Of a DNA stretch of 64,000 nucleotides, positions 1-64,000 are shown one piece after another. Where the stretch lies: positions 868,001 to 932,000 of the forward strand of contig JBAIAA010000510.1 in the NCBI GenBank assembly GCA_037893245.1, written 5' to 3'. The notes below the pieces were generated by a model, which worked only from the letters and a program-made list of their open reading frames with translations, searched no databases and was not told the origin of the DNA. The first letter of the stretch is position 1. Each line of letters begins with the position of its first letter. The DNA is from Crossaster papposus. Taxonomy: Eukaryota > Echinodermata > Asteroidea > Velatida > Solasteridae. Position numbers and translations under genes: made by a program.

Positions 1-64
1 TTTTTTCAAAATTTGGATTTTGTCTGTCAAGAACGACACAGACAAAATCCAAAATTTGAAAAAA
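1..64. repeat. Inverted repeat (hairpin), 27-bp arms
   Basis: Arms 1-27 and 38-64 are reverse complements with one mismatch, around a 10-base loop (28-37). The arms are AT-rich and end in T6/A6. It could be the end of a fold-back element cut by the window edge. No function can be assigned. Confidence 0.8.
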
Positions 65-1060
65 GCATTGAAAACGCCCTAATTATTGGGTCTAGATTAG
101 AGGCTGCTCAAAACCAACCTTTTTCAAATTGCTTTTGATTTATAGGTTGTAACAATGTTATAAAGTAGTCATAGGCATCATAAACAAGAGTTTAGTTTAC
201 CAGGACCTGTTCCAATAATTTATGCTCTTACACTGTAAACAACATAATTATAGTGAGTTTTGGAGGATTCAGGTGAGCCAAATATGTGAGCACAGATATT
301 TGATTGTTCAAACGATACCTGTCAGTGTGTAATTAATCTCTATTGTCAAATATTCTTAATAACAACACGGCTGGCATACAGAAATTGAGATACTCCTCCC
401 CCTCATTTGGCTGATGGACTTGGAGAGGCTTTAAGAATTAACCTTTCTCCACTGATAGAAAATGTAAGTAGTGGGGGGAAATTAGTGGCTCATCTCTGCT
501 ACTCCTAGTGCACACAATCCATGGTGGTGTAGAAAGTCCACGACGAAGTTCACCTGTGCTAGGAGTCTTAATGTTCTGTAAACCTAAGAACCATACATGA
601 AAAAAAACAAAAACAGAATTATAAGAATGATGATGGGATTGATAAAATAGCAAGTTCATAGTTGGTATTTCACATAGCACTGGATGCTTGATGGTGTACT
701 GTTGGTGCAATAAAATTAGCCTCCCAAACCAAACATTGCGTTTTTCTTGAGCATATTTTATACATTTTCAGCTGCTGGTCGAATAGTATTTCTGCCTTTT
801 GAATTTTAGTTTTTTTTCCATAATATAGTCACAAAGACACTGGAATTGCAATGCAACTCGATTTTGGCCAATGTGGATGATGTGTTATAAAACATGCATT
901 CCACCCTACTCGTGCACATTCTTGTAGCATTTCTTTGCCTTCTTAATCCAATTTGTTATTTCAAGTACGAAATTAACTTTAAGTTGGGAGAAACATAATG
1001 TATCAAGTTGTATAGGGTTGTACATGGAATACTCTAAGATTTACGGGCGATATCGATGAT
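65..1060. other. No gene recognised
   Basis: AT-rich sequence with no convincing ORF, splice-flanked exon or RNA gene. A 90-codon open frame on the - strand (438-710) has no recognisable motif and low-complexity composition, so it is not called. Confidence 0.5.
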
Positions 1061-1590
1061 ATGACGCCAAATCAAATTGCCGATCGTGAAAAAATTGATA
1101 TTCCTCCGGATAGGTGTAATCTTCATTCTTTTGAATATCATATAACAGATTTTCACGATATACCTATAGAGTCCTTATCCGATGAACTGTTTTATATATC
1201 CATTCCCGACCAAAATCGCATAAAACTATCGAGTAATCTATCTAAACTTTTAGGTTTACCCAGGGGTTGGCTCAATGGTTGTAGTAATTATTATGGAAAA
1301 TTTAGCCTAAATCTTTACAGCGCGGTCTTTTTACATTGCAAAGAACTGTCTACGCATTCAAATTATTTTAGCGGAAAACAAACTAACCTGTTGGAGAGTA
1401 TACCCGTACACACAGTGATGCTGCTCGTTCAAACAATCCTCAAGATCCAATTTATATCAACTATAATAAGTGTTCGAAAGAGTTGGTAGCTGGTAAAATA
1501 AACAGCTTCACGTTTTCGTTGAAAAACGGTCTTGGTGAGATAATCGATAATAGAGATAAAGAGATAATTTTTAACGTAGAAATATTTTAG
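1061..1590 (+). pseudogene. Hypothetical mobile-element cargo protein, frame broken
   Basis: An open frame of 142 codons runs from the ATG at 1061 to a stop at 1487-1489. A second frame overlaps its end and stays open to a stop at 1588-1590. Its residues (NSFTFSLKNGLGE) look like a beta-rich C-terminal domain that should continue the same protein, so I read a frame change near 1440. The frame is also open upstream of the ATG, so the N-terminus may be missing. The general pattern (a hydrophobic LSKLLGLPRGW motif, then a beta-rich tail) recalls uncharacterised proteins carried by large virus-like invertebrate DNA elements such as Polintons. That is recollection, not a search result. It lies 60 bp upstream of the next decayed ORF on the same strand. 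Confidence 0.4.
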
Positions 1591-1605
1591 TTTCGTCTTA
1601 ATAAA

Positions 1606-2216
1606 ATGACGACTAGTATTTACCCCGATCTAAAAAGTACCATCGTAGGGTGTTTCGATTGCAAAAGATCGAAAAAGTTCAAAAAGATATATTGACGCAA
1701 CGAGAACAGCGAAGCGCGTTGTGTAAAAAATATGGCAAGTTAATTAAGACATTGTCTACTACGGAAACGCTAGCCGAGATGAGTGGTGCGATTTGTGGGG
1801 GTTTCGGAATCGCGGCTATAAGCGGTGCCATCACGTCACCCGTTGGTTTTGCGTTAGAGGGAGTAGCCTTGAGTTTTTGTTGCTCCGCGCTCGTATTAAA
1901 ATATTTCAGCAAACGATTTAGACGTAAAGTTAAAAAACACGACGAGATTAGAGTCTTGGCCGAGGCTAAACTCAACAGCGTAAGAGATCTTATTTCTCAA
2001 GCTATTACAGACGGCGATATATCCTACAAAGAGTACGCTTTGATATTAAAGGAATTGAGTCAATTTAACAATATGAAAGAGGCTATCAGGTCCGGCAGCA
2101 AGCTGTCAGAAAAAAAAGATTTATGCGGTATGGAATCCGAGATAAAAAGACGCGTGGAAGAGTTGGTGTCTAAAGAAAAAAAAGGTCTTATCGAAAAACT
2201 TACTGCTTCGCGATAA
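1606..2216 (+). pseudogene. Hypothetical small protein with Gly-rich hydrophobic hairpin and long helices; start disrupted
   Basis: The main open frame begins at 1650, but only with GTG, which is unlikely as a start in an animal. An ATG at 1606 opens a different frame that reaches the GTG region, so a frame change near 1650-1660 is likely. The 188-codon frame has a charged helical N-terminus and a Gly/Ala-rich hydrophobic segment (residues about 45-85, including AICGGFGIAAISGAI) that could be a membrane hairpin. A basic KYFSKRFRRKVKKH stretch and a long helical, charged C-terminus follow. I have seen this layout in uncharacterised proteins of invertebrate repeat elements, but no function is known to me. 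It probably belongs with the preceding broken ORF to one decayed mobile element. Confidence 0.45.
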
Positions 2217-2344
2217 ATACAAATTATTTAGATAGACCTCCTCCTTACGCGTCGGCGCCTCCTTTAGACTCGTTTTAAATTGCGGTGATATGAGATCGAA
2301 GTAAAAAAAAAACAGACAAACTTTTTTTCTTTTTTTTGCGCGGT

Positions 2345-2727
2345 GACGGGCACACTTAATTTCAGCAAGGGCGTATTCCAATAAGCCGATCCGTTCCAAA
2401 CGGCCTCTTAAAGTCGCAACGTTTTCAAAAACATCTGAAAAAGGCGGTATTTGATGTTTCTAGTAAAACGCCGTCTTAAAAAAAAAGTGTACTGCACATC
2501 TTTTGTAAAATTCATATTTTTACTTCATTATCCTAATTGTCACCTTCCTGTGCAAACTTAATTTCATCAAGGGCGTATTTCAATAAGCCGATCCGTTCCA
2601 AACAACCTCTTAAAGAGGCAACGTTTTTGATAACATCTGAAAAAGACGGTATTTGATGTTTATAGTAAACCATCTACTTAAAAAAAAAAATGTACCGCAC
2701 ATGTTTTGCAAAATTCACGTTTTTACT
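2345..2727. repeat. Two tandem direct repeats of about 200 bp
   Basis: Copies at about 2345-2527 and 2548-2727 share the core CCGATCCGTTCCAAAC, a GGTATTTGATGTTT block and a final CGTTTTTACTTC-like end. They are diverged by scattered substitutions. They lie just after the decayed ORF pair and are probably part of the same element. Confidence 0.7.
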
Positions 2728-2807
2728 TCTTTATTATAATTGTGTGGCCTGGTAAATGTACATGTGCTCCTCTATGTATATCTTGTGTGATGATGCCCCA
2801 CTTCATT

Positions 2808-2846
2808 GCATCTGATGAAGTAGCTGCAGCTACGAAAGCTTATGCA
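2808..2846 (+). other. Hammerhead-like hairpin motif CTGATGAA-stem-CGAAA
   Basis: CTGATGA, one extra A, then a perfect GTAGC/GCTAC stem with loop TGCA, then GAAA. Flanking GCAT and ATGC can pair outside. The CUGANGA and GAAA boxes either side of a stem are the conserved halves of a hammerhead core. The extra A after CUGANGA and the lack of a clear stem III make self-cleavage doubtful. A similar motif lies in the Penelope-like insertion at 8651-8683. Confidence 0.35.
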
Positions 2847-3842
2847 CACTTTTGTTTACTCTAGTTAGTCATTAAAAGTACTACCGTACTTTTATATTCA
2901 CTTCGTAAAACTTTGTAATACATGTACATGTACTTTTGGGGAGCTGAATCCTAATAAGAATCGAATTTGTTGGTATTTATTATTGTTGTTGATCTTGCCA
3001 TCTTAAAACAATTAAGCGCAAACAAATTGTACTGTACGGGCTACTGCAAAATGCTGTTGCTAGCAAACAGCTAGTCATTGTCATTTCGGTGTGTAATCAT
3101 ATTATTCTGCCAACAACAACATAATTAAGCAATTATTGGAAAAGATTTTGAACAATTTGCAAGTTTAGGTATTGAATAAAAGGCCTACAGGGGACCAACA
3201 CAATTGTTAGACAGTGAATTTGAACATTTTCATAACATTTTGCTTACTCAACCTTTATAATTTATAGTGCAGTATAAACATGAACAATAAAGTACAGATA
3301 TGTAATTAGTGAAAACATCTTTACTGATTTTGTTTGTAACATCTTTGTTGTGAAAGTTGTAATGTTTTGGGGAGCATCATATGGACTTGAACTTTTGTAG
3401 AAGGGCTGTATGCAGCCGATTAGTACTACCCACCGTCTTTAATAATACATTTTTAGGGAGGCATTTTACATCCAAAATAATGACACGTTACAAGCGTGTC
3501 GGTAATAGGTACGGTGGTTTGATGACTTAGGATATAGTATAAGATATATATTTTGTCATTTAATGTCTGTATAAGTCACATTTTGTATATACAGAGTCAT
3601 CCTTCATAATAAAACGGTGCTGACATTGAGTGAGCAAAACAGAAAACCGATCATAAAGATATGAAATAAAGATAAACACACATGTGCGTTAGGCGACATT
3701 TTCTCTCTAATTGCGTGTTTTCTTAAAAGCGTCTAAATCAATTAATCTGCAAATACAGTTGAAACAGGGTATCCCTTTGAAAATTATGAAAGAGCGCAGA
3801 AAACAAACCAAATAATGAAAAACAAGTTTTCAGATGTAATCG

Positions 3843-3925
3843 AAACGTTTTATTAAAATACGCCCTAGCTAAAATTAAGTGTGCCCAGGAAGGTAATAAT
3901 TAGGATAAGGAAATAAAAATAAAAA
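3843..3925. repeat. Inverted copy of the 2.5-kb repeat
   Basis: The reverse complement of this stretch matches about 2515-2600, including TTATCCTAATT, ACCTTCCTG, AACTTAATTT and AGGGCGTATTT. It lies in opposite orientation to the tandem pair at 2345-2727, so it could be a terminal or subterminal inverted repeat of the element carrying the 1.0-2.2 kb ORFs. Confidence 0.65.
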
Positions 3926-4266
3926 AATTCCAAAACATGAAGTAAACACTATTTATAGTCTTTCTGGTAGTTATTGTTAAAGTTAATCTATAATTGGGGA
4001 TTAATTTCCGTACCTTTTTCGAAAATTTGTTGAATTAATCTGTCAATCTAGTTTCAAATCAGCACCTCTTTTTGTCGCATGGATTCTAAAATTCTATAAA
4101 CGGCTGCGGCCAGCTGAATCGCGAGCTGAATCGCGGGCTGAATCGCGGGCTAGGTTCTGCCAGGTTAATGTGCGTACATGGCCACGCGAACCGGTCTCGT
4201 GCCTAGACGTCGCATACCGACCATCGAGAATTTGGAAATGTCTGAAATGTAAATGATGATTAGGAA

Positions 4267-4303
4267 GCTTACGTTTCAGACATTTAATGTCTGAAATGTA
4301 AGC
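4267..4303. repeat. Near-perfect 18-bp palindrome
   Basis: Arms 4267-4284 and 4286-4303 are complementary with one mismatch around a single T. The half-site TTTCAGACATT recurs nearby (about 4228-4250 and 4345-4358), so the motif is locally repeated. Confidence 0.7.
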
Positions 4304-4462
4304 CTATTGTTCAAGTTTTAGATATTTTGACACTAACAAAATACATTTCAGACATCTGCCTTTTTGGTTTCACTTTCAAACTGCATTTTTCCCCACCACC
4401 ACAAAAGTTTGTTACAATCAGAATTCATATAGATGATGATCGTTTATCTGTTTAGACTGCAG

Positions 4463-4552
4463 GTGAAAATAAGGAATTACAGAGAAGAATCACAGTACAC
4501 ATTGTCACAGTATGCGAGCAGCTATTTCTACACTATGTGGAGAAAGTTAAGA
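4463..4552 (+). CDS. CCDC87-like gene, first recognised exon
   Basis: Acceptor CTGCAG precedes 4463 and donor GTGAGT follows 4552. The exon reads in one frame with split codons at both ends (2 nt at the start, 1 nt at the end), and the end phase fits the next exon exactly. The peptide includes VCEQLFLHYVEKVK, an amphipathic helix. No ATG is present, so the true 5' end lies upstream, either undetected or outside the window. As I recall the family, this matches the CCDC87 N-terminal half, a coiled-coil protein linked to sperm function in mammals. A homology search would settle the identity. Confidence 0.7.
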
Positions 4553-4737
4553 GTGAGTAACATTGGTTAGCTGTCTCCAGGCTTGTGCTTTCTTAGATAG
4601 AGGACAGGTTAACAGTTGAGTAGTACGTCCATGGCACTTTGGAACAATTAGATTGAAAGGTTCTTATTTACAGAAATTACTTGATAAATTACAAATTGAA
4701 CAAAGACATTGACAAATTTGGGGAACTGCCAACATAC

Positions 4738-4830
4738 GGCTTCATAGCTCAGTTGGTAGAGCACTCGAACAGCAATCTGGAAGACACGGGTTCCAAGTTC
4801 AAACCTAGCTCCAGTGGATTTCTTTGTTGA
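4738..4830 (+). repeat. tRNA-derived SINE-like copy
   Basis: A recognisable A box (TAGCTCAGTTGGTAGAGC) is followed by a degenerate B-box region (GGTTCCAAGTTCAAACC) and the tail CTCCAGTGGATTTCTTTGTT. Anticodon and acceptor stems do not fold, so it is not a tRNA gene. The same tail occurs beside tRNA-like sequences near 21100 and 33800. Confidence 0.6.
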
Positions 4831-5045
4831 ATCTAAATATTATGAAAAATTACTGGAAAGTGTTACAAAACTTAAAACAATTATATAGTGCAAAATTGTA
4901 CACATTTTCCCAATAAATAGAAATATTTTAAATTAGAAAGAATTTTGTGGATTGATAGAACACAAGGATTTGTTGACTGGAGATTTATTTGGTGTGCCAT
5001 ATTTTGCTGCAAAAATGAAAAAAATTAATTATGTTTAATTTTTAG

Positions 5046-5127
5046 TTTTAGATGAGCGAGGAGTCTTTAGCAAACGAGCCAACATAAGCAGGCTCAACGC
5101 TCAACTCTCACTGGATGCAGACAAATT
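5046..5127 (+). CDS. CCDC87-like gene, exon
   Basis: Bounded by TTTTTAG acceptor and GTAAGT donor. Two bases at the start complete the codon left by the 4463-4552 exon. The peptide includes DERGVFSKRANISRLNAQ and ends with two bases of a split codon, which the exon at 5832 completes. Confidence 0.75.
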
Positions 5128-5267
5128 GTAAGTTAAAATCAGACTCTTTCTTCAAAATCCGTCATTTAAAGGTATACAATTATTTCACACAAGTGTTTCA
5201 AAACTGAAATGACCCTCTTAGTCTTATTCAAGCAGTGCTATGGTTATCTCAATTGTACACCATTACA

Positions 5268-5383
5268 CAATTGTTGACTGCTGTGATGTGGGATATGATG
5301 TTTTGAACATCATATAGCACCTGAGGCGAAGCAGAGGGTGCTATTCAAAACGTAATATTCCACATCACAACAGTCAACAATTG
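5268..5383. repeat. Inverted repeat, 40-bp arms
   Basis: Arms 5268-5307 and 5344-5383 are imperfect reverse complements (GTTGACTG-TGTGATGTGG versus its complement) around a 36-base spacer. It looks like a small MITE or fold-back lying in an intron. No clear target duplication was found. Confidence 0.65.
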
Positions 5384-5831
5384 TTTTGTTAAACCTCTGT
5401 CTTGAAGCTCAGCAGACGTTATGGACTGAAGATTTGAAACGTTTAAGTAAACATATATTTTAAAATGTAAACGAAATGAACTCAACTTCACGCACGCTTA
5501 AAGATCGTGTTCTCTTTCACTGCTCCACCAAAGTTTACTTTCGTCAAAAGTGTGTCAGTGAAAATTGCGCGGCTAGCAGTGATTTACATTGTACAGCTCA
5601 CAGAACAACATTCATGTGATATCACGCCCTCACACTGATGTGATATGACAGGTGGAGTGGGATATGCGTTGATATACAAGGGACACGTGATCGTTCGAAG
5701 ACCACTAAAAATACGGAATCCAAGACAGAGGTACAACAAGACAATTTGTTATTGTAAATAACTGACTGAAATTCATGTATTATGTGATGACACAGCTCCA
5801 TCTCAATTTCAATCTCTTTTCTCACATTAAG

Positions 5832-5865
5832 TCTGAACATCTTAGCCATTCGTCGTCACATCAGA
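5832..5865 (+). CDS. CCDC87-like gene, short exon (3' border uncertain)
   Basis: Acceptor ATTAAG is followed by one base completing the split codon of the previous exon, then LNILAIRRHIR. I place the donor at GTATCT (5866), which leaves phase 0 and fits the exon at 6270. The frame stays open to about 5913, so a later donor is possible. The acceptor lacks a strong pyrimidine tract. Confidence 0.5.
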
Positions 5866-6269
5866 GTATCTTGCCGGACTCTGAGGAGGAATATCCTGAC
5901 GCACCACCTGCATAAGATGTAGTAGCTCTTTCTCACCAGAAACTGGTTAGTGCAGTATACAGATGACACAAGCACAGTTCTCAAATTTCACAGAGTATCA
6001 CAAATGCTTGGTGTTTATCGTAGTTGAGTCACTTGAGTCAAGTCTGAATTTTGAATCACTTGGGTTGAGTCCGAGTCTAAGTATTGAGTTCATTAGTTCA
6101 AGTCCGAGACATACATACATATTTTTGTTTAGTAAAAATACAAGTTTAATACTTGCGTGTGTTTAGAGTCAACTACGATTCATGATGGTCAATTTTGAAC
6201 CCATCTATTGCTGATAAAACTCTAACTGAGTCCTAGACTTGAGTTTCACAATTTATGTCTGATGGATAG

Positions 6270-6506
6270 ATTGAGACAAGCCGTCCAAAGCGTAAGAAAC
6301 GTTATCGCCAGACTGTCGAGCGCAAAGTGCGTGATTTGAATCGTCAGATGCCAGCCATACAATCCCATAAAGTACTGGACTACCTACCCGACGTGGATAT
6401 CCTACAGAGAGGGTTACTAGAGCAAAGCTCTGCTCAGAGGAGAGCGTCGATACATGCTGCTAAGATGCAAAGCGAAAAAGAGGCTAAAAGCAGAAGTCAC
6501 TTTTAG
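6270..6506 (+). CDS. CCDC87-like gene, probable exon ending in a stop
   Basis: After an acceptor-like GGATAG the frame is open for 78 codons. It is rich in basic and helical residues (RPKRKKRYRQTVERKVRDL, LDYLPDVDILQRG). It ends in TAG at 504-506 of the 6-kb block, and no good donor is visible before that. The gene clearly continues beyond the retrotransposon from 15348, so either the donor is non-canonical (GTCACT at about 6497), this copy is damaged, or this is an alternative last exon. It lies 130 bp upstream of the LTR insertion. Confidence 0.45.
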   Translation: METSRPKRKKRYRQTVERKVRDLNRQMPAIQSHKVLDYLPDVDILQRGLLEQSSAQRRASIHAAKMQSEKEAKSRSHF

Positions 6507-6640
6507 GGCTAGTTCTTTAACAGCACACATATGCACGTACTGTGTGTTTTGTGCATTGAACGTGTGGGCAGAATTGTGTTCCCCCATAGGAACACATGCA
6601 AAAGGGTGGGAAAAGTAAAAACATTATTACCTTTTGACTA

Positions 6641-8138
6641 TGTGAGAACTGTGTCAGTCAAATCAAACTCGGCTATAATAGTCTAGATACTATTCAATCT
6701 ATTTATTGACAATGTCTTACCAGGTTCAAATAAGTTGCATTCAATTCTTTACAATTCTTTTAACAAGGTTATTTTACAAGTTTAAGAGGATAAAGCGAAC
6801 CTGGTTTGTTTATGTACAATATTAATAGCAATTCTCCAATTAAATCCAAATATTAATATTCCAATTAAATTTAAATACACTTATCAATTTCTACTGAACT
6901 CCTAATAGTTTCAAAATACTACTACATCAAAATTGGAATAAATATATTAATTAACTCCAATTACCAAACCACGTACCACCAAGGCACATTAAACCACGTA
7001 CCACCAAGGCACATTAAACCACGTACCACCAAGGCACAAACCACTAAGGTGAAATCATCATATTAATTAGTGCCACAAAAGGCAGACCAACAAATGGCCA
7101 AACAATGGTAATTAATGCACACACACTTTAATTGAAACCCTCCACCAAATTCAATAGTAAACTGTCATCCAGACATTGGCTCGTGGGTTCCGGTGCTATA
7201 GCAATCGCTAGTCACGCCTACATCTGTTCAAAGACCCACAGTGACTACGGAAGTCTCCGTCATCCTGACGCTGCTTGGATGATATTTTAGTATGGTCACC
7301 CGGTAGTAGTACACCATTACACAGGCTATATCTGTTCACAGACCCACAGTAGTCAGTACAGAAGTCTCCGTCATCCTGACGCTGCTTGGATGAGTATGGT
7401 CACCCGGTAGTAAAACACCATTACAAGGGCTTTCTGAAAAGAGTGATGAATCCAACTCCAAACAGTTGTGCATTTACATTGCATTACACAAATACAAAAC
7501 ACAAGTATCAATCATAAAGTCGTGGCAATATCCACATAATAATTATATAATTACTAATTTAAACTCAAAATTACATGAAAATATATTATTCTTACATATT
7601 TATTGCCTCCATCGTTGCCTGCAGTCAGTCACCAGTCCCAAAGTCAAACAGGGAGCTACCAATACTCCGTCGAGCACGCTCAAGTTTGCAGCAAGCAATG
7701 GGAAAAACAAATCCCAAAAGCTCTAATATAAAATGTAAAAGCTTGCCAAAATGGACAGAGCTTGACCACTGGTGGTTGCATAGACAGCTAGACAACTGAA
7801 CCATGAGTACAGTATAGGGAATACTTATATACATGTACACACACCCATACATACCATTGTCTCGCACTGGCGCACATAATTAAAAGGCCCCACCCAATTG
7901 TTTAAATTCCCCCAGATTTACATACTTACCTCTTTTGTAGTCCAAGAGGCCTAATCCAAAATCTAGAGCCCAGCATTTACTTCAAATGCAAATTACTTTT
8001 AATCTCAAGAAACAAACAAATACCGAACACGTGTTAAATAGGTCACTACAAATCAGGTGCAACAAACTTTGTGAAAGAATTAAACTGAAGAGACCAATAC
8101 ACACATTTATTAGACAAAACTCTGGCTTAGATCTGACA
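6641..8138 (-). repeat. 3' LTR of the Gmr1-like element
   Basis: 1,498 bp, TG...CA. Matches the other LTR nearly base for base. It has three copies of the 25-bp repeat (about 6966-7040) against seven in the other LTR, and lacks three short insertions. A diverged 110-bp direct duplication with GGAAGTCTCCGTCATCCTGA-type sequence lies at about 7210-7430. Confidence 0.95.
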
Positions 8139-8154
8139 TTTCACCTCCTCCTTC
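8139..8154 (-). other. Polypurine tract
   Basis: On the - strand GAAGGAGGAGGTGAAA abuts the TG of the 3' LTR directly. This is the expected position for the plus-strand primer of reverse transcription. Confidence 0.85.
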
Positions 8155-8256
8155 AAAAAATGTTTCTTGAAACATTTACAGTTTTTTAAGTGAAAAAATC
8201 TTTTCTCCTTTTTATGTTTTTTTTTTTGTTTATTAAAAAAACCAAATAATCAAAAT

Positions 8257-8619
8257 TTACTCACCTTTTACCTCGCTCCTACTAAGGAAATCGGCACCAA
8301 CATTTTCGGACCCTTTAATACTCTCTAGACGAAATCTATATGGTTGTAATGCCAAGGCCCAACGCATGACTCGTGCATTTGTTAATTTGGCTTTGTTCAT
8401 ATACTGCAAGGATTGATGATCTGTCTGAAGCACAAATTCGCGACCATAGAGATAACGCTGGAACTTTTGAATTCCCCAAACAATGGCTAACCCTTCCTTT
8501 TCTACAGTGGCATATGCCCTTTTTCTAGGCAAGAGTTTGCGACTTGCATATGCAACCGGGAAAAGCTGTTTTATCATGTTCTTGGAGCAAAACTGCACCA
8601 ACACCAGTATTGGAAGCGT
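8257..8619 (-). CDS. RNase H domain of the retrotransposon pol (separated from RT)
   Basis: The frame encodes YASRKLLPRKRAYATVEKE, VWGIQKFQRYLYGREF and TDHQSLQYM, the usual signature of a gypsy-type RNase H. It ends with a stop at 8257, about 100 bp before the polypurine tract. The N-terminal part of the domain lies on the far side of the Penelope-like insertion (from about 9270 up), so the protein cannot be made in one piece by this copy. No chromodomain or env follows. Confidence 0.9.
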   Translation of the reverse strand, partial: TLPILVLVQFCSKNMIKQLFPVAYASRKLLPRKRAYATVEKEGLAIVWGIQKFQRYLYGREFVLQTDHQSLQYMNKAKLTNARVMRWALALQPYRFRLESIKGSENVGADFLSRSEVKGE

Positions 8620-8635
8620 CAGTTCTAAGAATGAA

Positions 8636-9253
8636 ATAAGTTAAGAGGGCCTAATATTTCGATCTTAACAAGATCTTCTTCAGAGACTAAATGACTGTGT
8701 ACAAGAAACAAACATATATAGGGCAATGTACAGCATGATGCACATCATGGACGCTGAAAAAACACAAAAGAAACAAAGCACAGAGTTCAATGGAACAAAC
8801 AACAAAAGGAGGATTAGGCTGAGGGATTAAAGGGTGAGGTCAGTGTGGGTAGGATCAAAGGCGGGGTAGGAACAAAAACAGAAGGGGTAAAGCCACAAGG
8901 AAAGGGGTCCAGGGTGGAGATCAAAGGGAAGAACTAACAAAAAAGTATGAATAGAAGTAATGAGGATGGGGGGGGGGGTTGAGGAAAACCAGAGAAGTGA
9001 GAACAAACAAAAACAAAATTCTGGCAAGGAATGAATCTGAAACAGATGACAAATGGAGAAAAAATAGAAGTTAATCATTTCCTAGTTGGATGTTAAGCCC
9101 ATGTGGTTGAATAGTCCGAAGACGATTCATCCAGACTTTCTCCCGGCTGAGGCGGACTGAGTCTTTCCGATGGCCAAGTGATTCTATGCCCTGAAGAATC
9201 ATATCAGAAATGCAATGGTTAGGCTGGTTAAAGTGATGTCCTACAGGGGTATC
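8636..9253 (-). mobile_element. 5'-truncated Penelope-like element insertion
   Basis: A 618-bp insertion is flanked by a 16-bp direct repeat of the RNase H sequence (8620-8635 and 9254-9269, CAGTTCTAAGAATGAA). On the - strand its beginning (about 9250-9080) encodes VGHHFNQPNHCISDM, SLGHRKDSVRLSREKVW and PHGLNIQ before a stop. I read this as the C-terminal end of a GIY-YIG endonuclease as found in Penelope-like elements. The remainder is non-coding 3' sequence with the hammerhead-like motif at 8651-8683. The truncated 5' end and target duplication fit target-primed insertion. It postdates the host retrotransposon or was copied with it. Confidence 0.75.
8651..8683 (-). other. Hammerhead-like hairpin in Penelope-like 3' region
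   Basis: On the - strand CTGAAGA, one A, GATCTT-GTT-AAGATC, then GAAA. The order matches the CUGANGA and GAAA boxes around stem II of a hammerhead. Penelope-like elements are known to carry hammerhead ribozymes in their pseudo-LTRs. The additional A and unclear stem III mean activity is not established. Confidence 0.4.
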
Positions 9254-10755
9254 CAGTTCTAAGAATGAACTGCTTCGAGCAATCCGGAAGTTGAAGGATT
9301 GGACTAGATGACAACTTAGACTTCAAAGTGTTAAAAGCAATTTCTTGACTTTCACCCCACTTGATGTTGTTTGGACCCTTCGCTTTTGTCAGATCTGTCA
9401 GTGGAACTGCTACTGCTGCAAAGTTAGGTATAAACCGACGATAATACCCTGCTAAGCCTAAGAAAGATCGAAGATGTTTCTTTGTCTTAGGTTGGTTTGC
9501 TTCTTTGATGCTATTAATCTTCTCCATCTGTGGTTGCAACATTCCCTGACCAACAACATGACCAAGAAAATCTATCGACTTCATACCCACTTGACACTTA
9601 CTAGGTTTTGCCGTTAAGTTAGCTGAACGCAGACGCTCGAGTACCTCACGAAGTATGTCAAGATGATCTTCCCAACTTCTGGTATGAACCAAGATATCAT
9701 CAATGTAGTTATCCGTACATCGAATACCATCGAGAACCCGTCGCATGAGTCGACTAAATGTAGCAGGTGCATTCACAAGTCCGAATGGCATTGTACAGAA
9801 CTGGAAAAGACCTTCAGGTGTACGGAATGCTGTTGCTGATCTGGATTCCTTTTGAACTGGAACCTGCCAATAACCTTTTGTAAGGTCCAACTTGCTAAAA
9901 TAATTATCATGAGAAAGTGACACAAACATTTCATCTGGGTTTGGAATGGGTTCGGCATCAAAAATTGTACTTCTATTGAGACGTCTATAATCGATGCAAA
10001 ATCGTTTTGTACCATCCTTCTTGTCAACAAGAACAATTGGCGAAGCATAGGGTGAATCTGATGACTCGATTACTCTAAGTTTTAACATGTTGACAACCTC
10101 ATCTTTGATTATTTCCCTGAGAGCAAATGGCATAGGATATGATTTCGAACGAATAGGCTCATCGGTGGTCAGTTTGATGTCATGTTCTACGACTGTAGTT
10201 CGACCAGGCAGATCTGTTAGAACGTCGTCAAACTCCTGTAACAATTGACTGACCTGAATTTTCATCTGGTCAGATAAGTCAGGATCAACCTTTACATCAC
10301 TCACCGACTCTGTTGCATTCAAAACTGGCGAGTGAAGAAGTTCCCGTCTCTCACTGCCATCCTCACCTACTTCCTGACCAATCACTGCAACACACGCCTG
10401 AACTTGCTCTTTATCAACCTGTTCAGATTCTCTGTGAATGTAACCCTTTAGAAGATTAGCATGAAATGTTTTTACCGTACCATTCATGTCTATTTGGTAG
10501 TCCCATTTACTTTGCTTTCCTACAATTTGATATGGCCCTTTCCATTGTAACAGAAGTTTGTTGTTGTTTGTCGGAAGAAGCAACAAAACATAATCCCCAA
10601 CTTTGAAGTTTCTTTGCTTGCTCTTCTTGTCGTAGTAACGTTTCTGGTATTGTTGAGCTTTCTGGAGATTTTCACGAGCCAACTGACATGTTTCTTGAAG
10701 CCTGTTTTTGAGGTCAAGTACATATTCATAGGTTGTTTTAACCTGCGGTTCTTCA
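9254..10755 (-). CDS. Retrotransposon pol: integrase C-terminal domain and reverse transcriptase
   Basis: The frame is open from about 10755 to the insertion junction; the first internal ATG is at 10682. It begins with the integrase tail (KRYYDKKSKQRNFKVGDYVL, LQWKGPYQIVGK: the GPY/F-type module). A linker and the RT follow, with SPYASPIVLVDKKDG, FCIDYRRLN, FSKLDLTKGYWQ, MPFGLVNAPATF and the catalytic YIDD at about 9690-9712. FLGHVV and FLGLAGYYRRFI form the thumb/connection. The frame runs into RNase H until the Penelope-like insertion stops it. Upstream the integrase core is in another frame, offset near 10755. A frame change at that point inside integrase is not a known recoding site, so mutation or assembly error is likely. 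Confidence 0.92.
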
Positions 10756-13296
10756 ACCTGTCCATAGTTGTTTTAGGATAGACATAGGCCCTCTGACGGT
10801 TCTTCCATAAAGCAACTCAAAAGGAGAAAATCCCAAACTAGCCTGAGGTGCCTCACGATAAGCAAACAACAAAGCTGCAACATACCTGTCCCAATCTTTA
10901 GGTCTCTCTGCGCTCATCTTTTGTAACATCTGTTTTAGGGTACCGTTAAACCTTTCAACTAAGCCATTACAGGCCGGATGATATGGTGTGGTTGTCATCT
11001 GTTTAACTGAAAGTAACCGACTGATTTCACGCATTAACCCCGACATGAACTGACCGCCTTGATCACTTAAGATTTCTCTAGGAACCCCTACTCTGGTAAA
11101 CACATTAATCAATGCTTCAGCAACTGAAATAGTTTCTATGGAGCGGAGGGGAACAGCTTCTGGGTATCTGGTAGCATAATCTACAATGGTAAGAATAAAC
11201 CTATTACCTCTGTCAGTTGGTGGATGTATAGGCCCAATGATATCAACAGCAATACGCTGGAACGGAGTTTCGATCAGCGGAAGACTTCCTAAAGGTAATC
11301 TCTTGACCTTTCCTTTCGGAAATGTTCTTTGGCAGATGTCACATGACTGAACGAATCGTCTGATGGTCGACTGAATGCCTGGCCAGAAGAAGTTTGTCAT
11401 CACTCTGTCGCAGGTCTTCTGGGAGCCCAAGTGTCCACCCAACAAAGATTCATGAGCGAGCTCCATTACTTGTTTCCTGTATTTGGAAGGAACAACAATC
11501 TGCAAAAATACATTGTTATGCTCTACCTTTGGTGATTGAAATTCTCGGTACAGAATGCCCTTACGCCAAACAAAATGAGAGGTATGACTATCCTTACTAA
11601 CAGACTGAGTTTTGTCTGCAATTTCCCTACAACGATGTAGTGTTGGGTCCGTCTCTTGCTCTAATTTCAAGTTTTCTGCAGTAACAACATCGGAAAGAAA
11701 CTTAGGAACCTTCAGACTTTTTACTGGTCGATTCTCAGCAAGTTTTTGTGCTCGAGTTTGCACAGCACCAGTGACAACAAGATCAACCATCTGAGCTGGT
11801 AATTCTCGGATGTCAACACTACGTGACTTACAATTACCCCAATCAGGATTTGGATCAGATGGACCCCTAACACCTGGGATATTCCCTAAAATTACATCAT
11901 ACACTGGATGCTCCATACATAATGCGTCGACTAAACCCTGATAGAACGGAGTGTCAATAGAAACATTGGCAATCGGCACCTTCCGTATGGTTCCATCAAT
12001 AAGGACACAAACTCGTTCCTCACCGGTAAGAGAATTATCTGGTACTAAATCTCTACGTACAACAACTCCACTGCACCCACTATCCCTTAATACTGACACC
12101 TTTTGTTTTCCGATTAGACCATCTCGGACTGGCATTTTCGACAACTCATGGTCCCTACAGGCAGCACTCATTATGGGTAATTTGTGCCCACATCTAAGTG
12201 TAACATGATCCTCTTCACGACAACAGTTTCCCAAACTTTGAGTAGCCATGAACGCTACCGTTTCTTTTGACTCTGATTTGTGACAAGTACAATCACATGA
12301 CCCTTGCCTGGATGTTTGTTTTCGAGACTCACCTATAGCTTGTGATGCATATGATGGAGTAGCAATCTCAGATTGTACAACCATGCTAGATGCTTTAACA
12401 GGCAGTTTCCCTCGCTGATAACAATCACGTGCGATGTGCCCCTTCTTGTGACAAATAAAACACGTCTTGACTTGCGGCCACTGTGTAGGAGGAGTCGGTC
12501 GCTCCCTACTGACTGCTGACTTTGAAGCATCTGGCTTGCGGTTGGGTGGCTGTCTGAATCCTCGATCCGACTGAATGAATTGGCCGAATGTAGTACCTCT
12601 AGCCTCAATGAACTGCTCGGCGAGTTTTGCCATGCTTTCTAAATTCTTCGGTTCACGCTCCTTCAGAAATACAGAAAGATCTGGTCCACAAAGCATGAGA
12701 TTTCTAACACCAGAAAAACTCTTATCTACTTTTGCCAAGTCAACCCAACGATCAAAGTTTTGTTCGAGACGAACGGCATACTGGAGAGGACTTTCTATCT
12801 TGTCTGGACGACTCTGTCTAAATTTGGTTCTAAATCCATCTTCTGTCAAGTTGTACTGTTTAAATAAAGCAACTTTAAGTCGATTGTAATCATTAGCATG
12901 TGCTTCGGGTATTCTATTGTAAACAAACAGTGCCTTACCTGATAAAAGTGCGGCCAAACTAATTGCCCAGCTCTTTTTTGGCCAAGCTTGACTCTCGGCA
13001 TATCTTTCAAAACGCTGCAAATACGAATCTAAATCGTCTTTGTCGTCGTGAAATGTAGGCAACTTAGGACCTTTGCCAGGAGTTTTGGTTCCAACACCAT
13101 GTTTGGATTCTGTCACACCCTTCATTTCCAATTCCTTAACCTTCAACTGTGTTTCCAATACCTCTTTCTCTGACCTTGCCAACTCTAACTTTTTAGCCCT
13201 GTCTTCTCTTTCAATTTTCTCTCTCCCTCGCACAAAATCCATCAACTCGCTACCTTTCAATCCCAAATCCTTACCAATATCTACCCATTTGGCCAT
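10753..13296 (-). CDS. Retrotransposon gag-protease-integrase polyprotein
   Basis: I take the ATG at 13296 (MAKWVDIGKDLGLKG) as start; the frame is open upstream to 13434 but reads like leader sequence. In order: a charged coiled-coil (about 13250-13100), a gag core similar to SCAN/retrotransposon gag (LPTFHDDKDDLDSYLQRFER onward), and a zinc knuckle CFICHKKGHIARDC near 12440. A second Cys/His stretch (CDCTCH) and the aspartic protease motif LRDSGCSGVVV near 12085 follow. The integrase has an HHCC finger (11460-11330: H-GGHLG-...CDICQ) and DDE core residues in VDIIGP, LSDQGGQF and GLVERFNGTLK. It ends in a premature stop at 10753 because of the frame change. Gag and pol are fused in one frame. 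Confidence 0.92.
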   Translation of the reverse strand: MAKWVDIGKDLGLKGSELMDFVRGREKIEREDRAKKLELARSEKEVLETQLKVKELEMKGVTESKHGVGTKTPGKGPKLPTFHDDKDDLDSYLQRFERYAESQAWPKKSWAISLAALLSGKALFVYNRIPEAHANDYNRLKVALFKQYNLTEDGFRTKFRQSRPDKIESPLQYAVRLEQNFDRWVDLAKVDKSFSGVRNLMLCGPDLSVFLKEREPKNLESMAKLAEQFIEARGTTFGQFIQSDRGFRQPPNRKPDASKSAVSRERPTPPTQWPQVKTCFICHKKGHIARDCYQRGKLPVKASSMVVQSEIATPSYASQAIGESRKQTSRQGSCDCTCHKSESKETVAFMATQSLGNCCREEDHVTLRCGHKLPIMSAACRDHELSKMPVRDGLIGKQKVSVLRDSGCSGVVVRRDLVPDNSLTGEERVCVLIDGTIRKVPIANVSIDTPFYQGLVDALCMEHPVYDVILGNIPGVRGPSDPNPDWGNCKSRSVDIRELPAQMVDLVVTGAVQTRAQKLAENRPVKSLKVPKFLSDVVTAENLKLEQETDPTLHRCREIADKTQSVSKDSHTSHFVWRKGILYREFQSPKVEHNNVFLQIVVPSKYRKQVMELAHESLLGGHLGSQKTCDRVMTNFFWPGIQSTIRRFVQSCDICQRTFPKGKVKRLPLGSLPLIETPFQRIAVDIIGPIHPPTDRGNRFILTIVDYATRYPEAVPLRSIETISVAEALINVFTRVGVPREILSDQGGQFMSGLMREISRLLSVKQMTTTPYHPACNGLVERFNGTLKQMLQKMSAERPKDWDRYVAALLFAYREAPQASLGFSPFELLYGRTVRGPMSILKQLWTG

Positions 13297-13537
13297 GATT
13301 GCTGTCTGTGGTTTTAACTCTACCCAAATCAGCAATACATACACAAACACAAGCCACCGTAGATGTAATGACTTTGGGCGTGGTGACGGACGGCAGGCAG
13401 GTGACATGAGCCCTGGAAATAAGGACAAATTCAAGAGGAAACGTCAGTCTACATTTAAACCATATATTTACTGAAATTATGCTGTCTCGCTTAATACTGA
13501 CTGACTGTTCTCGGTTTGTTTTTTTGTTTTTTTAATT

Positions 13538-13555
13538 TTCCCGGACAAGCCCCCA
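13538..13555 (-). other. Primer binding site, tRNA-Pro type
   Basis: On the - strand TGGGGGCTTGTCCGGGAA lies 3 nt inside the 5' LTR. It is complementary to the 3' end of animal tRNA-Pro, including CCA, with about two mismatches to the consensus I know. This marks the start of minus-strand synthesis. Confidence 0.8.
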
Positions 13556-13558
13556 AAA

Positions 13559-15179
13559 TGTGAGAACTGTGTCAGTCAAATCAAACTCGGCTATAATAGT
13601 CTAGATACTATTCAATCTATTTATTGACAATGTCTTACCAGGTTCAAATAAGTTGCATTCAATTCTTTACAATTCTTTTAACAAGGTTATTTCACAATTC
13701 TTTTCACAAGTTTAAGAGGATAAAGCGAACCTGGTTTGTTTATGTACAATATTAATAGCAATTCTCCAATTAAATCCAAATATTAATATTCCAATTAAAT
13801 TTAAATACACTTATCAATTTCTACTGAACTCCTAATAGTTTCAAAATACTACTACATCAAAATTGGAATAAATATATTAATTAACTCCAATTACCAAACC
13901 ACGTACCACCAAGGCACATTAAACCACGTACCACCGAGGCACATTAAACCACGTACCACCAAGGCGCATTAAACCACGTACCACCAAGGCGCATTAAACC
14001 ACGTACCACCAAGGCACATTAAACCACGTACCACCAAGGCACATTAAACCACGTACCACCAAGGCACAAACCACTAAGGTGAAATCATCATATTAATTAG
14101 TGCCACAAAAGGCAGACCAACAAATGGCCAAACAATGGTAATTAATGCACACACACTTTAATTGAAACCCTCCACCAAATTCAATAGTAAACTGTCATCC
14201 AGACATTGGCTCGTGGGTTCCGGTGCTATAGCAATCGCTAGTCACGCCTACATCTGTTCAAAGACCCACAGTGACTACGGAAGTCTCCGTCATCCTGACG
14301 CTGCTTGGATGATATTTTAGTATGGTCACCCGGTAGTAGTACACCATTACACAGGCTATATCTGTTCACAGACCCACAGTAGTCAGTACGGAAGTCTCCG
14401 TCATCCTGACGCTGCTTGGATGAGTATGGTCACCCGGTAGTAAAACACCATTACAAGGGCTCTCTGAAAAGAGTGATGAATCCAACTCCAAACAGTTGTG
14501 CATTTACATTGCATTACACAAATACAAAACACAAGTATCAATCATAAAGTCGTGGCAATATCCACATAATAATTATATAATTACTAATTTAAACTCAAAA
14601 TTACATTAAAGAAAATATATTATTCTTACAGATTTATGGCCTCCATCGTTGCCTGCAGTCAGTCACCAGTCCCAAAGTCAAACAGGGAGCTACCAATACT
14701 CCGTCGAGCACGCTCAAGTTTGCAGCAAGCAATGGGAAAAACAAATCCCAAGAGCCAAAAGCTCTAATATAAAATGTAAAAGCTTGCCAAAATGGACAGA
14801 GCTTGACCACTGGTGGTTGCATAGACAGCTAGACAACTGAACCATGAGTACAGTATAGGGAATACTTATATACATGTACACACACCCATACATACCATTG
14901 TCTCGCACTGGCGCACATAATTAAAAGGCCCCACCCAATTGTTTAAATTCCCCCAGATTTACATACTTACCTCTTTTGTAGTCCAAGAGGCCTAATCCAA
15001 AATCTAGAGCCCAGCATTTACTTCAAATGCAAATTACTTTTAATCTCAAGAAACAAACAAATACCGAACACGTGTTAAATAGGTCACTACAAATCAGGTG
15101 CAACAAACTTTGTGAAAGAATTAAACTGAAGAGACCAATACACACATTTATTAGACAAAACTCTGGCTTAGATCTGACA
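13559..15179 (-). repeat. 5' LTR of the Gmr1-like element
   Basis: 1,621 bp. The 123-bp excess over the other LTR is explained by four extra copies of the 25-bp repeat (seven copies, about 13898-14070) plus insertions of 12, 4 and 7 bp. Substitutions between the two LTRs are few. Promoter and polyadenylation signals are expected here but I could not pin them down. Confidence 0.95.
13898..14070. repeat. 25-bp tandem repeat inside the 5' LTR
   Basis: Seven copies of a unit containing ACCACGTACCACCAAGGC, with minor variants (GAGGC, GGCGC). The sister LTR has three copies at about 6966-7040, so copy number changed after or during insertion. Confidence 0.9.
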
Positions 15180-15347
15180 GACTACACATATAAACCCACA
15201 TATGATGTGCACCAACCAAAGTGCCATATTTTGTTTTACCTAACTACCTACCCTGTTTACAAATTTCATGTAATCAAAAGCAGGAATTTTTTTTTAAATT
15301 TTTGGGTATTAATTTTTTTAACAAAATTTTGCCGTATTTTATTGCAG

Positions 15348-15498
15348 AGATCAAGAAAAGAAACCTGTCTCCAATCACAAGATGAGAAGAGCTAAATCAT
15401 TGGAAGTGTTTTCCGTCGAAACACTCTTTGAAGACCTCGGGATTGACTCCGACACTGTTCATAAGCGAAGACCAAGCCTGGAATTTGACCCCAAACTT
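15348..15498 (+). CDS. CCDC87-like gene, exon
   Basis: Acceptor TATTGCAG and donor GTAAGT flank a fully open 151-nt exon (1 nt plus 50 codons). It includes SLEVFSVETLFEDLGIDSD and ends FDPKL in phase 0. It lies 168 bp after the retrotransposon target duplication, so the LTR element sits in the preceding intron. Confidence 0.8.
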
Positions 15499-16393
15499 GT
15501 AAGTTTATAGACAAGTTATTCTTTAGTCCCGCACAAAAAATTGCTTAACCCTAACCCTCCAGGGTATTTTGGCTAGACAGCCTCCTACACTACACTGGTG
15601 TCGACAGCAGAATGTATCAAAGTGCACTAGATTTTTTTTGATGCATTGTGCTGCGTGTCGCAGGGATAGGGTTAAGCAGAAAAAACCTTGCTTAGTTAAA
15701 ACCAACTTACCAGCCACAACTCCACATGATGTATATTGTTTGTTATTTCGCATTTTGTTTGTTTGTTGATTGGTATTTGTTGTTAGCTTGCATACATGTA
15801 ACAGTTACATGGAATTTTGGCTAGTAATTTGATTTTATAAATAAGCAAGGTTTTTTGTGCTTCAGCAGCTCGATGAAATTGGCTCCTGGTCTTAGAAAAT
15901 TCATACAAAATATTGGAAATTATATAAAATAAAGGAATTGGTTTTTGTTATACATGTAGTAATGTAGTTAAATATATTTGTACACAGTTTGCCTTTTTTA
16001 AATTTATTTTTAAAACTAATATCCGTTGCCAACATTTGTTGTAGGTGAAGATCATATAATTATTTGCATTTAGAAATTACTGTCGCTCAAGTGATTTGGA
16101 CGTTACAAAACATTTCCTGTAAAATTCACTGGAGTTAAAATGTGTTTATTTTTTACGAATTCACAGCACGAAAACTCTGAATCTCCCGATGTCACAAATT
16201 CGCATTCGCTTTCGCACCGAATATGAAGCGACTTTACTTAGAAATTCAACAATTAGGAAACAATGGCCAAAGGAGTAATTTTTATTTGTTGACAATTGTT
16301 GACAGTAGATTGTCCCAAAGTCAGAAGGGCCAATATATATCCACTGTAAAAGTATGTCGTCATAACATCAGCCGTCGCTGACTTTCTCCGCAG

Positions 16394-16555
16394 CTAGAGA
16401 AACTAAGGAAGACCGAAGATGATGTCTCCAAATCCAAGGACTCCCGAGAGTACTTCCAGCAGGATCTTAAGATGCTGTCCAGCTATCGATCAGCTAAAGA
16501 GGAAGGGAAGGAGGAGCAGTTAGCTGAGGAGGAAGACCTACTGCCTCTCTTACAG
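16394..16555 (+). CDS. CCDC87-like gene, coiled-coil exon
   Basis: CTCCGCAG acceptor and GTAAGG donor enclose 54 codons, phase 0 at both ends. The peptide is highly charged and helical (LEKLRKTEDDVSKSKDS, AKEEGKEEQLAEEEDLLPLL), a likely coiled coil. Confidence 0.8.
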
Positions 16556-16954
16556 GTAAGGGTGGAGTCAGATTTGATAGGGCAACTGCCGCTAAAAATC
16601 CAACCCCATACTCTACATCTGTATTTTACCTCCACTCCCCACTTGGCAGATACCGGCAGTATATCAGTTTTCATTGTTATTATTAATTATATAACTGACA
16701 TACAGATCCTTGTCATTTTATTGGTTGAACTCGCATCACATGAAATTCATTATTGCTCCCATTCACGCCGGGGCTCAAAAAGTCCCATGTGCCCATGGTG
16801 AATGGGATTTACTATTCAACAGCTAGGATCATTCATCCTTGTTCTCACTAATTTTGAACAGCAAAGCGCCGCGCACCAAAACCCGGGGAGAAGGTTGAGG
16901 CATCAACAGATTTGCCAACATTTTCCAAGGAGAGCAAAACACAGCGCTCCTTAA

Positions 16955-17188
16955 CCAGTTCGCGCCGGGATTATTTTAACATCGCCGAGCCGACGGGCGG
17001 GATTATTTTTAACGAAACTCGATCCGAAGCGTGTTCAGGCTGATAGTGCCGGGAAGCACACCCACGCATTTCCGGCCTTGCGCGCTGCTGACATACATTT
17101 CCGAACTTGAATTTGGCGTGTTTATGCATCATCCGTTTTGAATTTGGGGGAATTATTGCGTTTATATACGTCATCCGGCGCGAACTGG
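16955..17188. mobile_element. MITE, TTAA-flanked, family A copy 1
   Basis: TIRs of 14 bp (CCAGTTCGCGCCGG) are perfect and flanked by TTAA at 16951-16954 and 17189-17192. The interior is non-coding. Related copies lie near 26473, 31622 and 33407. The TTAA target suggests mobilisation by a piggyBac- or Kolobok-type transposase. Confidence 0.9.
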
Positions 17189-17865
17189 TTAAAAATTCTA
17201 CAGGAGCAATAATTTCTTCCATATTGATTTGTAACGCTTAACCGGAACGACGTCCGTTGATTTTGTGTCATGGAAAAACCTAAACTACAGTACTAAGGTA
17301 CTGTTTTTTTACGTACGCTTGCGGTATACTTACGGAGTATGTGTGCCGCGCCAGCCATGCGCGCATGCGCTAGCTATAGCTAGCCGGCCATGAACATCAT
17401 GAATAAACACTGTATGTACAGGAATGGCACGATCCGATCTCTGCAATGCACGTGCGCGTGCACCGTTGTGTACATGTACATGTACGTACTGGTACGAGTG
17501 CGTGTACAATATACCTGTAAACAACCACACTAAAAAGGTCACAATACAACCGCAGCTTACCAGGTGTGATTTTCAGTGCGCCTAATCGACCGCGAGTGCC
17601 TGACGCGTGCAATATGTTTTGTGGTAAAATAAAAGTGGTACTTTATTGTATAATGGCACTGAGACTTAGCTTTGAAAGCGACATACACATGTACGCCGAA
17701 ACAGCTCTTGTTTTCATTATTTTCTTTTCTTTCTATTTAAATCAACTTTAGGATTTAAGGAGAGCGATTTTAAGCTCTCCTCGTGTTTATTAAAATGAAG
17801 GACTTGTATAATATTGTATCTTTTTGTGTGCCTGAGTAGTTGTCATTAAGTGTATTTCTCTGCAG

Positions 17866-17966
17866 GCAATATCTCTTATGAACAGAGTAGAGACAGGGAG
17901 GAAAGAGTTAAAGAAACGGCTGAAGAAGATAGAAGAGGAACGGGCCATCCAAGAGAGAAATTTACG
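17866..17966 (+). CDS. CCDC87-like gene, coiled-coil exon
   Basis: CTCTGCAG acceptor and GTACGT donor. It encodes NRVETGRKELKKRLKKIEEE and ends with two bases of a codon. The exon at 24155 starts with the one base needed, so the two can be joined in frame. Strongly helical and charged. Confidence 0.8.
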
Positions 17967-18129
17967 GTACGTTGTCAATCAGGAGGTGTGATGATGGAGT
18001 CTGTGTGCAAATAACTCGCTGTATATTGGTTATGAAGATAGAGAGCTAGGTAGGATTGCTGAATGCATTGCTGCCATATCCCTTGAGCTAAACATGCAGA
18101 CCCAATGTGTTTATTGCAAGCCCACTTGA

Positions 18130-19150
18130 TCCAGAATAAAGGGGAAGATACTATCTTGTTTCATCCTCAACCGGCTACAGTCACCCGTTATTCACAATAT
18201 CATCCCAAAAAGTCAATGTGCTTTTTGTGCCTCTCGTGGCACAGTTGACATGATGTTTTCGGCTCAACCACTCCAGGAAAAGTGCAGAGAACAACATCCT
18301 GACCTCTTCATGGTCTTCATCGACCTGACAAAGGCTTTTGACTCAGTCAGCCAGGAAGGTCTGTGGAGCTTCTGTACAGGGCTGGCTGCCCATCCAAGAT
18401 CATTAACATCATCAGATTCTTCCACGATGGTATGGTTGCCCGTGTAAGAGGTTGCGGCTCTACGTCCATCTAGCCCATTTCCTGTTACCAACGGCACTAA
18501 ACAGGGCTGTGTCCTAATACCATCGCTCTTTAGCAGTGTTTTTTCATTCATGCTTCGTTATGCTTTCAACAACTGCATGCGGGGAGTAATGATCCAGTTT
18601 CGCACCGACAGCGGTGGTGTATTCAACTTACAGTGACTGAAGGCCAAGACCAAGACATTCAAATTGTTGCTCCGGGATCTTCTTTATGATGATGATTGTT
18701 CTCTTGTTTGTCACATCCCTGAGGACATGCAGCATATTGTTAATCATTTTGCACAGTCTGCACACCGTTATTGACTCACTATCAGCCTTTTGAAGACTGA
18801 GGTTTTGCTTCAAACGAAGCTTAGGGACTCTTCTATCATTATTGATGCAACACCGCTTAAGGCCGATGACAATTTTCTTTTTTGAGGGGTGTTCTTTCCC
18901 AAAATGCCATGATCGATGACGAAGTAGCGTCCAGAATCTGCAAAGCATGTGCCTCATTTGGAAAGCTAAGACATCGACTGTGGTATAAGCAAAGACATCC
19001 GCTTGGATAGATTAATGTCTACTGTGCCGTCGTACATTCAACACTTTTGTATGACTGTGACTCCTGGATGCCCTACAGACGACACATCAAAATGCCTTGA
19101 TCGCTTCCATAAACAGTGTCTTCGAGAAATGATGCAAGCCCAATTTTATT
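18130..19150 (+). pseudogene. Decayed LINE reverse transcriptase
   Basis: Fragments in shifting frames keep the order of a non-LTR reverse transcriptase. A CREQHPDLFMVFIDLTKAFD block (motif A) is followed by VTNG/TKQGC (motif B, about 18485-18515), a LLYDDDCSLV block (catalytic DD, about 18675-18710), then C-terminal sequence around 19000-19140. Many stops and frame changes show it is dead. It lies in an intron in the sense direction. Confidence 0.8.
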
Positions 19151-19569
19151 AGTCAAGTCATTTTGTGCGCACGGACGATTGCTGGTCATTTTGTTGTATA
19201 TATTTTCTTTAACATACACAGCATTTAATAGCGGGATTTAAAACAATTTTTTGTAATATTCGGTTTCGATTTGGGAAACTAAATATTCTAAACAAACATG
19301 ACACAGCTAAAGAAAATAACTGCAACATCCTCCATAACTGCATTCACATGGTTTATTTAACCAGCCCGTTTGACTTAGAGTTCCCATACACTTTTCCCCC
19401 ACATTTACAGCTGCGGAATGTTTTTGTAAACAGCCAGTGGTCACTGAAACCTGCAAACTACACCCAGTCATACACTTTATTCATGATGAAGCCAATTTTA
19501 ATCTTGCTCCCCAAATCACACACGCAATTTTGTCAAGAGATAATGTCTACGTATTTATATACACGCTTA

Positions 19570-19660
19570 AATCAATGAACGCCTTTACATTATGCGACAA
19601 AGTCGTGCGCTAATCATTTTAAAAGTCGCGCAACCATTGCATACTATTTTAACATTGAGA
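19570..19660. repeat. Dispersed repeat, copy 1
   Basis: Contains ACAAAGTCGTGCGC and AAAAGTCGCGCAAC. The same sequence occurs reverse-complemented at about 25735-25816 with a longer middle. Element class unknown. Confidence 0.6.
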
Positions 19661-20185
19661 CATTTAACATTGCGACAAAATCAAGGCTTTGTAAACTGCT
19701 GAATTAGATGGTACCAGACTAATTATTTGTCAGAGCTGACTGGTATTAAATTGTAATTAACTTTTTTTCATTATTTTCAAGCTCCAAAAAGGAAGATTTT
19801 ACTTCACTTTCAATTTAAGATGGCCGACCCTTGAATATTGCGTATTGGGAGGACATTTCATGCTGCACCTCATCATCACTTTTTGTTGGAAAACTTGGCA
19901 TGATTATGAGCTGGATGAGGACTCAAACAAAATATAAGTTATTCAGTTAAAAACAATTAGGGTATTAAACTGGATTTTGAAGTCTCTGATTTCTTCCACC
20001 AAAAAAACACAGTATTGAGATTTGTGAGCCCACCCACCCTCAGCCTGCCACCGTCACCACTAGAATGCCTAACAGACCAGTCGTACGTACCTCTTATGTG
20101 CGTGTGTCGGAGCGTGTCAGCTTGTCATCTATCACACTCAAACTCAACACCACCATCTTCAATGAACTCAATGATGACGTGAGTT

Positions 20186-20439
20186 GTTTTTCAGAGAATA
20201 GGCTCTGTCTACGAAGTAAACACAAATGTCACGGGATACGTGCGACCCACTTCTGGCATTTTCACAATGTAACTCAAAGCCCATAGTTAATACACACGAA
20301 TAGAGTTTTCACAAAGTGACGCTATCCGTGTGTATTAGCTATGGGCTTTGCTTTACTTTGTGAAAATGCCAGAAGTGGGTTGTACGTATCCCGTGACATT
20401 TGTGTTTACTTCGTAGACAGAGCCTATTCTCTGAAAAAC
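20186..20439. mobile_element. Long fold-back element, 117-bp arms
   Basis: Arms 20186-20302 and 20323-20439 are reverse complements with few mismatches around a 20-bp centre. Both contain CCAGAAGTGGGT / ACCCACTTCTGG and GTGAAAATG / CATTTTCAC blocks. Transcribed, it would form a long hairpin. Looks like a MITE or fold-back element; no target duplication identified. Confidence 0.9.
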
Positions 20440-20499
20440 TTTGCCTCGCCCCTACCCCACCCAAACCACCACACCCATGAACTGGACATTTAACCTTTG

Positions 20500-20735
20500 G
20501 GGCCCAGTGGTTTATGTTTGTGATTCATGATCAGAGGGTCGGGATTCAAATCCAGCTGCTGGCCATGTGTTGTGTCCTTGGGCATTTCATTTCACCCCAC
20601 TTGCCTCTTTCCACCCATGGGTACAGACATTCACTGGGGAGTAACCTGCGATGTACCAGCATCCCATCCTGGGAGGGGGGAATATTCTCAGTTATTTTAT
20701 GCTAGACAAACCAGAGTTAAACACCGGCCTGATGA
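20500..20735 (+). repeat. tRNA-derived SINE-like element
   Basis: A tRNA-like head (GGCCCAGTGG, GGGATTCAAATCC as B box) is followed by GTGTCCTTGGGCATTTCATT and a CACCCATGGGTACAG block. I recognise this layout from invertebrate tRNA SINEs. Boundaries are approximate. Confidence 0.5.
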
Positions 20736-20969
20736 GCTACATTGGCTCGTGACAGGCTTTAATTATAGAGATTAATAAGACATTACCAACTGACCACTTG
20801 GCCTATGACCAGGTAGTTATCTCACTGACCCCTCCCTCCTAAACTATTCCCCGCCTCTACAACCAGAAACTAAAAAGTAACTTGTTAAATGGTCAAAATA
20901 TTAATGAAGTATACAGAGAGATTATGAAGACGTTTCCTACTGATCACTAATAGTGTATGATCATGTAGT

Positions 20970-21150
20970 CCGGATTACCATTTTGGTGCTCTACCAACTG
21001 AGTAATATAGCCTCGTGTCGGGCTCCCTATATTTATCAATATATTTGTTCATCAGGGGATGCTGGTCAACAGCCGTCAACCCGTAAATGCCACAGGTTCA
21101 AGCTGAGCTCCAGTCAATTTCTGTGTTAAATTCTATATAAAATTTCTTAT
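20970..21150 (-). repeat. Diverged tRNA-like SINE fragments
   Basis: On the - strand ACTCAGTTGGTAGAGCACC (A box) is at about 20990-21010. On the + strand GGTTCAAGCTGAGCTCCAGT, then ATTTCTGTGTT, is at about 21092-21125. The two halves lie in opposite orientation, so this may be a rearranged SINE pair. Confidence 0.4.
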
Positions 21151-21639
21151 TCAATTTGTCTTAGTGGCTTATTTGAAATGTAGAGAAAAACAAGATTAAT
21201 GGCGCTGTCCCATGGCACCGGCTAAGCCCAACGGGCCCATACCGTTTGATTTAAATGACAAGCGGTGAAAATTTCTCCGGCTGCAAAGATTATATTTTTG
21301 TTAAATTTTTCCACCGTGTCCTCAACGTTTCTATTTCGTCTCTATACCGGGTCATTACCGCCTACAACATCCTCGTACCAGCTAGTGTAACCGTGTTGAC
21401 CGTTCCCTCGCCGGGTCCTCACCGGGTGGGTACCGGCCGCTTACCGCCCGGAACGCACCCATACCGTTCGCTAAACGTTCGCTCCGCCTTGAAGACGTCA
21501 CACACCGTATATAAAAGCTGGGCACTCACCCGGCTGGTCACACTTCAGTTCTCGATTTTACAGATGTACGTCCTACTATGGAATTCCATTGCTGCCATTT
21601 ACGCGGCGCATTTGTGGCAGTATTGCTTGGGTCCAAAGC

Positions 21640-21900
21640 CGTTTCTGCCGTCAACGGCGAATAGTCACGTCGTGCCGTCGCATAGTCGCGTGGTGCTGTC
21701 GCATAATCGGGTCGTGCCGTCGCATAATCGCCTCGTGCCGTGGCGTTGTACCGTCTCATAGTTTTGTACTGTCTGTATAGGGTCGTCGGATAGTCGTGTC
21801 GTGCCGTCGCATTGTCGCGTCGTGCCATCGCCCAGTCGCATCATGCCGTCGCATAGTCGCATTGTTGATTTCGGGGTCCTTAGCCGTCAACAAGTAAACA
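21640..21900. repeat. Minisatellite, CGTCGCATAGTCG-type units
   Basis: Irregular repeats of about 20 bp built from GTCGTGCCGTCGCATAGTCG with variants, running to about 21870, with an inverted fragment at about 21910-21955. The ORFs through it are low-complexity artefacts. Confidence 0.75.
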
Positions 21901-22043
21901 AGTAAACGGTCAACAATGCGAATATGCGACGGTACGACGCGACTATGCAACGGCACCGGGTCTATAACGGCCTCGTACCGGCCCACCGTCCTTATACCGT
22001 CTTTATACTGGGTTCTCGCCGAGTGGATACAAGCGGTGGCACA

Positions 22044-22079
22044 CGGCGAAAGTTTTGGGCATTCCCAAAACTTTCGCCG
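22044..22079. repeat. Perfect 16-bp palindrome with 4-nt loop
   Basis: Arms 22044-22059 (CGGCGAAAGTTTTGGG) and 22064-22079 are exact reverse complements around CATT. It would form a very stable hairpin in DNA or RNA. Function unknown. Confidence 0.85.
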
Positions 22080-22349
22080 GGTCTTGCTGGCCACTAACGG
22101 GCCCCCAACGTGTTCACAGATCGCGCAACACCCTGCCGTGTGCCCTCACTGTGTTCCAATGTCCGCACGAAATGTACCACATGGTGTAAGGCTGTTGCGG
22201 CTACCTGGGTACCCGCCTGCGAAGGCCAAGAACCGGTTCCATTTTATCGGGTCGGGTACCCGTAAACGAATTTATACATTTTGACGCAACGTCCGAGTAA
22301 AAAACACAAGTACATGCATTCAAATATCACTAACAGAAGATTTACAAAG

Positions 22350-22745
22350 TTCCGAGTGAATTACCGACGATTCCAAAACTTCATCCTGCGGTTTATATTT
22401 TGGTTTTTCGTTTCATTTAGACTATCTTTGATGCGTCTCCAGAAGCGCGAAAGTGACGAAACACGATAGTATCAACCCAATGTTTGTGTTTGTAATAAAG
22501 CTTCTTGTAGCCACTAGTCAGGAAATCATCCTCTCTGATGCGCCGTATCAGTTTAAAGTGAATTACCGATCATTCCAGAACATCAATTTGGTTTTTTTTA
22601 GTTCGAGTTTAGTTTTGTTTTTGATGCGTCTCCAGAAGGAAGAAAGTTGACCCATTGTGTGTGTTTTTATAAAGTTTCTCGTAGCCAGGAAATGATTTTC
22701 TTTGATGCGCCGCAGATGGCAAAATAAAGTAAACAAACGATTCAA
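22350..22745. repeat. Direct duplication, about 190 bp units
   Basis: Two diverged copies share GTGAATTACCGA, TTTGATGCGTCTCCAGAAG, CTTGTAGCCA/CTCGTAGCCA and TGATGCGCCG in the same order (about 22357-22550 and 22555-22745). Confidence 0.7.
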
Positions 22746-23176
22746 AGTGATTGGCGTTGTAATTGTACTTACACTAACCCTTGCCTGACAGATACAGAAT
22801 TTATTTAAAAGGCGTTGGTCGGTGTATTCCTCGACTGAATTTATATTTATCTCTTAGACCAACCGATGGTCAATAAATTGGGTAAATACTTTTACAAAAG
22901 TTTGCCGTACTGATTTACAAAATGTATTAAGATGTACAAATAAAAAGGTGTTAAAAAACCTGTTTATTTACGAAACACCAGTCCTAAATTTCAATAGGCT
23001 GGGGATGGGAATGTCTTTTTGTGGCATACAACCTATGGAAAAGAGAGATTGTTAGAGGGAAGAACACGATTGGACGTTTCTTTTTTTTATGGGATGTTTT
23101 TTTTATGTTGGTGGGAACAGGAGAAGAACACACAGCCAATAACAGACCGTGCCATATGTAACACTATTGTATCACA

Positions 23177-23212
23177 CTAGCAGGATGCCGCGCTTCGCGC
23201 GGCACCTGCTAG
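23177..23212. repeat. GC-rich hairpin CTAGCAGG...CCTGCTAG
   Basis: Arms complementary apart from one bulged base, with the centre GCCGCGC-TTC-GCGCGGC in AT-rich surroundings. It ends CTAG, which fits the CTRR end of a Helitron with its subterminal hairpin, but the spacing and flanks do not prove that. Confidence 0.6.
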
Positions 23213-23317
23213 CTGGGTGAAATCGTAACTTTTAGATACACCTTGTTGACGTCTTAAAAACATAATGGATTGTATGACAAACAAATCGCGAAACTTAGCG
23301 AGTAGAGTACCAGCCAG

Positions 23318-23425
23318 AAAGTATTTCGAGCGCACAAAATTATTTCGAGCTCACGAACAAATTTTTTAGGAGCGCACGAAGTCATTTCGTGGCTACGAAA
23401 TAAGTTATTTTGAGTGCACGAAAAA
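23318..23425. repeat. Short tandem repeat, ATTTCGAGCGCACGAA-type
   Basis: Five or so imperfect units of about 20-25 bp with ATTTCG and GCACGA cores. No coding potential. Confidence 0.6.
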
Positions 23426-24154
23426 AATTCAAATTATTTCGTAACGGTGATTTTTATTCGTCATATGTCCCTTTAGGGGCTTCGTAGAATACCATTGACT
23501 CTGAATAAAAACATCTTTGTAAAAAATACTCCTGACTTCCGAACTTTTAATACTCAATAGGCAGTCCATCTTCGCTTGCATGCTGCCTGCGTCTCGTGAT
23601 TTTAACAGGAATCGTACGGGAAACAATACGAACCACTTCGGGATTTCTAATTTACATCATCGTGAAAATCATGTTTAAAAAAACGAACAGACCGGCCCTC
23701 TGACAGTGCGCCCTCAACTGACGTAATGCAGTCACGTTTCTAAATTGCATATTCATATACACGATCGACATACAATTTCGCGACATTTTTGCACGATGAA
23801 CGTTAACATTTGCGGGCACGCGCTTGGCAAAGTTTTTACGTATTTTGTACGTGAAAGATCAACCCTAGCAACGAGGCTAGCTCGACAAATACGTGATACT
23901 TTGACATACGTTAAAAGTGGACTTATCACGTTTTTGAATATGTGAAAGATAACTCTATTGTTTACTTTTCACGTTTTTTGTTCCAACAAAAGGTTTTCAC
24001 GTAGTCAACTTTTGCGAATTCGCACCCCGAAAATTTCCTGTGATATAACAAAAATCGTATTTGTGTTTGCTTTTGCGCCGAGTATAAACCGAGTCGCTCC
24101 GAATGAGCTACCCTTATTTACAATCATTGTATTTTTGTTGCCTTTTATATCCAG

Positions 24155-24464
24155 TCCCATCTTCAATTGCCAAGAAACCCACCCCCAACAAGGCTACACA
24201 CTTGCAACAATCACCTTCCTGGAAACCTTGACGCCCAACCTCAACCTCAGGGGTGGCACCCCGGGGCAAGACCAAGCTGGGCCTAGTGGCGGGTTACTAG
24301 CTGGCACTGGTTCAGGCGGGTTGGATCTGGATAAAACCGGTATGGGTAAACCGGTCTCTCAAGGTTTGATGGACGATCGGAATGCCAGGTCCTATGCTTC
24401 ATGGCTTGCCTGGTGGAAGAATACTGTCGACTGCGATGATTACACCAAATATTTATCCACACAG
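24155..24464 (+). CDS. CCDC87-like gene, exon
   Basis: Acceptor TATCCAG at 24151-24154, donor GTAAAA after 24464. One base completes the split codon from 17966, and the exon ends in phase 0. A Gly/Pro-rich low-complexity stretch (GGLLAGTGSGGLDLDKTG) is followed by a conserved-looking Trp-rich segment, SYASWLAWWKNTVDCDDY. This is the longest clear exon. Confidence 0.75.
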
Positions 24465-24569
24465 GTAAAATATACCTTTTCTTTCCTTGTTCTTACAAGA
24501 AATGTAACTATTGATCTTTAAACGTAAGTGGAAAAAATGACCTCATTAACATTCTGGTGAATATTACAG

Positions 24570-24682
24570 GAAACTGATTTTCTGGGAGCAGTTTTTCACA
24601 TGTATGAGAGTGACCATGACAAAGGTGATGCAAATAAATCAGATAAAGATGTCCTCAGCTCTTCCAAAATGGCCAAACAAAG
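24570..24682 (+). CDS. CCDC87-like gene, exon
   Basis: ATTACAG acceptor, GTGAGA donor. Encodes ETDFLGAVFHMYESDHD and a charged linker; ends with two bases of an Arg codon completed by the next exon. Confidence 0.8.
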
Positions 24683-24893
24683 GTGAGAATGGGTGCACGT
24701 CACAGAGAGACGAGTAGCACAATTGAGTCTTATCAACTTATACAATTATTGTTTGGAATTTAATTGTCACATTTCACGAGTCATAAGATACTTGGCATTT
24801 TATATTCTTGTAATATAAGAACGTATTTGCCTGAAGCACAATTCTCCATGCAATCATAACATTGTTGCTTGTCCCAAATAAAACCCACTTCAG

Positions 24894-25009
24894 AGAGCGA
24901 GACGAGAAATTGAAGGAATTAAAGAACCAGAAGACAGATTACCAGTCAGGAATGTGGAACGTCAACTCAGTCTTAATGGGAGGACTCGGCAGGGATCCGG
25001 AGATAGAAG
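24894..25009 (+). CDS. CCDC87-like gene, exon
   Basis: CACTTCAG acceptor, GTAAAT donor. Encodes RDEKLKELKNQKTDYQSGMW and VLMGGLGRDPEIE, ending phase 1. The start and end phases match both neighbours. Confidence 0.8.
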
Positions 25010-25335
25010 GTAAATAGTACAGCTTAGGAAACGTTAATCTTAGGTCTTGCCCTTAAACCCTTTCCTTATGAATATCGAGTTTAGTTGACCATTTTTAGCA
25101 TATTGTTTTAAAAACATGGTAAGGAAAGGGTTAATGCCATACTTGAATAGTATACATTTGTGGAATTTTTTGTGAGATTTTATTATATTTCATACTTTTG
25201 GGTTGTTGTTTTTTCTTCTGATTTCATAATTTTTTGGGTTGGAATTGTTCCTAATTTCACATTTCACACCCTCCAACCCTTTGCAAAATGCCAGTTTTTC
25301 CCCAGATTGTTTTCATTTCTCTAATCTTTGTGTAG

Positions 25336-25370
25336 GCTCCGCCCTACAGATCATCAATTTATCCAAAGAG
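25336..25370 (+). CDS. CCDC87-like gene, short exon
   Basis: TTGTGTAG acceptor. Two bases complete the Gly codon, then SALQIINLSKE up to a GTGACG donor at 25371. The frame stays open to 25420 or so before a stop, so the 3' border is uncertain. Confidence 0.55.
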
Positions 25371-25734
25371 GTGACGGGTTGTCAAATAAACTTGGCAACG
25401 ACGCATGTGGATTGATAACTGGTGTATTAAACGGATGGTATGTGTTGTCAACATGATTGATGAGGACATGAAGTCACATTTACTGACTTGACATAAGGTT
25501 GCTTAACATGACATTATGGCAACTTGACATGACTTGAATTTAATTTTACGTGGCTACATTGTTTCACGTTTAGTTACATGTACATTGTTCGATTTTCTGA
25601 GCTGTTTAAGAAACATATACAAAATAATGACGTTTTGGCTGAATTTTATGTTAAACGTTGCAAAATGACAAGTACGGGGAAATGTGAAATGTCGAACTTG
25701 CTCACGTACGTGTGTAAACGAACAAAATAGTACG

Positions 25735-25816
25735 CGATATGTTGCGCGACTTTTATAACCATTAGTGCCGTAAGGCGCACGACTTTGTCTCATAATGCAA
25801 ACGCGTTCATTGATTT
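25735..25816. repeat. Dispersed repeat, copy 2 (inverted relative to 19.6 kb)
   Basis: The reverse complement matches 19570-19660 (TCAATGAACGC, ACAAAGTCGTGCGC, AAAAGTCGCGCAAC). Confidence 0.6.
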
Positions 25817-26119
25817 ATGATGAGACTAAAAAAACAACTAGGAGAACACGTTTGCCATTTGGTGGAGTCAAAAATGTGGTTCTACAAAATGATGGACTGT
25901 TATTTGTCACGAAATTAAACAAAAACCATGCTATTTAAAGAAGTTGTTATGTGAATCTTTATACTTTACTTTTTTAAAATATTTTCCAATCATATCCATT
26001 TTAGTTGTAGAGCCCAAAACGCCCAATCCAAAGCAATGTGCACTTTTAGGATTTCTCATTTCCCCTTTTTTTCGCTTTAACCTTGTTAACTGTCGGAACA
26101 GAAGAAGAGGAATAACCAG

Positions 26120-26331
26120 CAGAATCGGACGGAGCAGACTCCAGATCGCGTTACTTACTGCGAACTTCATCAAGAAGTTCAGCTAAATCCACTGCCAGCT
26201 CTTTACCCAGGAGTGCAACGTTGAGGGTCCCTGGATCAACGGAAGAAGGAGGAGTAGGAGACAGGAGATCCGTCTCAAGATTGTCATCCAGGGCAACCGT
26301 CAGGAATCTTACCAGTCAGCTGTCTAGCGCC
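26120..26331 (+). CDS. CCDC87-like gene, Ser-rich linker exon
   Basis: One frame is open from about 26115 to a GTAAGC donor at 26332, in phase 0 with the next exon. It encodes a Ser/Arg-rich disordered segment (LLRTSSRSSAKSTASSLP, RSVSRLSSRATVRN). The best pyrimidine tract ends at an AG at 26099-26100, but that start meets an in-frame TAA at 26112. I therefore use the CCAG at 26116-26119, though a small indel is the alternative. Confidence 0.55.
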
Positions 26332-26472
26332 GTAAGCAGTTAGGCATTCTTAAGTTTGATTGATAGATCAGATTGTGCCAGGAGCTTTGAATTTGATAGA
26401 ATAATTTGGCATACAAAATTGGAAGCCAGTTTTTTAGGTGACACCATGTTCGCATGCATGTTGCACACGTTA

Positions 26473-26707
26473 CCAGTTTGCATTCGAGGATGTGTATACA
26501 CGCAAAGTTTTCCGGAATTCAAAATTGATGACGGTTAAACACGTCACAAGCAAGGCCAGAAATATCTGTCAACAACTGGCTCGCAGTGCAACATCAGGGT
26601 ATGCTACCCACAAATGCCGGCCTAAACACGTCTCGGATCAAGGTTTGTAAAAAGCAATCCTGCTTCTGGGCCCGGTCAATGTCAAAATAATGCAGGAGCA
26701 AACTTGT
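26473..26707. mobile_element. MITE family A copy 2 (diverged)
   Basis: Starts TTAC-CAGTTTGCATTCG and shares the interior (GATGTGTATACACGC, AAGCAAGGCCAGAAAT, ATGCCGGCCT, GGTCAATGTCAAAATAAT) with the copies at 31622 and 33407. The right TIR is degraded. Confidence 0.75.
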
Positions 26708-26959
26708 CGAATAATCCTGGAGTAGGTGCGTCAAACTGGGCATGACTGGCGCGAGCCTGGTGTTGCCTCAGAAAATGACTCTTGCCGAATTTAGTGCTAT
26801 AGGCGTTGAACCTTTTTATTTGATGAGTGTTTATAAATCTGTTCTTATGTATTTCGGACTGACATTGCAAAAATAGTGTCTAGAAGCAGAGGAAAATACA
26901 GTTTTCTTTACAATAATATAAAATAAAATGTTTCTACCTAAAAAGTTCAGCAGCATTAA

Positions 26960-27190
26960 CAATCGTTGTGTCAGTCAGGTTGGCACAGTGGTTCTTTTCT
27001 TTCCTTTTTGTAAATGGCATGGGTTAGATTCCTGCCCTGGTCCACACGTGGATTGGGTTTTCAGTTCCTGCTTTATTGTGTGTCTAAGATTTCCTCCCAC
27101 CTCTGAAACTGAACGCTTCTTCATTGAATCTTCTCTCACAGTTTTCTATAGACTTATGCGCTATATAGTGCCGTAGGAATTTTGTGAGAG
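26960..27190 (+). repeat. tRNA-derived SINE-like element
   Basis: GGTTGGCACAGTGG (A box) and GGGTTAGATTCCTGCCC (B-box region) are followed by a tail with CACGTGGATTGGGTTTTCAG and TTCCTCCCACCTCTGAAACT. The element lies between two exons. Boundaries approximate. Confidence 0.55.
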
Positions 27191-27357
27191 ATACTTGTAA
27201 AGATTTAAACAAATAAATTGACTGAGTTTGGCCTTTTAACCTACAGATTACCGTTCCAGTGCTCTGCCAAATGAGCTACCAGCCCTGTGTTGCCGTTTCC
27301 TTAAATGTGTCAATATTTGTGTTTGATTTTTCCTTTGTGTTTTTTTGTTGGAAGCAG

Positions 27358-27505
27358 AAATCTCTCCAGACCTCTGCCATTCCCGAGCCCCTAAGTTCCC
27401 AAGACAGATTAGAAGCAATCTGGAACTCGACAGATGCCCGACAATCTCAAACTGGACATGGCCATAAAATACAGCTCAGATGACCACATGTACAAGCTAG
27501 AAAGT
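27358..27505 (+). CDS. CCDC87-like gene, exon with internal frame change
   Basis: Acceptor GAAGCAG and donor GTAAGT. The first half, in the incoming phase 0, reads AIPEPLSSQDRLEAIWN. The second half must be read in another frame (PDNLKLDMAIKYSSDD...YKLES) to reach the donor in phase 0 for the next exon. The shift lies near 27428-27436 (CTCGACAGATG) and looks like a 1-nt deletion. It is either an assembly error or a real lesion that would inactivate this allele. Confidence 0.75.
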
Positions 27506-27625
27506 GTAAGTACTAAGCCACAAGTGAAAGCAGCTGGCTAAAGAAGCGATTACATAAGATCTGAAGAAACTGGTCATTGGCACAGAAACACGATCACATC
27601 AACGCAAACATGGCCACTGTTTCGT

Positions 27626-28741
27626 TAGGCCCTAAAAAATAAGTCTCCGGTTTCTTTTATGCGCGCGCGTTGCCGTAGCCATGCGCGTCGGCAAAATGAA
27701 AAAGTTGTTTTTTCAATGTAAGACGATGACTCAAAACCGCCAAACTCACTGGTTCGTCTAGATTTCTGCTGCTGCACAATTTGAACGTGTATTTAGATGG
27801 GGTTACCATCGGGTATAGGCTTTATGTGGCCTGTCTGGGCTTCCATATATTTTGTACAGAATAGTCGGGCACCATTTGCAGACGGCGTTGTATTTTCGTG
27901 ATTTTGTGTATAGAAGCCAGACGTGAGTGGAAGCGAAGGTCGTGTATCTGGAACTTGTAACCGCTTTTAATAACTGCAATATGTAAGGGAGCAGACTAAT
28001 ACCAGCATTGCGGCACACATGTGCACGATGTCAAAGTCGCGGTACGGTCTATTTCTGATCGCGATCCCAAAGTATAGCGCAAAGCATGATGGGTAGATAG
28101 CTGTTTTGCAACTAAACCAAGCTTTTCGGCCCGGTATGCCTTCTCGATTTAGGAATTTTGTTGACGACATATTTTCGAGTGGTTCGCCCTTTCTTGCGTA
28201 GCGCAGGGCGCCACCTATTGAAATCAACCAATCCACAATAGACCTTATTGCCAGGATTATTTATTTTAAGTTTGTTTTATGTGGAGTGCAATATAATAAA
28301 TATTACTATAAGGTGAACAAACTGTTGGAAATGGAAAATATTTTATTCTTCACCCCATATAAATTGCATGACATTCGCTTTGCAGTTTCAACTCAACAAG
28401 TTTCCCATTTTGACTTTTGAAATGAAGAGTATACAAGAGACAAATCATACTTTGGCATTTTTATTTATTCTCAACAAACATTAGATTCCACAAAATGTCC
28501 ATGTTATTTTCACTATTAATCCAACATTCTTGCTCTTTTTATATGCCCCCAGTTGTCCAATCATTATACATGTATTACAAAGTGGCTTATTCGTGCATCT
28601 CATAGCAGGGTCACATGTTATGTAGCCCAAACACACCTGTTTGGAAGGGAAAAAAAGGAAAAAAACCAAAAAAAACGCGTCGCCGCACCACTTTTGGGGC
28701 AAGCTCCATACCAGAAACCGGAGACTTTTTTGGGGGGCCTT
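27626..28741. mobile_element. Remnant DNA transposon bounded by TIR-like ends
   Basis: 27626-27654 (TTAGGCCCTAAAAAATAAGT..., then CTCCGGTTTC) and 28713-28741 in reverse complement share AGGCCC, A-rich and AGTCTCCGGTTTCT blocks. The interior has no intact ORF. A THAP-like exon start abuts the right end. Confidence 0.55.
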
Positions 28742-28807
28742 AGGAAAGTGGACACAAATCAAATTGTGACTTTTATGATTACAGTCCACAGCAAAACAGT
28801 TGACCAT
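28736..28807 (-). pseudogene. THAP-type zinc finger, N-terminal fragment
   Basis: From an ATG at 28807 on the - strand: MVNCFAVDCNHKSHNLICVH, then FPK. MV-x-C-x4-C is the start of the C2CH THAP DNA-binding domain. The second Cys/His pair is not found because the frame runs into TIR-like sequence. THAP domains occur in P-element- and Kolobok-type transposases as well as host proteins. Confidence 0.5.
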
Positions 28808-29092
28808 CGCGAGGTAGCATTTATTGACCAATTTACCAAATGATTTACTTCGCTTCAAATGCCCATGCAGTATGGGTGCATCAGTTGCCAAGTGTGTGAC
28901 TTGATCTATCACTAGAGTTACGAAATGCTTCTCACATTGCATAAGACTTAAATTTTAGCCAGTACATTTTAAATTCATTGCCGGTTAAAATCAACATTAG
29001 CCTACAGATACATGTACTAGTAACCTCAAATTAGCCATATATTGAGCCAATCTGTAAAAAAAATTTAAAAAAGCTAATTTTAACTGATTTTG

Positions 29093-30160
29093 GTGGGTAT
29101 GGGTATGGACAACTACCCAAAAAAGGAAGGAAGGTTGGGGATTTTTTTTTTATTAGAGGTCAAAGGTTATTGACCCCTGCCTAAATCACTAAAAATTATA
29201 TTTCAGCAACAAAATATGGTATATAGATGATCTTGGTGGCAAAATGCACAGAATTACAAAAGAAGAATAATTATTGACCCTTGAGACCAAATTCTGACCT
29301 CCGAAAATGAGGTCAAAGGTCAAAAAACTATTTTATTCCTAAAATGTCATATTTGTAACAGGAAAATTTACATATTATATAAAAAGAGGCACAAACAAAT
29401 CAAAGAGGCTGATTTCAACTTACGTGGCGGGTATGGGAGTTATTATTTATTCCAAGAGCAGAGGGGGAGGGGAAAATTTATTTATTTCTTTTTTTTTGTA
29501 AAATGTCATTGACCCTGGAATAAAACACTATAAATTGTATCTCGGGAACTACATATGGTACATGTATGATCTTGGTGTCAAAATGCTCATAATTACACTG
29601 GAAGTAGAAAAAATGTAAATTCTTGTGATGAAGGATAACAAATTGACCGCCACATATGACCTCAAAGGTCATTATTCGGAGCCCCATATTGAATCCACAA
29701 ACAACCACCCCAGACATATACATATAACATAAAACAACATGAATGAGGTCTTTGTTTCAGGAGTGATTACTCATAAAACCTAGTTAGCCTAAATGTACCT
29801 TGACTAGTTACCCCAGTGAAGTGATATGTTCCAAAAGTTTTCTATATTATTAAGGAGAGGAGTTTGGTGCACCTTGCATATGGGTATGGACAACTACAAA
29901 AAAAAAAGAAGGAAGGAGGAATGGGGGTTGGGGTATTTTTTTATTAGAAGTCAAAGGTTATTGACCCCTGCCTAAATCACTAAAAATTATTTTTCAGCAA
30001 CAAAATATGGTATATAGATGATCTTGGTGTCAAAATGCACAGAATTACAAAAGAAGATGACATAAAATAGTTATTGACTCTTGGGACCAAATCCTGACCT
30101 CCAAAAATAAGGTCAAAGGTCAAAAAACTTTTTTTTTTACTAAAATGTCATTATTATCAC
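29093..30160. repeat. Three related repeats of about 280 bp
   Basis: Copies at about 29093-29370, 29400-29660 (most diverged) and 29870-30160 share GATCTTGGTGTCAAAATGC, ATTGACCC and GGTCAAAGGTCA. The first and third are closely similar. A short inverted piece of the same family lies at about 31246-31282 (ACACCAAGATCATCT). Confidence 0.8.
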
Positions 30161-30209
30161 AGGTAATAATCAATCACTGATTGAACTAAAAACAAAAAGA
30201 CCACTGTTG

Positions 30210-30705
30210 CAAGACACAAACCAGTCATCGCGTCGCCAAAACCAGAAAATGTCTAACCCAATTGGCCTGCAGATGTTTGATGTATTTGCCCGTCCACAAA
30301 CTCCAACCACTGACTGTCATCTAGCAGATATAATGTGGCTAGAACTAACCCCCCAGATGCGTGTCTTACACAAAAAGGGGAAAAAAGAGTTAAGAATTAT
30401 GCTCTGAAGAGGCCAGTCAAACAACTACTCTCTGGCGTACCCACTAGATAACGTACAACTACAGATTTATCTCTGCAGACCAGTCACAAAAACAATCCCC
30501 CCCCCCCCCCCCCCCCCATTCCTACTGACTGCAATCTCGCAGCAATAAATGGGGCCAGAACTGACCTTCCAGAAGCATATACAAGTATCACTAAGAAAAA
30601 AACTTAAATTAAGAATTACGCTCTGGGCAGTATAGTTACGCTACCACACGGCATACCAGCGAATCATAAATATACAGATTTATCTCTGCAGACCAGCCAC
30701 AAACA
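30210..30705. repeat. Two-copy tandem repeat with poly-C tract
   Basis: Two diverged units of about 230-270 bp share GACTG-CATCTAGCAG, TTAAGAATTA-GCTCTG and ACAGATTTATCTCTGCAGAC. A poly-C tract of about 25 lies at 30497-30519. Confidence 0.6.
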
Positions 30706-31379
30706 TAAAATCCTATGATACTTCACGCAGCAGAACTGTTTCAGCATCTTCAAAAAATAATGAGAAAACGATGAGAAATAGTTCTGACTTGTGACAAATC
30801 CTATAAACACCCTCCCCTTCCCATGAAGAATGAGTTCTGATTCACTTCAGCTAACTCAAAAATAAACTGATCATTCCTTGAAGTATGCCTGCATATAGCG
30901 GTTTTTCTTTGCTATTTTCTTGCAAAAGCACTTCATCTTCACCTAATGTCTCACAGAAAAGAAACAAATTCCACATAACCCAGCGTTACACGTCCTTCAA
31001 TTTAATGTCCTTCCCATGTGAGCGAGAATCGTTCTAATAATTACAAAAAACGTAAGCCGCATGTATGATTACGCTCCTTCCCAATAAACAAAAAACATGA
31101 TTATAAATGCACATATACTTTACATACACAAACTATTTGGCACTATAATGAACTAATAACCACCCCCTGCTCATTTTTACCTTTAACCTCGTATTTTGGT
31201 GGTGAAGAATCCATTTAATATTTTGTTTGTCGAGTATAGTTCTGTGAATTTTGACACCAAGATCATCTAGGCCTATGTACATAACTATTCGCAAACATAA
31301 ACGTGACGTGATCACTCACTAGCACTGGCGTAAGTCATTTCAAATATTGTTCGCAAAGTTTTGCTCTTATTTTGAGGAC

Positions 31380-31485
31380 TCAAGTCTTATCAGCCCTTTA
31401 TCCGAGTCGAGTCGAGTTGAGTCATTCTTAAGAGGGACTCGAGTCGAGTCATTTACCCAATCTGGACTCGAGTCGAGTAGCAAAA
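31380..31485. repeat. GAGTC-type microsatellite
   Basis: Dense GAGTCGAGTC and ACTCGAGTCG motifs. A similar weaker stretch occurs at 6020-6110. Confidence 0.7.
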
Positions 31486-31621
31486 AATTGTCAATCGAGG
31501 TTGAGTCACTTGTTATTTTCATTTGTCTCGAAGTTAGGCAGATCAAACACAAGTGTGCATAATTCAATTGCAAAGCAGTCATTTTCGTACAGTTATGTTT
31601 CTGGTAATTTTGAGTAATTAA

Positions 31622-31826
31622 CCAGTTCACGTCGGAGGACAGGTATACAAACAAAGTTGTTTTGGAATTCAAAACAAATGACGAATAAAAATGTCACGAA
31701 TAAGGCCAGAAAATATATGTTAGTGACCCACAGATGCCGGCCTTATCCCGTCTTGGATTAGGGTTCGTGAAAAGCAATTCTGGGCCTGGGTCCGGTCAAT
31801 GTAAAAATAATCCTGGCGCAAACTGG
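31622..31826. mobile_element. MITE family A copy 3
   Basis: Flanked by TTAA at 31618-31621 and 31827-31830. TIRs CCAGTTCACGTCGG and CCTGGCGCAAACTGG differ from copy 1 by a few bases. Confidence 0.85.
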
Positions 31827-32000
31827 TTAAGTGAGGTGTGTACCTGCACGTTTGTATGATTTCAAAGTTTGAAAATGTTCAAAAAATTGCAAACTGTGGT
31901 ATAGAGTCTTTATTTTTTAAAGGCTTCAGCTTGACTTCAACACTGCACTTTTTAAACCAACTTGTTCCATTTGTCTATCATCTTGTGACCTCTTTAACAG

Positions 32001-32115
32001 GCCCTGGATGCTTGGGAACTTGCAACTGAAGTAATCGTCCAGCGAGAAGCCATACTGGTTAGATTGGAAACATTTGAGAGGCTGGCCTCTGATCCAGACA
32101 GATTCTTCCAAAAAG
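32001..32115 (+). CDS. CCDC87-like gene, exon
   Basis: CTTTAACAG acceptor and GTTTTG donor; phase 0 in, phase 1 out. Encodes ALDAWELATEVIVQREAILV and RLASDPDRFFQK, helical segments I associate with the CCDC87 C-terminal third. Confidence 0.85.
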
Positions 32116-32948
32116 GTTTTGTAGTTGTTATTATTTTCTCGTTGGCTTGTGCTGTACAATTTGACGTACAATTATTTGGAATGGCTTTCTAGTCGTGTAG
32201 TTTAGTTTTTTTTACAAGTTCCGTTCAAAAATTGCTTTTGCATTTGACAGCAAATTTCAAAGTGTCTTATGTAGCCACAAGCCAATGTTGTTCTTCGGCT
32301 TAACCCATGTTTTTCTATAATTTTGATAAGTAGTTGTAGTTTTTAAGAATATGTTACTTTCTTATCGTTTTGACACTCGCAGACGTGCATGCTGTCGCCA
32401 TTTTGTGTGTGATGCAGGTTGTTATATTACAACATAATTGTCCTCATAAATCAAAGTCTTACTCCCTTTCCACAAAATTTACTTTGGTGATATTTAACAT
32501 GGTATCATAGCAAACTATTTATGTACATGATTCCAAACACATTTATAGTGACTTTTCCTGCTTGTATCATCGCCAAATTTTCAAAACATAAAATCGTCTT
32601 TTTGTTCTGTAATATGGAACGACCTGCTAAACTATACGACAGTGTTCTAGACTTTACTACCAAATGTTGAGCTGTTTGTTGCGAATAAAGTTAGACAAAC
32701 ATTGACAGTAGACAACAAATGAAGTCAGTGTAAGAGAAAAAGACAAAAAGTTAGGACTTTGATGCATAAAGATAATTTTTAATCAAAGTTTTGCGACAGA
32801 AGTACTCGGAAAGTTATCAAATGCTTTTGTCTTAAAAACCTAATACATTCAAGATTCTGTTTGTTCAAAGTGTTTTATTTCTTTAGTAAACTATTCACTG
32901 TCAAAAGTCTGTGTTCTACAGCTTCATTTATACCAAACCATCTTAATA

Positions 32949-33392
32949 TGTGACCCGCTCCGTCGTAATCAGGAATAAGTCGCTGGGGCTGTTTTACGCA
33001 ATCGGCTGTTGAAGTGAACGCAGGGGTGAAAATCGTGACCAAGTCGTTTTTCTGAACATTGTATTTTTGAGAAGTGTAGTTATCACAGATTATTGTCATT
33101 ATTGTATTGTATGTAAAAATGATAAATAAAGATGAAAATGAAGAGGATTTGTGTGCACTGTCCGTATGATTTTGGTCAATTTTGTTTATTTCAAAGCTGT
33201 TTTTCTCAGAATGTGGATTCGGACAATAAATATACAACTGTCATCTTCATCAGATCATAACTCGTTAACCTAAACAGATACACACTTGTGATGGGTATCA
33301 TTAGAAAGCTTATGGAATTCCCTCCCTCACCATGTGCATATCTCAAAAAGTCTTGTTGCGACTTATTCCTTATTTCGATGGAGCGGGTCACA
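32949..33392. mobile_element. TA-flanked MITE, 444 bp
   Basis: TIRs of about 35 bp begin TGTGACCCGCTCC and contain GGAATAAGTCGC. The element is flanked by TA on both sides (32947-32948, 33393-33394), the target typical of Tc1/mariner. No transposase ORF. Confidence 0.9.
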
Positions 33393-33406
33393 TATCTGGT
33401 AGTTAA

Positions 33407-33610
33407 CTAGTTCGCGCCAGAGGATGTATAGACACGCAAAGTTTTCCCCAGATTCAAAACAAATGACGCATAAACACAACTCAAGCAAGGCCTGAAATGC
33501 GTGGTTGTGCTTCTCGGTACCATCGGCTTAACCCGCCTCGGATCGAGTTTCGTTAAAAATAATCCCGCGCCTCGGCTCGGTGATGTTAAAATAATCCCGG
33601 CGCGAACTGG
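33407..33610. mobile_element. MITE family A copy 4
   Basis: Starts after TTAA (33403-33406) with CTAGTTCGCGCCAG and ends CCCGGCGCGAACTGG before TTAT. It lies only 10 bp from the TA-flanked MITE. Confidence 0.85.
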
Positions 33611-33789
33611 TTATGCTGGTACTCGGAAAGTACTCGACTACAACTCTGCTGCACGATTACCCTTCTTGCATCCAACAGTTGTTAAAACTGTTTTAATGAC
33701 AGTCCCATTTGAGTCGAACCTGAAAAATAAATTGTATAAACCCCTCCCACATACCAAGGATGACAGAATAGTTAGTATAGTTTTAGATG

Positions 33790-33885
33790 TGAACAAAGAA
33801 ATTGACTGGAGCGGGGCTTAAACCTATGACCTACGAATTGCCATTCCGATACTTTACTTACTGAGCTATCACCACTATGTTAGCA
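33790..33885 (-). repeat. tRNA-derived SINE-like copy
   Basis: On the - strand GATAGCTCAGTAAGTAAAG (A box), GGTTTAAGCC (degenerate B box) and the tail CTCCAGTCAATTTCTTTGTT. The tail matches that at 4738-4830. Confidence 0.6.
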
Positions 33886-33928
33886 GAATATTGAGATGGT
33901 TAAAATTGTGTTTTCAATGTCTCTTCAG

Positions 33929-34071
33929 GTCACAGAGGTTCGTCAGTAGCCCGTTTGAAGGAAGCACGGCAACGAAGCGAACTCTACACCAGACTTCATG
34001 ATCTAGACGGCCATGTCCAAGACAAAGTCCAATGTGTCCATAAGAAGTTTGTAGACATTTCAACGTTTCAG
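33929..34071 (+). CDS. CCDC87-like gene, last recognised exon
   Basis: CTCTTCAG acceptor, GTATGA donor. Completes the Gly codon from 32115 and encodes HRGSSVARLKEARQRSELY, then a helical segment ending FVDISTFQ in phase 0. A donor implies at least one further exon, but nothing matching is visible downstream to 64 kb. The 3' end is either beyond the window or lost. Confidence 0.85.
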
Positions 34072-34689
34072 GTATGATAAGAATCGGTTTGTTTGGGAGG
34101 CTGGCCATCATCCGACACTGTGTGGCATTGTTTTACATGAATTTGTACCTATACTATCCAGAAAAAAACCCCGCAACTTTGTTTAAAGTAGCGTTTGACC
34201 CCCATAACTTATGAAGTTAGAAAACTCAGTCTACACCTTCCATGCTGTGGTTGAAAATTATTCATTAAGGAAGAGTAGGTTATTGGTAATTTTTGACCCA
34301 ACCCTGTTAAATGAGTCTTAAAGACTAGTTTTTAGTTTTTAGTTTTTCTCAAGCACATAATTGCTCTTCATTTCGGTGTATCACTCAGGTTGACACCTTA
34401 TAATGTACAAATGTTATTTGGATAAAAGGGTTGATTTCTGTTGTGTAGAACAAGGTATTAAACAATTCGTCGCAGGTTTCACGAACTGACGCGACCGACC
34501 GCACAGAGGTAAAACGTGATTTAGAAATAATCGCATTTGAAGTTGGTGATCTTTTAATATCCTTTTCTGACGGATTTGTGTCATGGGGAATTTCCCCCAA
34601 AATGAGTGTATGAAAGTTGATACCTTAAATATTCTAGCCAAATACTTACTTCATAAAAATAATTTCACAGTTAATGAGAAGACGTTCAT

Positions 34690-34960
34690 AAAGCACAAAG
34701 ACACTTCGTGAAAACTTACAAACACACAACGCGCATTGTGCAAGTTGCCCGTATCCAAACAGTCACTTCGTGAAAACGTTTACACACACACACCGCGTTG
34801 CCCGTATTCAAAGTGTCACTTCGTGAAAACCCCAACACACACACACACCGCGTTGCCCGTATGCAAAGTGTCACTTCGTGAAAAATGTCAGTGGGTCGAC
34901 TTGTCTTGTAATACAACAGATGCCGGCTTGCCTGTATGTAAACAGTCACTTCGTGATATA
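34690..34960. repeat. Tandem repeat with (CA)n and CACTTCGTGAAAAC
   Basis: About five imperfect units of 50-65 bp, each with CACTTCGTGAAA, a CA run and GCGTTGCCCGTAT. ORFs through it are artefacts. Confidence 0.75.
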
Positions 34961-35466
34961 TTGGGTCGAGTTGTCTGGTAGCGGTTTTGGTTGTCCATTA
35001 TGCACAAATTTTAAGTGGAAAAAGTACCTAAAATGTCTTGTCTTTAACATGCCTGATAATTAAGATATTGCGGGGATTGATAACCATTGCGAAGAAATAA
35101 GTCATGTGAACTGCCGGGGTATCATTAAAAGACCGACTACACTTCATAAACAGAATCAACCATGGGGTGGGGGTGTAAAACAAAGAAGAGTTGAAGCAAG
35201 TATTTTCACCTCTCTTTTTTTAATGAATTTGTTAACAATTTCGTTTTCTAAATTTCAATAACGGCAAATTCATGTAAATCACAAGCTCCAAATATTTTTT
35301 TAAAAACAATTCATTAGTGAGACATTGCAGTGATATGATGTAATGCAAAATATTTTGAAGATTATCATTGCTTTTTATCAGCAGATTTTAATAATACAAA
35401 TTATTTAAAATCTAGATTTCATCAGCATTGTAAAAACAAAATTCATTCAGTTACAATTTCTTTTAA

Positions 35467-35712
35467 AGGCAGGGTGTACTTTTGGTAACTACTCCACAAG
35501 TTAATGATCATGGCAACTCACTTGGTAAAGAGCACTAGAGAGCTGTTGATATTAAAAAACATTGTAAGAAAAGGCCCCCTTTGAAGTAATGTAGTTTTAG
35601 AGAAAGAGGTAAATTTTCACCCCAAAATTTGAATCTGAGAAAGGCTTCAGGCATGAAGGATACACCAAGGGAGAAAATGGTCTTTGACAATTACCAAAAG
35701 TATATCCTGCCT
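35467..35712. mobile_element. TTAA-flanked MITE, family B, 246 bp
   Basis: TIRs of about 22 bp (AGGCAGGGTGTACTTTTGG) with two mismatches, flanked by TTAA at 35463-35466 and 35713-35716. The interior ACATTGTAAGAAAAGGC and GTAGTTTTAGAGAAAGA recall a repeat I associate with sea-star genomes. Non-autonomous. Confidence 0.9.
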
Positions 35713-35719
35713 TTAAATA

Positions 35720-37054
35720 TAAATTCATTTGAGTTGTTAAATAAAAGTATCAAATAAATTATTATGTACGAAGAGGTCTTCAGATGTTTAATTGATAAAC
35801 CTACCCTATTGAGTAAACATTTTCTTGACAAAGGTATTTTCAACAAAAATAGAATTGTACTTGTTTTGCTTCACCTTTTTAAGTGAATGTTTGTTAAAAA
35901 AAACACATTATTTCATGTTATTGCAGGTTTTACTTTTACTTTAGCAGATCACATTGGTGGGTTGACATTATAATCAGAAATGCAAATGAATTCAATTTGA
36001 AGACCTGGTATTTAGGATGGTTAAAGGTGAAACAAAATTAGATGAGTAATGTATCTTGACAATACAAGTTATTTTATATACATTTTAAAAGCCATATGAC
36101 ACTGGTTCAGTTGACGCAATCATGGTATATGCACATTTGATTCTTGTTTTCCCCTGTCAACCACTTTGATAAATTATTTTCTTTAATCTGTACAAAAATC
36201 GTAAAATCATTAAATGAGTACAAACTGCTTAGGCTAAGGTATAATGTCAACATTAACAACCTTGTTTCCAAATAACTAATTAGTTGCCCTGTGATCAGTT
36301 GTCACAACCCATTCGAAATGATTACACAAATAAATAAAGTACTCTCATCCATCTCATGTCATCTCAACAATGGCTGAATCTGCGAACAATAAAATAGCTA
36401 ATATTTCCGGAAAATCCTGCTTCACATACACCCGGTTTGCTAAAATAATACCAACAGCCAACATCTTGCAACATGACAGTAACAATTTCTTATGTTTCAT
36501 TGTGTAAAATCTTTGGTAAAACGACTTCACCCTTTTACAGGAGATTGCTTACTTCTTCAGAAAAGCTTAACTCAGTTTGGCTTTCATGTGTAACAATTCA
36601 ATAGAAATCGAACAGCTTACAATACTTCCTGCTGAACATCTCCGATTAAAACTTAGCACAATAATGCTATGTGTAATACAACAGCTACAGAATATTCTTT
36701 CAATTTTTTCTTCAGACTTACCTGGTGAACAGCCAAAATATTCAAATATACATCGAACAGCTTATATACTTCCTGCAGAACTTCTCTGATTAAAATTAAG
36801 CACAAAGTTGCTCTGTGTGTGTAATACAGCGGCTAACTGTTTTTTAAATGTTTTCTTCAGACAGACTTACCTGTTGAACAGCAAAAACATTGTTTCGTTT
36901 TGACTGGCCTTCTGAGCAAGAAAAAAACACCTTTTATTGGCAGCTGAGTTATAAAGATGAGGTTACCTTGTCTTTCAGACAAGCATGAACACTTTCCATT
37001 GGAATGCAGAAAATAATTGATGCTGAATGAGCATCATTGGAAATGAAAGAGCTT
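35720..37054. other. Gene-free stretch with a 140-bp direct duplication
   Basis: Copies at about 36607-36735 and 36752-36890 share ATCGAACAGCTTA, ACTTCCTGC, GATTAAAA and ACTTACCTG-TGAACAGC. The rest is AT-rich with no exon recognised. Part may be 3' untranslated sequence of the - strand gene at 37055. Confidence 0.55.
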
Positions 37055-37941
37055 TCAGTGGTGAAGCTGGAGATAAAATGCAACGTTATCTGCATGAGAA
37101 ATTACTGGCGTGTTACCTGTGCAGAGACTCTTGAGATCGTCATACTTGCCTTGTGATATTTTTGGCGGCCCAGATGAACAGAGAAGCTGCGGGGTGATTG
37201 TTTCATCTTCCACACTTCTGCGTGCATTGCTTATGTTCAGAGTAGCAAACTGGTGGTCAGCATGGGAAAATTTAAATCTGATGATATCAGGATCAGCTTT
37301 TTCAACATTAAGTTGCATGAACTTTGGCCATTCAACTTTGATTCCTTCTTCCGATGTACGTACCTTCAACACACCTTTCCTCTGACTGAATGTCTTCCAG
37401 TCAGTTATGTCTTTGGCTTGGACCTGTATGACTTTATATGGTGTGGGATTCTTTCTGGCCATTTGGCAAATAGGAACAAGTTGAGCAGGTACACCAATAT
37501 CCCCAGTATGCTTAAGAGCCTTCTCAATTACACTGTGCATAGAATCTCCCTCACTCTGGCCATGACCTGTCTTGAAGAAATGTAGTGTTATTGATCTGAG
37601 TGACTTAGACTGCTGAACAAACTCAAGCATCATTGAAGGAATTATTGAGTTTTTGTTTTGACCACAGCATCCGTCTGAAAACAAACCCATTTCTTTGAAA
37701 CCAAGATTGTCCATTTTCTGCAAGAATGCATTCAAATGGGAGGCAATTTCACAAGATCCTCTTCTTGTTTGGCCTTCATGAGCCAAAAAACAATACCCAT
37801 CTCTACTTGCTAGATCGTACACCGTAAAGTTATAACATGCCAAACGCCTCTTGTAGAATAGCTCTGATCTACAAGATTTAGGTACATAAATGACCTGCTG
37901 CAAGTCGAAAACGGCAGCACAGTAGTGTTTTGATTTTGATG
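37055..37941 (-). CDS. Transposase-like protein, C-terminal exon (RNase H-like core)
   Basis: Open on the - strand from an acceptor-like GAAAGAG (exon start about 37941) to a stop at 37055. It reads VFDLQQVIYVPKS, FYKRRLACYNFTVYDL, LFSDGCCGQNKNS and FKTGHGQSEGDSMHSVIEKA. The D in TVYD, the D in FSDG and the D/E in EGDSMHSVIE are spaced like the acidic residues of a DDE/RNase H fold. I recognise this as the family of invertebrate transposon-derived proteins annotated DUF7869-like. The upstream coding frame differs. A 98-bp intron with donor GTAAGT (38039) would join the two in phase, but a frameshift is also possible. Confidence 0.7.
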
Positions 37942-38039
37942 CTCTTTCGCATCAACAGGAAAGTCACTGGAATATAAGTTTCCTTCATTCAAGTTGACAC
38001 TGGTAGATGGTGTTTGAGATTGTCCTTCATTTGACTTAC

Positions 38040-39611
38040 CTGTATTACCAACTGGGGCACAATCTGATAACTTCTGTGTACCATGATCAGGAAATGCACT
38101 TACAGATCTTGTTGGCAAATGTATATCTGTAACATTACTTACGTTGTCTGTGTTAGCACTTTCTTCTTCGGGAAACATATTCCCATTTGAACAACTTACC
38201 TGGCTAGATTCTGGCATTCTGGCATTGTTAACTTCAATGTTCCTAGAACTACCTATGGGTAGACTTGCTAAATCAAGGTTAGACAAATCGGCATCAACCT
38301 GTACAGCATTAAAGAAAACATTGTGCGAACTACAGACATCACTCAGCAAAAAATGATCATAGCATAACAAACACAGACACCTAGTGCATGTCGAAAAGAC
38401 TTCCTTTTCACAAAAGAAATTGTCGCAAGACATTGGCTGTTGACTAAGCATTGGTGCAGTGAATGAAGCTTCTGGCCGGAGACGAGAAACTGAGTGGGAG
38501 TGCAAAGGTGGACACATTAGTAACCCTGAACTAGTGTGGGGAAGTGATGCAATCTGGGAACTTAGTAGTACAGACCTAGGACTGCATGCTGACTTCAGGC
38601 TGCATGGTGTTGAAGAACTAAATGTCACTGGAGGCACCGCTGCATTTTGCGGACTACATGCAGTAGGCGTGCTACTGGCAAGCGGCACGGCTGCATTTTG
38701 CGGACTACATGCAGTAGGCGTGCTACTGGCCAGTGGCACGGCTGCATTTTGCGGACTACATGCAGTAGGCGTGCTACTGGCCAGTGGCACCGCTGCATTT
38801 TGCGTACTACATGCAGTAGGCGTGCTACTGGCCAGTAGCACGGCTGCATTTTGCGGACTACATGCAGTAGGCGTGCTACTGGCCAGTGGCACGGCTGCAT
38901 TTTGCAGACTACATGCAGTAGGCGTGCTACTGGCCAGTGGCACGGCTGCATTTTGCAGACTACATGCAGTAGGCGTGCTACTGGCCAGTGGCACGGCTGC
39001 ATTTTGCGGACTACATGCAGTAGGCCTGCTACTGGCCAGTGGCACGGCTGCATTTTGCAGACTACATGCAGTAGGCGTGCTACTGGCCAGTGGCACGGCT
39101 GCATTTTGCGGACTACATGCAGTAGGCGTGCTACTGGCCAGTGGCACGGCTGCATTTTGCGGACTACATGCAGTAGGCGTGCTACTGGCCAGTGGCACCG
39201 CTGCATTTTGCGGACTACATGCAGTAGGCGTGCTACTGGCCAGTGGCACTTGAGGCACAGTTGCATTCTGAGAACTAAATGCAGTTGGGGTGCCACTGGC
39301 CAATGGCACTGGAGGCACAGTTGCATTCTGCGAACTAAATGCAGTTGGGGTGCCACTGGCCATTAGCACTGGAGGCACAGCTGCAGTCTGGGAACTTAGC
39401 GCAGTCATAGGACTGCATGCCGTCTTCAGGCTGCATGGTGTCAAAGAACTAAGCGCACCTTGAGGCGTAGATGCAATCTGTTGACTACATGCCGTTGGAG
39501 TCCCACTGGCCGGTGTCACTTGAGCCGTAGTTGCAGCACAACGGATAATTGGTATGTCATTTTCCATCTGTGAATTAGGTGCTGCCTTTGAACTTGCACA
39601 TCCAACTTTAC
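38040..39611 (-). CDS. Transposase-like protein, central exon with Cys-rich motif and 17-residue repeats
   Basis: The acceptor TTTGTAG before 39611 fits the codon phase of the exon ending at 39753. The frame is open throughout (first internal ATG 39567). The N-terminal half has about 12 copies of a Pro/Ser/Thr-rich 17-residue unit (VPLASSTPTACSPQNAA), plus diverged units upstream. Then comes a Cys/His-rich motif, CDNFFCEKEVFSTCTRCLCL plus CYDHF...CSSHN, probably zinc-binding, and a polar linker. A consensus donor at 38039/38 ends the exon. Another donor (CAGGTAAGT at about 38199) could give an alternative splice. Confidence 0.65.
38634..39372 (-). repeat. 51-bp coding minisatellite (and 60-bp relatives)
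   Basis: About twelve 51-bp units from 38634 to 39250, nearly identical, followed by three longer diverged units. The 51-bp period keeps the frame, so the encoded 17-residue unit varies in copy number without breaking the ORF. Open frames on the + strand here are shadows. Confidence 0.95.
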
Positions 39612-39752
39612 CTACAAATTAATTATGTAGAATAGTAGAGTAATTTTAAATCTTACATTCAGCCTTTTATCTTTTTAAATTTTTGTTTCTTTGTATTAAT
39701 AATAAAAGTATTAAGGCAAAAGGTATAAATTCTTAAAAATTATTAGTTATAC

Positions 39753-39958
39753 CTGATTTGTAAAAAGCCAAGGGAGTATAGTCATCTGCATCAAAAAGTT
39801 TATCTTCATCAATATCTAGAACTTTTCCGGACCAAGGTGTTCCCTCCCACATCATGACAACCCTTGATGATACTCCCAGATGACCATCACATGACAAGTC
39901 ACTTAAGTCGACAACATTTTTGGTGGAGTCATGATCCCATTGCACAAGCACATCCAAA
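39753..39958 (-). CDS. Transposase-like protein, upstream exon (SH3/Tudor-like)
   Basis: Acceptor TATTTCAG before 39958 and donor GTATAA after 39753; the 141-bp intron leads in phase to 39611. The peptide LDVLVQWDHDSTKN...VVDLSDL...VMMWEGTPWSGKVLDIDED resembles a small beta-barrel module. There is no ATG at its start (the open frame begins TTG), so it is an internal exon. The 5' end of the gene should lie upstream, where the tRNA array now begins. The gene may be truncated by the array. Confidence 0.6.
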
Positions 39959-40141
39959 CTGAAATAGGTAACGATGCATGAAAAATGCTATTATAGTACT
40001 ATTATTGTGTTATATCAACAGTATAAGTATATCCAGCATTCACCTGATGATGCTTCATCAGGCAAACTAACATCTTTCTTACAAAAGTTGTTTCATAGTT
40101 GTGAGGAATTGTTCTGGTCAATATGCAACGGATGTTTCAGA

Positions 40142-40157
40142 CCCCCCCCCCCCCCCC
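40142..40157. repeat. Poly-C tract at the left edge of the array
   Basis: A run of 16 C lies 11 bp before the first tRNA unit and marks the junction with unique sequence. Confidence 0.9.
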
Positions 40158-40167
40158 TTAACTCTGA

Positions 40168-40239
40168 TGCGCGGTGGCCAAGTGGTAAGGCGTCTGTTTC
40201 GTAAACAGAAGATCGAGGGTTCGAACCCCTCTCGCGCCT
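40168..40239 (+). tRNA. tRNA-Thr(CGT), unit 1
   Basis: Cloverleaf folds with loop TTCGTAA (anticodon CGT, reads ACG), A box TGGCCAAGTGG, B box GGTTCGAACCC and a T5 terminator just downstream. Base 1 is T instead of G, losing the first acceptor pair. No intron, CCA not encoded. Confidence 0.75.
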
Positions 40240-40326
40240 TGTTTTTAAAACCATTTTAATCTGAATAACGTGAATTACAAGAACTTGCTTTTAGAAAGTT
40301 TTCATGTATGAGTCCATTAACGTCGA

Positions 40327-40398
40327 GGAGCTGTGGCCAAGTTGTAAGTCGTCTATCTCGTGAACAGAAGCTAGGGGGTTCGAATCCCTCTCGTGCCA
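40327..40398 (+). pseudogene. Decayed tRNA-Thr copy (module ii), representative
   Basis: Aligns along 72 nt with the intact tRNA: A box TGGCCAAGTTG, loop CTCGTGA (still CGT), B box GGTTCGAATCCC. The 5' acceptor half (GGAGCTG) no longer pairs with TCGTGCC, and the anticodon stem has a mismatch. It recurs in every unit of both arrays. Confidence 0.85.
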
Positions 40399-40431
40399 AT
40401 TATTGTTAAAGATGAATAACACGAATTGATA

Positions 40432-40475
40432 GATTCGTAAACAGAATATCTGGGCTTCGGACCCCTCTCCTGCCT
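40432..40475 (+). pseudogene. tRNA-Thr 3' half (module iii), representative
   Basis: Starts at the anticodon loop (TTCGTAAACAGAA) and runs through a decayed T arm (GGGCTTCGGACCCC) to CTCCTGCC. The 5' half is absent. It recurs in every unit, so it predates amplification. Confidence 0.85.
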
Positions 40476-40544
40476 TTTATTTGTAATGCTAAATATCATT
40501 AATTAATGAGATAAATTGTTGATGTATTCGTTTTTTAACCCTGA

Positions 40545-40624
40545 GGCGCGGTGGCCAGGTGGCCAGGTGGTAAGGCGTCTGTTTCGTAAACATAAGATCG
40601 AGGGTTCGAACCCCTCTCTCGCCT
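40545..40624 (+). pseudogene. tRNA-Thr(CGT), unit 2, A-box duplication
   Basis: GTGGCCAG is duplicated in the D arm, the anticodon stem has a mismatch (AACAT) and the acceptor ends TCTCGCC. Unlikely to fold. Confidence 0.85.
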
Positions 40625-40929
40625 TGTTTTTAAAACCATTTTAAGCTGAATAACATGAATTACAAGGACTTGATATCAGAAAGTGTTCATGTATGATTTC
40701 ATTAACGGCGAGGAGCTGTGTCCAAGTTGTAACTCGTCTATCTCGTGAACAGAAGCTAGAGGGTTTGAATCCCTCTCGTGCCAATTATTGTTAAAGTTGA
40801 ATAACACAAATTTATAGATTCGTAAACAGAATATCTGGGCTTCAGACCCCTCTCCTGCCTTTTATTTGTAATGCTAAATATCATAAATTAATGAGATAAA
40901 TTGTTGATGTATTCGTTTATTAACCCTGA

Positions 40930-41001
40930 GGCGCGGTGGCCAAGTGGTAAGGCGTCTGTTTCGTAAACAGAAGATCGATGGTTCGAACCCCTCTCGCTCT
41001 T
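40930..41001 (+). tRNA. tRNA-Thr(CGT), unit 3, degenerate acceptor
   Basis: The body is intact, but the 3' acceptor strand reads TCGCTCT, breaking two or three pairs; one T-stem mismatch (GATGG). Possibly a pseudogene. Confidence 0.5.
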
Positions 41002-41308
41002 AGATTTTAAAACAATTTTAAGCTGAATAACATGAATTACAAGAACTTGATATTAGAAAGTGTTTATGTATGATTTCATTAACGTCGAGGAGCTGTGGCC
41101 ACGTTGTAAGTCGTCTATCTCGTGAACAGAAGCTAGAGGGTTCGAATCCCTCTCGTGCCAATTATTGTTAAAGTTGAATAACACGAATTTATAGATTTGT
41201 AAACAGAATATTTGGGCTTCACACCCCTCTATAGTGTCTTTTATTTGTAATGCTAAATATCATTAATTAATGAGATAAAGTGTTGATGTATTCGTTTATT
41301 AACCCTGA

Positions 41309-41380
41309 GGCGCGGTGGCCAAGTGGTAAGGCGTCTGTTTCGTAAACAGAAGATCGATGGTTCGAACCCCTCTCGCGCCT
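41309..41380 (+). tRNA. tRNA-Thr(CGT), unit 4
   Basis: Full cloverleaf; one T-stem mismatch (GATGG against CCCTC). A and B boxes intact, T5 terminator downstream. Confidence 0.75.
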
Positions 41381-41670
41381 AGTTTTTAAAACAATTTTAA
41401 GCTGAATAACATGAATTACAAGAACTTGCTTTTAGAAAGTGTTCATGTATGATTTCATTAACGTCGAGGAGCTGTGGCCACGTTGTAAGTCGTCTATCTC
41501 GTGAACAGAAGCTAGAGGGTTCGAATCCCTCTCGTGCCAATTATTGTTGAATGAATAACACGAATTTATATATCTGGGCTTCACACCCCTCTATAGTGTC
41601 TTTTATTTGTAATGCTAAATATCATTAATTAATGAGATAAAGTGTTGATGTATTCGTTTATTAACCCTGA

Positions 41671-41742
41671 GGCGCGGTGGCCAAGTGGTAAGGCGTCTAT
41701 TTCGTAAACAGAAGATCGAGGGTTCGAACCCCTCTCGCGCCC
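41671..41742 (+). tRNA. tRNA-Thr(CGT), unit 5
   Basis: Acceptor, D and T arms intact; one mismatch in the anticodon stem (TCTAT/ACAGA). Discriminator C. Confidence 0.7.
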
Positions 41743-42047
41743 TGTTTTTAAAACAATTTTAAGCTGAATAACATAAATTACAAGAACTTGCTTTTAGAAA
41801 GTGTTCATGTGTGAGTTCATTAACGGCGAGGAGCTGTTGCCAAGTTGTAAGTCGTCTATCTCGTGAACTGAAGCTAGAGGGTTCGAATCGATCTCCTGCC
41901 AATTATTGTTAAAGATGAATAACACGAATTTTTAGATTCGTAAACAGAATATCTGGGCTTCAGACCTCTCTCCTGCCTTTTATTTGTAATGCTAAAAATC
42001 ATTAATTAATGAGATAAATTGTTGATGTATTCGTTTATTAACCCTGA

Positions 42048-42119
42048 GGCGCGGTGGCCAAGTGGTAAGGCGTCTGTTTCGTAAACATCAGATCGAGGGT
42101 TCGAACCCCTCTCGCGCCT
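42048..42119 (+). tRNA. tRNA-Thr(CGT), unit 6
   Basis: Intact except for the 3' anticodon stem (ACATC instead of ACAGA), which costs two pairs. Confidence 0.6.
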
Positions 42120-42424
42120 TGTTTTTAAAACCATTTTAAGCTGAATAACATGAATTACAAGGACTTGATATCAGAAAGTGTTCATGTATGATTTCATTAA
42201 CGGCGAGGAGATGTGTCCAAGTTGTAACTCGTCTATCTCGTGATCAGAAGCTAGAGGGTTCGAATCCCTCTCGTGCCAATTATTGTTAAAGTTGAATAAC
42301 ACGAATTTATAGTTTCGTAAACAGAATATCTGGGCTTCAGACCCCTCTCATGCCTTTTATTTGTAATGCTAAATATCATTAATTAATGAGATAAAGTGTT
42401 GATGTATTCGTTTATTAACCCTGA

Positions 42425-42496
42425 GGCGCGGTGGCCAAGTGGTAAGGCGTCTGTTTCGTAAACAGAAGATCGAGGGTTCGAACCCCTCTTGCGCCT
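42425..42496 (+). tRNA. tRNA-Thr(CGT), unit 7
   Basis: Closest to consensus in the forward array. One acceptor C to T change gives a tolerated G-U pair. Confidence 0.8.
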
Positions 42497-42804
42497 TGTG
42501 TTTTAAAACCATTTTAACCTGAATAACATGAATTACAAGGACTTGATAGTAGAAAGTGTTCATGTACGAGTTCATTAACGGCGAGGAGCAGTGGCCAAGT
42601 TGTAAGTCGTCTATCTCCTGAACTGAAGCTATTGGGTTCGAATCCCTCTCCTGCCAATTATTGTTAAAGTTGAATAACACCAATTTATAGATTCGTAAAC
42701 ATAATATCTGGGCTTCACACCCCTCTATAGTGTCTTTTATTTGTAATGCTAAATATCATTAATTAATGAGATAAAGTGTTGATGTATTCGTTTATTAACC
42801 CTGA

Positions 42805-42876
42805 GGCGCGGTGGCCAAGTGGTAAGGCGTCTGTTTCGTAAACAGAAGATCGATGGTTCGAACCCCTCTCGCGCCT
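42805..42876 (+). tRNA. tRNA-Thr(CGT), unit 8
   Basis: Intact apart from the GATGG T-stem variant shared with units 3 and 4, evidence that these units were copied from one another. Confidence 0.75.
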
Positions 42877-43175
42877 AGTTTTTAAAACAATTTTAAGCTG
42901 AATAACATGAATTACAAGAACTTGCTTTTAGAAAGTGTTCATGTATGATTTCATTAATGTCGAGGAGCTGTGGCCACGTTGTAAGTCGTCTATCTCGTAA
43001 ACAGAAGCTAGAGGGTTCGAATCCCTCTCGTGCCAATTATTGTTGAATAACAGGAATTTATAGATTCGTAAACAGAATATATGGGCTTCAGACCCCTCTC
43101 ATTCCTTTTATTTGTAATGCTAAATATCATTAATTAATGAGATAAAGTGTTGATGTATTCGTTTATTAACCCTGA

Positions 43176-43247
43176 GGCGCGTTGGCCAAGTGGTAAGGCG
43201 TCTGTTTCGTAAACAGAAGATCGACGTTTCGAACCCCTCTCGCGCCT
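43176..43247 (+). tRNA. tRNA-Thr(CGT), unit 9
   Basis: Acceptor has GGCGCGT, the A box is TTGGCCAAGTGG and the T stem reads GACGT, so two arms are weakened. Last unit before the core. Confidence 0.5.
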
Positions 43248-43422
43248 ATTTAAAAAAAAAAAATTAAGCTGAATAACATGAATTACAAGAACTTGCTTTT
43301 AGAAAGAGTTCATGTATGATTTCATTAACGTCGAGGAGCTGTGGCCAAGTTGTAAGTCGTCTATCTCGTGAACAGAAGCTAGAGGATTCGAATCCCTCTC
43401 GTGCCAATTATTGTCAAAGTTG

Positions 43423-43767
43423 AATAGTAAAGTATTTGCATCGCTGCTTTGTTCGGACTCCAGAGTCCACATTTGATCTTAGGTATGGGTAGAAGGATTC
43501 GAGCGTAGAGACTATAGAATCCGAACAGCAGGACCAACCAGTATGGGGAGGGTGGGTGGGATAAATTTTGGATCTTACCTGTCCTCGGAGCGACAAACCA
43601 AAGGCTTCTTCGACTTACCGTTCTCTCTCGTAGTGACCAAATTCACAAAGTGAATGTGGATCTTCCGACCGCTACGTCGCAGCGATGCAAATAGTAAAGT
43701 ATTTGCATCGCTGCTTTGTTCGGACTCCAGAGTCCACATTTGATCTTAGGTATGGGTAGAAGGATTC
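43423..43767. repeat. 78-bp direct repeats with a 13-bp palindrome
   Basis: 43423-43500 and 43690-43767 are essentially identical (AATAGTAAAG...GGTAGAAGGATTC). At the second copy AGCGATGCAAATA (43681-43693) and TATTTGCATCGCT (43700-43712) form a perfect inverted repeat. The first copy begins where the array ends, so this is an array-junction structure. Confidence 0.85.
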
Positions 43768-44580
43768 TTCGCTCCGATTTTAGACCCCCAATCCAACCCA
43801 CTATTCTCTCTTCCTCTACCCCACAACCCCCATCCCATCCCATATCTCATCCCATTTCTCAGCCCTAATCTTACCCGTGATTATCCTCGGGATACACAGC
43901 CTTTGCCACCAATAGTTTTTGTATCGATTTGTCTACCAGTTAATGGTCTTGATGTGTTGTTCCCTGCCGACAGGATTCTCTAGCCGCTAAACCTCAAATG
44001 AGGACAAGCCCATGTTTTGCAGGTACCATCCTTGTTTGCACACTACCGCAAGGCGTTTGGCAACTTTTACTATTCCTCATAGAGCCGTCTCAAGCTGCCT
44101 TACCTTTCTGCATTGTACCTTTTCTCATTGTTCCCTTACTGCTGTAGCCGACCAATTCTTAATTTCGCTTTGTCACACGGTGTCGCCTCATCAGCCCTTG
44201 GCATGTTGCAAAATAGTGAAGGCCTGGACTACCCCGAGATGGATTGTAGCACCTCGACCATTCTTACAATGCACATAGTTTGTCTTCGTCTCGACGACAT
44301 ATATACATGCTGAAATCTGAGCTGCCTAAAACGACCTCTCGTCTTGCCCGTCAGCAAATTTCGAGTGAAAACCGCTTTCTCACCGAGCCCATCCATCGGC
44401 GAAATTTGGCCGCCGTCCATTATACCTCCAGGTTGCTTCAAATTAAAGGACATCCTCATCCCAGTCGACCAGCGCTATCCGAATTCCCTCAAATGCTAAA
44501 TGATATGTTGTACCATATAAATTGGACTTGTGTAAATTTAAACTAGAGCATCATAAATAAATCAACCCCAACCGAATACA
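43768..44580. other. No gene recognised
   Basis: Open frames of 66-88 codons exist on both strands, but none has a recognisable motif or splice context. Possibly degraded transposon sequence preceding the RT fragment. Confidence 0.4.
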
Positions 44581-44589
44581 AGTGGATCC

Positions 44590-44960
44590 ATTTCAATTTC
44601 CGCTGCGCCGACTACTCCCTCTATCTATTAGATCGATGAGAAATCTGAGATCACCTCTAGGTATCAACATTCAGAGTAATCTGAGCTGGAACAGTCAGAC
44701 CCGACATGCAGCATTCAAAGCTACCCTCATCTTGAACTTCTTCATGCGAAACTTCTACCTAGCCTCAAAAGGCTGCCAAGGAGAAGTTGTACACTGCCTT
44801 AGTTAGACCAAACCTTGAGTAGAGGTTTCCCGCTTTGTCTGTGGTGATTTCTCAAGAGGAAGTAGCGTCTCAAAAAATGCTGGCAAACTAATGCTGGTTA
44901 TAACTGTAAGATAGAAGGAAAGCGAACCAACTCACCTACATATACAACATCCTCCACAAC
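44590..44960 (+). pseudogene. Degenerate non-LTR reverse transcriptase C-terminal fragment
   Basis: The residues LGINIQSNLSWNSQTRHAAF and TLILNFFMRNFYLA..KGCQGEVVH match the region after the RT thumb of CR1/L2/jockey-type elements (LGV..L.W..H). Stops and shifts follow at 44803 onward. Confidence 0.6.
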
Positions 44961-45509
44961 ATATTGTTAAAATTAAACCTACCGTCCTGAAATCAAAACT
45001 TTACTTGACTGCGCAGGGGGAACAACGAACAAATCAATGAAATCACAGCCAACACTAACATTTACCTTTAGTCCTTTCTTCCCAAAATTGTGAGAAAGTG
45101 GAACAAGCAACAAAAGGAAACAAGCAACAAAAGGAAACAAGCAAAATGCAGCATACTGTGGCGGGAACTCCCCAGGCCAACCTAAGGCTGTTAGGATAAG
45201 TCGGACACCTATTAAACCGACGGCAATCTTCCCAACCCAAGGCTCTTCCCTATACGAGAGATCACTCAGAGCAACCTAAAGGCTAAGGGTGCAGGTCCGT
45301 TTTGGTGGACATATACCACCGATTATGATGATGGCGATTACTCTCTGTTAATTACACAATAAACCTGTGAACAAAGACACCTTATTGTCGGTATAGGCCT
45401 ACAAAGATCAACAATGATGATATATTCTCAACAATCAATACAATGTACGATAATTACGATTCAATTGGGGCTGTTTCATTTCCTGATTTCTAAATTACTG
45501 GGGAGGAAA

Positions 45510-45790
45510 ACCTACTGCTTACAGCAGCAACGCGCAACCGCATCAACAATGTGCAACGCCATGCACAACGCGCGACAGCATCAACAATGTGCAACGCCAT
45601 GCGCAACGCCCAACTACGTAATGTCCAACAGCATACGCAGTGCACAACAGCATACGCAGTGTACTGCAGCATACGCAATGTACTACCACATACGCAATGT
45701 ACTACAGCATATACAATGCACTATAGCGTACATAATGTATTATAGCATATACAATGCACCACAGCATATACAATGCACTAGTGGTGTGCG
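45510..45790. repeat. Tandem repeat, CAACAGCATACGCAATGTA-type
   Basis: A dozen or so imperfect units of about 21-22 bp (ACTACAGCATACGCAATGT). The ORFs on both strands are artefacts of the repeat. Confidence 0.8.
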
Positions 45791-46255
45791 CAATGTACGT
45801 ACAACTCAGAACACAAGTCGTGAACCTACATGTACTGTACTTCTTCCAGTGGCGCGGCACTCCACCAACTAACCATGAACACGCATTACGTACCACCCAG
45901 GTAAACACGTACACCATGTAAAAACACCTACATGTACATGTACTTACACCTATAGGCTTTGTTACACAATCTCGTGCATTCACGCAGCGAGTCACTGAGC
46001 GGTAAGCTCCGCCCAGCCAGCGCGCGCAACTACAGGTCACGTACGCCCTGGGTTACATTTCATTCACAAGGTTATAATTACAATAGCATAACAGCACTAA
46101 GTCATTGCACTTTCCGTCACAATGCCATTAACTTTGGGAGCACCAAGCTTCGACGGCAAAACAGAGTGGACGAAATTAGTCTGACCTGTTACTTACCAGC
46201 CTCACTGGACTGCTGGGCAGAATCTCCGTGTTATTTCGTTTAAAACAATACTCAC

Positions 46256-46325
46256 AATCTCCAATACTTTCTAGATGTCCCTTCTTCATCGTGACCCCTT
46301 CAATTGGTGCGCCAGACGAGGCCAT
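46256..46325 (-). CDS. Possible first coding exon (tentative)
   Basis: On the - strand an ATG at 46325 opens MASSGAPIEGVTMKKGHLES and reaches a strong donor, GTGAGT, at 46255. No continuation was found to the left, so it may be chance or a transposon exon. Confidence 0.2.
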
Positions 46326-46379
46326 TGTTTTGAAGAGTACCCAATGATGTGCTTTCACTTCTGATGTGCCAAAGTTCTA

Positions 46380-47630
46380 AACCTGACTTGCATCCTTCCA
46401 GTGCTTGCTACAGCACTCTCCCACTTCAATGCATCATGGTCCTTCCTGTAAAGTATTCTTATGCAAAATCGGTTAGCTCAGCTAAAAATTTAAAATATAT
46501 CTACTGATGCATGCTAGCCCCAAAGTATTCAAAATCACGATTTACCTTCTCCTTATGATTGATTAGCCGACAGTGGCCTTGATATTTATCTCCTGATAAT
46601 CATTTTGCGGCCTGCTTCCTTTATTTACGGTACTCATTCCCCAATTATTATTTCCCCGAGAGGTTTTATTATCTCATTGCTATAACCGGGGTTTATCCCC
46701 TCATTTGTTGTTTGCTTTATTTCTTAAACTTCACTGTTATTTGCAAGACAAAACCGTGGACATCAAAATTCATCGATTGGGCCACGCCCGCCATAGTGAG
46801 TGTCTTGTAGCGTGACGTGGGCATGGCCAAACACTTGCACAGTGCAATTTTAACCTTCGTGTAATTTCATACAAGCAGGTAACTAAAACCTTGAAGTGCT
46901 CAAATGTTTCCTTTCCTCTTTATTAACAGTGATGGGGGTCGCATTTACAAACGAAAAACCCCAACCATTACTAAAACCAAGTGGGTATAATTTGCCTACA
47001 AGTGAAATACGTTAACTCAACCCAAGTGCAGAAAATCACGCTAAGGCGAAGAATCCCGCCGGAAGCATAGCGACCAATTGGTCAGACGTCAAAATCATGC
47101 AATGCGAGTTGTCGACCTCCCGAGAATCTGTGGCCACTGAATCGGCCTATCTAGCTTACATTTAAGGGGAATACAGAATACACATAAATAACCTTGTGCT
47201 ATTTAAACTGGGGCTGTTGCCCCCATTGTCATGCCTCTGTTTTATTAGGCAATATCTACAACCTACAAGCGTCAAACCTTATACGTTTTAGATCCAATTT
47301 ACCATAAATACCCGCTTCATTATTCATTTCATCTTTCTTGACTATTTTATGTTGGTATTGCCTCGCTCCTGTTTTGTCTTTTATTGTAACAACCTTGACT
47401 TCCTATTGCTGTCTAAGTAATATTCATAACCCTTTGCTTGCCCTTGTTTGTTGCTTTGTGGCTTTATTACATTATTACATTATCCTACTTTCTGCACAAG
47501 AATATTGTTCGTTTGTTGCCATTCGTGGCCGAATAACTAATACAACATATAAAACATAACAGATACCTTTACCTGCCTTCTTAATTCACTGGGGCTATTC
47601 CCCTTTTTATAAATACATTATTACAAATTG
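46380..47630. other. No gene recognised
   Basis: AT-rich, no motif-bearing ORF, no repeat of note. Confidence 0.4.
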
Positions 47631-47659
47631 GGCCTTTCCCAACCTCTGCCTTGTGCCTT

Positions 47660-48185
47660 CGCCAACATCAATATCTGGGGCTCTTCCCCACATCGATCTC
47701 TGGGGCTTTTCCCCACATCGATCTCTGGGGCTTTTCCCCACATCGATCTCTGGGGCTTTTCCCCGCATTTTTTTCTGGGGCCTTTCCCCCACCTTTCTGC
47801 CTTGGGCCTTTCCCCACATCAATGTCTGGTTTTGTCCACATTAAACTCTGGGTTTTTGTCTCACATTAATCTCTGGCTTTTCCCCACATCTATACATCTA
47901 TACAACTATACATCTACACATTCTATACATATCTCCCTGGTGCCTTTCCCCACATTAACATCCGAGCCTTTTCCTCACATTAAAATCTAGGTTTTTCCTT
48001 ACATTTAATTCCTTGCTTTTTCCCATTTCTCTGGGGCCTTTCCCCATCTCAACCTGGGGCCTTTCCCCCACCTCTCAGCCTGGGGCCTTTCACCACATCT
48101 ATTTCTGGGGATTTTTCCCCGCATCGATCTCCGGGGCTTTTCCCCACATCGATCTCCGGGGCTTTTTTCCACATTGATCTCAATT
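47660..48185. repeat. Minisatellite, GGGGCTTTTCCCCACATCGA-type
   Basis: Units of about 29 bp built on the self-complementary GGGGCTTTTCCCC-like core, most regular at 47690-47770 and again at 48100-48180, with diverged units between. Confidence 0.85.
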
Positions 48186-48299
48186 TATATCTTTGTATAT
48201 GGGGCTTTCTATTTCATGCCTATCAACGGTGCTTTTGACCATTCATGTCTACAAATCAGGTTTTCCACCTGTCAAAAATAAAAATATTTTTCTGTTGCT

Positions 48300-48840
48300 C
48301 TCCACCTCATTTTCATGAATGGGACTTTTCACCTCTTTTCCATGAATGGGACTTTTCACCTCTTTTCCATGAATGTGGCTTTTCACCTCATTTCTATGAA
48401 TGGGGGTTTTCACCTCAATTCTATGAATGGGGCTTTTCACCTCCTTTCTATGAATGGGGCTTTTCACCTCATCTCTATGAATGGGGCTTTTCACCTCATC
48501 TCTATGAATGGGGCTTTTTACCTCATTTCTATGAATGGGGCTTTTTAGCTCATTTGTATGATTGGGGCTTTTTACCTCATTTCTATGAATGGGTCTTTTT
48601 ACCTCATTTCTATGAATGGGGCTTTTTACCTCATTTCTATGAATGGGGCTTTTTACCTCATTTCTTATAAATGGCTTTTCACCCCATTTTTTATGAATGG
48701 TTTTTCACCTCATTTGTATGAATGGCTTTTCACCTCATTTTGTATGAATGACTTTTCATCTCATTTTGTATAAACGGGGCGTCTCACTTCATTTTTATGA
48801 ATGGCTTTTTATGTCATTTTGTATAAACGGGGCTTTTCCC
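48300..48840. repeat. 27-bp minisatellite, ATGAATGGGGCTTTTCACC-type
   Basis: About twenty units. The period is a multiple of three, so all + frames stay open and each unit encodes nine residues (MNGAFHLIS). I see no start context or splice sites to support expression. It is related to the preceding minisatellite through the GGGGCTTTT core. Confidence 0.9.
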
Positions 48841-49349
48841 TGTCTATACCATGGTTACCTAAAGCATCCCCAAAAAATCTAAACAGAATTTTGGAGAAAC
48901 CACAACACTCCGGAAAACACTAAACACCACAAAAGAAGGGGGAGGGGTTACCTCTGTTCCATCTCTTGCTTACCATGAAACTTGTTAGAGAAAACAATAA
49001 AACCAACCGCAAAACTTGCCAGCCCTCTTATCTATTTTATACCCTAGTCTAAACACACATCCCCATGGGGTATGTTACTCTGCTCATGCCACAACACTGC
49101 CCTGCCTATGTACACATTATGTACCGCATATCTTGGATTAGCAGCAGTATCGCCTAACAGGAGTCAGTTAAAGACATAGAAATTCACAAGATAAGATTCA
49201 CAGTTAGAAGTTCTTGACATCGGGCTTAAATTGAACTACTTCCTCCACACTGACGTACCTAAATTTAGGCAAATGCTTATCACCGGTAACCTTTGTTTAT
49301 AATTTTGCATCTTGACATGCGCATCTACTGCATAATATCAACTGTAAGA

Positions 49350-49378
49350 TTTTTTATTTATTTATTTATTTATTTTCC
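49350..49378. repeat. (TTTA)n microsatellite
   Basis: Seven or so TTTA units. Confidence 0.8.
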
Positions 49379-49546
49379 CAACAGTTTAACTGCAGCAAAT
49401 TTGTTCGGCTTAAACCGACTCATTCCAAACATGCCTTAGTTGATAAAAGTATTATGCAGTAATATAATCCTTTATTAGGGTCAACAAAACATTATTTCCG
49501 ATTTTGGAAACAAACATACCATGGTGGCAACTTTCGTTAAGGTAAA

Positions 49547-49577
49547 CCATGGAGGAATAATTCTTATTCCTCCATGG
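49547..49577. repeat. 14-bp perfect palindrome
   Basis: CCATGGAGGAATAA, loop TTC, then its reverse complement. Confidence 0.8.
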
Positions 49578-49579
49578 GT

Positions 49580-51440
49580 AAACTTACGCAACAGTTTGTG
49601 CACTAAGGATTAGCAAGGTTTAACAGCCAGAAAATATTCAATCGAAATAACTCTTTGTTTAGGATATGACTAGTCTTCCTGAAGACCTTATTTTAGCCAA
49701 AACATTTGTATGCGGGGCCTGTGTTTGTTTCCTCCCACCATTTCACTACTATTTCCCATATCATATAGGTACAGCACGTCTACTCCAGCAAAAGATCAAA
49801 AACCCCTTCCGATTTTGACGCTCAGTGTCCATTGCTGTAATGCTTGCCGTTTATTAGACAGCAACAATTGTCCACTTTCAGTAATACTCTTCCAAGGAAT
49901 TGACCACAATGTCATATAAATCGCCAGACTCCGAAATTTGTTGTCTGATATGCACATACAATTTGTAAATAGAAAATTGTTCCCAGATACCAGGTTGCAG
50001 TCCATTCACAGACATCACTTTCACATATTTCGTTGTGAGCCAAGCGTTACATTTATCATTATCACTTTAAGGGCATTTACCAACTATTTACCAGACACCA
50101 TTTTCTGGGTAATATTTGCCAACATCGGGGTGCCCAACCCCGCCGAGAAACCACACTCTGCCAAGACTATGGTCATCTAGAGCAACCAAATCCTGCAAGT
50201 GCAACCACAACTGAAAATTAATATATTCTCCTTAGACCTATACAGCTGCCTTTTACTGTACATGTTCCCATCGTACATGCCTACTGTACTTTCCACCAAC
50301 ACCGTTTGGGAACTTCCTCTCACCAAGATATACTACCTTTGTGTCTAATCCTTGATTAATATCTATATCTTGGCTAAACTTACTCTATACAATATTGTTT
50401 AACATCAACGCATGAGGAGGCATGGTTGTTCCCGGTCCACAAGTGCGAATTTTCTCCAATCTCGCTTGGAATACATTGAGCCACATGCTTCAAAAGAGTG
50501 AATATAATTCAACGGATGGAATGTGCTATTGCAAGGCAGCGCAAAATGCGGCCTCTGTCTTCAGTTAAAATATTGAACTTTGATTGCAACCGATAGCCAA
50601 ACGCATTAATTCACCGTTTCCGGGTCTATTTCTTTGGTGAATATTGGCTATCATGAACGGAATGTTAAAGTAAATATGCACGTATACTTCACCACCCTCT
50701 CATTCCTGTTTGCAGGTTAACACGATACAACTTGCCTCGTAAGGAACAACGCGTGGTTCTAAACCCATCTCATGCCCTGTGGCTTTGCCGTGGGGCTTCG
50801 CCGCCTTGTACATACACACTCCCATAACAATCAAGGTCTGATCGCCTGGGTTGTGCCAAACATAAACCAATTTCAGGGACTAACTATAAATACCCTTTCT
50901 AGGGGCCTATTATCACTCCTAAACCTTGGAGACCCAGGGCAAAGCTTTACCCCTCTATCGCTCCAAGGACCTACTCCATTGTGTTAGTGCCTCTGGTAAT
51001 GAAGATTCTGCTTCACCAGACCCCTGCCATACCAGTCATCACATGTCCTGTACATATGGGATTAAATCAAGAGAAACGTGAAATACATAAACGGTGCTGT
51101 GTCTGTTAAATCACAGAGGGATAAATCCATCGTTCTAACCTTGTCCATCCTACCTCTTGCTACCAGCATACACATATTCATGGTGAACTGCCTTTACAGT
51201 CACCAGTGATAATATTTTAAATTCAGAAAAGGTCCGACATATGTCCTTATATAGGACTACAAAGTTTTCCTCTGAGATAAACCACTCATTCTGAATTTAG
51301 ACAAAGTTTGGAAAAAACAACCCCTCACCTGGTAGTCACTTGGCTACCTACGGACTCATTCGCCGCATCTGATATAAAACATCCGCTAATGCCCATGAAG
51401 TTCCACTAACATAATTGCATAAGCTGGCGCTACGGTGGCC
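49580..51440. other. No gene recognised
   Basis: Short open frames only. No exon, RNA gene or repeat identified up to the inverted array. Confidence 0.4.
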
Positions 51441-51447
51441 TAAGACG

Positions 51448-51501
51448 AACCCGCGATCTTCTGTTTACGAAACAGACGCCTTACCACTTGGCCACCGCGC
51501 C
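51448..51501 (-). pseudogene. tRNA-Thr, array-edge fragment
   Basis: 5' half and anticodon arm intact (5' end 51501); T arm and 3' acceptor replaced by unrelated sequence. Marks the array breakpoint. Confidence 0.85.
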
Positions 51502-51806
51502 TCAAGGTTAATAAACAAATACATCAACACTTTTTCTCATTAATTATTAATATTTAGCATTACAAATAAAAGGCATGAGAGAGGTCTGAAGCCCAGATAT
51601 TCTGTTTACGAATCTATAAATTCGTGTTATTCAACTTGAACAATAATTGGCACGAGAGGGATTCGAACCCTTTAGCTTCTGTTCACGAGATAGTCGACTT
51701 ACAACTTGGCCACAACTCCTCGCCGTTAATGAACTCATACATGAACACTTTCTAAAAGCAAGTTCTTGTAATTCATGTTATTCAGCTTTAAATGGTTTTA
51801 AAAACC

Positions 51807-51878
51807 AGGCGCGAGAGGGGTTCGAACCCTCGATCTTCTGTTTACGAAACAGACGCCTTACCACTTGGCCACCGCGCC
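51807..51878 (-). tRNA. tRNA-Thr(CGT)
   Basis: All stems pair, A and B boxes intact. Consensus copy. Confidence 0.8.
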
Positions 51879-52184
51879 TCAAGGTTAATAAACGAATACA
51901 TCAACACTTTTTCTAATTAATTCATCATATTTAGCATTACAAATAAAAGGCATGAGAGTGGTCTAAAGCCCAGATATTCTGTTTACAAATCTATAAATTC
52001 GTGTTATTCAACTTTAACAATAATTGGCACGAGAGGTATTCGAACCCTCTAGCTTCTGTTCACGAGATAGAAGACTTACAACTTGGCCACAGCTCCTCGC
52101 CGTTAATTAACTCATACATGAACACTTTCTAAAAGCAAGTTCTTGTAATTCATGTTAATTAGCTTAAAATTGTGGGTTTTTTAA

Positions 52185-52256
52185 AGGCGCGAGAGGTGTT
52201 CGAACCCTCGATCTTCTGTTTACGAAACAGACGCCTTACCACTTGGCCACCGCGCC
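52185..52256 (-). tRNA. tRNA-Thr(CGT)
   Basis: One T-stem mismatch (C to A in GAACACC); otherwise intact. Confidence 0.7.
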
Positions 52257-52562
52257 TCAAGGTTAATAAACAAATACACCAACACTTTTTCTCATTAATT
52301 ATTGATATTTAGCATTACAAATAAAAGGCATGAGAGTGGTCTGAAGCCCAGATATTCTGTTTACGAATCTATAAATTCGTGTTATTCGACTTTAACAATA
52401 ATTGGCACGAGAGGTATTCGAACCATTTAGCTTCTGTTCACAAGATAGACGACTTACAACGTAGCCACAGCTCTTCGACGTAAATGTACTCATAAATAAA
52501 CACGATCTAATATCAAGTCGTTGTAATTCATGTTATTCAGCTTAAAAGGGTTTTAAAACACA

Positions 52563-52634
52563 AGGCGCAAGAGGAGTTCGAACCCTTGATCTTCTGTTTA
52601 CGAAACAGACGCCTTACTACTTGGCCACCGCGCC
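52563..52634 (-). tRNA. tRNA-Thr(CGT), variant
   Basis: Changes in D stem (AGTAG), T stem and acceptor; the changed set recurs at 54472, 57495 and 63191. Function doubtful. Confidence 0.5.
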
Positions 52635-52941
52635 TCAAGCTTGATAAACGAATACCTCAACAGTTTTTCTAATTATTTCATCATATTTAGCATTACAAAT
52701 AAAAGGCATGAGAGTGGTCTGAAGCCCAGATATTCTGTTTACGAATCTATCAATTCGTGTTATTCAGCTTTAACAATAATTGGCACGAGAGGAATTAGAA
52801 CCCTCTAGCTTCTGTTCACGAGATAGACGACTTACAGATTGGCCACAGCTTCTCGCCGTTATAATGGACTCATAAATGAACACTTTCTGATATCAAGTCC
52901 TTGTAATTCATGTTATTCAGGTTAAAATGGTTTAAAACACA

Positions 52942-53013
52942 AGGCGCGAGAGGTGTTCGAACCCTCGATTTTCTGTTTACGAAACAGACGCCTTACCACT
53001 TGGCCACCGCGCC
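52942..53013 (-). tRNA. tRNA-Thr(CGT)
   Basis: T-stem C to A variant and one change next to the anticodon stem (GAAAATC). Confidence 0.65.
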
Positions 53014-53317
53014 TCAAGGTTAATAAACAAATACACCAACACTTTTTCTCATTAATTATTGATATTTAGCATTACAAATAAAAGGCATGAGAGTGGTCTG
53101 AAGCCCAGATATTCTATTTACGAATCTATAAATTCGTGTTATTCAACTTTAACAATAATTGGCACGAGAGGTATTCGAACCCTCTAGCTTTTGTTCACGA
53201 GATAGACGACTTACAACTTGGCCACAGCTCCTCGCCGTTAATGAACTATACATGAACACTTTCTAAAAGCAAGTTCTTGTAATTCATGTTAATTAGCTTT
53301 AAATTGTTTTAAAAACA

Positions 53318-53389
53318 AGGCGCGAGAGGGGTTCGAACCCTCGATCTTCTGTTCACGAAACAGACGCCTTACCACTTGGCCACCGCGCC
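53318..53389 (-). tRNA. tRNA-Thr(CGT)
   Basis: Stems intact; loop TTCGTGA, that is A to G at position 37 or so. The same variant follows in the next unit. Confidence 0.75.
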
Positions 53390-53694
53390 TCAAGGTTAAT
53401 AAACGAATACATCAACACTTTTTCTCATTAATTATTAATATTTAGCATTACAAATAAAAGGCATCAGAGGGTTCTGAAGCCCAGATATTCTGTTTACGAA
53501 TCTATAAATTCGTGTTATTCAACTTTAACAATAATTAGCACGAGAGGGATTCGAACCCTCTAGCTTCTGTTCACGAGATAGACGACTTACAACTTGGCCA
53601 CAGCTCCTCGCCGTTAATGAACTCATACATGAACACTTTCTAAAAGCAAGTTCTTGTAATTCATGTTAATTAGCTTTAAATTGTTTAAAAAACA

Positions 53695-53766
53695 AGGCGC
53701 GAGAGGGGTTCGAACCCTCGATCTTCTGTTCACGAAACAGACGCCTTACCACTTGGCCACCGCGCC
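53695..53766 (-). tRNA. tRNA-Thr(CGT)
   Basis: Same loop variant TTCGTGA as the previous unit; otherwise consensus. Confidence 0.75.
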
Positions 53767-54093
53767 TCAAGGTTAATAAACAAATACATCAACACTCTTT
53801 CTCATTAATTATTGATATTTCTCATTAATTATTGATATTTAGCATTACAAATAAAAGGCATAAGAGTGGTCTGAAGCCCAGATATTCTGTTTACGAATCT
53901 ATAAATTCGTGTTATTCAACTTTAACAATAATTGGCACGAGAGGTATTAGAACCCCCTAGCTTCTGTTCACGAGATAGACGACTTACAACTTGACCACAG
54001 CTCCTCGCCGTTAATGAACTCATACATGAACACTTTCTAAAAGCAAGTTCTTGTAATTCATGTTAATTAGCTTAAAATTGTTTTTTTTTTTAA

Positions 54094-54165
54094 AGGCGCG
54101 AGAGGTGTTCGAACCCTCGATCTTCTGTTTACGAAACAGACGCCTTACCACTTGGCCACCGCGCC
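54094..54165 (-). tRNA. tRNA-Thr(CGT)
   Basis: T-stem C to A variant. The following spacer contains a T-run of 10 that would be a strong Pol III terminator. Confidence 0.7.
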
Positions 54166-54471
54166 TCAAGGTTAATAAACAAATACACCAACACTTTTTC
54201 TCATTAATTATTGATATTTAGCATTACAAATAAAAGGCATGAGAGTGGTCTGAAGCCCAGATATTCTGTTTACGAATCTATAAATTCGTGTTATTCAACT
54301 TTAACAATAATTGGCACGAGAGGTATTCGAACCATTTAGCTTCTGTTCACGAGATAGACGACTTACAACGTAGCCACAGCTCTTCGACGTAAATGTACTC
54401 ATAAATGAACAGGATCTAATATCAAGTCGTTGTAATTCATGTTATTCAGCTTAAAAGGGTTTTAAAACACA

Positions 54472-54543
54472 AGACGCAGGAGGAGTTCGAACCCTTGATC
54501 TTCTGTTTACGAAACAGACGCCTTACTACTTGGCCACCGCGCC
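54472..54543 (-). pseudogene. tRNA-Thr(CGT), degenerate
   Basis: Acceptor 3' strand reads CCTGCGTC and T and D stems are altered. Probably dead. Confidence 0.6.
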
Positions 54544-54850
54544 TCAAGCTTGATAAACGAATACCTCAAAAGTTTTTCTAATTATTTCATCATATTTAGC
54601 ATTACAAATAAAAGGCATGAGAGTGGTCTGAAGCCCAGATATTCTGTTTATGAATCTATCAATTCGTGTTATTCAGCTTTAACAATAATTGGCACGAGAG
54701 GAATTAGAACCCTCTAGCTTCTGTTCACGAGATAGACGACTTACAGATTGGCCACAGCTTCTCGCCGTTATAATGGACTCATAAATGAACACTTTCTGAT
54801 ATCAAGTCCTTGTAATTCATGTTATTCAGGTTAAAATGGTTTAAAACACA

Positions 54851-54922
54851 AGGCGCGAGAGGTGTTCGAACCCTCGATTTTCTGTTTACGAAACAGACGC
54901 CTTACCACTTGGCCACCGCGCC
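54851..54922 (-). tRNA. tRNA-Thr(CGT)
   Basis: T-stem C to A variant and GAAAATC change, matching the unit at 52942: a sign of segmental copying within the array. Confidence 0.65.
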
Positions 54923-55227
54923 TCAAGGTTAATAAACAAATACACCAACACTTTTTCTCATTAATTATTGATATTTAGCATTACAAATAAAAGGCATGAG
55001 AGTGGTCTGAAGCCCAGATATTCTATTTACGAATCTATAAATTCGTGTTATTCAACTTTAACAATAATTGGCACGGGAGGTATTCGAACCCTCTAGCTTC
55101 TGTTTTCGAGATAGACGACTTACAACTTGGCCACAGCTCCTCGCCGTTAATGAACTCATACATGAACACTTTCTAAAAGCAAGTTCTTGTAATTCATGTT
55201 AATTAGCTTTAAATTGTTTTAAAAACA

Positions 55228-55299
55228 AGGCGCGAGAGGGGTTCGAACCCTCAATCTTCTGTTTACGAAACAGACGCCTTACCACTTGGCCACCGCGCC
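55228..55299 (-). tRNA. tRNA-Thr(CGT)
   Basis: One T-stem change (TTGAGGG); otherwise consensus. Confidence 0.75.
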
Positions 55300-55604
55300 T
55301 CAAGGTTAATAAACGAATACATCAACACTTTTTCCCATTAATTATTAATATTTAGCATTACAAATAAAAGGCATGAGAGTGGTCTGAAGCCCAGATATTC
55401 TGTTTACGAATCTATAAATTCGTGTTATTCAACTTTAACAATAATTGGCACGAGAGGTATTCGAACCATTTAGCTTCTGTTCACGAGATAGACGACTTAC
55501 AACGTAGCCACAGCTCTTCGACGTAAATGTACTCATAAATGAACACGATCTAATATCAAGTCGTTGTAATTCATGTTATTCAGCTTTAAATGGTTTTAAA
55601 AACC

Positions 55605-55676
55605 AGGCGCGAGAGGGGTTCGAACCCTCGATCTTCTGTTTACGAAACAGACGCCTTACCACTTGGCCACCGCGCC
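55605..55676 (-). tRNA. tRNA-Thr(CGT)
   Basis: Consensus copy; identical in body to 51807-51878. Confidence 0.8.
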
Positions 55677-55981
55677 TCAAGGTTAATAAACGAATACATC
55701 AACACTTTTTCTCATTATTTCATCATATTTGGCATTACAAATAAAAGGCATGAGAGTGGTCTGAAGCCCAGATATTCTGTTTACAACTCTATAAATTTGT
55801 GTTATTCAACTTAAACAATAATTGGCACGAGAGGTATTCGAACCCTCTAGCTTCTGTTAACGAGATAGACGACTTACAACTAGGCCACAGCTCCTCGCCG
55901 TTAATGAACTCATACATGAACACTTTCTAAAAGCAAGTTCTTGTAATTCATGTTAATTAGCTTAAAATTGTTTTAAAAACA

Positions 55982-56054
55982 AGGCGCGAGAGGGGGTTCG
56001 AACCCTCGATCTTCTGTTTACGAAACCGACGCCTTACTACTTGGCCACCGCGCC
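55982..56054 (-). tRNA. tRNA-Thr(CGT), 73 nt variant
   Basis: One extra C in the T stem/acceptor junction, a changed anticodon-stem flank (GTCGGTTTCG) and D-arm AGTAG. Confidence 0.5.
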
Positions 56055-56359
56055 TCAAGGTTAATAAACAAATACATCAACACTTTTTCTCATTAATTAT
56101 TGATATTTAGCATTACAAATAAGAGGCATGAGAGTGGTCTGAAGCCCAGATATTCTGTTTACGAATCTATAAATTCGTGTTATTCAACTTTAACAATAAT
56201 TGGCACGAGAGGTATTCGAACCCTTTAGCTTCTGTTCACGAGATAGACGACTTACAACTTGGCCACAGCTACTCGCCGTTAATGAACTCATACATGAACA
56301 CTTTCTAAAAGCAAGTTCTTGTAATTCATGTTAATTAGCTTAAAATTGTTTTAAAAACA

Positions 56360-56431
56360 AGGCGCGAGAGGGGTTCAAACCCTCGATCTTCTGTTTACGA
56401 AACAGACGCCTTACCACTTGGCCACCGCGCC
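56360..56431 (-). tRNA. tRNA-Thr(CGT)
   Basis: B box reads GGTTTGAACCC (one transition); all else consensus. Confidence 0.7.
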
Positions 56432-56738
56432 TCAAGGTTAATAAACAAATACATCAACACTTTTTCTCATTAATTATTGATATTTAGCATTACCAATAAA
56501 AGGCATGAGAGTGGTCTGAAGCCCAGATATTCTGTTTACGAATCTATAAATTCGTGTTATTCAGCTTTAACAATAATTGGCACGAGAGGAATTAGAACCC
56601 TCTAGCTTCTGTTCACGAGATAGACGACTTACAGATTGGCCACAGCTTCTCGCCGTTATAATGGACTCATACATGAACACTTTCTAAAAGCAAGTTCTTG
56701 TAATTCATGTTAATTAGCTTAAAATTGTTTTTTTTAAA

Positions 56739-56810
56739 AGGCGCGAGAGGTGTTCGAACCCTCGATCTTCTGTTTACGAAACAGCCGCCTTACCACTTGG
56801 CCACCGCGCC
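56739..56810 (-). tRNA. tRNA-Thr(CGT)
   Basis: T-stem C to A variant and one change at the anticodon-stem base (GGCTGT). Confidence 0.6.
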
Positions 56811-57115
56811 TCAAGGTTAATAAACGAATACATCAACACTTTTTCTCATTATTTCATCATATTTGGCATTACAAATAAAAGGCATGAGAGTGGTCTGAAG
56901 CCCAGATATTCTGTTTACAACTCTATAAATTCGTGTTATTCAACTTTAACAATAATTGGCACGAGAGGTATTCGAACCCTCTAGCTTCTGTTAACCAGAT
57001 AGACGACTTACAACTTGGTCACAGCTCCTCGCCGTTAATGAACTCATACATGAACACTTTCTAAAAGCAAGTTCTTGTAATTCATGTTAATTAGCTTAAA
57101 ATTCTTTTAAAAACA

Positions 57116-57188
57116 AGGCGCGAGAGGGGGTTCGAACCCTCGATCTTCTGTTTACGAAACAGACGCCTTACCACTTGGCCACCGCGCC
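57116..57188 (-). tRNA. tRNA-Thr(CGT), 73 nt variant
   Basis: Carries the one-base insertion near the T stem seen at 55982; otherwise consensus. Confidence 0.6.
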
Positions 57189-57494
57189 TCAAGGTTAATA
57201 AACAAATACATCAACACTTTTTCTCATTAATTATTGATATTTAGCATTACCAATAAAAGGCATGAGAGTGGTCTGAAGCCCAGATATTCTGTTTACGAAT
57301 CTATAAATTCGTGTTATTCAACTTTAACAATAATTGGTACGAGAGGTATTCGAACCATTTAGCTTCTGTTCACGAGATAGACGACTTACAACGTAGCCAC
57401 AGCTCTTCGACGTAAATGTACTCATAAATGAACACGATCTAATATCAAGTCGTTGTAATTCATGTTATTCAGCTTAAAAGGGTTTTAAAACACA

Positions 57495-57566
57495 AGGCGC
57501 AAGAGGAGTTCGAATCCTTGATCTTCTGTTTACGAAACAGACGCCTTACTACTTGGCCACCGCGCC
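57495..57566 (-). tRNA. tRNA-Thr(CGT), variant
   Basis: Same family of changes as 52563 (AGTAG D arm, T-stem and acceptor changes). Function doubtful. Confidence 0.45.
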
Positions 57567-57871
57567 TCATGCTTGATAAACGAATACCTCAAAAGTTTTT
57601 CTAATTATTTCATCATATTTAGCATTACAAATAAAAGGCATGAGAGGGGTCTGAAGCCCAGATATTCTGTTTACAAATCTATAAATTCCTGTTATTCAAC
57701 TTTAACAATAATTGGCACGAGAGGTATTCGAACCCTCTAGCTTCTGTTCACGAGATAGACGACTTACAACTTGGCCACAGCTCCTCGCCGTTAATGAACT
57801 CATACATGAACACTTTCTAAAAGCAAGTTCTTGTAATTTATGTTATTCAGCTTAAAATGGTTTTAAAAACC

Positions 57872-57943
57872 AGGCACGAAAGGGGTTCGAACTCTTGATC
57901 TTCTGTTTACGAAACAGACGCCTTACCACTTGGCCACCGCGCC
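57872..57943 (-). tRNA. tRNA-Thr(CGT), variant
   Basis: Changes in the acceptor (TTCGTGCC) and T arm (AAGAGTTCGAACCCC); D and anticodon arms intact. Confidence 0.5.
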
Positions 57944-58089
57944 TCAAGGTTAATAAACAAATACATCAACACTTTTTCTCATTAATTATTAATATTTAGC
58001 ATAACAAATAAAAGGCATCAGAGTGGTCTGAAGCCCAGATATTCTGTTTACGAATCTATGAATTCGTGTTATTCAACTTTAACAATAAT

Positions 58090-58161
58090 TGGCACGAGAG
58101 GTATTCGAACCCTCGATCTTCTGTTTACGAAACAGACGCCTTGCCACTTGGCCACCGCGCC
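58090..58161 (-). pseudogene. Chimeric tRNA: intact 5' part, module-ii 3' end (copy 1)
   Basis: 5' acceptor, D and anticodon arms are those of the intact tRNA, but the sequence after the T loop is that of the decayed module ii (ATACCTCTCGTGCC). The acceptor stem is therefore mismatched. The 5' end lies 218 bp from the previous unit, exactly 377 minus 159. Confidence 0.9.
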
Positions 58162-58443
58162 TCAGGGTTAATAAACAAATACACCAACACTTTTTCTCAT
58201 TAATTATTGATATTTAGCATTACAAATAAGAGGCATGGGAGTGGTCTAAAGCCCAGATATTCTGTTTACGAATCTATAAATTCGTGTTATTCAACTTTAA
58301 CAATAATTGGCACGAGAGGTATTCGAACCCTCTAGCTTTTGTTTTCGAGATAGACGACTTACAACTTGGCCACAGCTCATCGCCGTTAATGAACTCATAA
58401 ATGAACACTTTCTAAAAGCAGAGCTCCTCGCCGTTAATGAACT

Positions 58444-58940
58444 TGTGGGAAATTATGCGGTCTCCACAATAGTCTTGACCCGAAAGATTAACTCACCAAG
58501 CAAGTTGCGAAGTCCGTGGCACCAGGCACGTGGTCCGTGTGGTAGCGTGCAGCGCGAGTGTTCTGGCCCGCGAGCACGGGGCCGATTCACGGCGAGTGTT
58601 TGCTTGAGTTCCCGCTAACGACAGTTAGTGCAATAATGGCTGGCGTAGACTAGTTCAAAAATGCACACGGCGAAAAGTAATCACACTTAACAGTAGTAAC
58701 AGGCAAAAACTTGGCACAAAAAGGTAAATATAACACAACAAAACTGGCGACGACCGAGGAGATTTTACGCACGAGACACTGGTGTTCCTAGCGACACCCA
58801 AGAGGTGGTAAAACCGTGTGTTAGTTCGTGTGCCCAGGTCAGGTAACTCCAACGAACGAAAAAGGTCTCCTATGGCGGGCCGAATGTATCAAAGTTTCTA
58901 TGGAGGGCCGCATCCACCATTATTAGAAAGTGTCACTACA
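58444..58940. mobile_element. Solo-LTR-like insertion, copy 1 (497 bp)
   Basis: Starts TGTGGGAAATTATGCGG and ends GTGTCACTACA, with TGT...ACA termini and AACT on both sides (58440-58443, 58941-58944). No coding capacity: the two open frames are short and lack motifs. GC content is well above the array. A 48-bp piece of array spacer is duplicated just before it. An LTR of an unknown retrotransposon is the simplest reading. Confidence 0.7.
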
Positions 58941-59015
58941 AACTCATAAATGAACACTTTCTAAAAGCAAGTTCTTGTAATTCATGTTAATTAGCTTAAA
59001 ATTGTTTTAAAAACA

Positions 59016-59087
59016 AGGCGCGAGAGGGGTTCGAACCCTCGATCTTCTGTTTACGAAACAGACGCCTTACCACTTGGCCACCGCGCC
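59016..59087 (-). tRNA. tRNA-Thr(CGT)
   Basis: Consensus copy, first tRNA after the LTR insertion of repeat 1. Confidence 0.8.
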
Positions 59088-59392
59088 TCAAGGTTAATAA
59101 ACAAATACACCAACACTTTTTCTCATTAATTATTGATATTTAGCATTACAAATAAGAGGCATGAGAGTGGTCTGAAGCCCAGATATTCTGTTTAAGAATC
59201 TATAAATTCGTGTTATTCAACTTTAACAATAATTGGCACGAGAGGTATTCGAACCCTCTAGCTTCTGTTCACGAGATAGACGACTTACAACTTGGCCACA
59301 GCTCCTCGCCGTTAATGAACTCATACATGAACACTTTCTAAAAGCAAGTTCTTGTAATTCATGTTAATTAGCTTAAAATTGTTTTAAAAACA

Positions 59393-59464
59393 AGGCGCGA
59401 GAGGGGTTCGAACCCTCGATCTTCTGTTTACGAAACAGACGCCTTACCACTTGGCCACCGCGCC
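59393..59464 (-). tRNA. tRNA-Thr(CGT)
   Basis: Consensus copy; T5 downstream. Confidence 0.8.
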
Positions 59465-59610
59465 TCAAGGTTAATAAACAAATACATCAACACTTTTTCT
59501 CATTAATTATTAATATTTAGCATAACAAATAAAAGGCATCAGAGTGGTCTGAAGCCCAGATATTCTGTTTACGAATCTATGAATTCGTGTTATTCAACTT
59601 TAACAATAAT

Positions 59611-59682
59611 TGGCACGAGAGGTATTCGAACCCTCGATCTTCTGTTTACGAAACAGACGCCTTGCCACTTGGCCACCGCGCC
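59611..59682 (-). pseudogene. Chimeric tRNA (copy 2)
   Basis: Identical structure to 58090-58161, offset by 1,521 bp. Confidence 0.9.
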
Positions 59683-59964
59683 TCAGGGTTAATAAACAAA
59701 TACACCAACACTTTTTCTCATTAATTATTGATATTTAGCATTACAAATAAGAGGCATGGGAGTGGTCTAAAGCCCAGATATTCTGTTTACGAATCTATAA
59801 ATTCGTGTTATTCAACTTTAACAATAATTGGCACGAGAGGTATTCGAACCCTCTAGCTTTTGTTTTCGAGATAGACGACTTACAACTTGGCCACAGCTCA
59901 TCGCCGTTAATGAACTCATAAATGAACACTTTCTAAAAGCAGAGCTCCTCGCCGTTAATGAACT

Positions 59965-60461
59965 TGTGGGAAATTATGCGGTCTCCACAATAGTCTTGAC
60001 CCGAAAGATTAACTCACCAAGCAAGTTGCGAAGTCCGTGGCACCAGGCACGTGGTCCGTGTGGTAGCGTGCAGCGCGAGTGTTCTGGCCCGCGAGCACGG
60101 GGCCGATTCACGGCGAGTGTTTGCTTGAGTTCCCGCTAACGACAGTTAGTGCAATAATGGCTGGCGTAGACTAGTTCAAAAATGCACACGGCGAAAAGTA
60201 ATCACACTTAACAGTAGTAACAGGCAAAAACTTGGCACAAAAAGGTAAATATAACACAACAAAACTGGCGACGACCGAGGAGATTTTACGCACGAGACAC
60301 TGGTGTTCCTAGCGACACCCAAGAGGTGGTAAAACCGTGTGTTAGTTCGTGTGCCCAGGTCAGGTAACTCCAACGAACGAAAAAGGTCTCCTATGGCGGG
60401 CCGAATGTATCAAAGTTTCTATGGAGGGCCGCATCCACCATTATTAGAAAGTGTCACTACA
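59965..60461. mobile_element. Solo-LTR-like insertion, copy 2
   Basis: Identical or nearly so to copy 1, duplicated with the 1,521-bp unit rather than by new insertion, since flanks and target duplication are the same. Confidence 0.7.
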
Positions 60462-60536
60462 AACTCATAAATGAACACTTTCTAAAAGCAAGTTCTTGTA
60501 ATTCATGTTAATTAGCTTAAAATTGTTTTAAAAACA

Positions 60537-60608
60537 AGGCGCGAGAGGGGTTCGAACCCTCGATCTTCTGTTTACGAAACAGACGCCTTACCACTTGGCC
60601 ACCGCGCC
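60537..60608 (-). tRNA. tRNA-Thr(CGT)
   Basis: Consensus copy, equivalent of 59016 in repeat 2. Confidence 0.8.
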
Positions 60609-60913
60609 TCAAGGTTAATAAACAAATACACCAACACTTTTTCTCATTAATTATTGATATTTAGCATTACAAATAAGAGGCATGAGAGTGGTCTGAAGCC
60701 CAGATATTCTGTTTAAGAATCTATAAATTCGTGTTATTCAACTTTAACAATAATTGGCACGAGAGGTATTCGAACCCTCTAGCTTCTGTTCACGAGATAG
60801 ACGACTTACAACTTGGCCACAGCTCCTCGCCGTTAATGAACTCATACATGAACACTTTCTAAAAGCAAGTTCTTGTAATTCATGTTAATTAGCTTAAAAT
60901 TGTTTTAAAAACA

Positions 60914-60985
60914 AGGCGCGAGAGGGGTTCGAACCCTCGATCTTCTGTTTACGAAACAGACGCCTTACCACTTGGCCACCGCGCC
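60914..60985 (-). tRNA. tRNA-Thr(CGT)
   Basis: Consensus copy, equivalent of 59393 in repeat 2. Confidence 0.8.
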
Positions 60986-61131
60986 TCAAGGTTAATAAAC
61001 AAATACATCAACACTTTTTCTCATTAATTATTAACATTTAGCATAACAAATAAAAGGCATCAGAGTGGTCTGAAGCCCAGATATTCTGTTTACGAATCTA
61101 TGAATTCGTGTTATTCAACTTTAACAATAAT

Positions 61132-61203
61132 TGGCACGAGAGGTATTCGAACCCTCGATCTTCTGTTTACGAAACAGACGCCTTGCCACTTGGCCACCGC
61201 GCC
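61132..61203 (-). pseudogene. Chimeric tRNA (copy 3)
   Basis: Third copy of the intact/module-ii chimera, again 218 bp from its neighbour. Confidence 0.9.
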
Positions 61204-61485
61204 TCAGGGTTAATAAACAAATACACCAACACTTTTTCTCATTAATTATTGATATTTAGCATTACAAATAAGAGGCATGAGAGTGGTCTGAAGCCCAGAT
61301 ATTCTGTTTACGAATCTATAAATTCGTGTTATTCAACTTTAACAATAATTGGCACGAGAGGTATTCGAACCCTCTAGCTTCTGTTTTCGAGATAGACGAC
61401 TTACAACTTGGCCACAGCTCATCGCCGTTAATGAACTCATAAATGAACACTTTCTAAAAGCAGAGCTCCTCGCCGTTAATGAACT

Positions 61486-61982
61486 TGTGGGAAATTATGC
61501 GGTCTCCACAATAGTCTTGATCCGAAAGATTAACTCACCAAGCAAGTTGCGAAGTCCGTGGCACCAGGCACGTGGTCCGTGTGGTAGCGTGCAGCGCGAG
61601 TGTTCTGGCCCGCGAGCACGGGGCCGATTCACGGCGAGTGTTTGCTTGAGTTCCCGCTAACGACAGTTAGTGCAATAATGGCTGGCGTAGACTAGTTCAA
61701 AAATGCACACGGCGAAAAGTAATCACACTTAACAGTAGTAACAGGCAAAAACTTGGCACAAAAAGGTAAATATAACACAACAAAACTGGCGACGACCGAG
61801 GAGATTTTACGCACGAGACACTGGTGTTCCTAGCGACACCCAAGAGGTGGTAAAACCGTGTGTTAGTTCGTGTGCCCAGGTCAGGTAACTCCAACGAACG
61901 AAAAAGGTCTCCTATGGCGGGCCGAATGTATCAAAGTTTCTATGGAGGGCCGCATCCACCATTATTAGAAAGTGTCACTACA
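61486..61982. mobile_element. Solo-LTR-like insertion, copy 3
   Basis: Third copy, with a C to T change (CTTGATCCGAAAG) against copies 1 and 2. Confidence 0.7.
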
Positions 61983-62057
61983 AACTCATAAATGAACACT
62001 TTCTAAAAGCAAGTTCTTGTAATTCATGTTAATTAGCTTAAAATTGTTTTAAAAACA

Positions 62058-62129
62058 AGGCGCGAAAGGGGTTCGAACCCTCGATCTTCTGTTTACGAAA
62101 CAGACGCCTTACCACTTGGCCACCGCGCC
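62058..62129 (-). tRNA. tRNA-Thr(CGT)
   Basis: One change in the T-stem/acceptor junction (CTTTCGCG); otherwise consensus. Confidence 0.7.
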
Positions 62130-62436
62130 TCAAGGTTAATAAACAAATACACCAACACTTTTTCTCATTAATTATTGATATTTAGCATTACAAATAAGAG
62201 GCATGAGAGTGGTCTGAAGCCCAGATATTCTGTTTAAGAATCTATAAATTCGTGTTATTCAACTTTAACAATAATTGGCACGAGAGGTATTCGAACCCTC
62301 TAGCTTCTGTTCACGAGATATAGACGACTTACAACTTGGCCACAGCTCATCGCCGTTAATGAACTCATACATGAACACTTTCTAAAAGCAAGTTCTTGTA
62401 ATTCATGTTATTCAGCTTAAAATGGTTTTAAAAACA

Positions 62437-62508
62437 AGGCGCGAGAGGGGTTCAAACCCTCGATCTTCTGTTTACGAAACAGACGCCTTACCACTTGGCC
62501 ACCGCGCC
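62437..62508 (-). tRNA. tRNA-Thr(CGT)
   Basis: B box GGTTTGAACCC as at 56360; otherwise consensus. Confidence 0.7.
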
Positions 62509-62811
62509 TCAAGGTTAATAAACAAATACATCAACTTTTTCTCATTAATTATTGATATTTAGCATTACAAATAAAAGGCATGAGAGTGGTCTGAAGCCCA
62601 GATATTCTGTTTACAACTCTATCAATTTGTGTTATTCAACTTAAACAATAATTGGCACGAGAGGTATTCGATCCCTCTAGCTTCTGTTAACGAGATAGAC
62701 GACTTACAACTAGGCCACAGCTCCTCGCCGTTAATGAACTCATACATGAACACTTTCTAAAAGCAAGTTCTTGTAATTCATGTTAATTAGCTTAAAATTG
62801 TTTTAAAAACA

Positions 62812-62884
62812 AGGCGCGAGAGGGGGTTCGAACCCTCGATCTTCTGTTTACGAAACCGACGCCTTACTACTTGGCCACCGCGCC
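62812..62884 (-). tRNA. tRNA-Thr(CGT), 73 nt variant
   Basis: Shares all variants of 55982-56054 (extra base, GTCGGTTTCG, AGTAG). Confidence 0.5.
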
Positions 62885-63190
62885 TCAAGGTTAATAAACA
62901 AATACATCAACACTTTTTCTCATTAATTATTGATATTTAGCATTACAAATAAAAGGCATGAGAGTGGTCTGAAGCCCATATATTCTGTTTACGAATCTAT
63001 AAATTCGTGTTATTCAACTTTAACAATAATTGGCACGAGAGGTATTCGAACCATTTAGCTTCTGTTCACGAGATAGACGACTTACAACGTAGCCACAGCT
63101 CTTCGACGTAAATGTACTCATAAATAAACACGATCTAATATCAAGTCGTTGTAATTCATGTTATTCAGCTTAAAAGGGTTTTAAAACACA

Positions 63191-63262
63191 AGGCGCAAGA
63201 GGAGTTCGAATCCTTGATCTTCTGTTTACGAAACAGACGCCTTACTACTTGGCCACCGCGCC
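63191..63262 (-). tRNA. tRNA-Thr(CGT), variant
   Basis: Shares the changes of 57495-57566. Confidence 0.45.
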
Positions 63263-63573
63263 TCATGCTTGATAAACGAATACCTCAAAAGTTTTTCTAA
63301 TTATTTCAACATATTTAGCATTACAAATAAAAGGCACGAGAGGGGTCTGAAGCCCAGATATTCTGTTTACGAATCTATCATCAATTCGTGTTATTCAGCT
63401 TTAACAATAATTGGCACGAGAGGAATTAGAACCCTCTAGCTTCTGTTCACGAGATAGACGACTTACAGATTGGCCACAGCTTCTCGCCGTTATAATGGAC
63501 TCATAAATGAACACTTTCTGATATCAAGTCCTTGTAATTCATGTTATTCAGGTTAAAATGGTTTTAAAACACA

Positions 63574-63645
63574 AGGCGCGAGAGGTGTTCGAACCCTCGA
63601 TCTTCTGTTTACGAAACAGACGCCTTACCACTTGGCCACCGCGCC
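63574..63645 (-). tRNA. tRNA-Thr(CGT)
   Basis: T-stem C to A variant; otherwise consensus. Confidence 0.7.
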
Positions 63646-63956
63646 TCAAGGTTAATAAACAAATACACCAACACTTTTTCTCATTAATTATTGATATTTA
63701 GCATTACAAATAAAAGGCATGAGAGTGGTCTGAAGCCCAGATATTCTATTTACGAATCTATAAATTCGTGTTTTTCAACTTTATTATTAACAATAATTGG
63801 CACGAGAGGTATTCGAACCCCCTAGCTTCTGTTCACGAGATAGACGACTTACAACTTGGCCACAGCTCCTCGCCGTTAACGAACTCATACATGAACACTT
63901 TCTAAAAGCAAGTTCTTGTAATTCATGTTAATTAGCTTAAAATTGTTTTTTTTTAA

Positions 63957-64000
63957 AGGCGCGAGAGGTGTTAGAACCCTCGATCTTCTGTTTACGAAAC
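63957..64000 (-). tRNA. tRNA-Thr(CGT), cut by window end
   Basis: 3' acceptor, T arm (with changes: TTCTAACACC) and part of the anticodon arm visible; the 5' part lies outside the window. Confidence 0.6.

Follow-up and report, generated by a model that had tools for sequence, protein, structure and literature searches.

Two inverted arrays of tRNA-Thr(CGT) genes lie in a 64-kb stretch of Crossaster papposus DNA, and it may be asked whether they supply tRNA for translation, act through the factors that they bind, or are a satellite of tRNA origin. We analysed the sequence of the whole stretch (the window); the features discussed are collected in the table.

Layout and tRNA content of the arrays

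The earlier note had described the arrays as sharing a 377-bp period around a core of about 8 kb, and had suggested running a tRNA finder on every unit. ARAGORN identified 38 tRNA-Thr(CGT) genes in the window, nine on the plus strand (40167–43248) and 29 on the minus strand (51806–63646), with the anticodon CGT in every case. No tRNA was found in any of 10 shuffled windows (2-mers shuffled). There were 41 matches to the Rfam tRNA family, comprising all 38 ARAGORN genes (43.4–68.4 bits) and three weaker matches (29.7–30.4 bits). TRF gave a period of 377, with 8.7 copies in the left array and 33.1 copies (75% matches) in the right array. Together, these results bear out the proposed layout, and the earlier count of at least 31 minus-strand units agrees with the right array as tabulated. 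The period of 377 bp is not uniform, as there are three 218-bp units and a repeat of 1521 bp in which an LTR is inserted.

Both arrays point toward the core, in which no tRNA was found, and the right array runs to the end of the window. At the left edge of the core, the sequence 43423–43500 is repeated exactly at 43690–43767. None of the 37 self-matches listed (at least 60 bases, E up to 1e-8, array-to-array pairs excluded, the right flank being outside the window) joined the flanks or the core ends as inverted duplicates. A protein search with the frame at 1617–2216 gave 42 relatives, of which the best was 45% identical. The units run head to tail, each with a complete tRNA gene (chimeric in three units), as in tandem tRNA gene arrays of the Entamoeba or Hydractinia type. 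They also form a long tandem array with a unit of tRNA origin, as in a tRNA-derived satellite.

Table. Positions of the arrays, modules, repeats and inserted elements in the window
Feature	Positions	Strand	Description
Left array	40158..43426	+	8 full units (359–382 bp) and a ninth broken off at unit position 262; 9 tRNA-Thr(CGT)
Module B example	40327..40398	+	Whole but degenerate tRNA (30.4 bits), following module A by 159 bp
Module C example	40433..40474	+	tRNA 3′ half, anticodon loop onward
Module A example	42425..42496	+	tRNA-Thr(CGT), 66.1 bits, no broken pair
Non-array core	43427..51445	.	8.0 kb, without unit matches; several short-period tandem repeats
Right array	51446..64000	-	29 complete tRNA-Thr(CGT), a truncated innermost copy (51446–51511) and a copy interrupted by the end of the window
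Five-unit block, present twice	51889..55706	-	About 1.9 kb; 96.9% identical
1521-bp higher-order repeat, three copies	57954..62518	-	Solo LTR copied three times within
Chimeric tRNA, copy 1	58090..58161	-	5′ part of A type and 3′ part of B type; lies in a 218-bp unit
Solo LTR, copy 1	58444..58940	-	497 bp, TGT...ACA, AGTT on both sides
Chimeric tRNA, copy 2	59611..59682	-	Identical to copy 1
Solo LTR, copy 2	59965..60461	-	Same element as copy 1
Chimeric tRNA, copy 3	61132..61203	-	Identical to copies 1 and 2
Solo LTR, copy 3	61486..61982	-	Same element as copies 1 and 2

The three-module unit and its rearrangements

The 377-bp unit is itself a higher-order repeat, consisting of an intact tRNA (module A), a degenerate whole tRNA (module B) and a tRNA 3′ half (module C). 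The earlier description of the period as composite holds in this sense of three tRNA-derived modules per unit. Module A aligned to modules B and C with scores of 94 and 46, where the maxima from 500 shuffles were 26 and 24, respectively. Module B starts 159 bp after module A, and the spacers between the modules are partly homologous, with alignment scores of 37 against a shuffle maximum of 36 (barely above it) and 32 against 28 (500 shuffles each). The 377-bp unit probably descends from an older array with about 159 bp per tRNA.

Three units of 218 bp carry the same A/B chimeric tRNA. Where the chimera aligns to columns that differ between A and B (gap columns counted), it is A-type in 11 of the 12 columns up to tRNA position 47 and B-type in 30 of the 31 columns from position 59 on. 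The length of these units equals 377 − 159 bp and fits an exchange between modules A and B. This one type of chimera shows that an exchange, by unequal crossing-over, took place within the tRNA.

Larger repeats are nested in the right array. The first two 1521-bp repeats are identical and the third is 99.1% identical to them (11 mismatches, 2 gap bases). For 17 units of the right array, mean unit identity at lag 5 was 0.945 (n = 12), compared to 0.904–0.933 at the other lags from 1 to 11; a block of five units is also present twice. Such higher-order repeats and traces of local recombination are as found where satellites are homogenised.

The AGTT that flanks the 497-bp solo LTR is its target duplication. 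Besides the three copies of the LTR, the rest of the window matched it only over 18–25 bases at the edge of the element, which belong to the unit sequence. An exact search of both strands for the primer-binding-site pattern expected for tRNA-Thr(CGT), TGGAGGCGCG, gave no match. The AGTT sits 12 bases before the start of a former module B, which now ends after a few bases and is followed by repeated spacer. This place of insertion is similar to that of Ty3. Pol III-targeted insertion was considered, but a single event proves nothing.

Constraint on module A and alternative explanations

The earlier note had also raised the possibility of a real tRNA supply locus. At such a locus, a selected high copy number would serve ACG decoding or a special tissue, comparable to what has been suggested for the Ser/Tyr cluster of Arabidopsis. 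The reference module A has all its stem pairs and is matched exactly by six of the 38 copies. In total, 13 of the 38 have no broken pair (three of the rest have a 1-base indel and were scored in fixed register), and these 13 may be expressed. An A box pattern is present in 37 of the 38 copies, and 34 have four consecutive T within 25 nt. A strict pattern for the B box fits only 22 of the 38, though the B box core GGTTCGAA is kept in 29 of 35. Judged by these motifs, Pol III can probably transcribe the intact copies that have an A box, a B box and a T run.

Diversity (π) was 0.046 in module A and 0.088 in the rest of the unit, as calculated from 27 of the 31 full units after removal of near-duplicates; 10 of 374 circular shifts, the unshifted one included, gave a value as low. 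The spacer between B and C was lower still (0.0385, compared to 0.0456 for A, in all 31 full units). The anticodon loop had one of the 34 distinct substitutions, where 3.3 were expected. The lower diversity of module A, the constant CGT and the spared anticodon loop hint at some selection. However, 17 of the 34 substitutions break a stem pair, where 13.1 (SD 2.2) were expected; these tests used 21 distinct sequences, which do not include the three tRNAs at 55983, 57117 and 62813, each with an indel of one base. As pair-breaking changes are at least as frequent as chance predicts, single copies look unconstrained. Two of the three modules in each unit are, moreover, degenerate. In favour of a supply locus are intact copies that carry promoter and terminator sequences of Pol III, but module A substitutions have no bias towards keeping stem pairs, and we regard selection for tRNA supply as unlikely. 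Substitutions are in excess in the 3′ half of the tRNA, with 24 of the 34 (22 of 31 if the chimeras are left out), and conversion between modules is a conceivable cause.

The inverted layout could instead be an assembly error, with pieces of array joined around the wrong 8-kb core. Large arrays are hard to assemble, and the exact identity of two 1521-bp repeats could be real or made by the assembly. A fold-back should, however, give near-identical copies. While single unit pairs reach 100% identity, the closest plus/minus pair is 93.9% identical, and mean unit identity was 0.915 within the plus array, 0.921 within the minus array and 0.898 across them. A tree of the 31 full units (truncated, chimeric and LTR-bearing units left out) placed plus and minus units on two sides with a moderate support of 78/87, strong support being given to only seven of its 27 inner branches. 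As no cross pair exceeds 93.9% identity and the units split by orientation in the tree, a fold-back misassembly is unlikely; a misjoin of two genuine arrays is conceivable. Overall, we give an assembly error little credence.

Two further explanations appeal to bound factors. Substitutions in the A box numbered two of 34, where 5.2 were expected, and the most variable parts of module A are the T stem and the 3′ acceptor strand (π 0.10–0.12). If the arrays had left translation and persisted as a putative Pol III/TFIIIC-binding satellite, conservation of the A box, the anticodon loop and the 5′ strand of the acceptor stem, with decaying pairing in the T stem and the 3′ acceptor strand, would mean that factor binding or transcription is retained and not a functional tRNA; such a reading seems very improbable. 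The same distribution of changes would suit a chromatin element of the Pol III/TFIIIC kind or a boundary, the latter also raised in the earlier note, acting through its bound factors and not through tRNA, and a human tRNA tandem repeat is described, in the portion of the paper available, as binding CTCF and implicated as a boundary (PMC4041453). The B box, though, shows no such sparing, with seven substitutions where 5.2 were expected, and such a role appears most doubtful.

An origin from a tandem tRNA-derived SINE, of the sort stated in part of one report to inflate Schistosoma tRNA counts (PMC2770079), would account for modules that resemble tRNAs and contain patterns of internal promoters but is scarcely credible here, because unit matches in the 64-kb window lie only in the two arrays, with no dispersed single copies bearing target duplications, and the spacers resemble those of tRNA arrays and not a SINE body with a tail. 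Elsewhere, an exact 39-base tRNA pattern had 0 matches in viral_contigs and 0 in genome_contigs, from which records of the same genome were possibly excluded.

Probable history of the arrays and comparison with known tRNA repeats

We consider it likely that the arrays are a eukaryotic tRNA-derived satellite, with a three-module unit that came from an older tRNA array and is homogenised by unequal crossing-over. The ancestral array would have had tRNA-Thr(CGT) genes about 159 bp apart, and deletions around the third module, to which the homology of the modules points, would have produced the 377-bp unit. This unit would then have spread, with unequal crossing-over homogenising its copies. The identities show, and the moderately supported tree agrees, that the two opposite arrays now evolve largely apart. 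Selection on translation, if any, would need to preserve only some copies of module A, leaving the rest to drift. The A/B chimera, the nested higher-order repeats and the higher identity within than between arrays support the tRNA satellite in concerted evolution named in the earlier note.

That note had called the locus unusual, which is only partly right, as large clusters or tandem arrays of tRNA genes are described, in the sections of the papers available, for several animals, plants and Entamoeba. Nematostella has tRNA gene clusters, where pairs are mostly heterogeneous in contrast to the single isoacceptor of the present arrays (PMC2888827), and Hydractinia has roughly evenly spaced tandem tRNA arrays with similar spacers (PMC11067881). 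The accessible parts of these two papers speak neither of paired inverted arrays nor of a unit whose three modules include degenerate tRNAs, nor of the amplification of a solo LTR. The maize tRNA satellite tRNASAT_ZM, with a 91.95-kb array, is alike in being a tandem satellite array named for tRNA, a comparison at the level of the array and not of the unit (PMC10335936, in part).

The SYY cluster of Arabidopsis shares with the window tandem tRNA genes in which intact and tRNA-like copies are mixed; it consists of Ser and Tyr genes that are silent in most tissues, the root cap being the main site of their expression, and 13 of its 54 clustered Tyr genes yield tRNA-like RNAs (PMC12308677, as far as available). 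The human 1q23.3 VNTR likewise repeats tRNA genes in tandem and has LTRs adjoining it and LTR pieces in each unit, but its units are GC-rich, 7.3 kb long and 98% identical, with several tRNA types (Leu, Gly, Glu and Asp) and CTCF binding (PMC4041453). The tandem tRNA arrays of Entamoeba, for which concerted evolution is proposed, include tRNA-Thr(CGT) arrayed with Gln in all studied species but one. E. histolytica differs in having 25 array types with almost all its tRNA genes and up to five genes per unit, and Entamoeba units are mostly uniform within an isolate (PMC2652664, from the available text). No three-module tRNA-Thr satellite was found in the passages of the literature searched. The arrays vividly illustrate a type of tRNA repeat that is already known and are not a new kind of system.

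They show a readable path from tRNA gene to satellite, by way of a module array, a three-module unit, crossing-over in the tRNA, capture of a solo LTR and amplification. As all 38 copies pass a tRNA finder while 13 keep every stem pair, a raw count of tRNA genes in such a genome takes in drifting copies alongside genes that may work.

The opposed arrays

The earlier note on Crossaster papposus DNA described two opposed arrays of a 377-bp tRNA-Thr(CGT) repeat around a core of ∼8 kb, and this arrangement was borne out by ARAGORN, Rfam, TRF and a blast search of one unit against the window. ARAGORN identified 38 tRNA-Thr(CGT) genes, nine on the plus strand (40167–43248) and 29 on the minus strand (51806–63646), while ten shuffled windows gave none. 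All 38 were matched by the Rfam tRNA model with scores of 43.4–68.4 bits, which also gave three further weak matches. The arrays face each other across 8.0 kb of core without a unit match. The left array stops within a unit, at unit position 262, and the innermost unit of the right array is broken off at unit position 66.

Positions of the arrays and other features in the window
Feature	Position	Strand	Details
Open frame	1617–2216		199 aa
LTR retrotransposon	6640–15179	−	end repeats 6640–8138 and 13558–15179, 92% match
Frame with DUF7869 match	37055–39618		match barely over the cut-off
16-C run	40142–40157		immediately precedes the first left-array unit
Left array	40158–43426	+	period 377 (TRF)
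Open frame	42369–42755		128 aa, antisense to the tRNA modules
Inverted-end sequence	43423–43767		adjoins the left array; ends judged by eye
Core	43427–51445		no unit match
Minisatellites in core	47665–48838		several of 24–27 bp, one at 20 copies (TRF)
Right array	51446–64000	−	period 377 (TRF)

Mean unit identity was 0.915 within the plus array and 0.921 within the minus array, compared with 0.898 across the two, and the highest identity between a plus and a minus unit was 0.939. In a tree of 31 full units, in which seven of 27 inner branches were strongly supported, one branch parts plus from minus units (support 78/87). The identities and the tree split therefore disfavour a fold-back assembly artefact and argue for homogenisation within arrays. 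Two genuine arrays may nevertheless have been misjoined in the assembly. On their sequences, the two arrays appear to be separate populations.

Module structure of the unit and its rearrangements

When one unit was compared with the whole window by blast, self-similarity appeared at fixed offsets. These define three modules: an intact tRNA (module A), a degenerate whole tRNA offset from it by 159 bp (module B), and a tRNA 3′ half that begins at the anticodon loop (module C). Comparison of the consensus modules gave scores of 94 for A against B (maximum of 500 shuffles, 26) and 46 for A against C (24). The spacer following A scored 37 against that following C (36) and 32 against that following B (28). 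A tRNA search at relaxed thresholds recovered B copies at 26–30 bits, five in the left array and two in the right, the remaining B copies giving no listed match at E values up to 0.1. An ancestral array with ∼159 bp per tRNA would have given rise to the three-module unit by deletions.

TRF also found a period of 218 bp, equal to 377 − 159, at three places in the window. The tRNA at 58090, in one of these shorter units, was aligned with one nearby A and one nearby B, gap columns included. Of the 12 columns that differ as far as tRNA position 47, 11 carry the A state, whereas 30 of the 31 starting at position 59 carry the B state. An identical tRNA sequence recurs at 59611 and at 61132. This chimeric pattern is the footprint of an exchange between A and B inside the tRNA.

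A five-unit block is recurrent: mean unit identity was 0.945 at lag 5 (n = 12) and 0.904–0.933 at other lags between 1 and 11, and the block is duplicated over ∼1.9 kb at 96.9% identity. An inserted element of 497 bp, starting with TGT, ending with ACA and flanked on both sides by AGTT, sits in the spacer ahead of a former module B and has the form of a solo LTR. It is present in three copies because it is enclosed in a 1521-bp repeat, of which the first two copies are identical and the third matches the second at 99.1%.

Integrity of the tRNAs and tests for constraint

The anticodon was CGT in 38/38 tRNAs (ARAGORN). An A box pattern was present in 37, 22 matched the B box in its strict form, and 34 were followed by four consecutive Ts no more than 25 bases downstream. 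Among the 35 tRNAs without an indel, 30 had the exact consensus A box and 29 the B core GGTTCGAA. When scored against a reference module A, 13/38 copies had no broken stem pair and six were identical to the reference; three of the copies with broken pairs have a 1-base indel, which the fixed register scores as breaks.

Diversity was 0.046 in module A and 0.088 in the remainder of the unit. Circular shifts were as low in 10/374 cases, although this is a weak test as the shifts overlap. Across 31 units, the B–C spacer had a diversity of 0.0385 against 0.0456 for A, and low diversity is thus not specific to the tRNA. Pairs were broken by 17 of the 34 distinct substitutions in A, where 13.1 (SD 2.2) were expected from random sampling of sites among equal bases; there is therefore no sign of single copies being held to the cloverleaf. 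The 3′ half of the tRNA carried 24/34 substitutions (binomial P = 0.012), or 22/31 without the chimeras. Observed (expected) substitutions were 1 (3.3) in the anticodon loop, 2 (5.2) in the A box and 7 (5.2) in the B box.

Neighbouring sequence and published tRNA arrays

The LTR retrotransposon has integrase domains in its upstream frame and reverse transcriptase in its downstream frame, the order described for Gmr1-like Gypsy elements (PMC3587641). Both end repeats contain a 25-bp tandem repeat, at 2.9 and 6.9 copies (TRF). The DUF7869 frame overlaps a long frame containing a 51-bp minisatellite of ∼12 copies. The 199-aa frame had 42 relatives, with a best identity of 45%, and no match in Pfam. 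The 128-aa frame had no match in NCBIfam and is probably spurious. The initial 78 bp of the inverted-end sequence are repeated exactly at 43690, and this sequence may be a small transposon.

Published accounts of large tRNA clusters and tandem arrays include Bermudez-Santana 2010 (PMC2888827) and the Hydractinia genome paper (PMC11067881). Other cases are a 92-kb tRNA satellite array in maize (PMC10335936), an Arabidopsis Ser/Tyr tRNA cluster with some tRNA-like copies (PMC12308677), a 7.3-kb human tRNA VNTR (PMC4041453), Entamoeba, with nearly all tRNA genes in arrays (PMC2652664), and three corals with 23498, 20541 and 395 tRNA repeats in a repeat table (PMC12005156). The portions of these accounts that were compared contain no single-isoacceptor unit of three modules in which modules have decayed and a solo LTR has been amplified.
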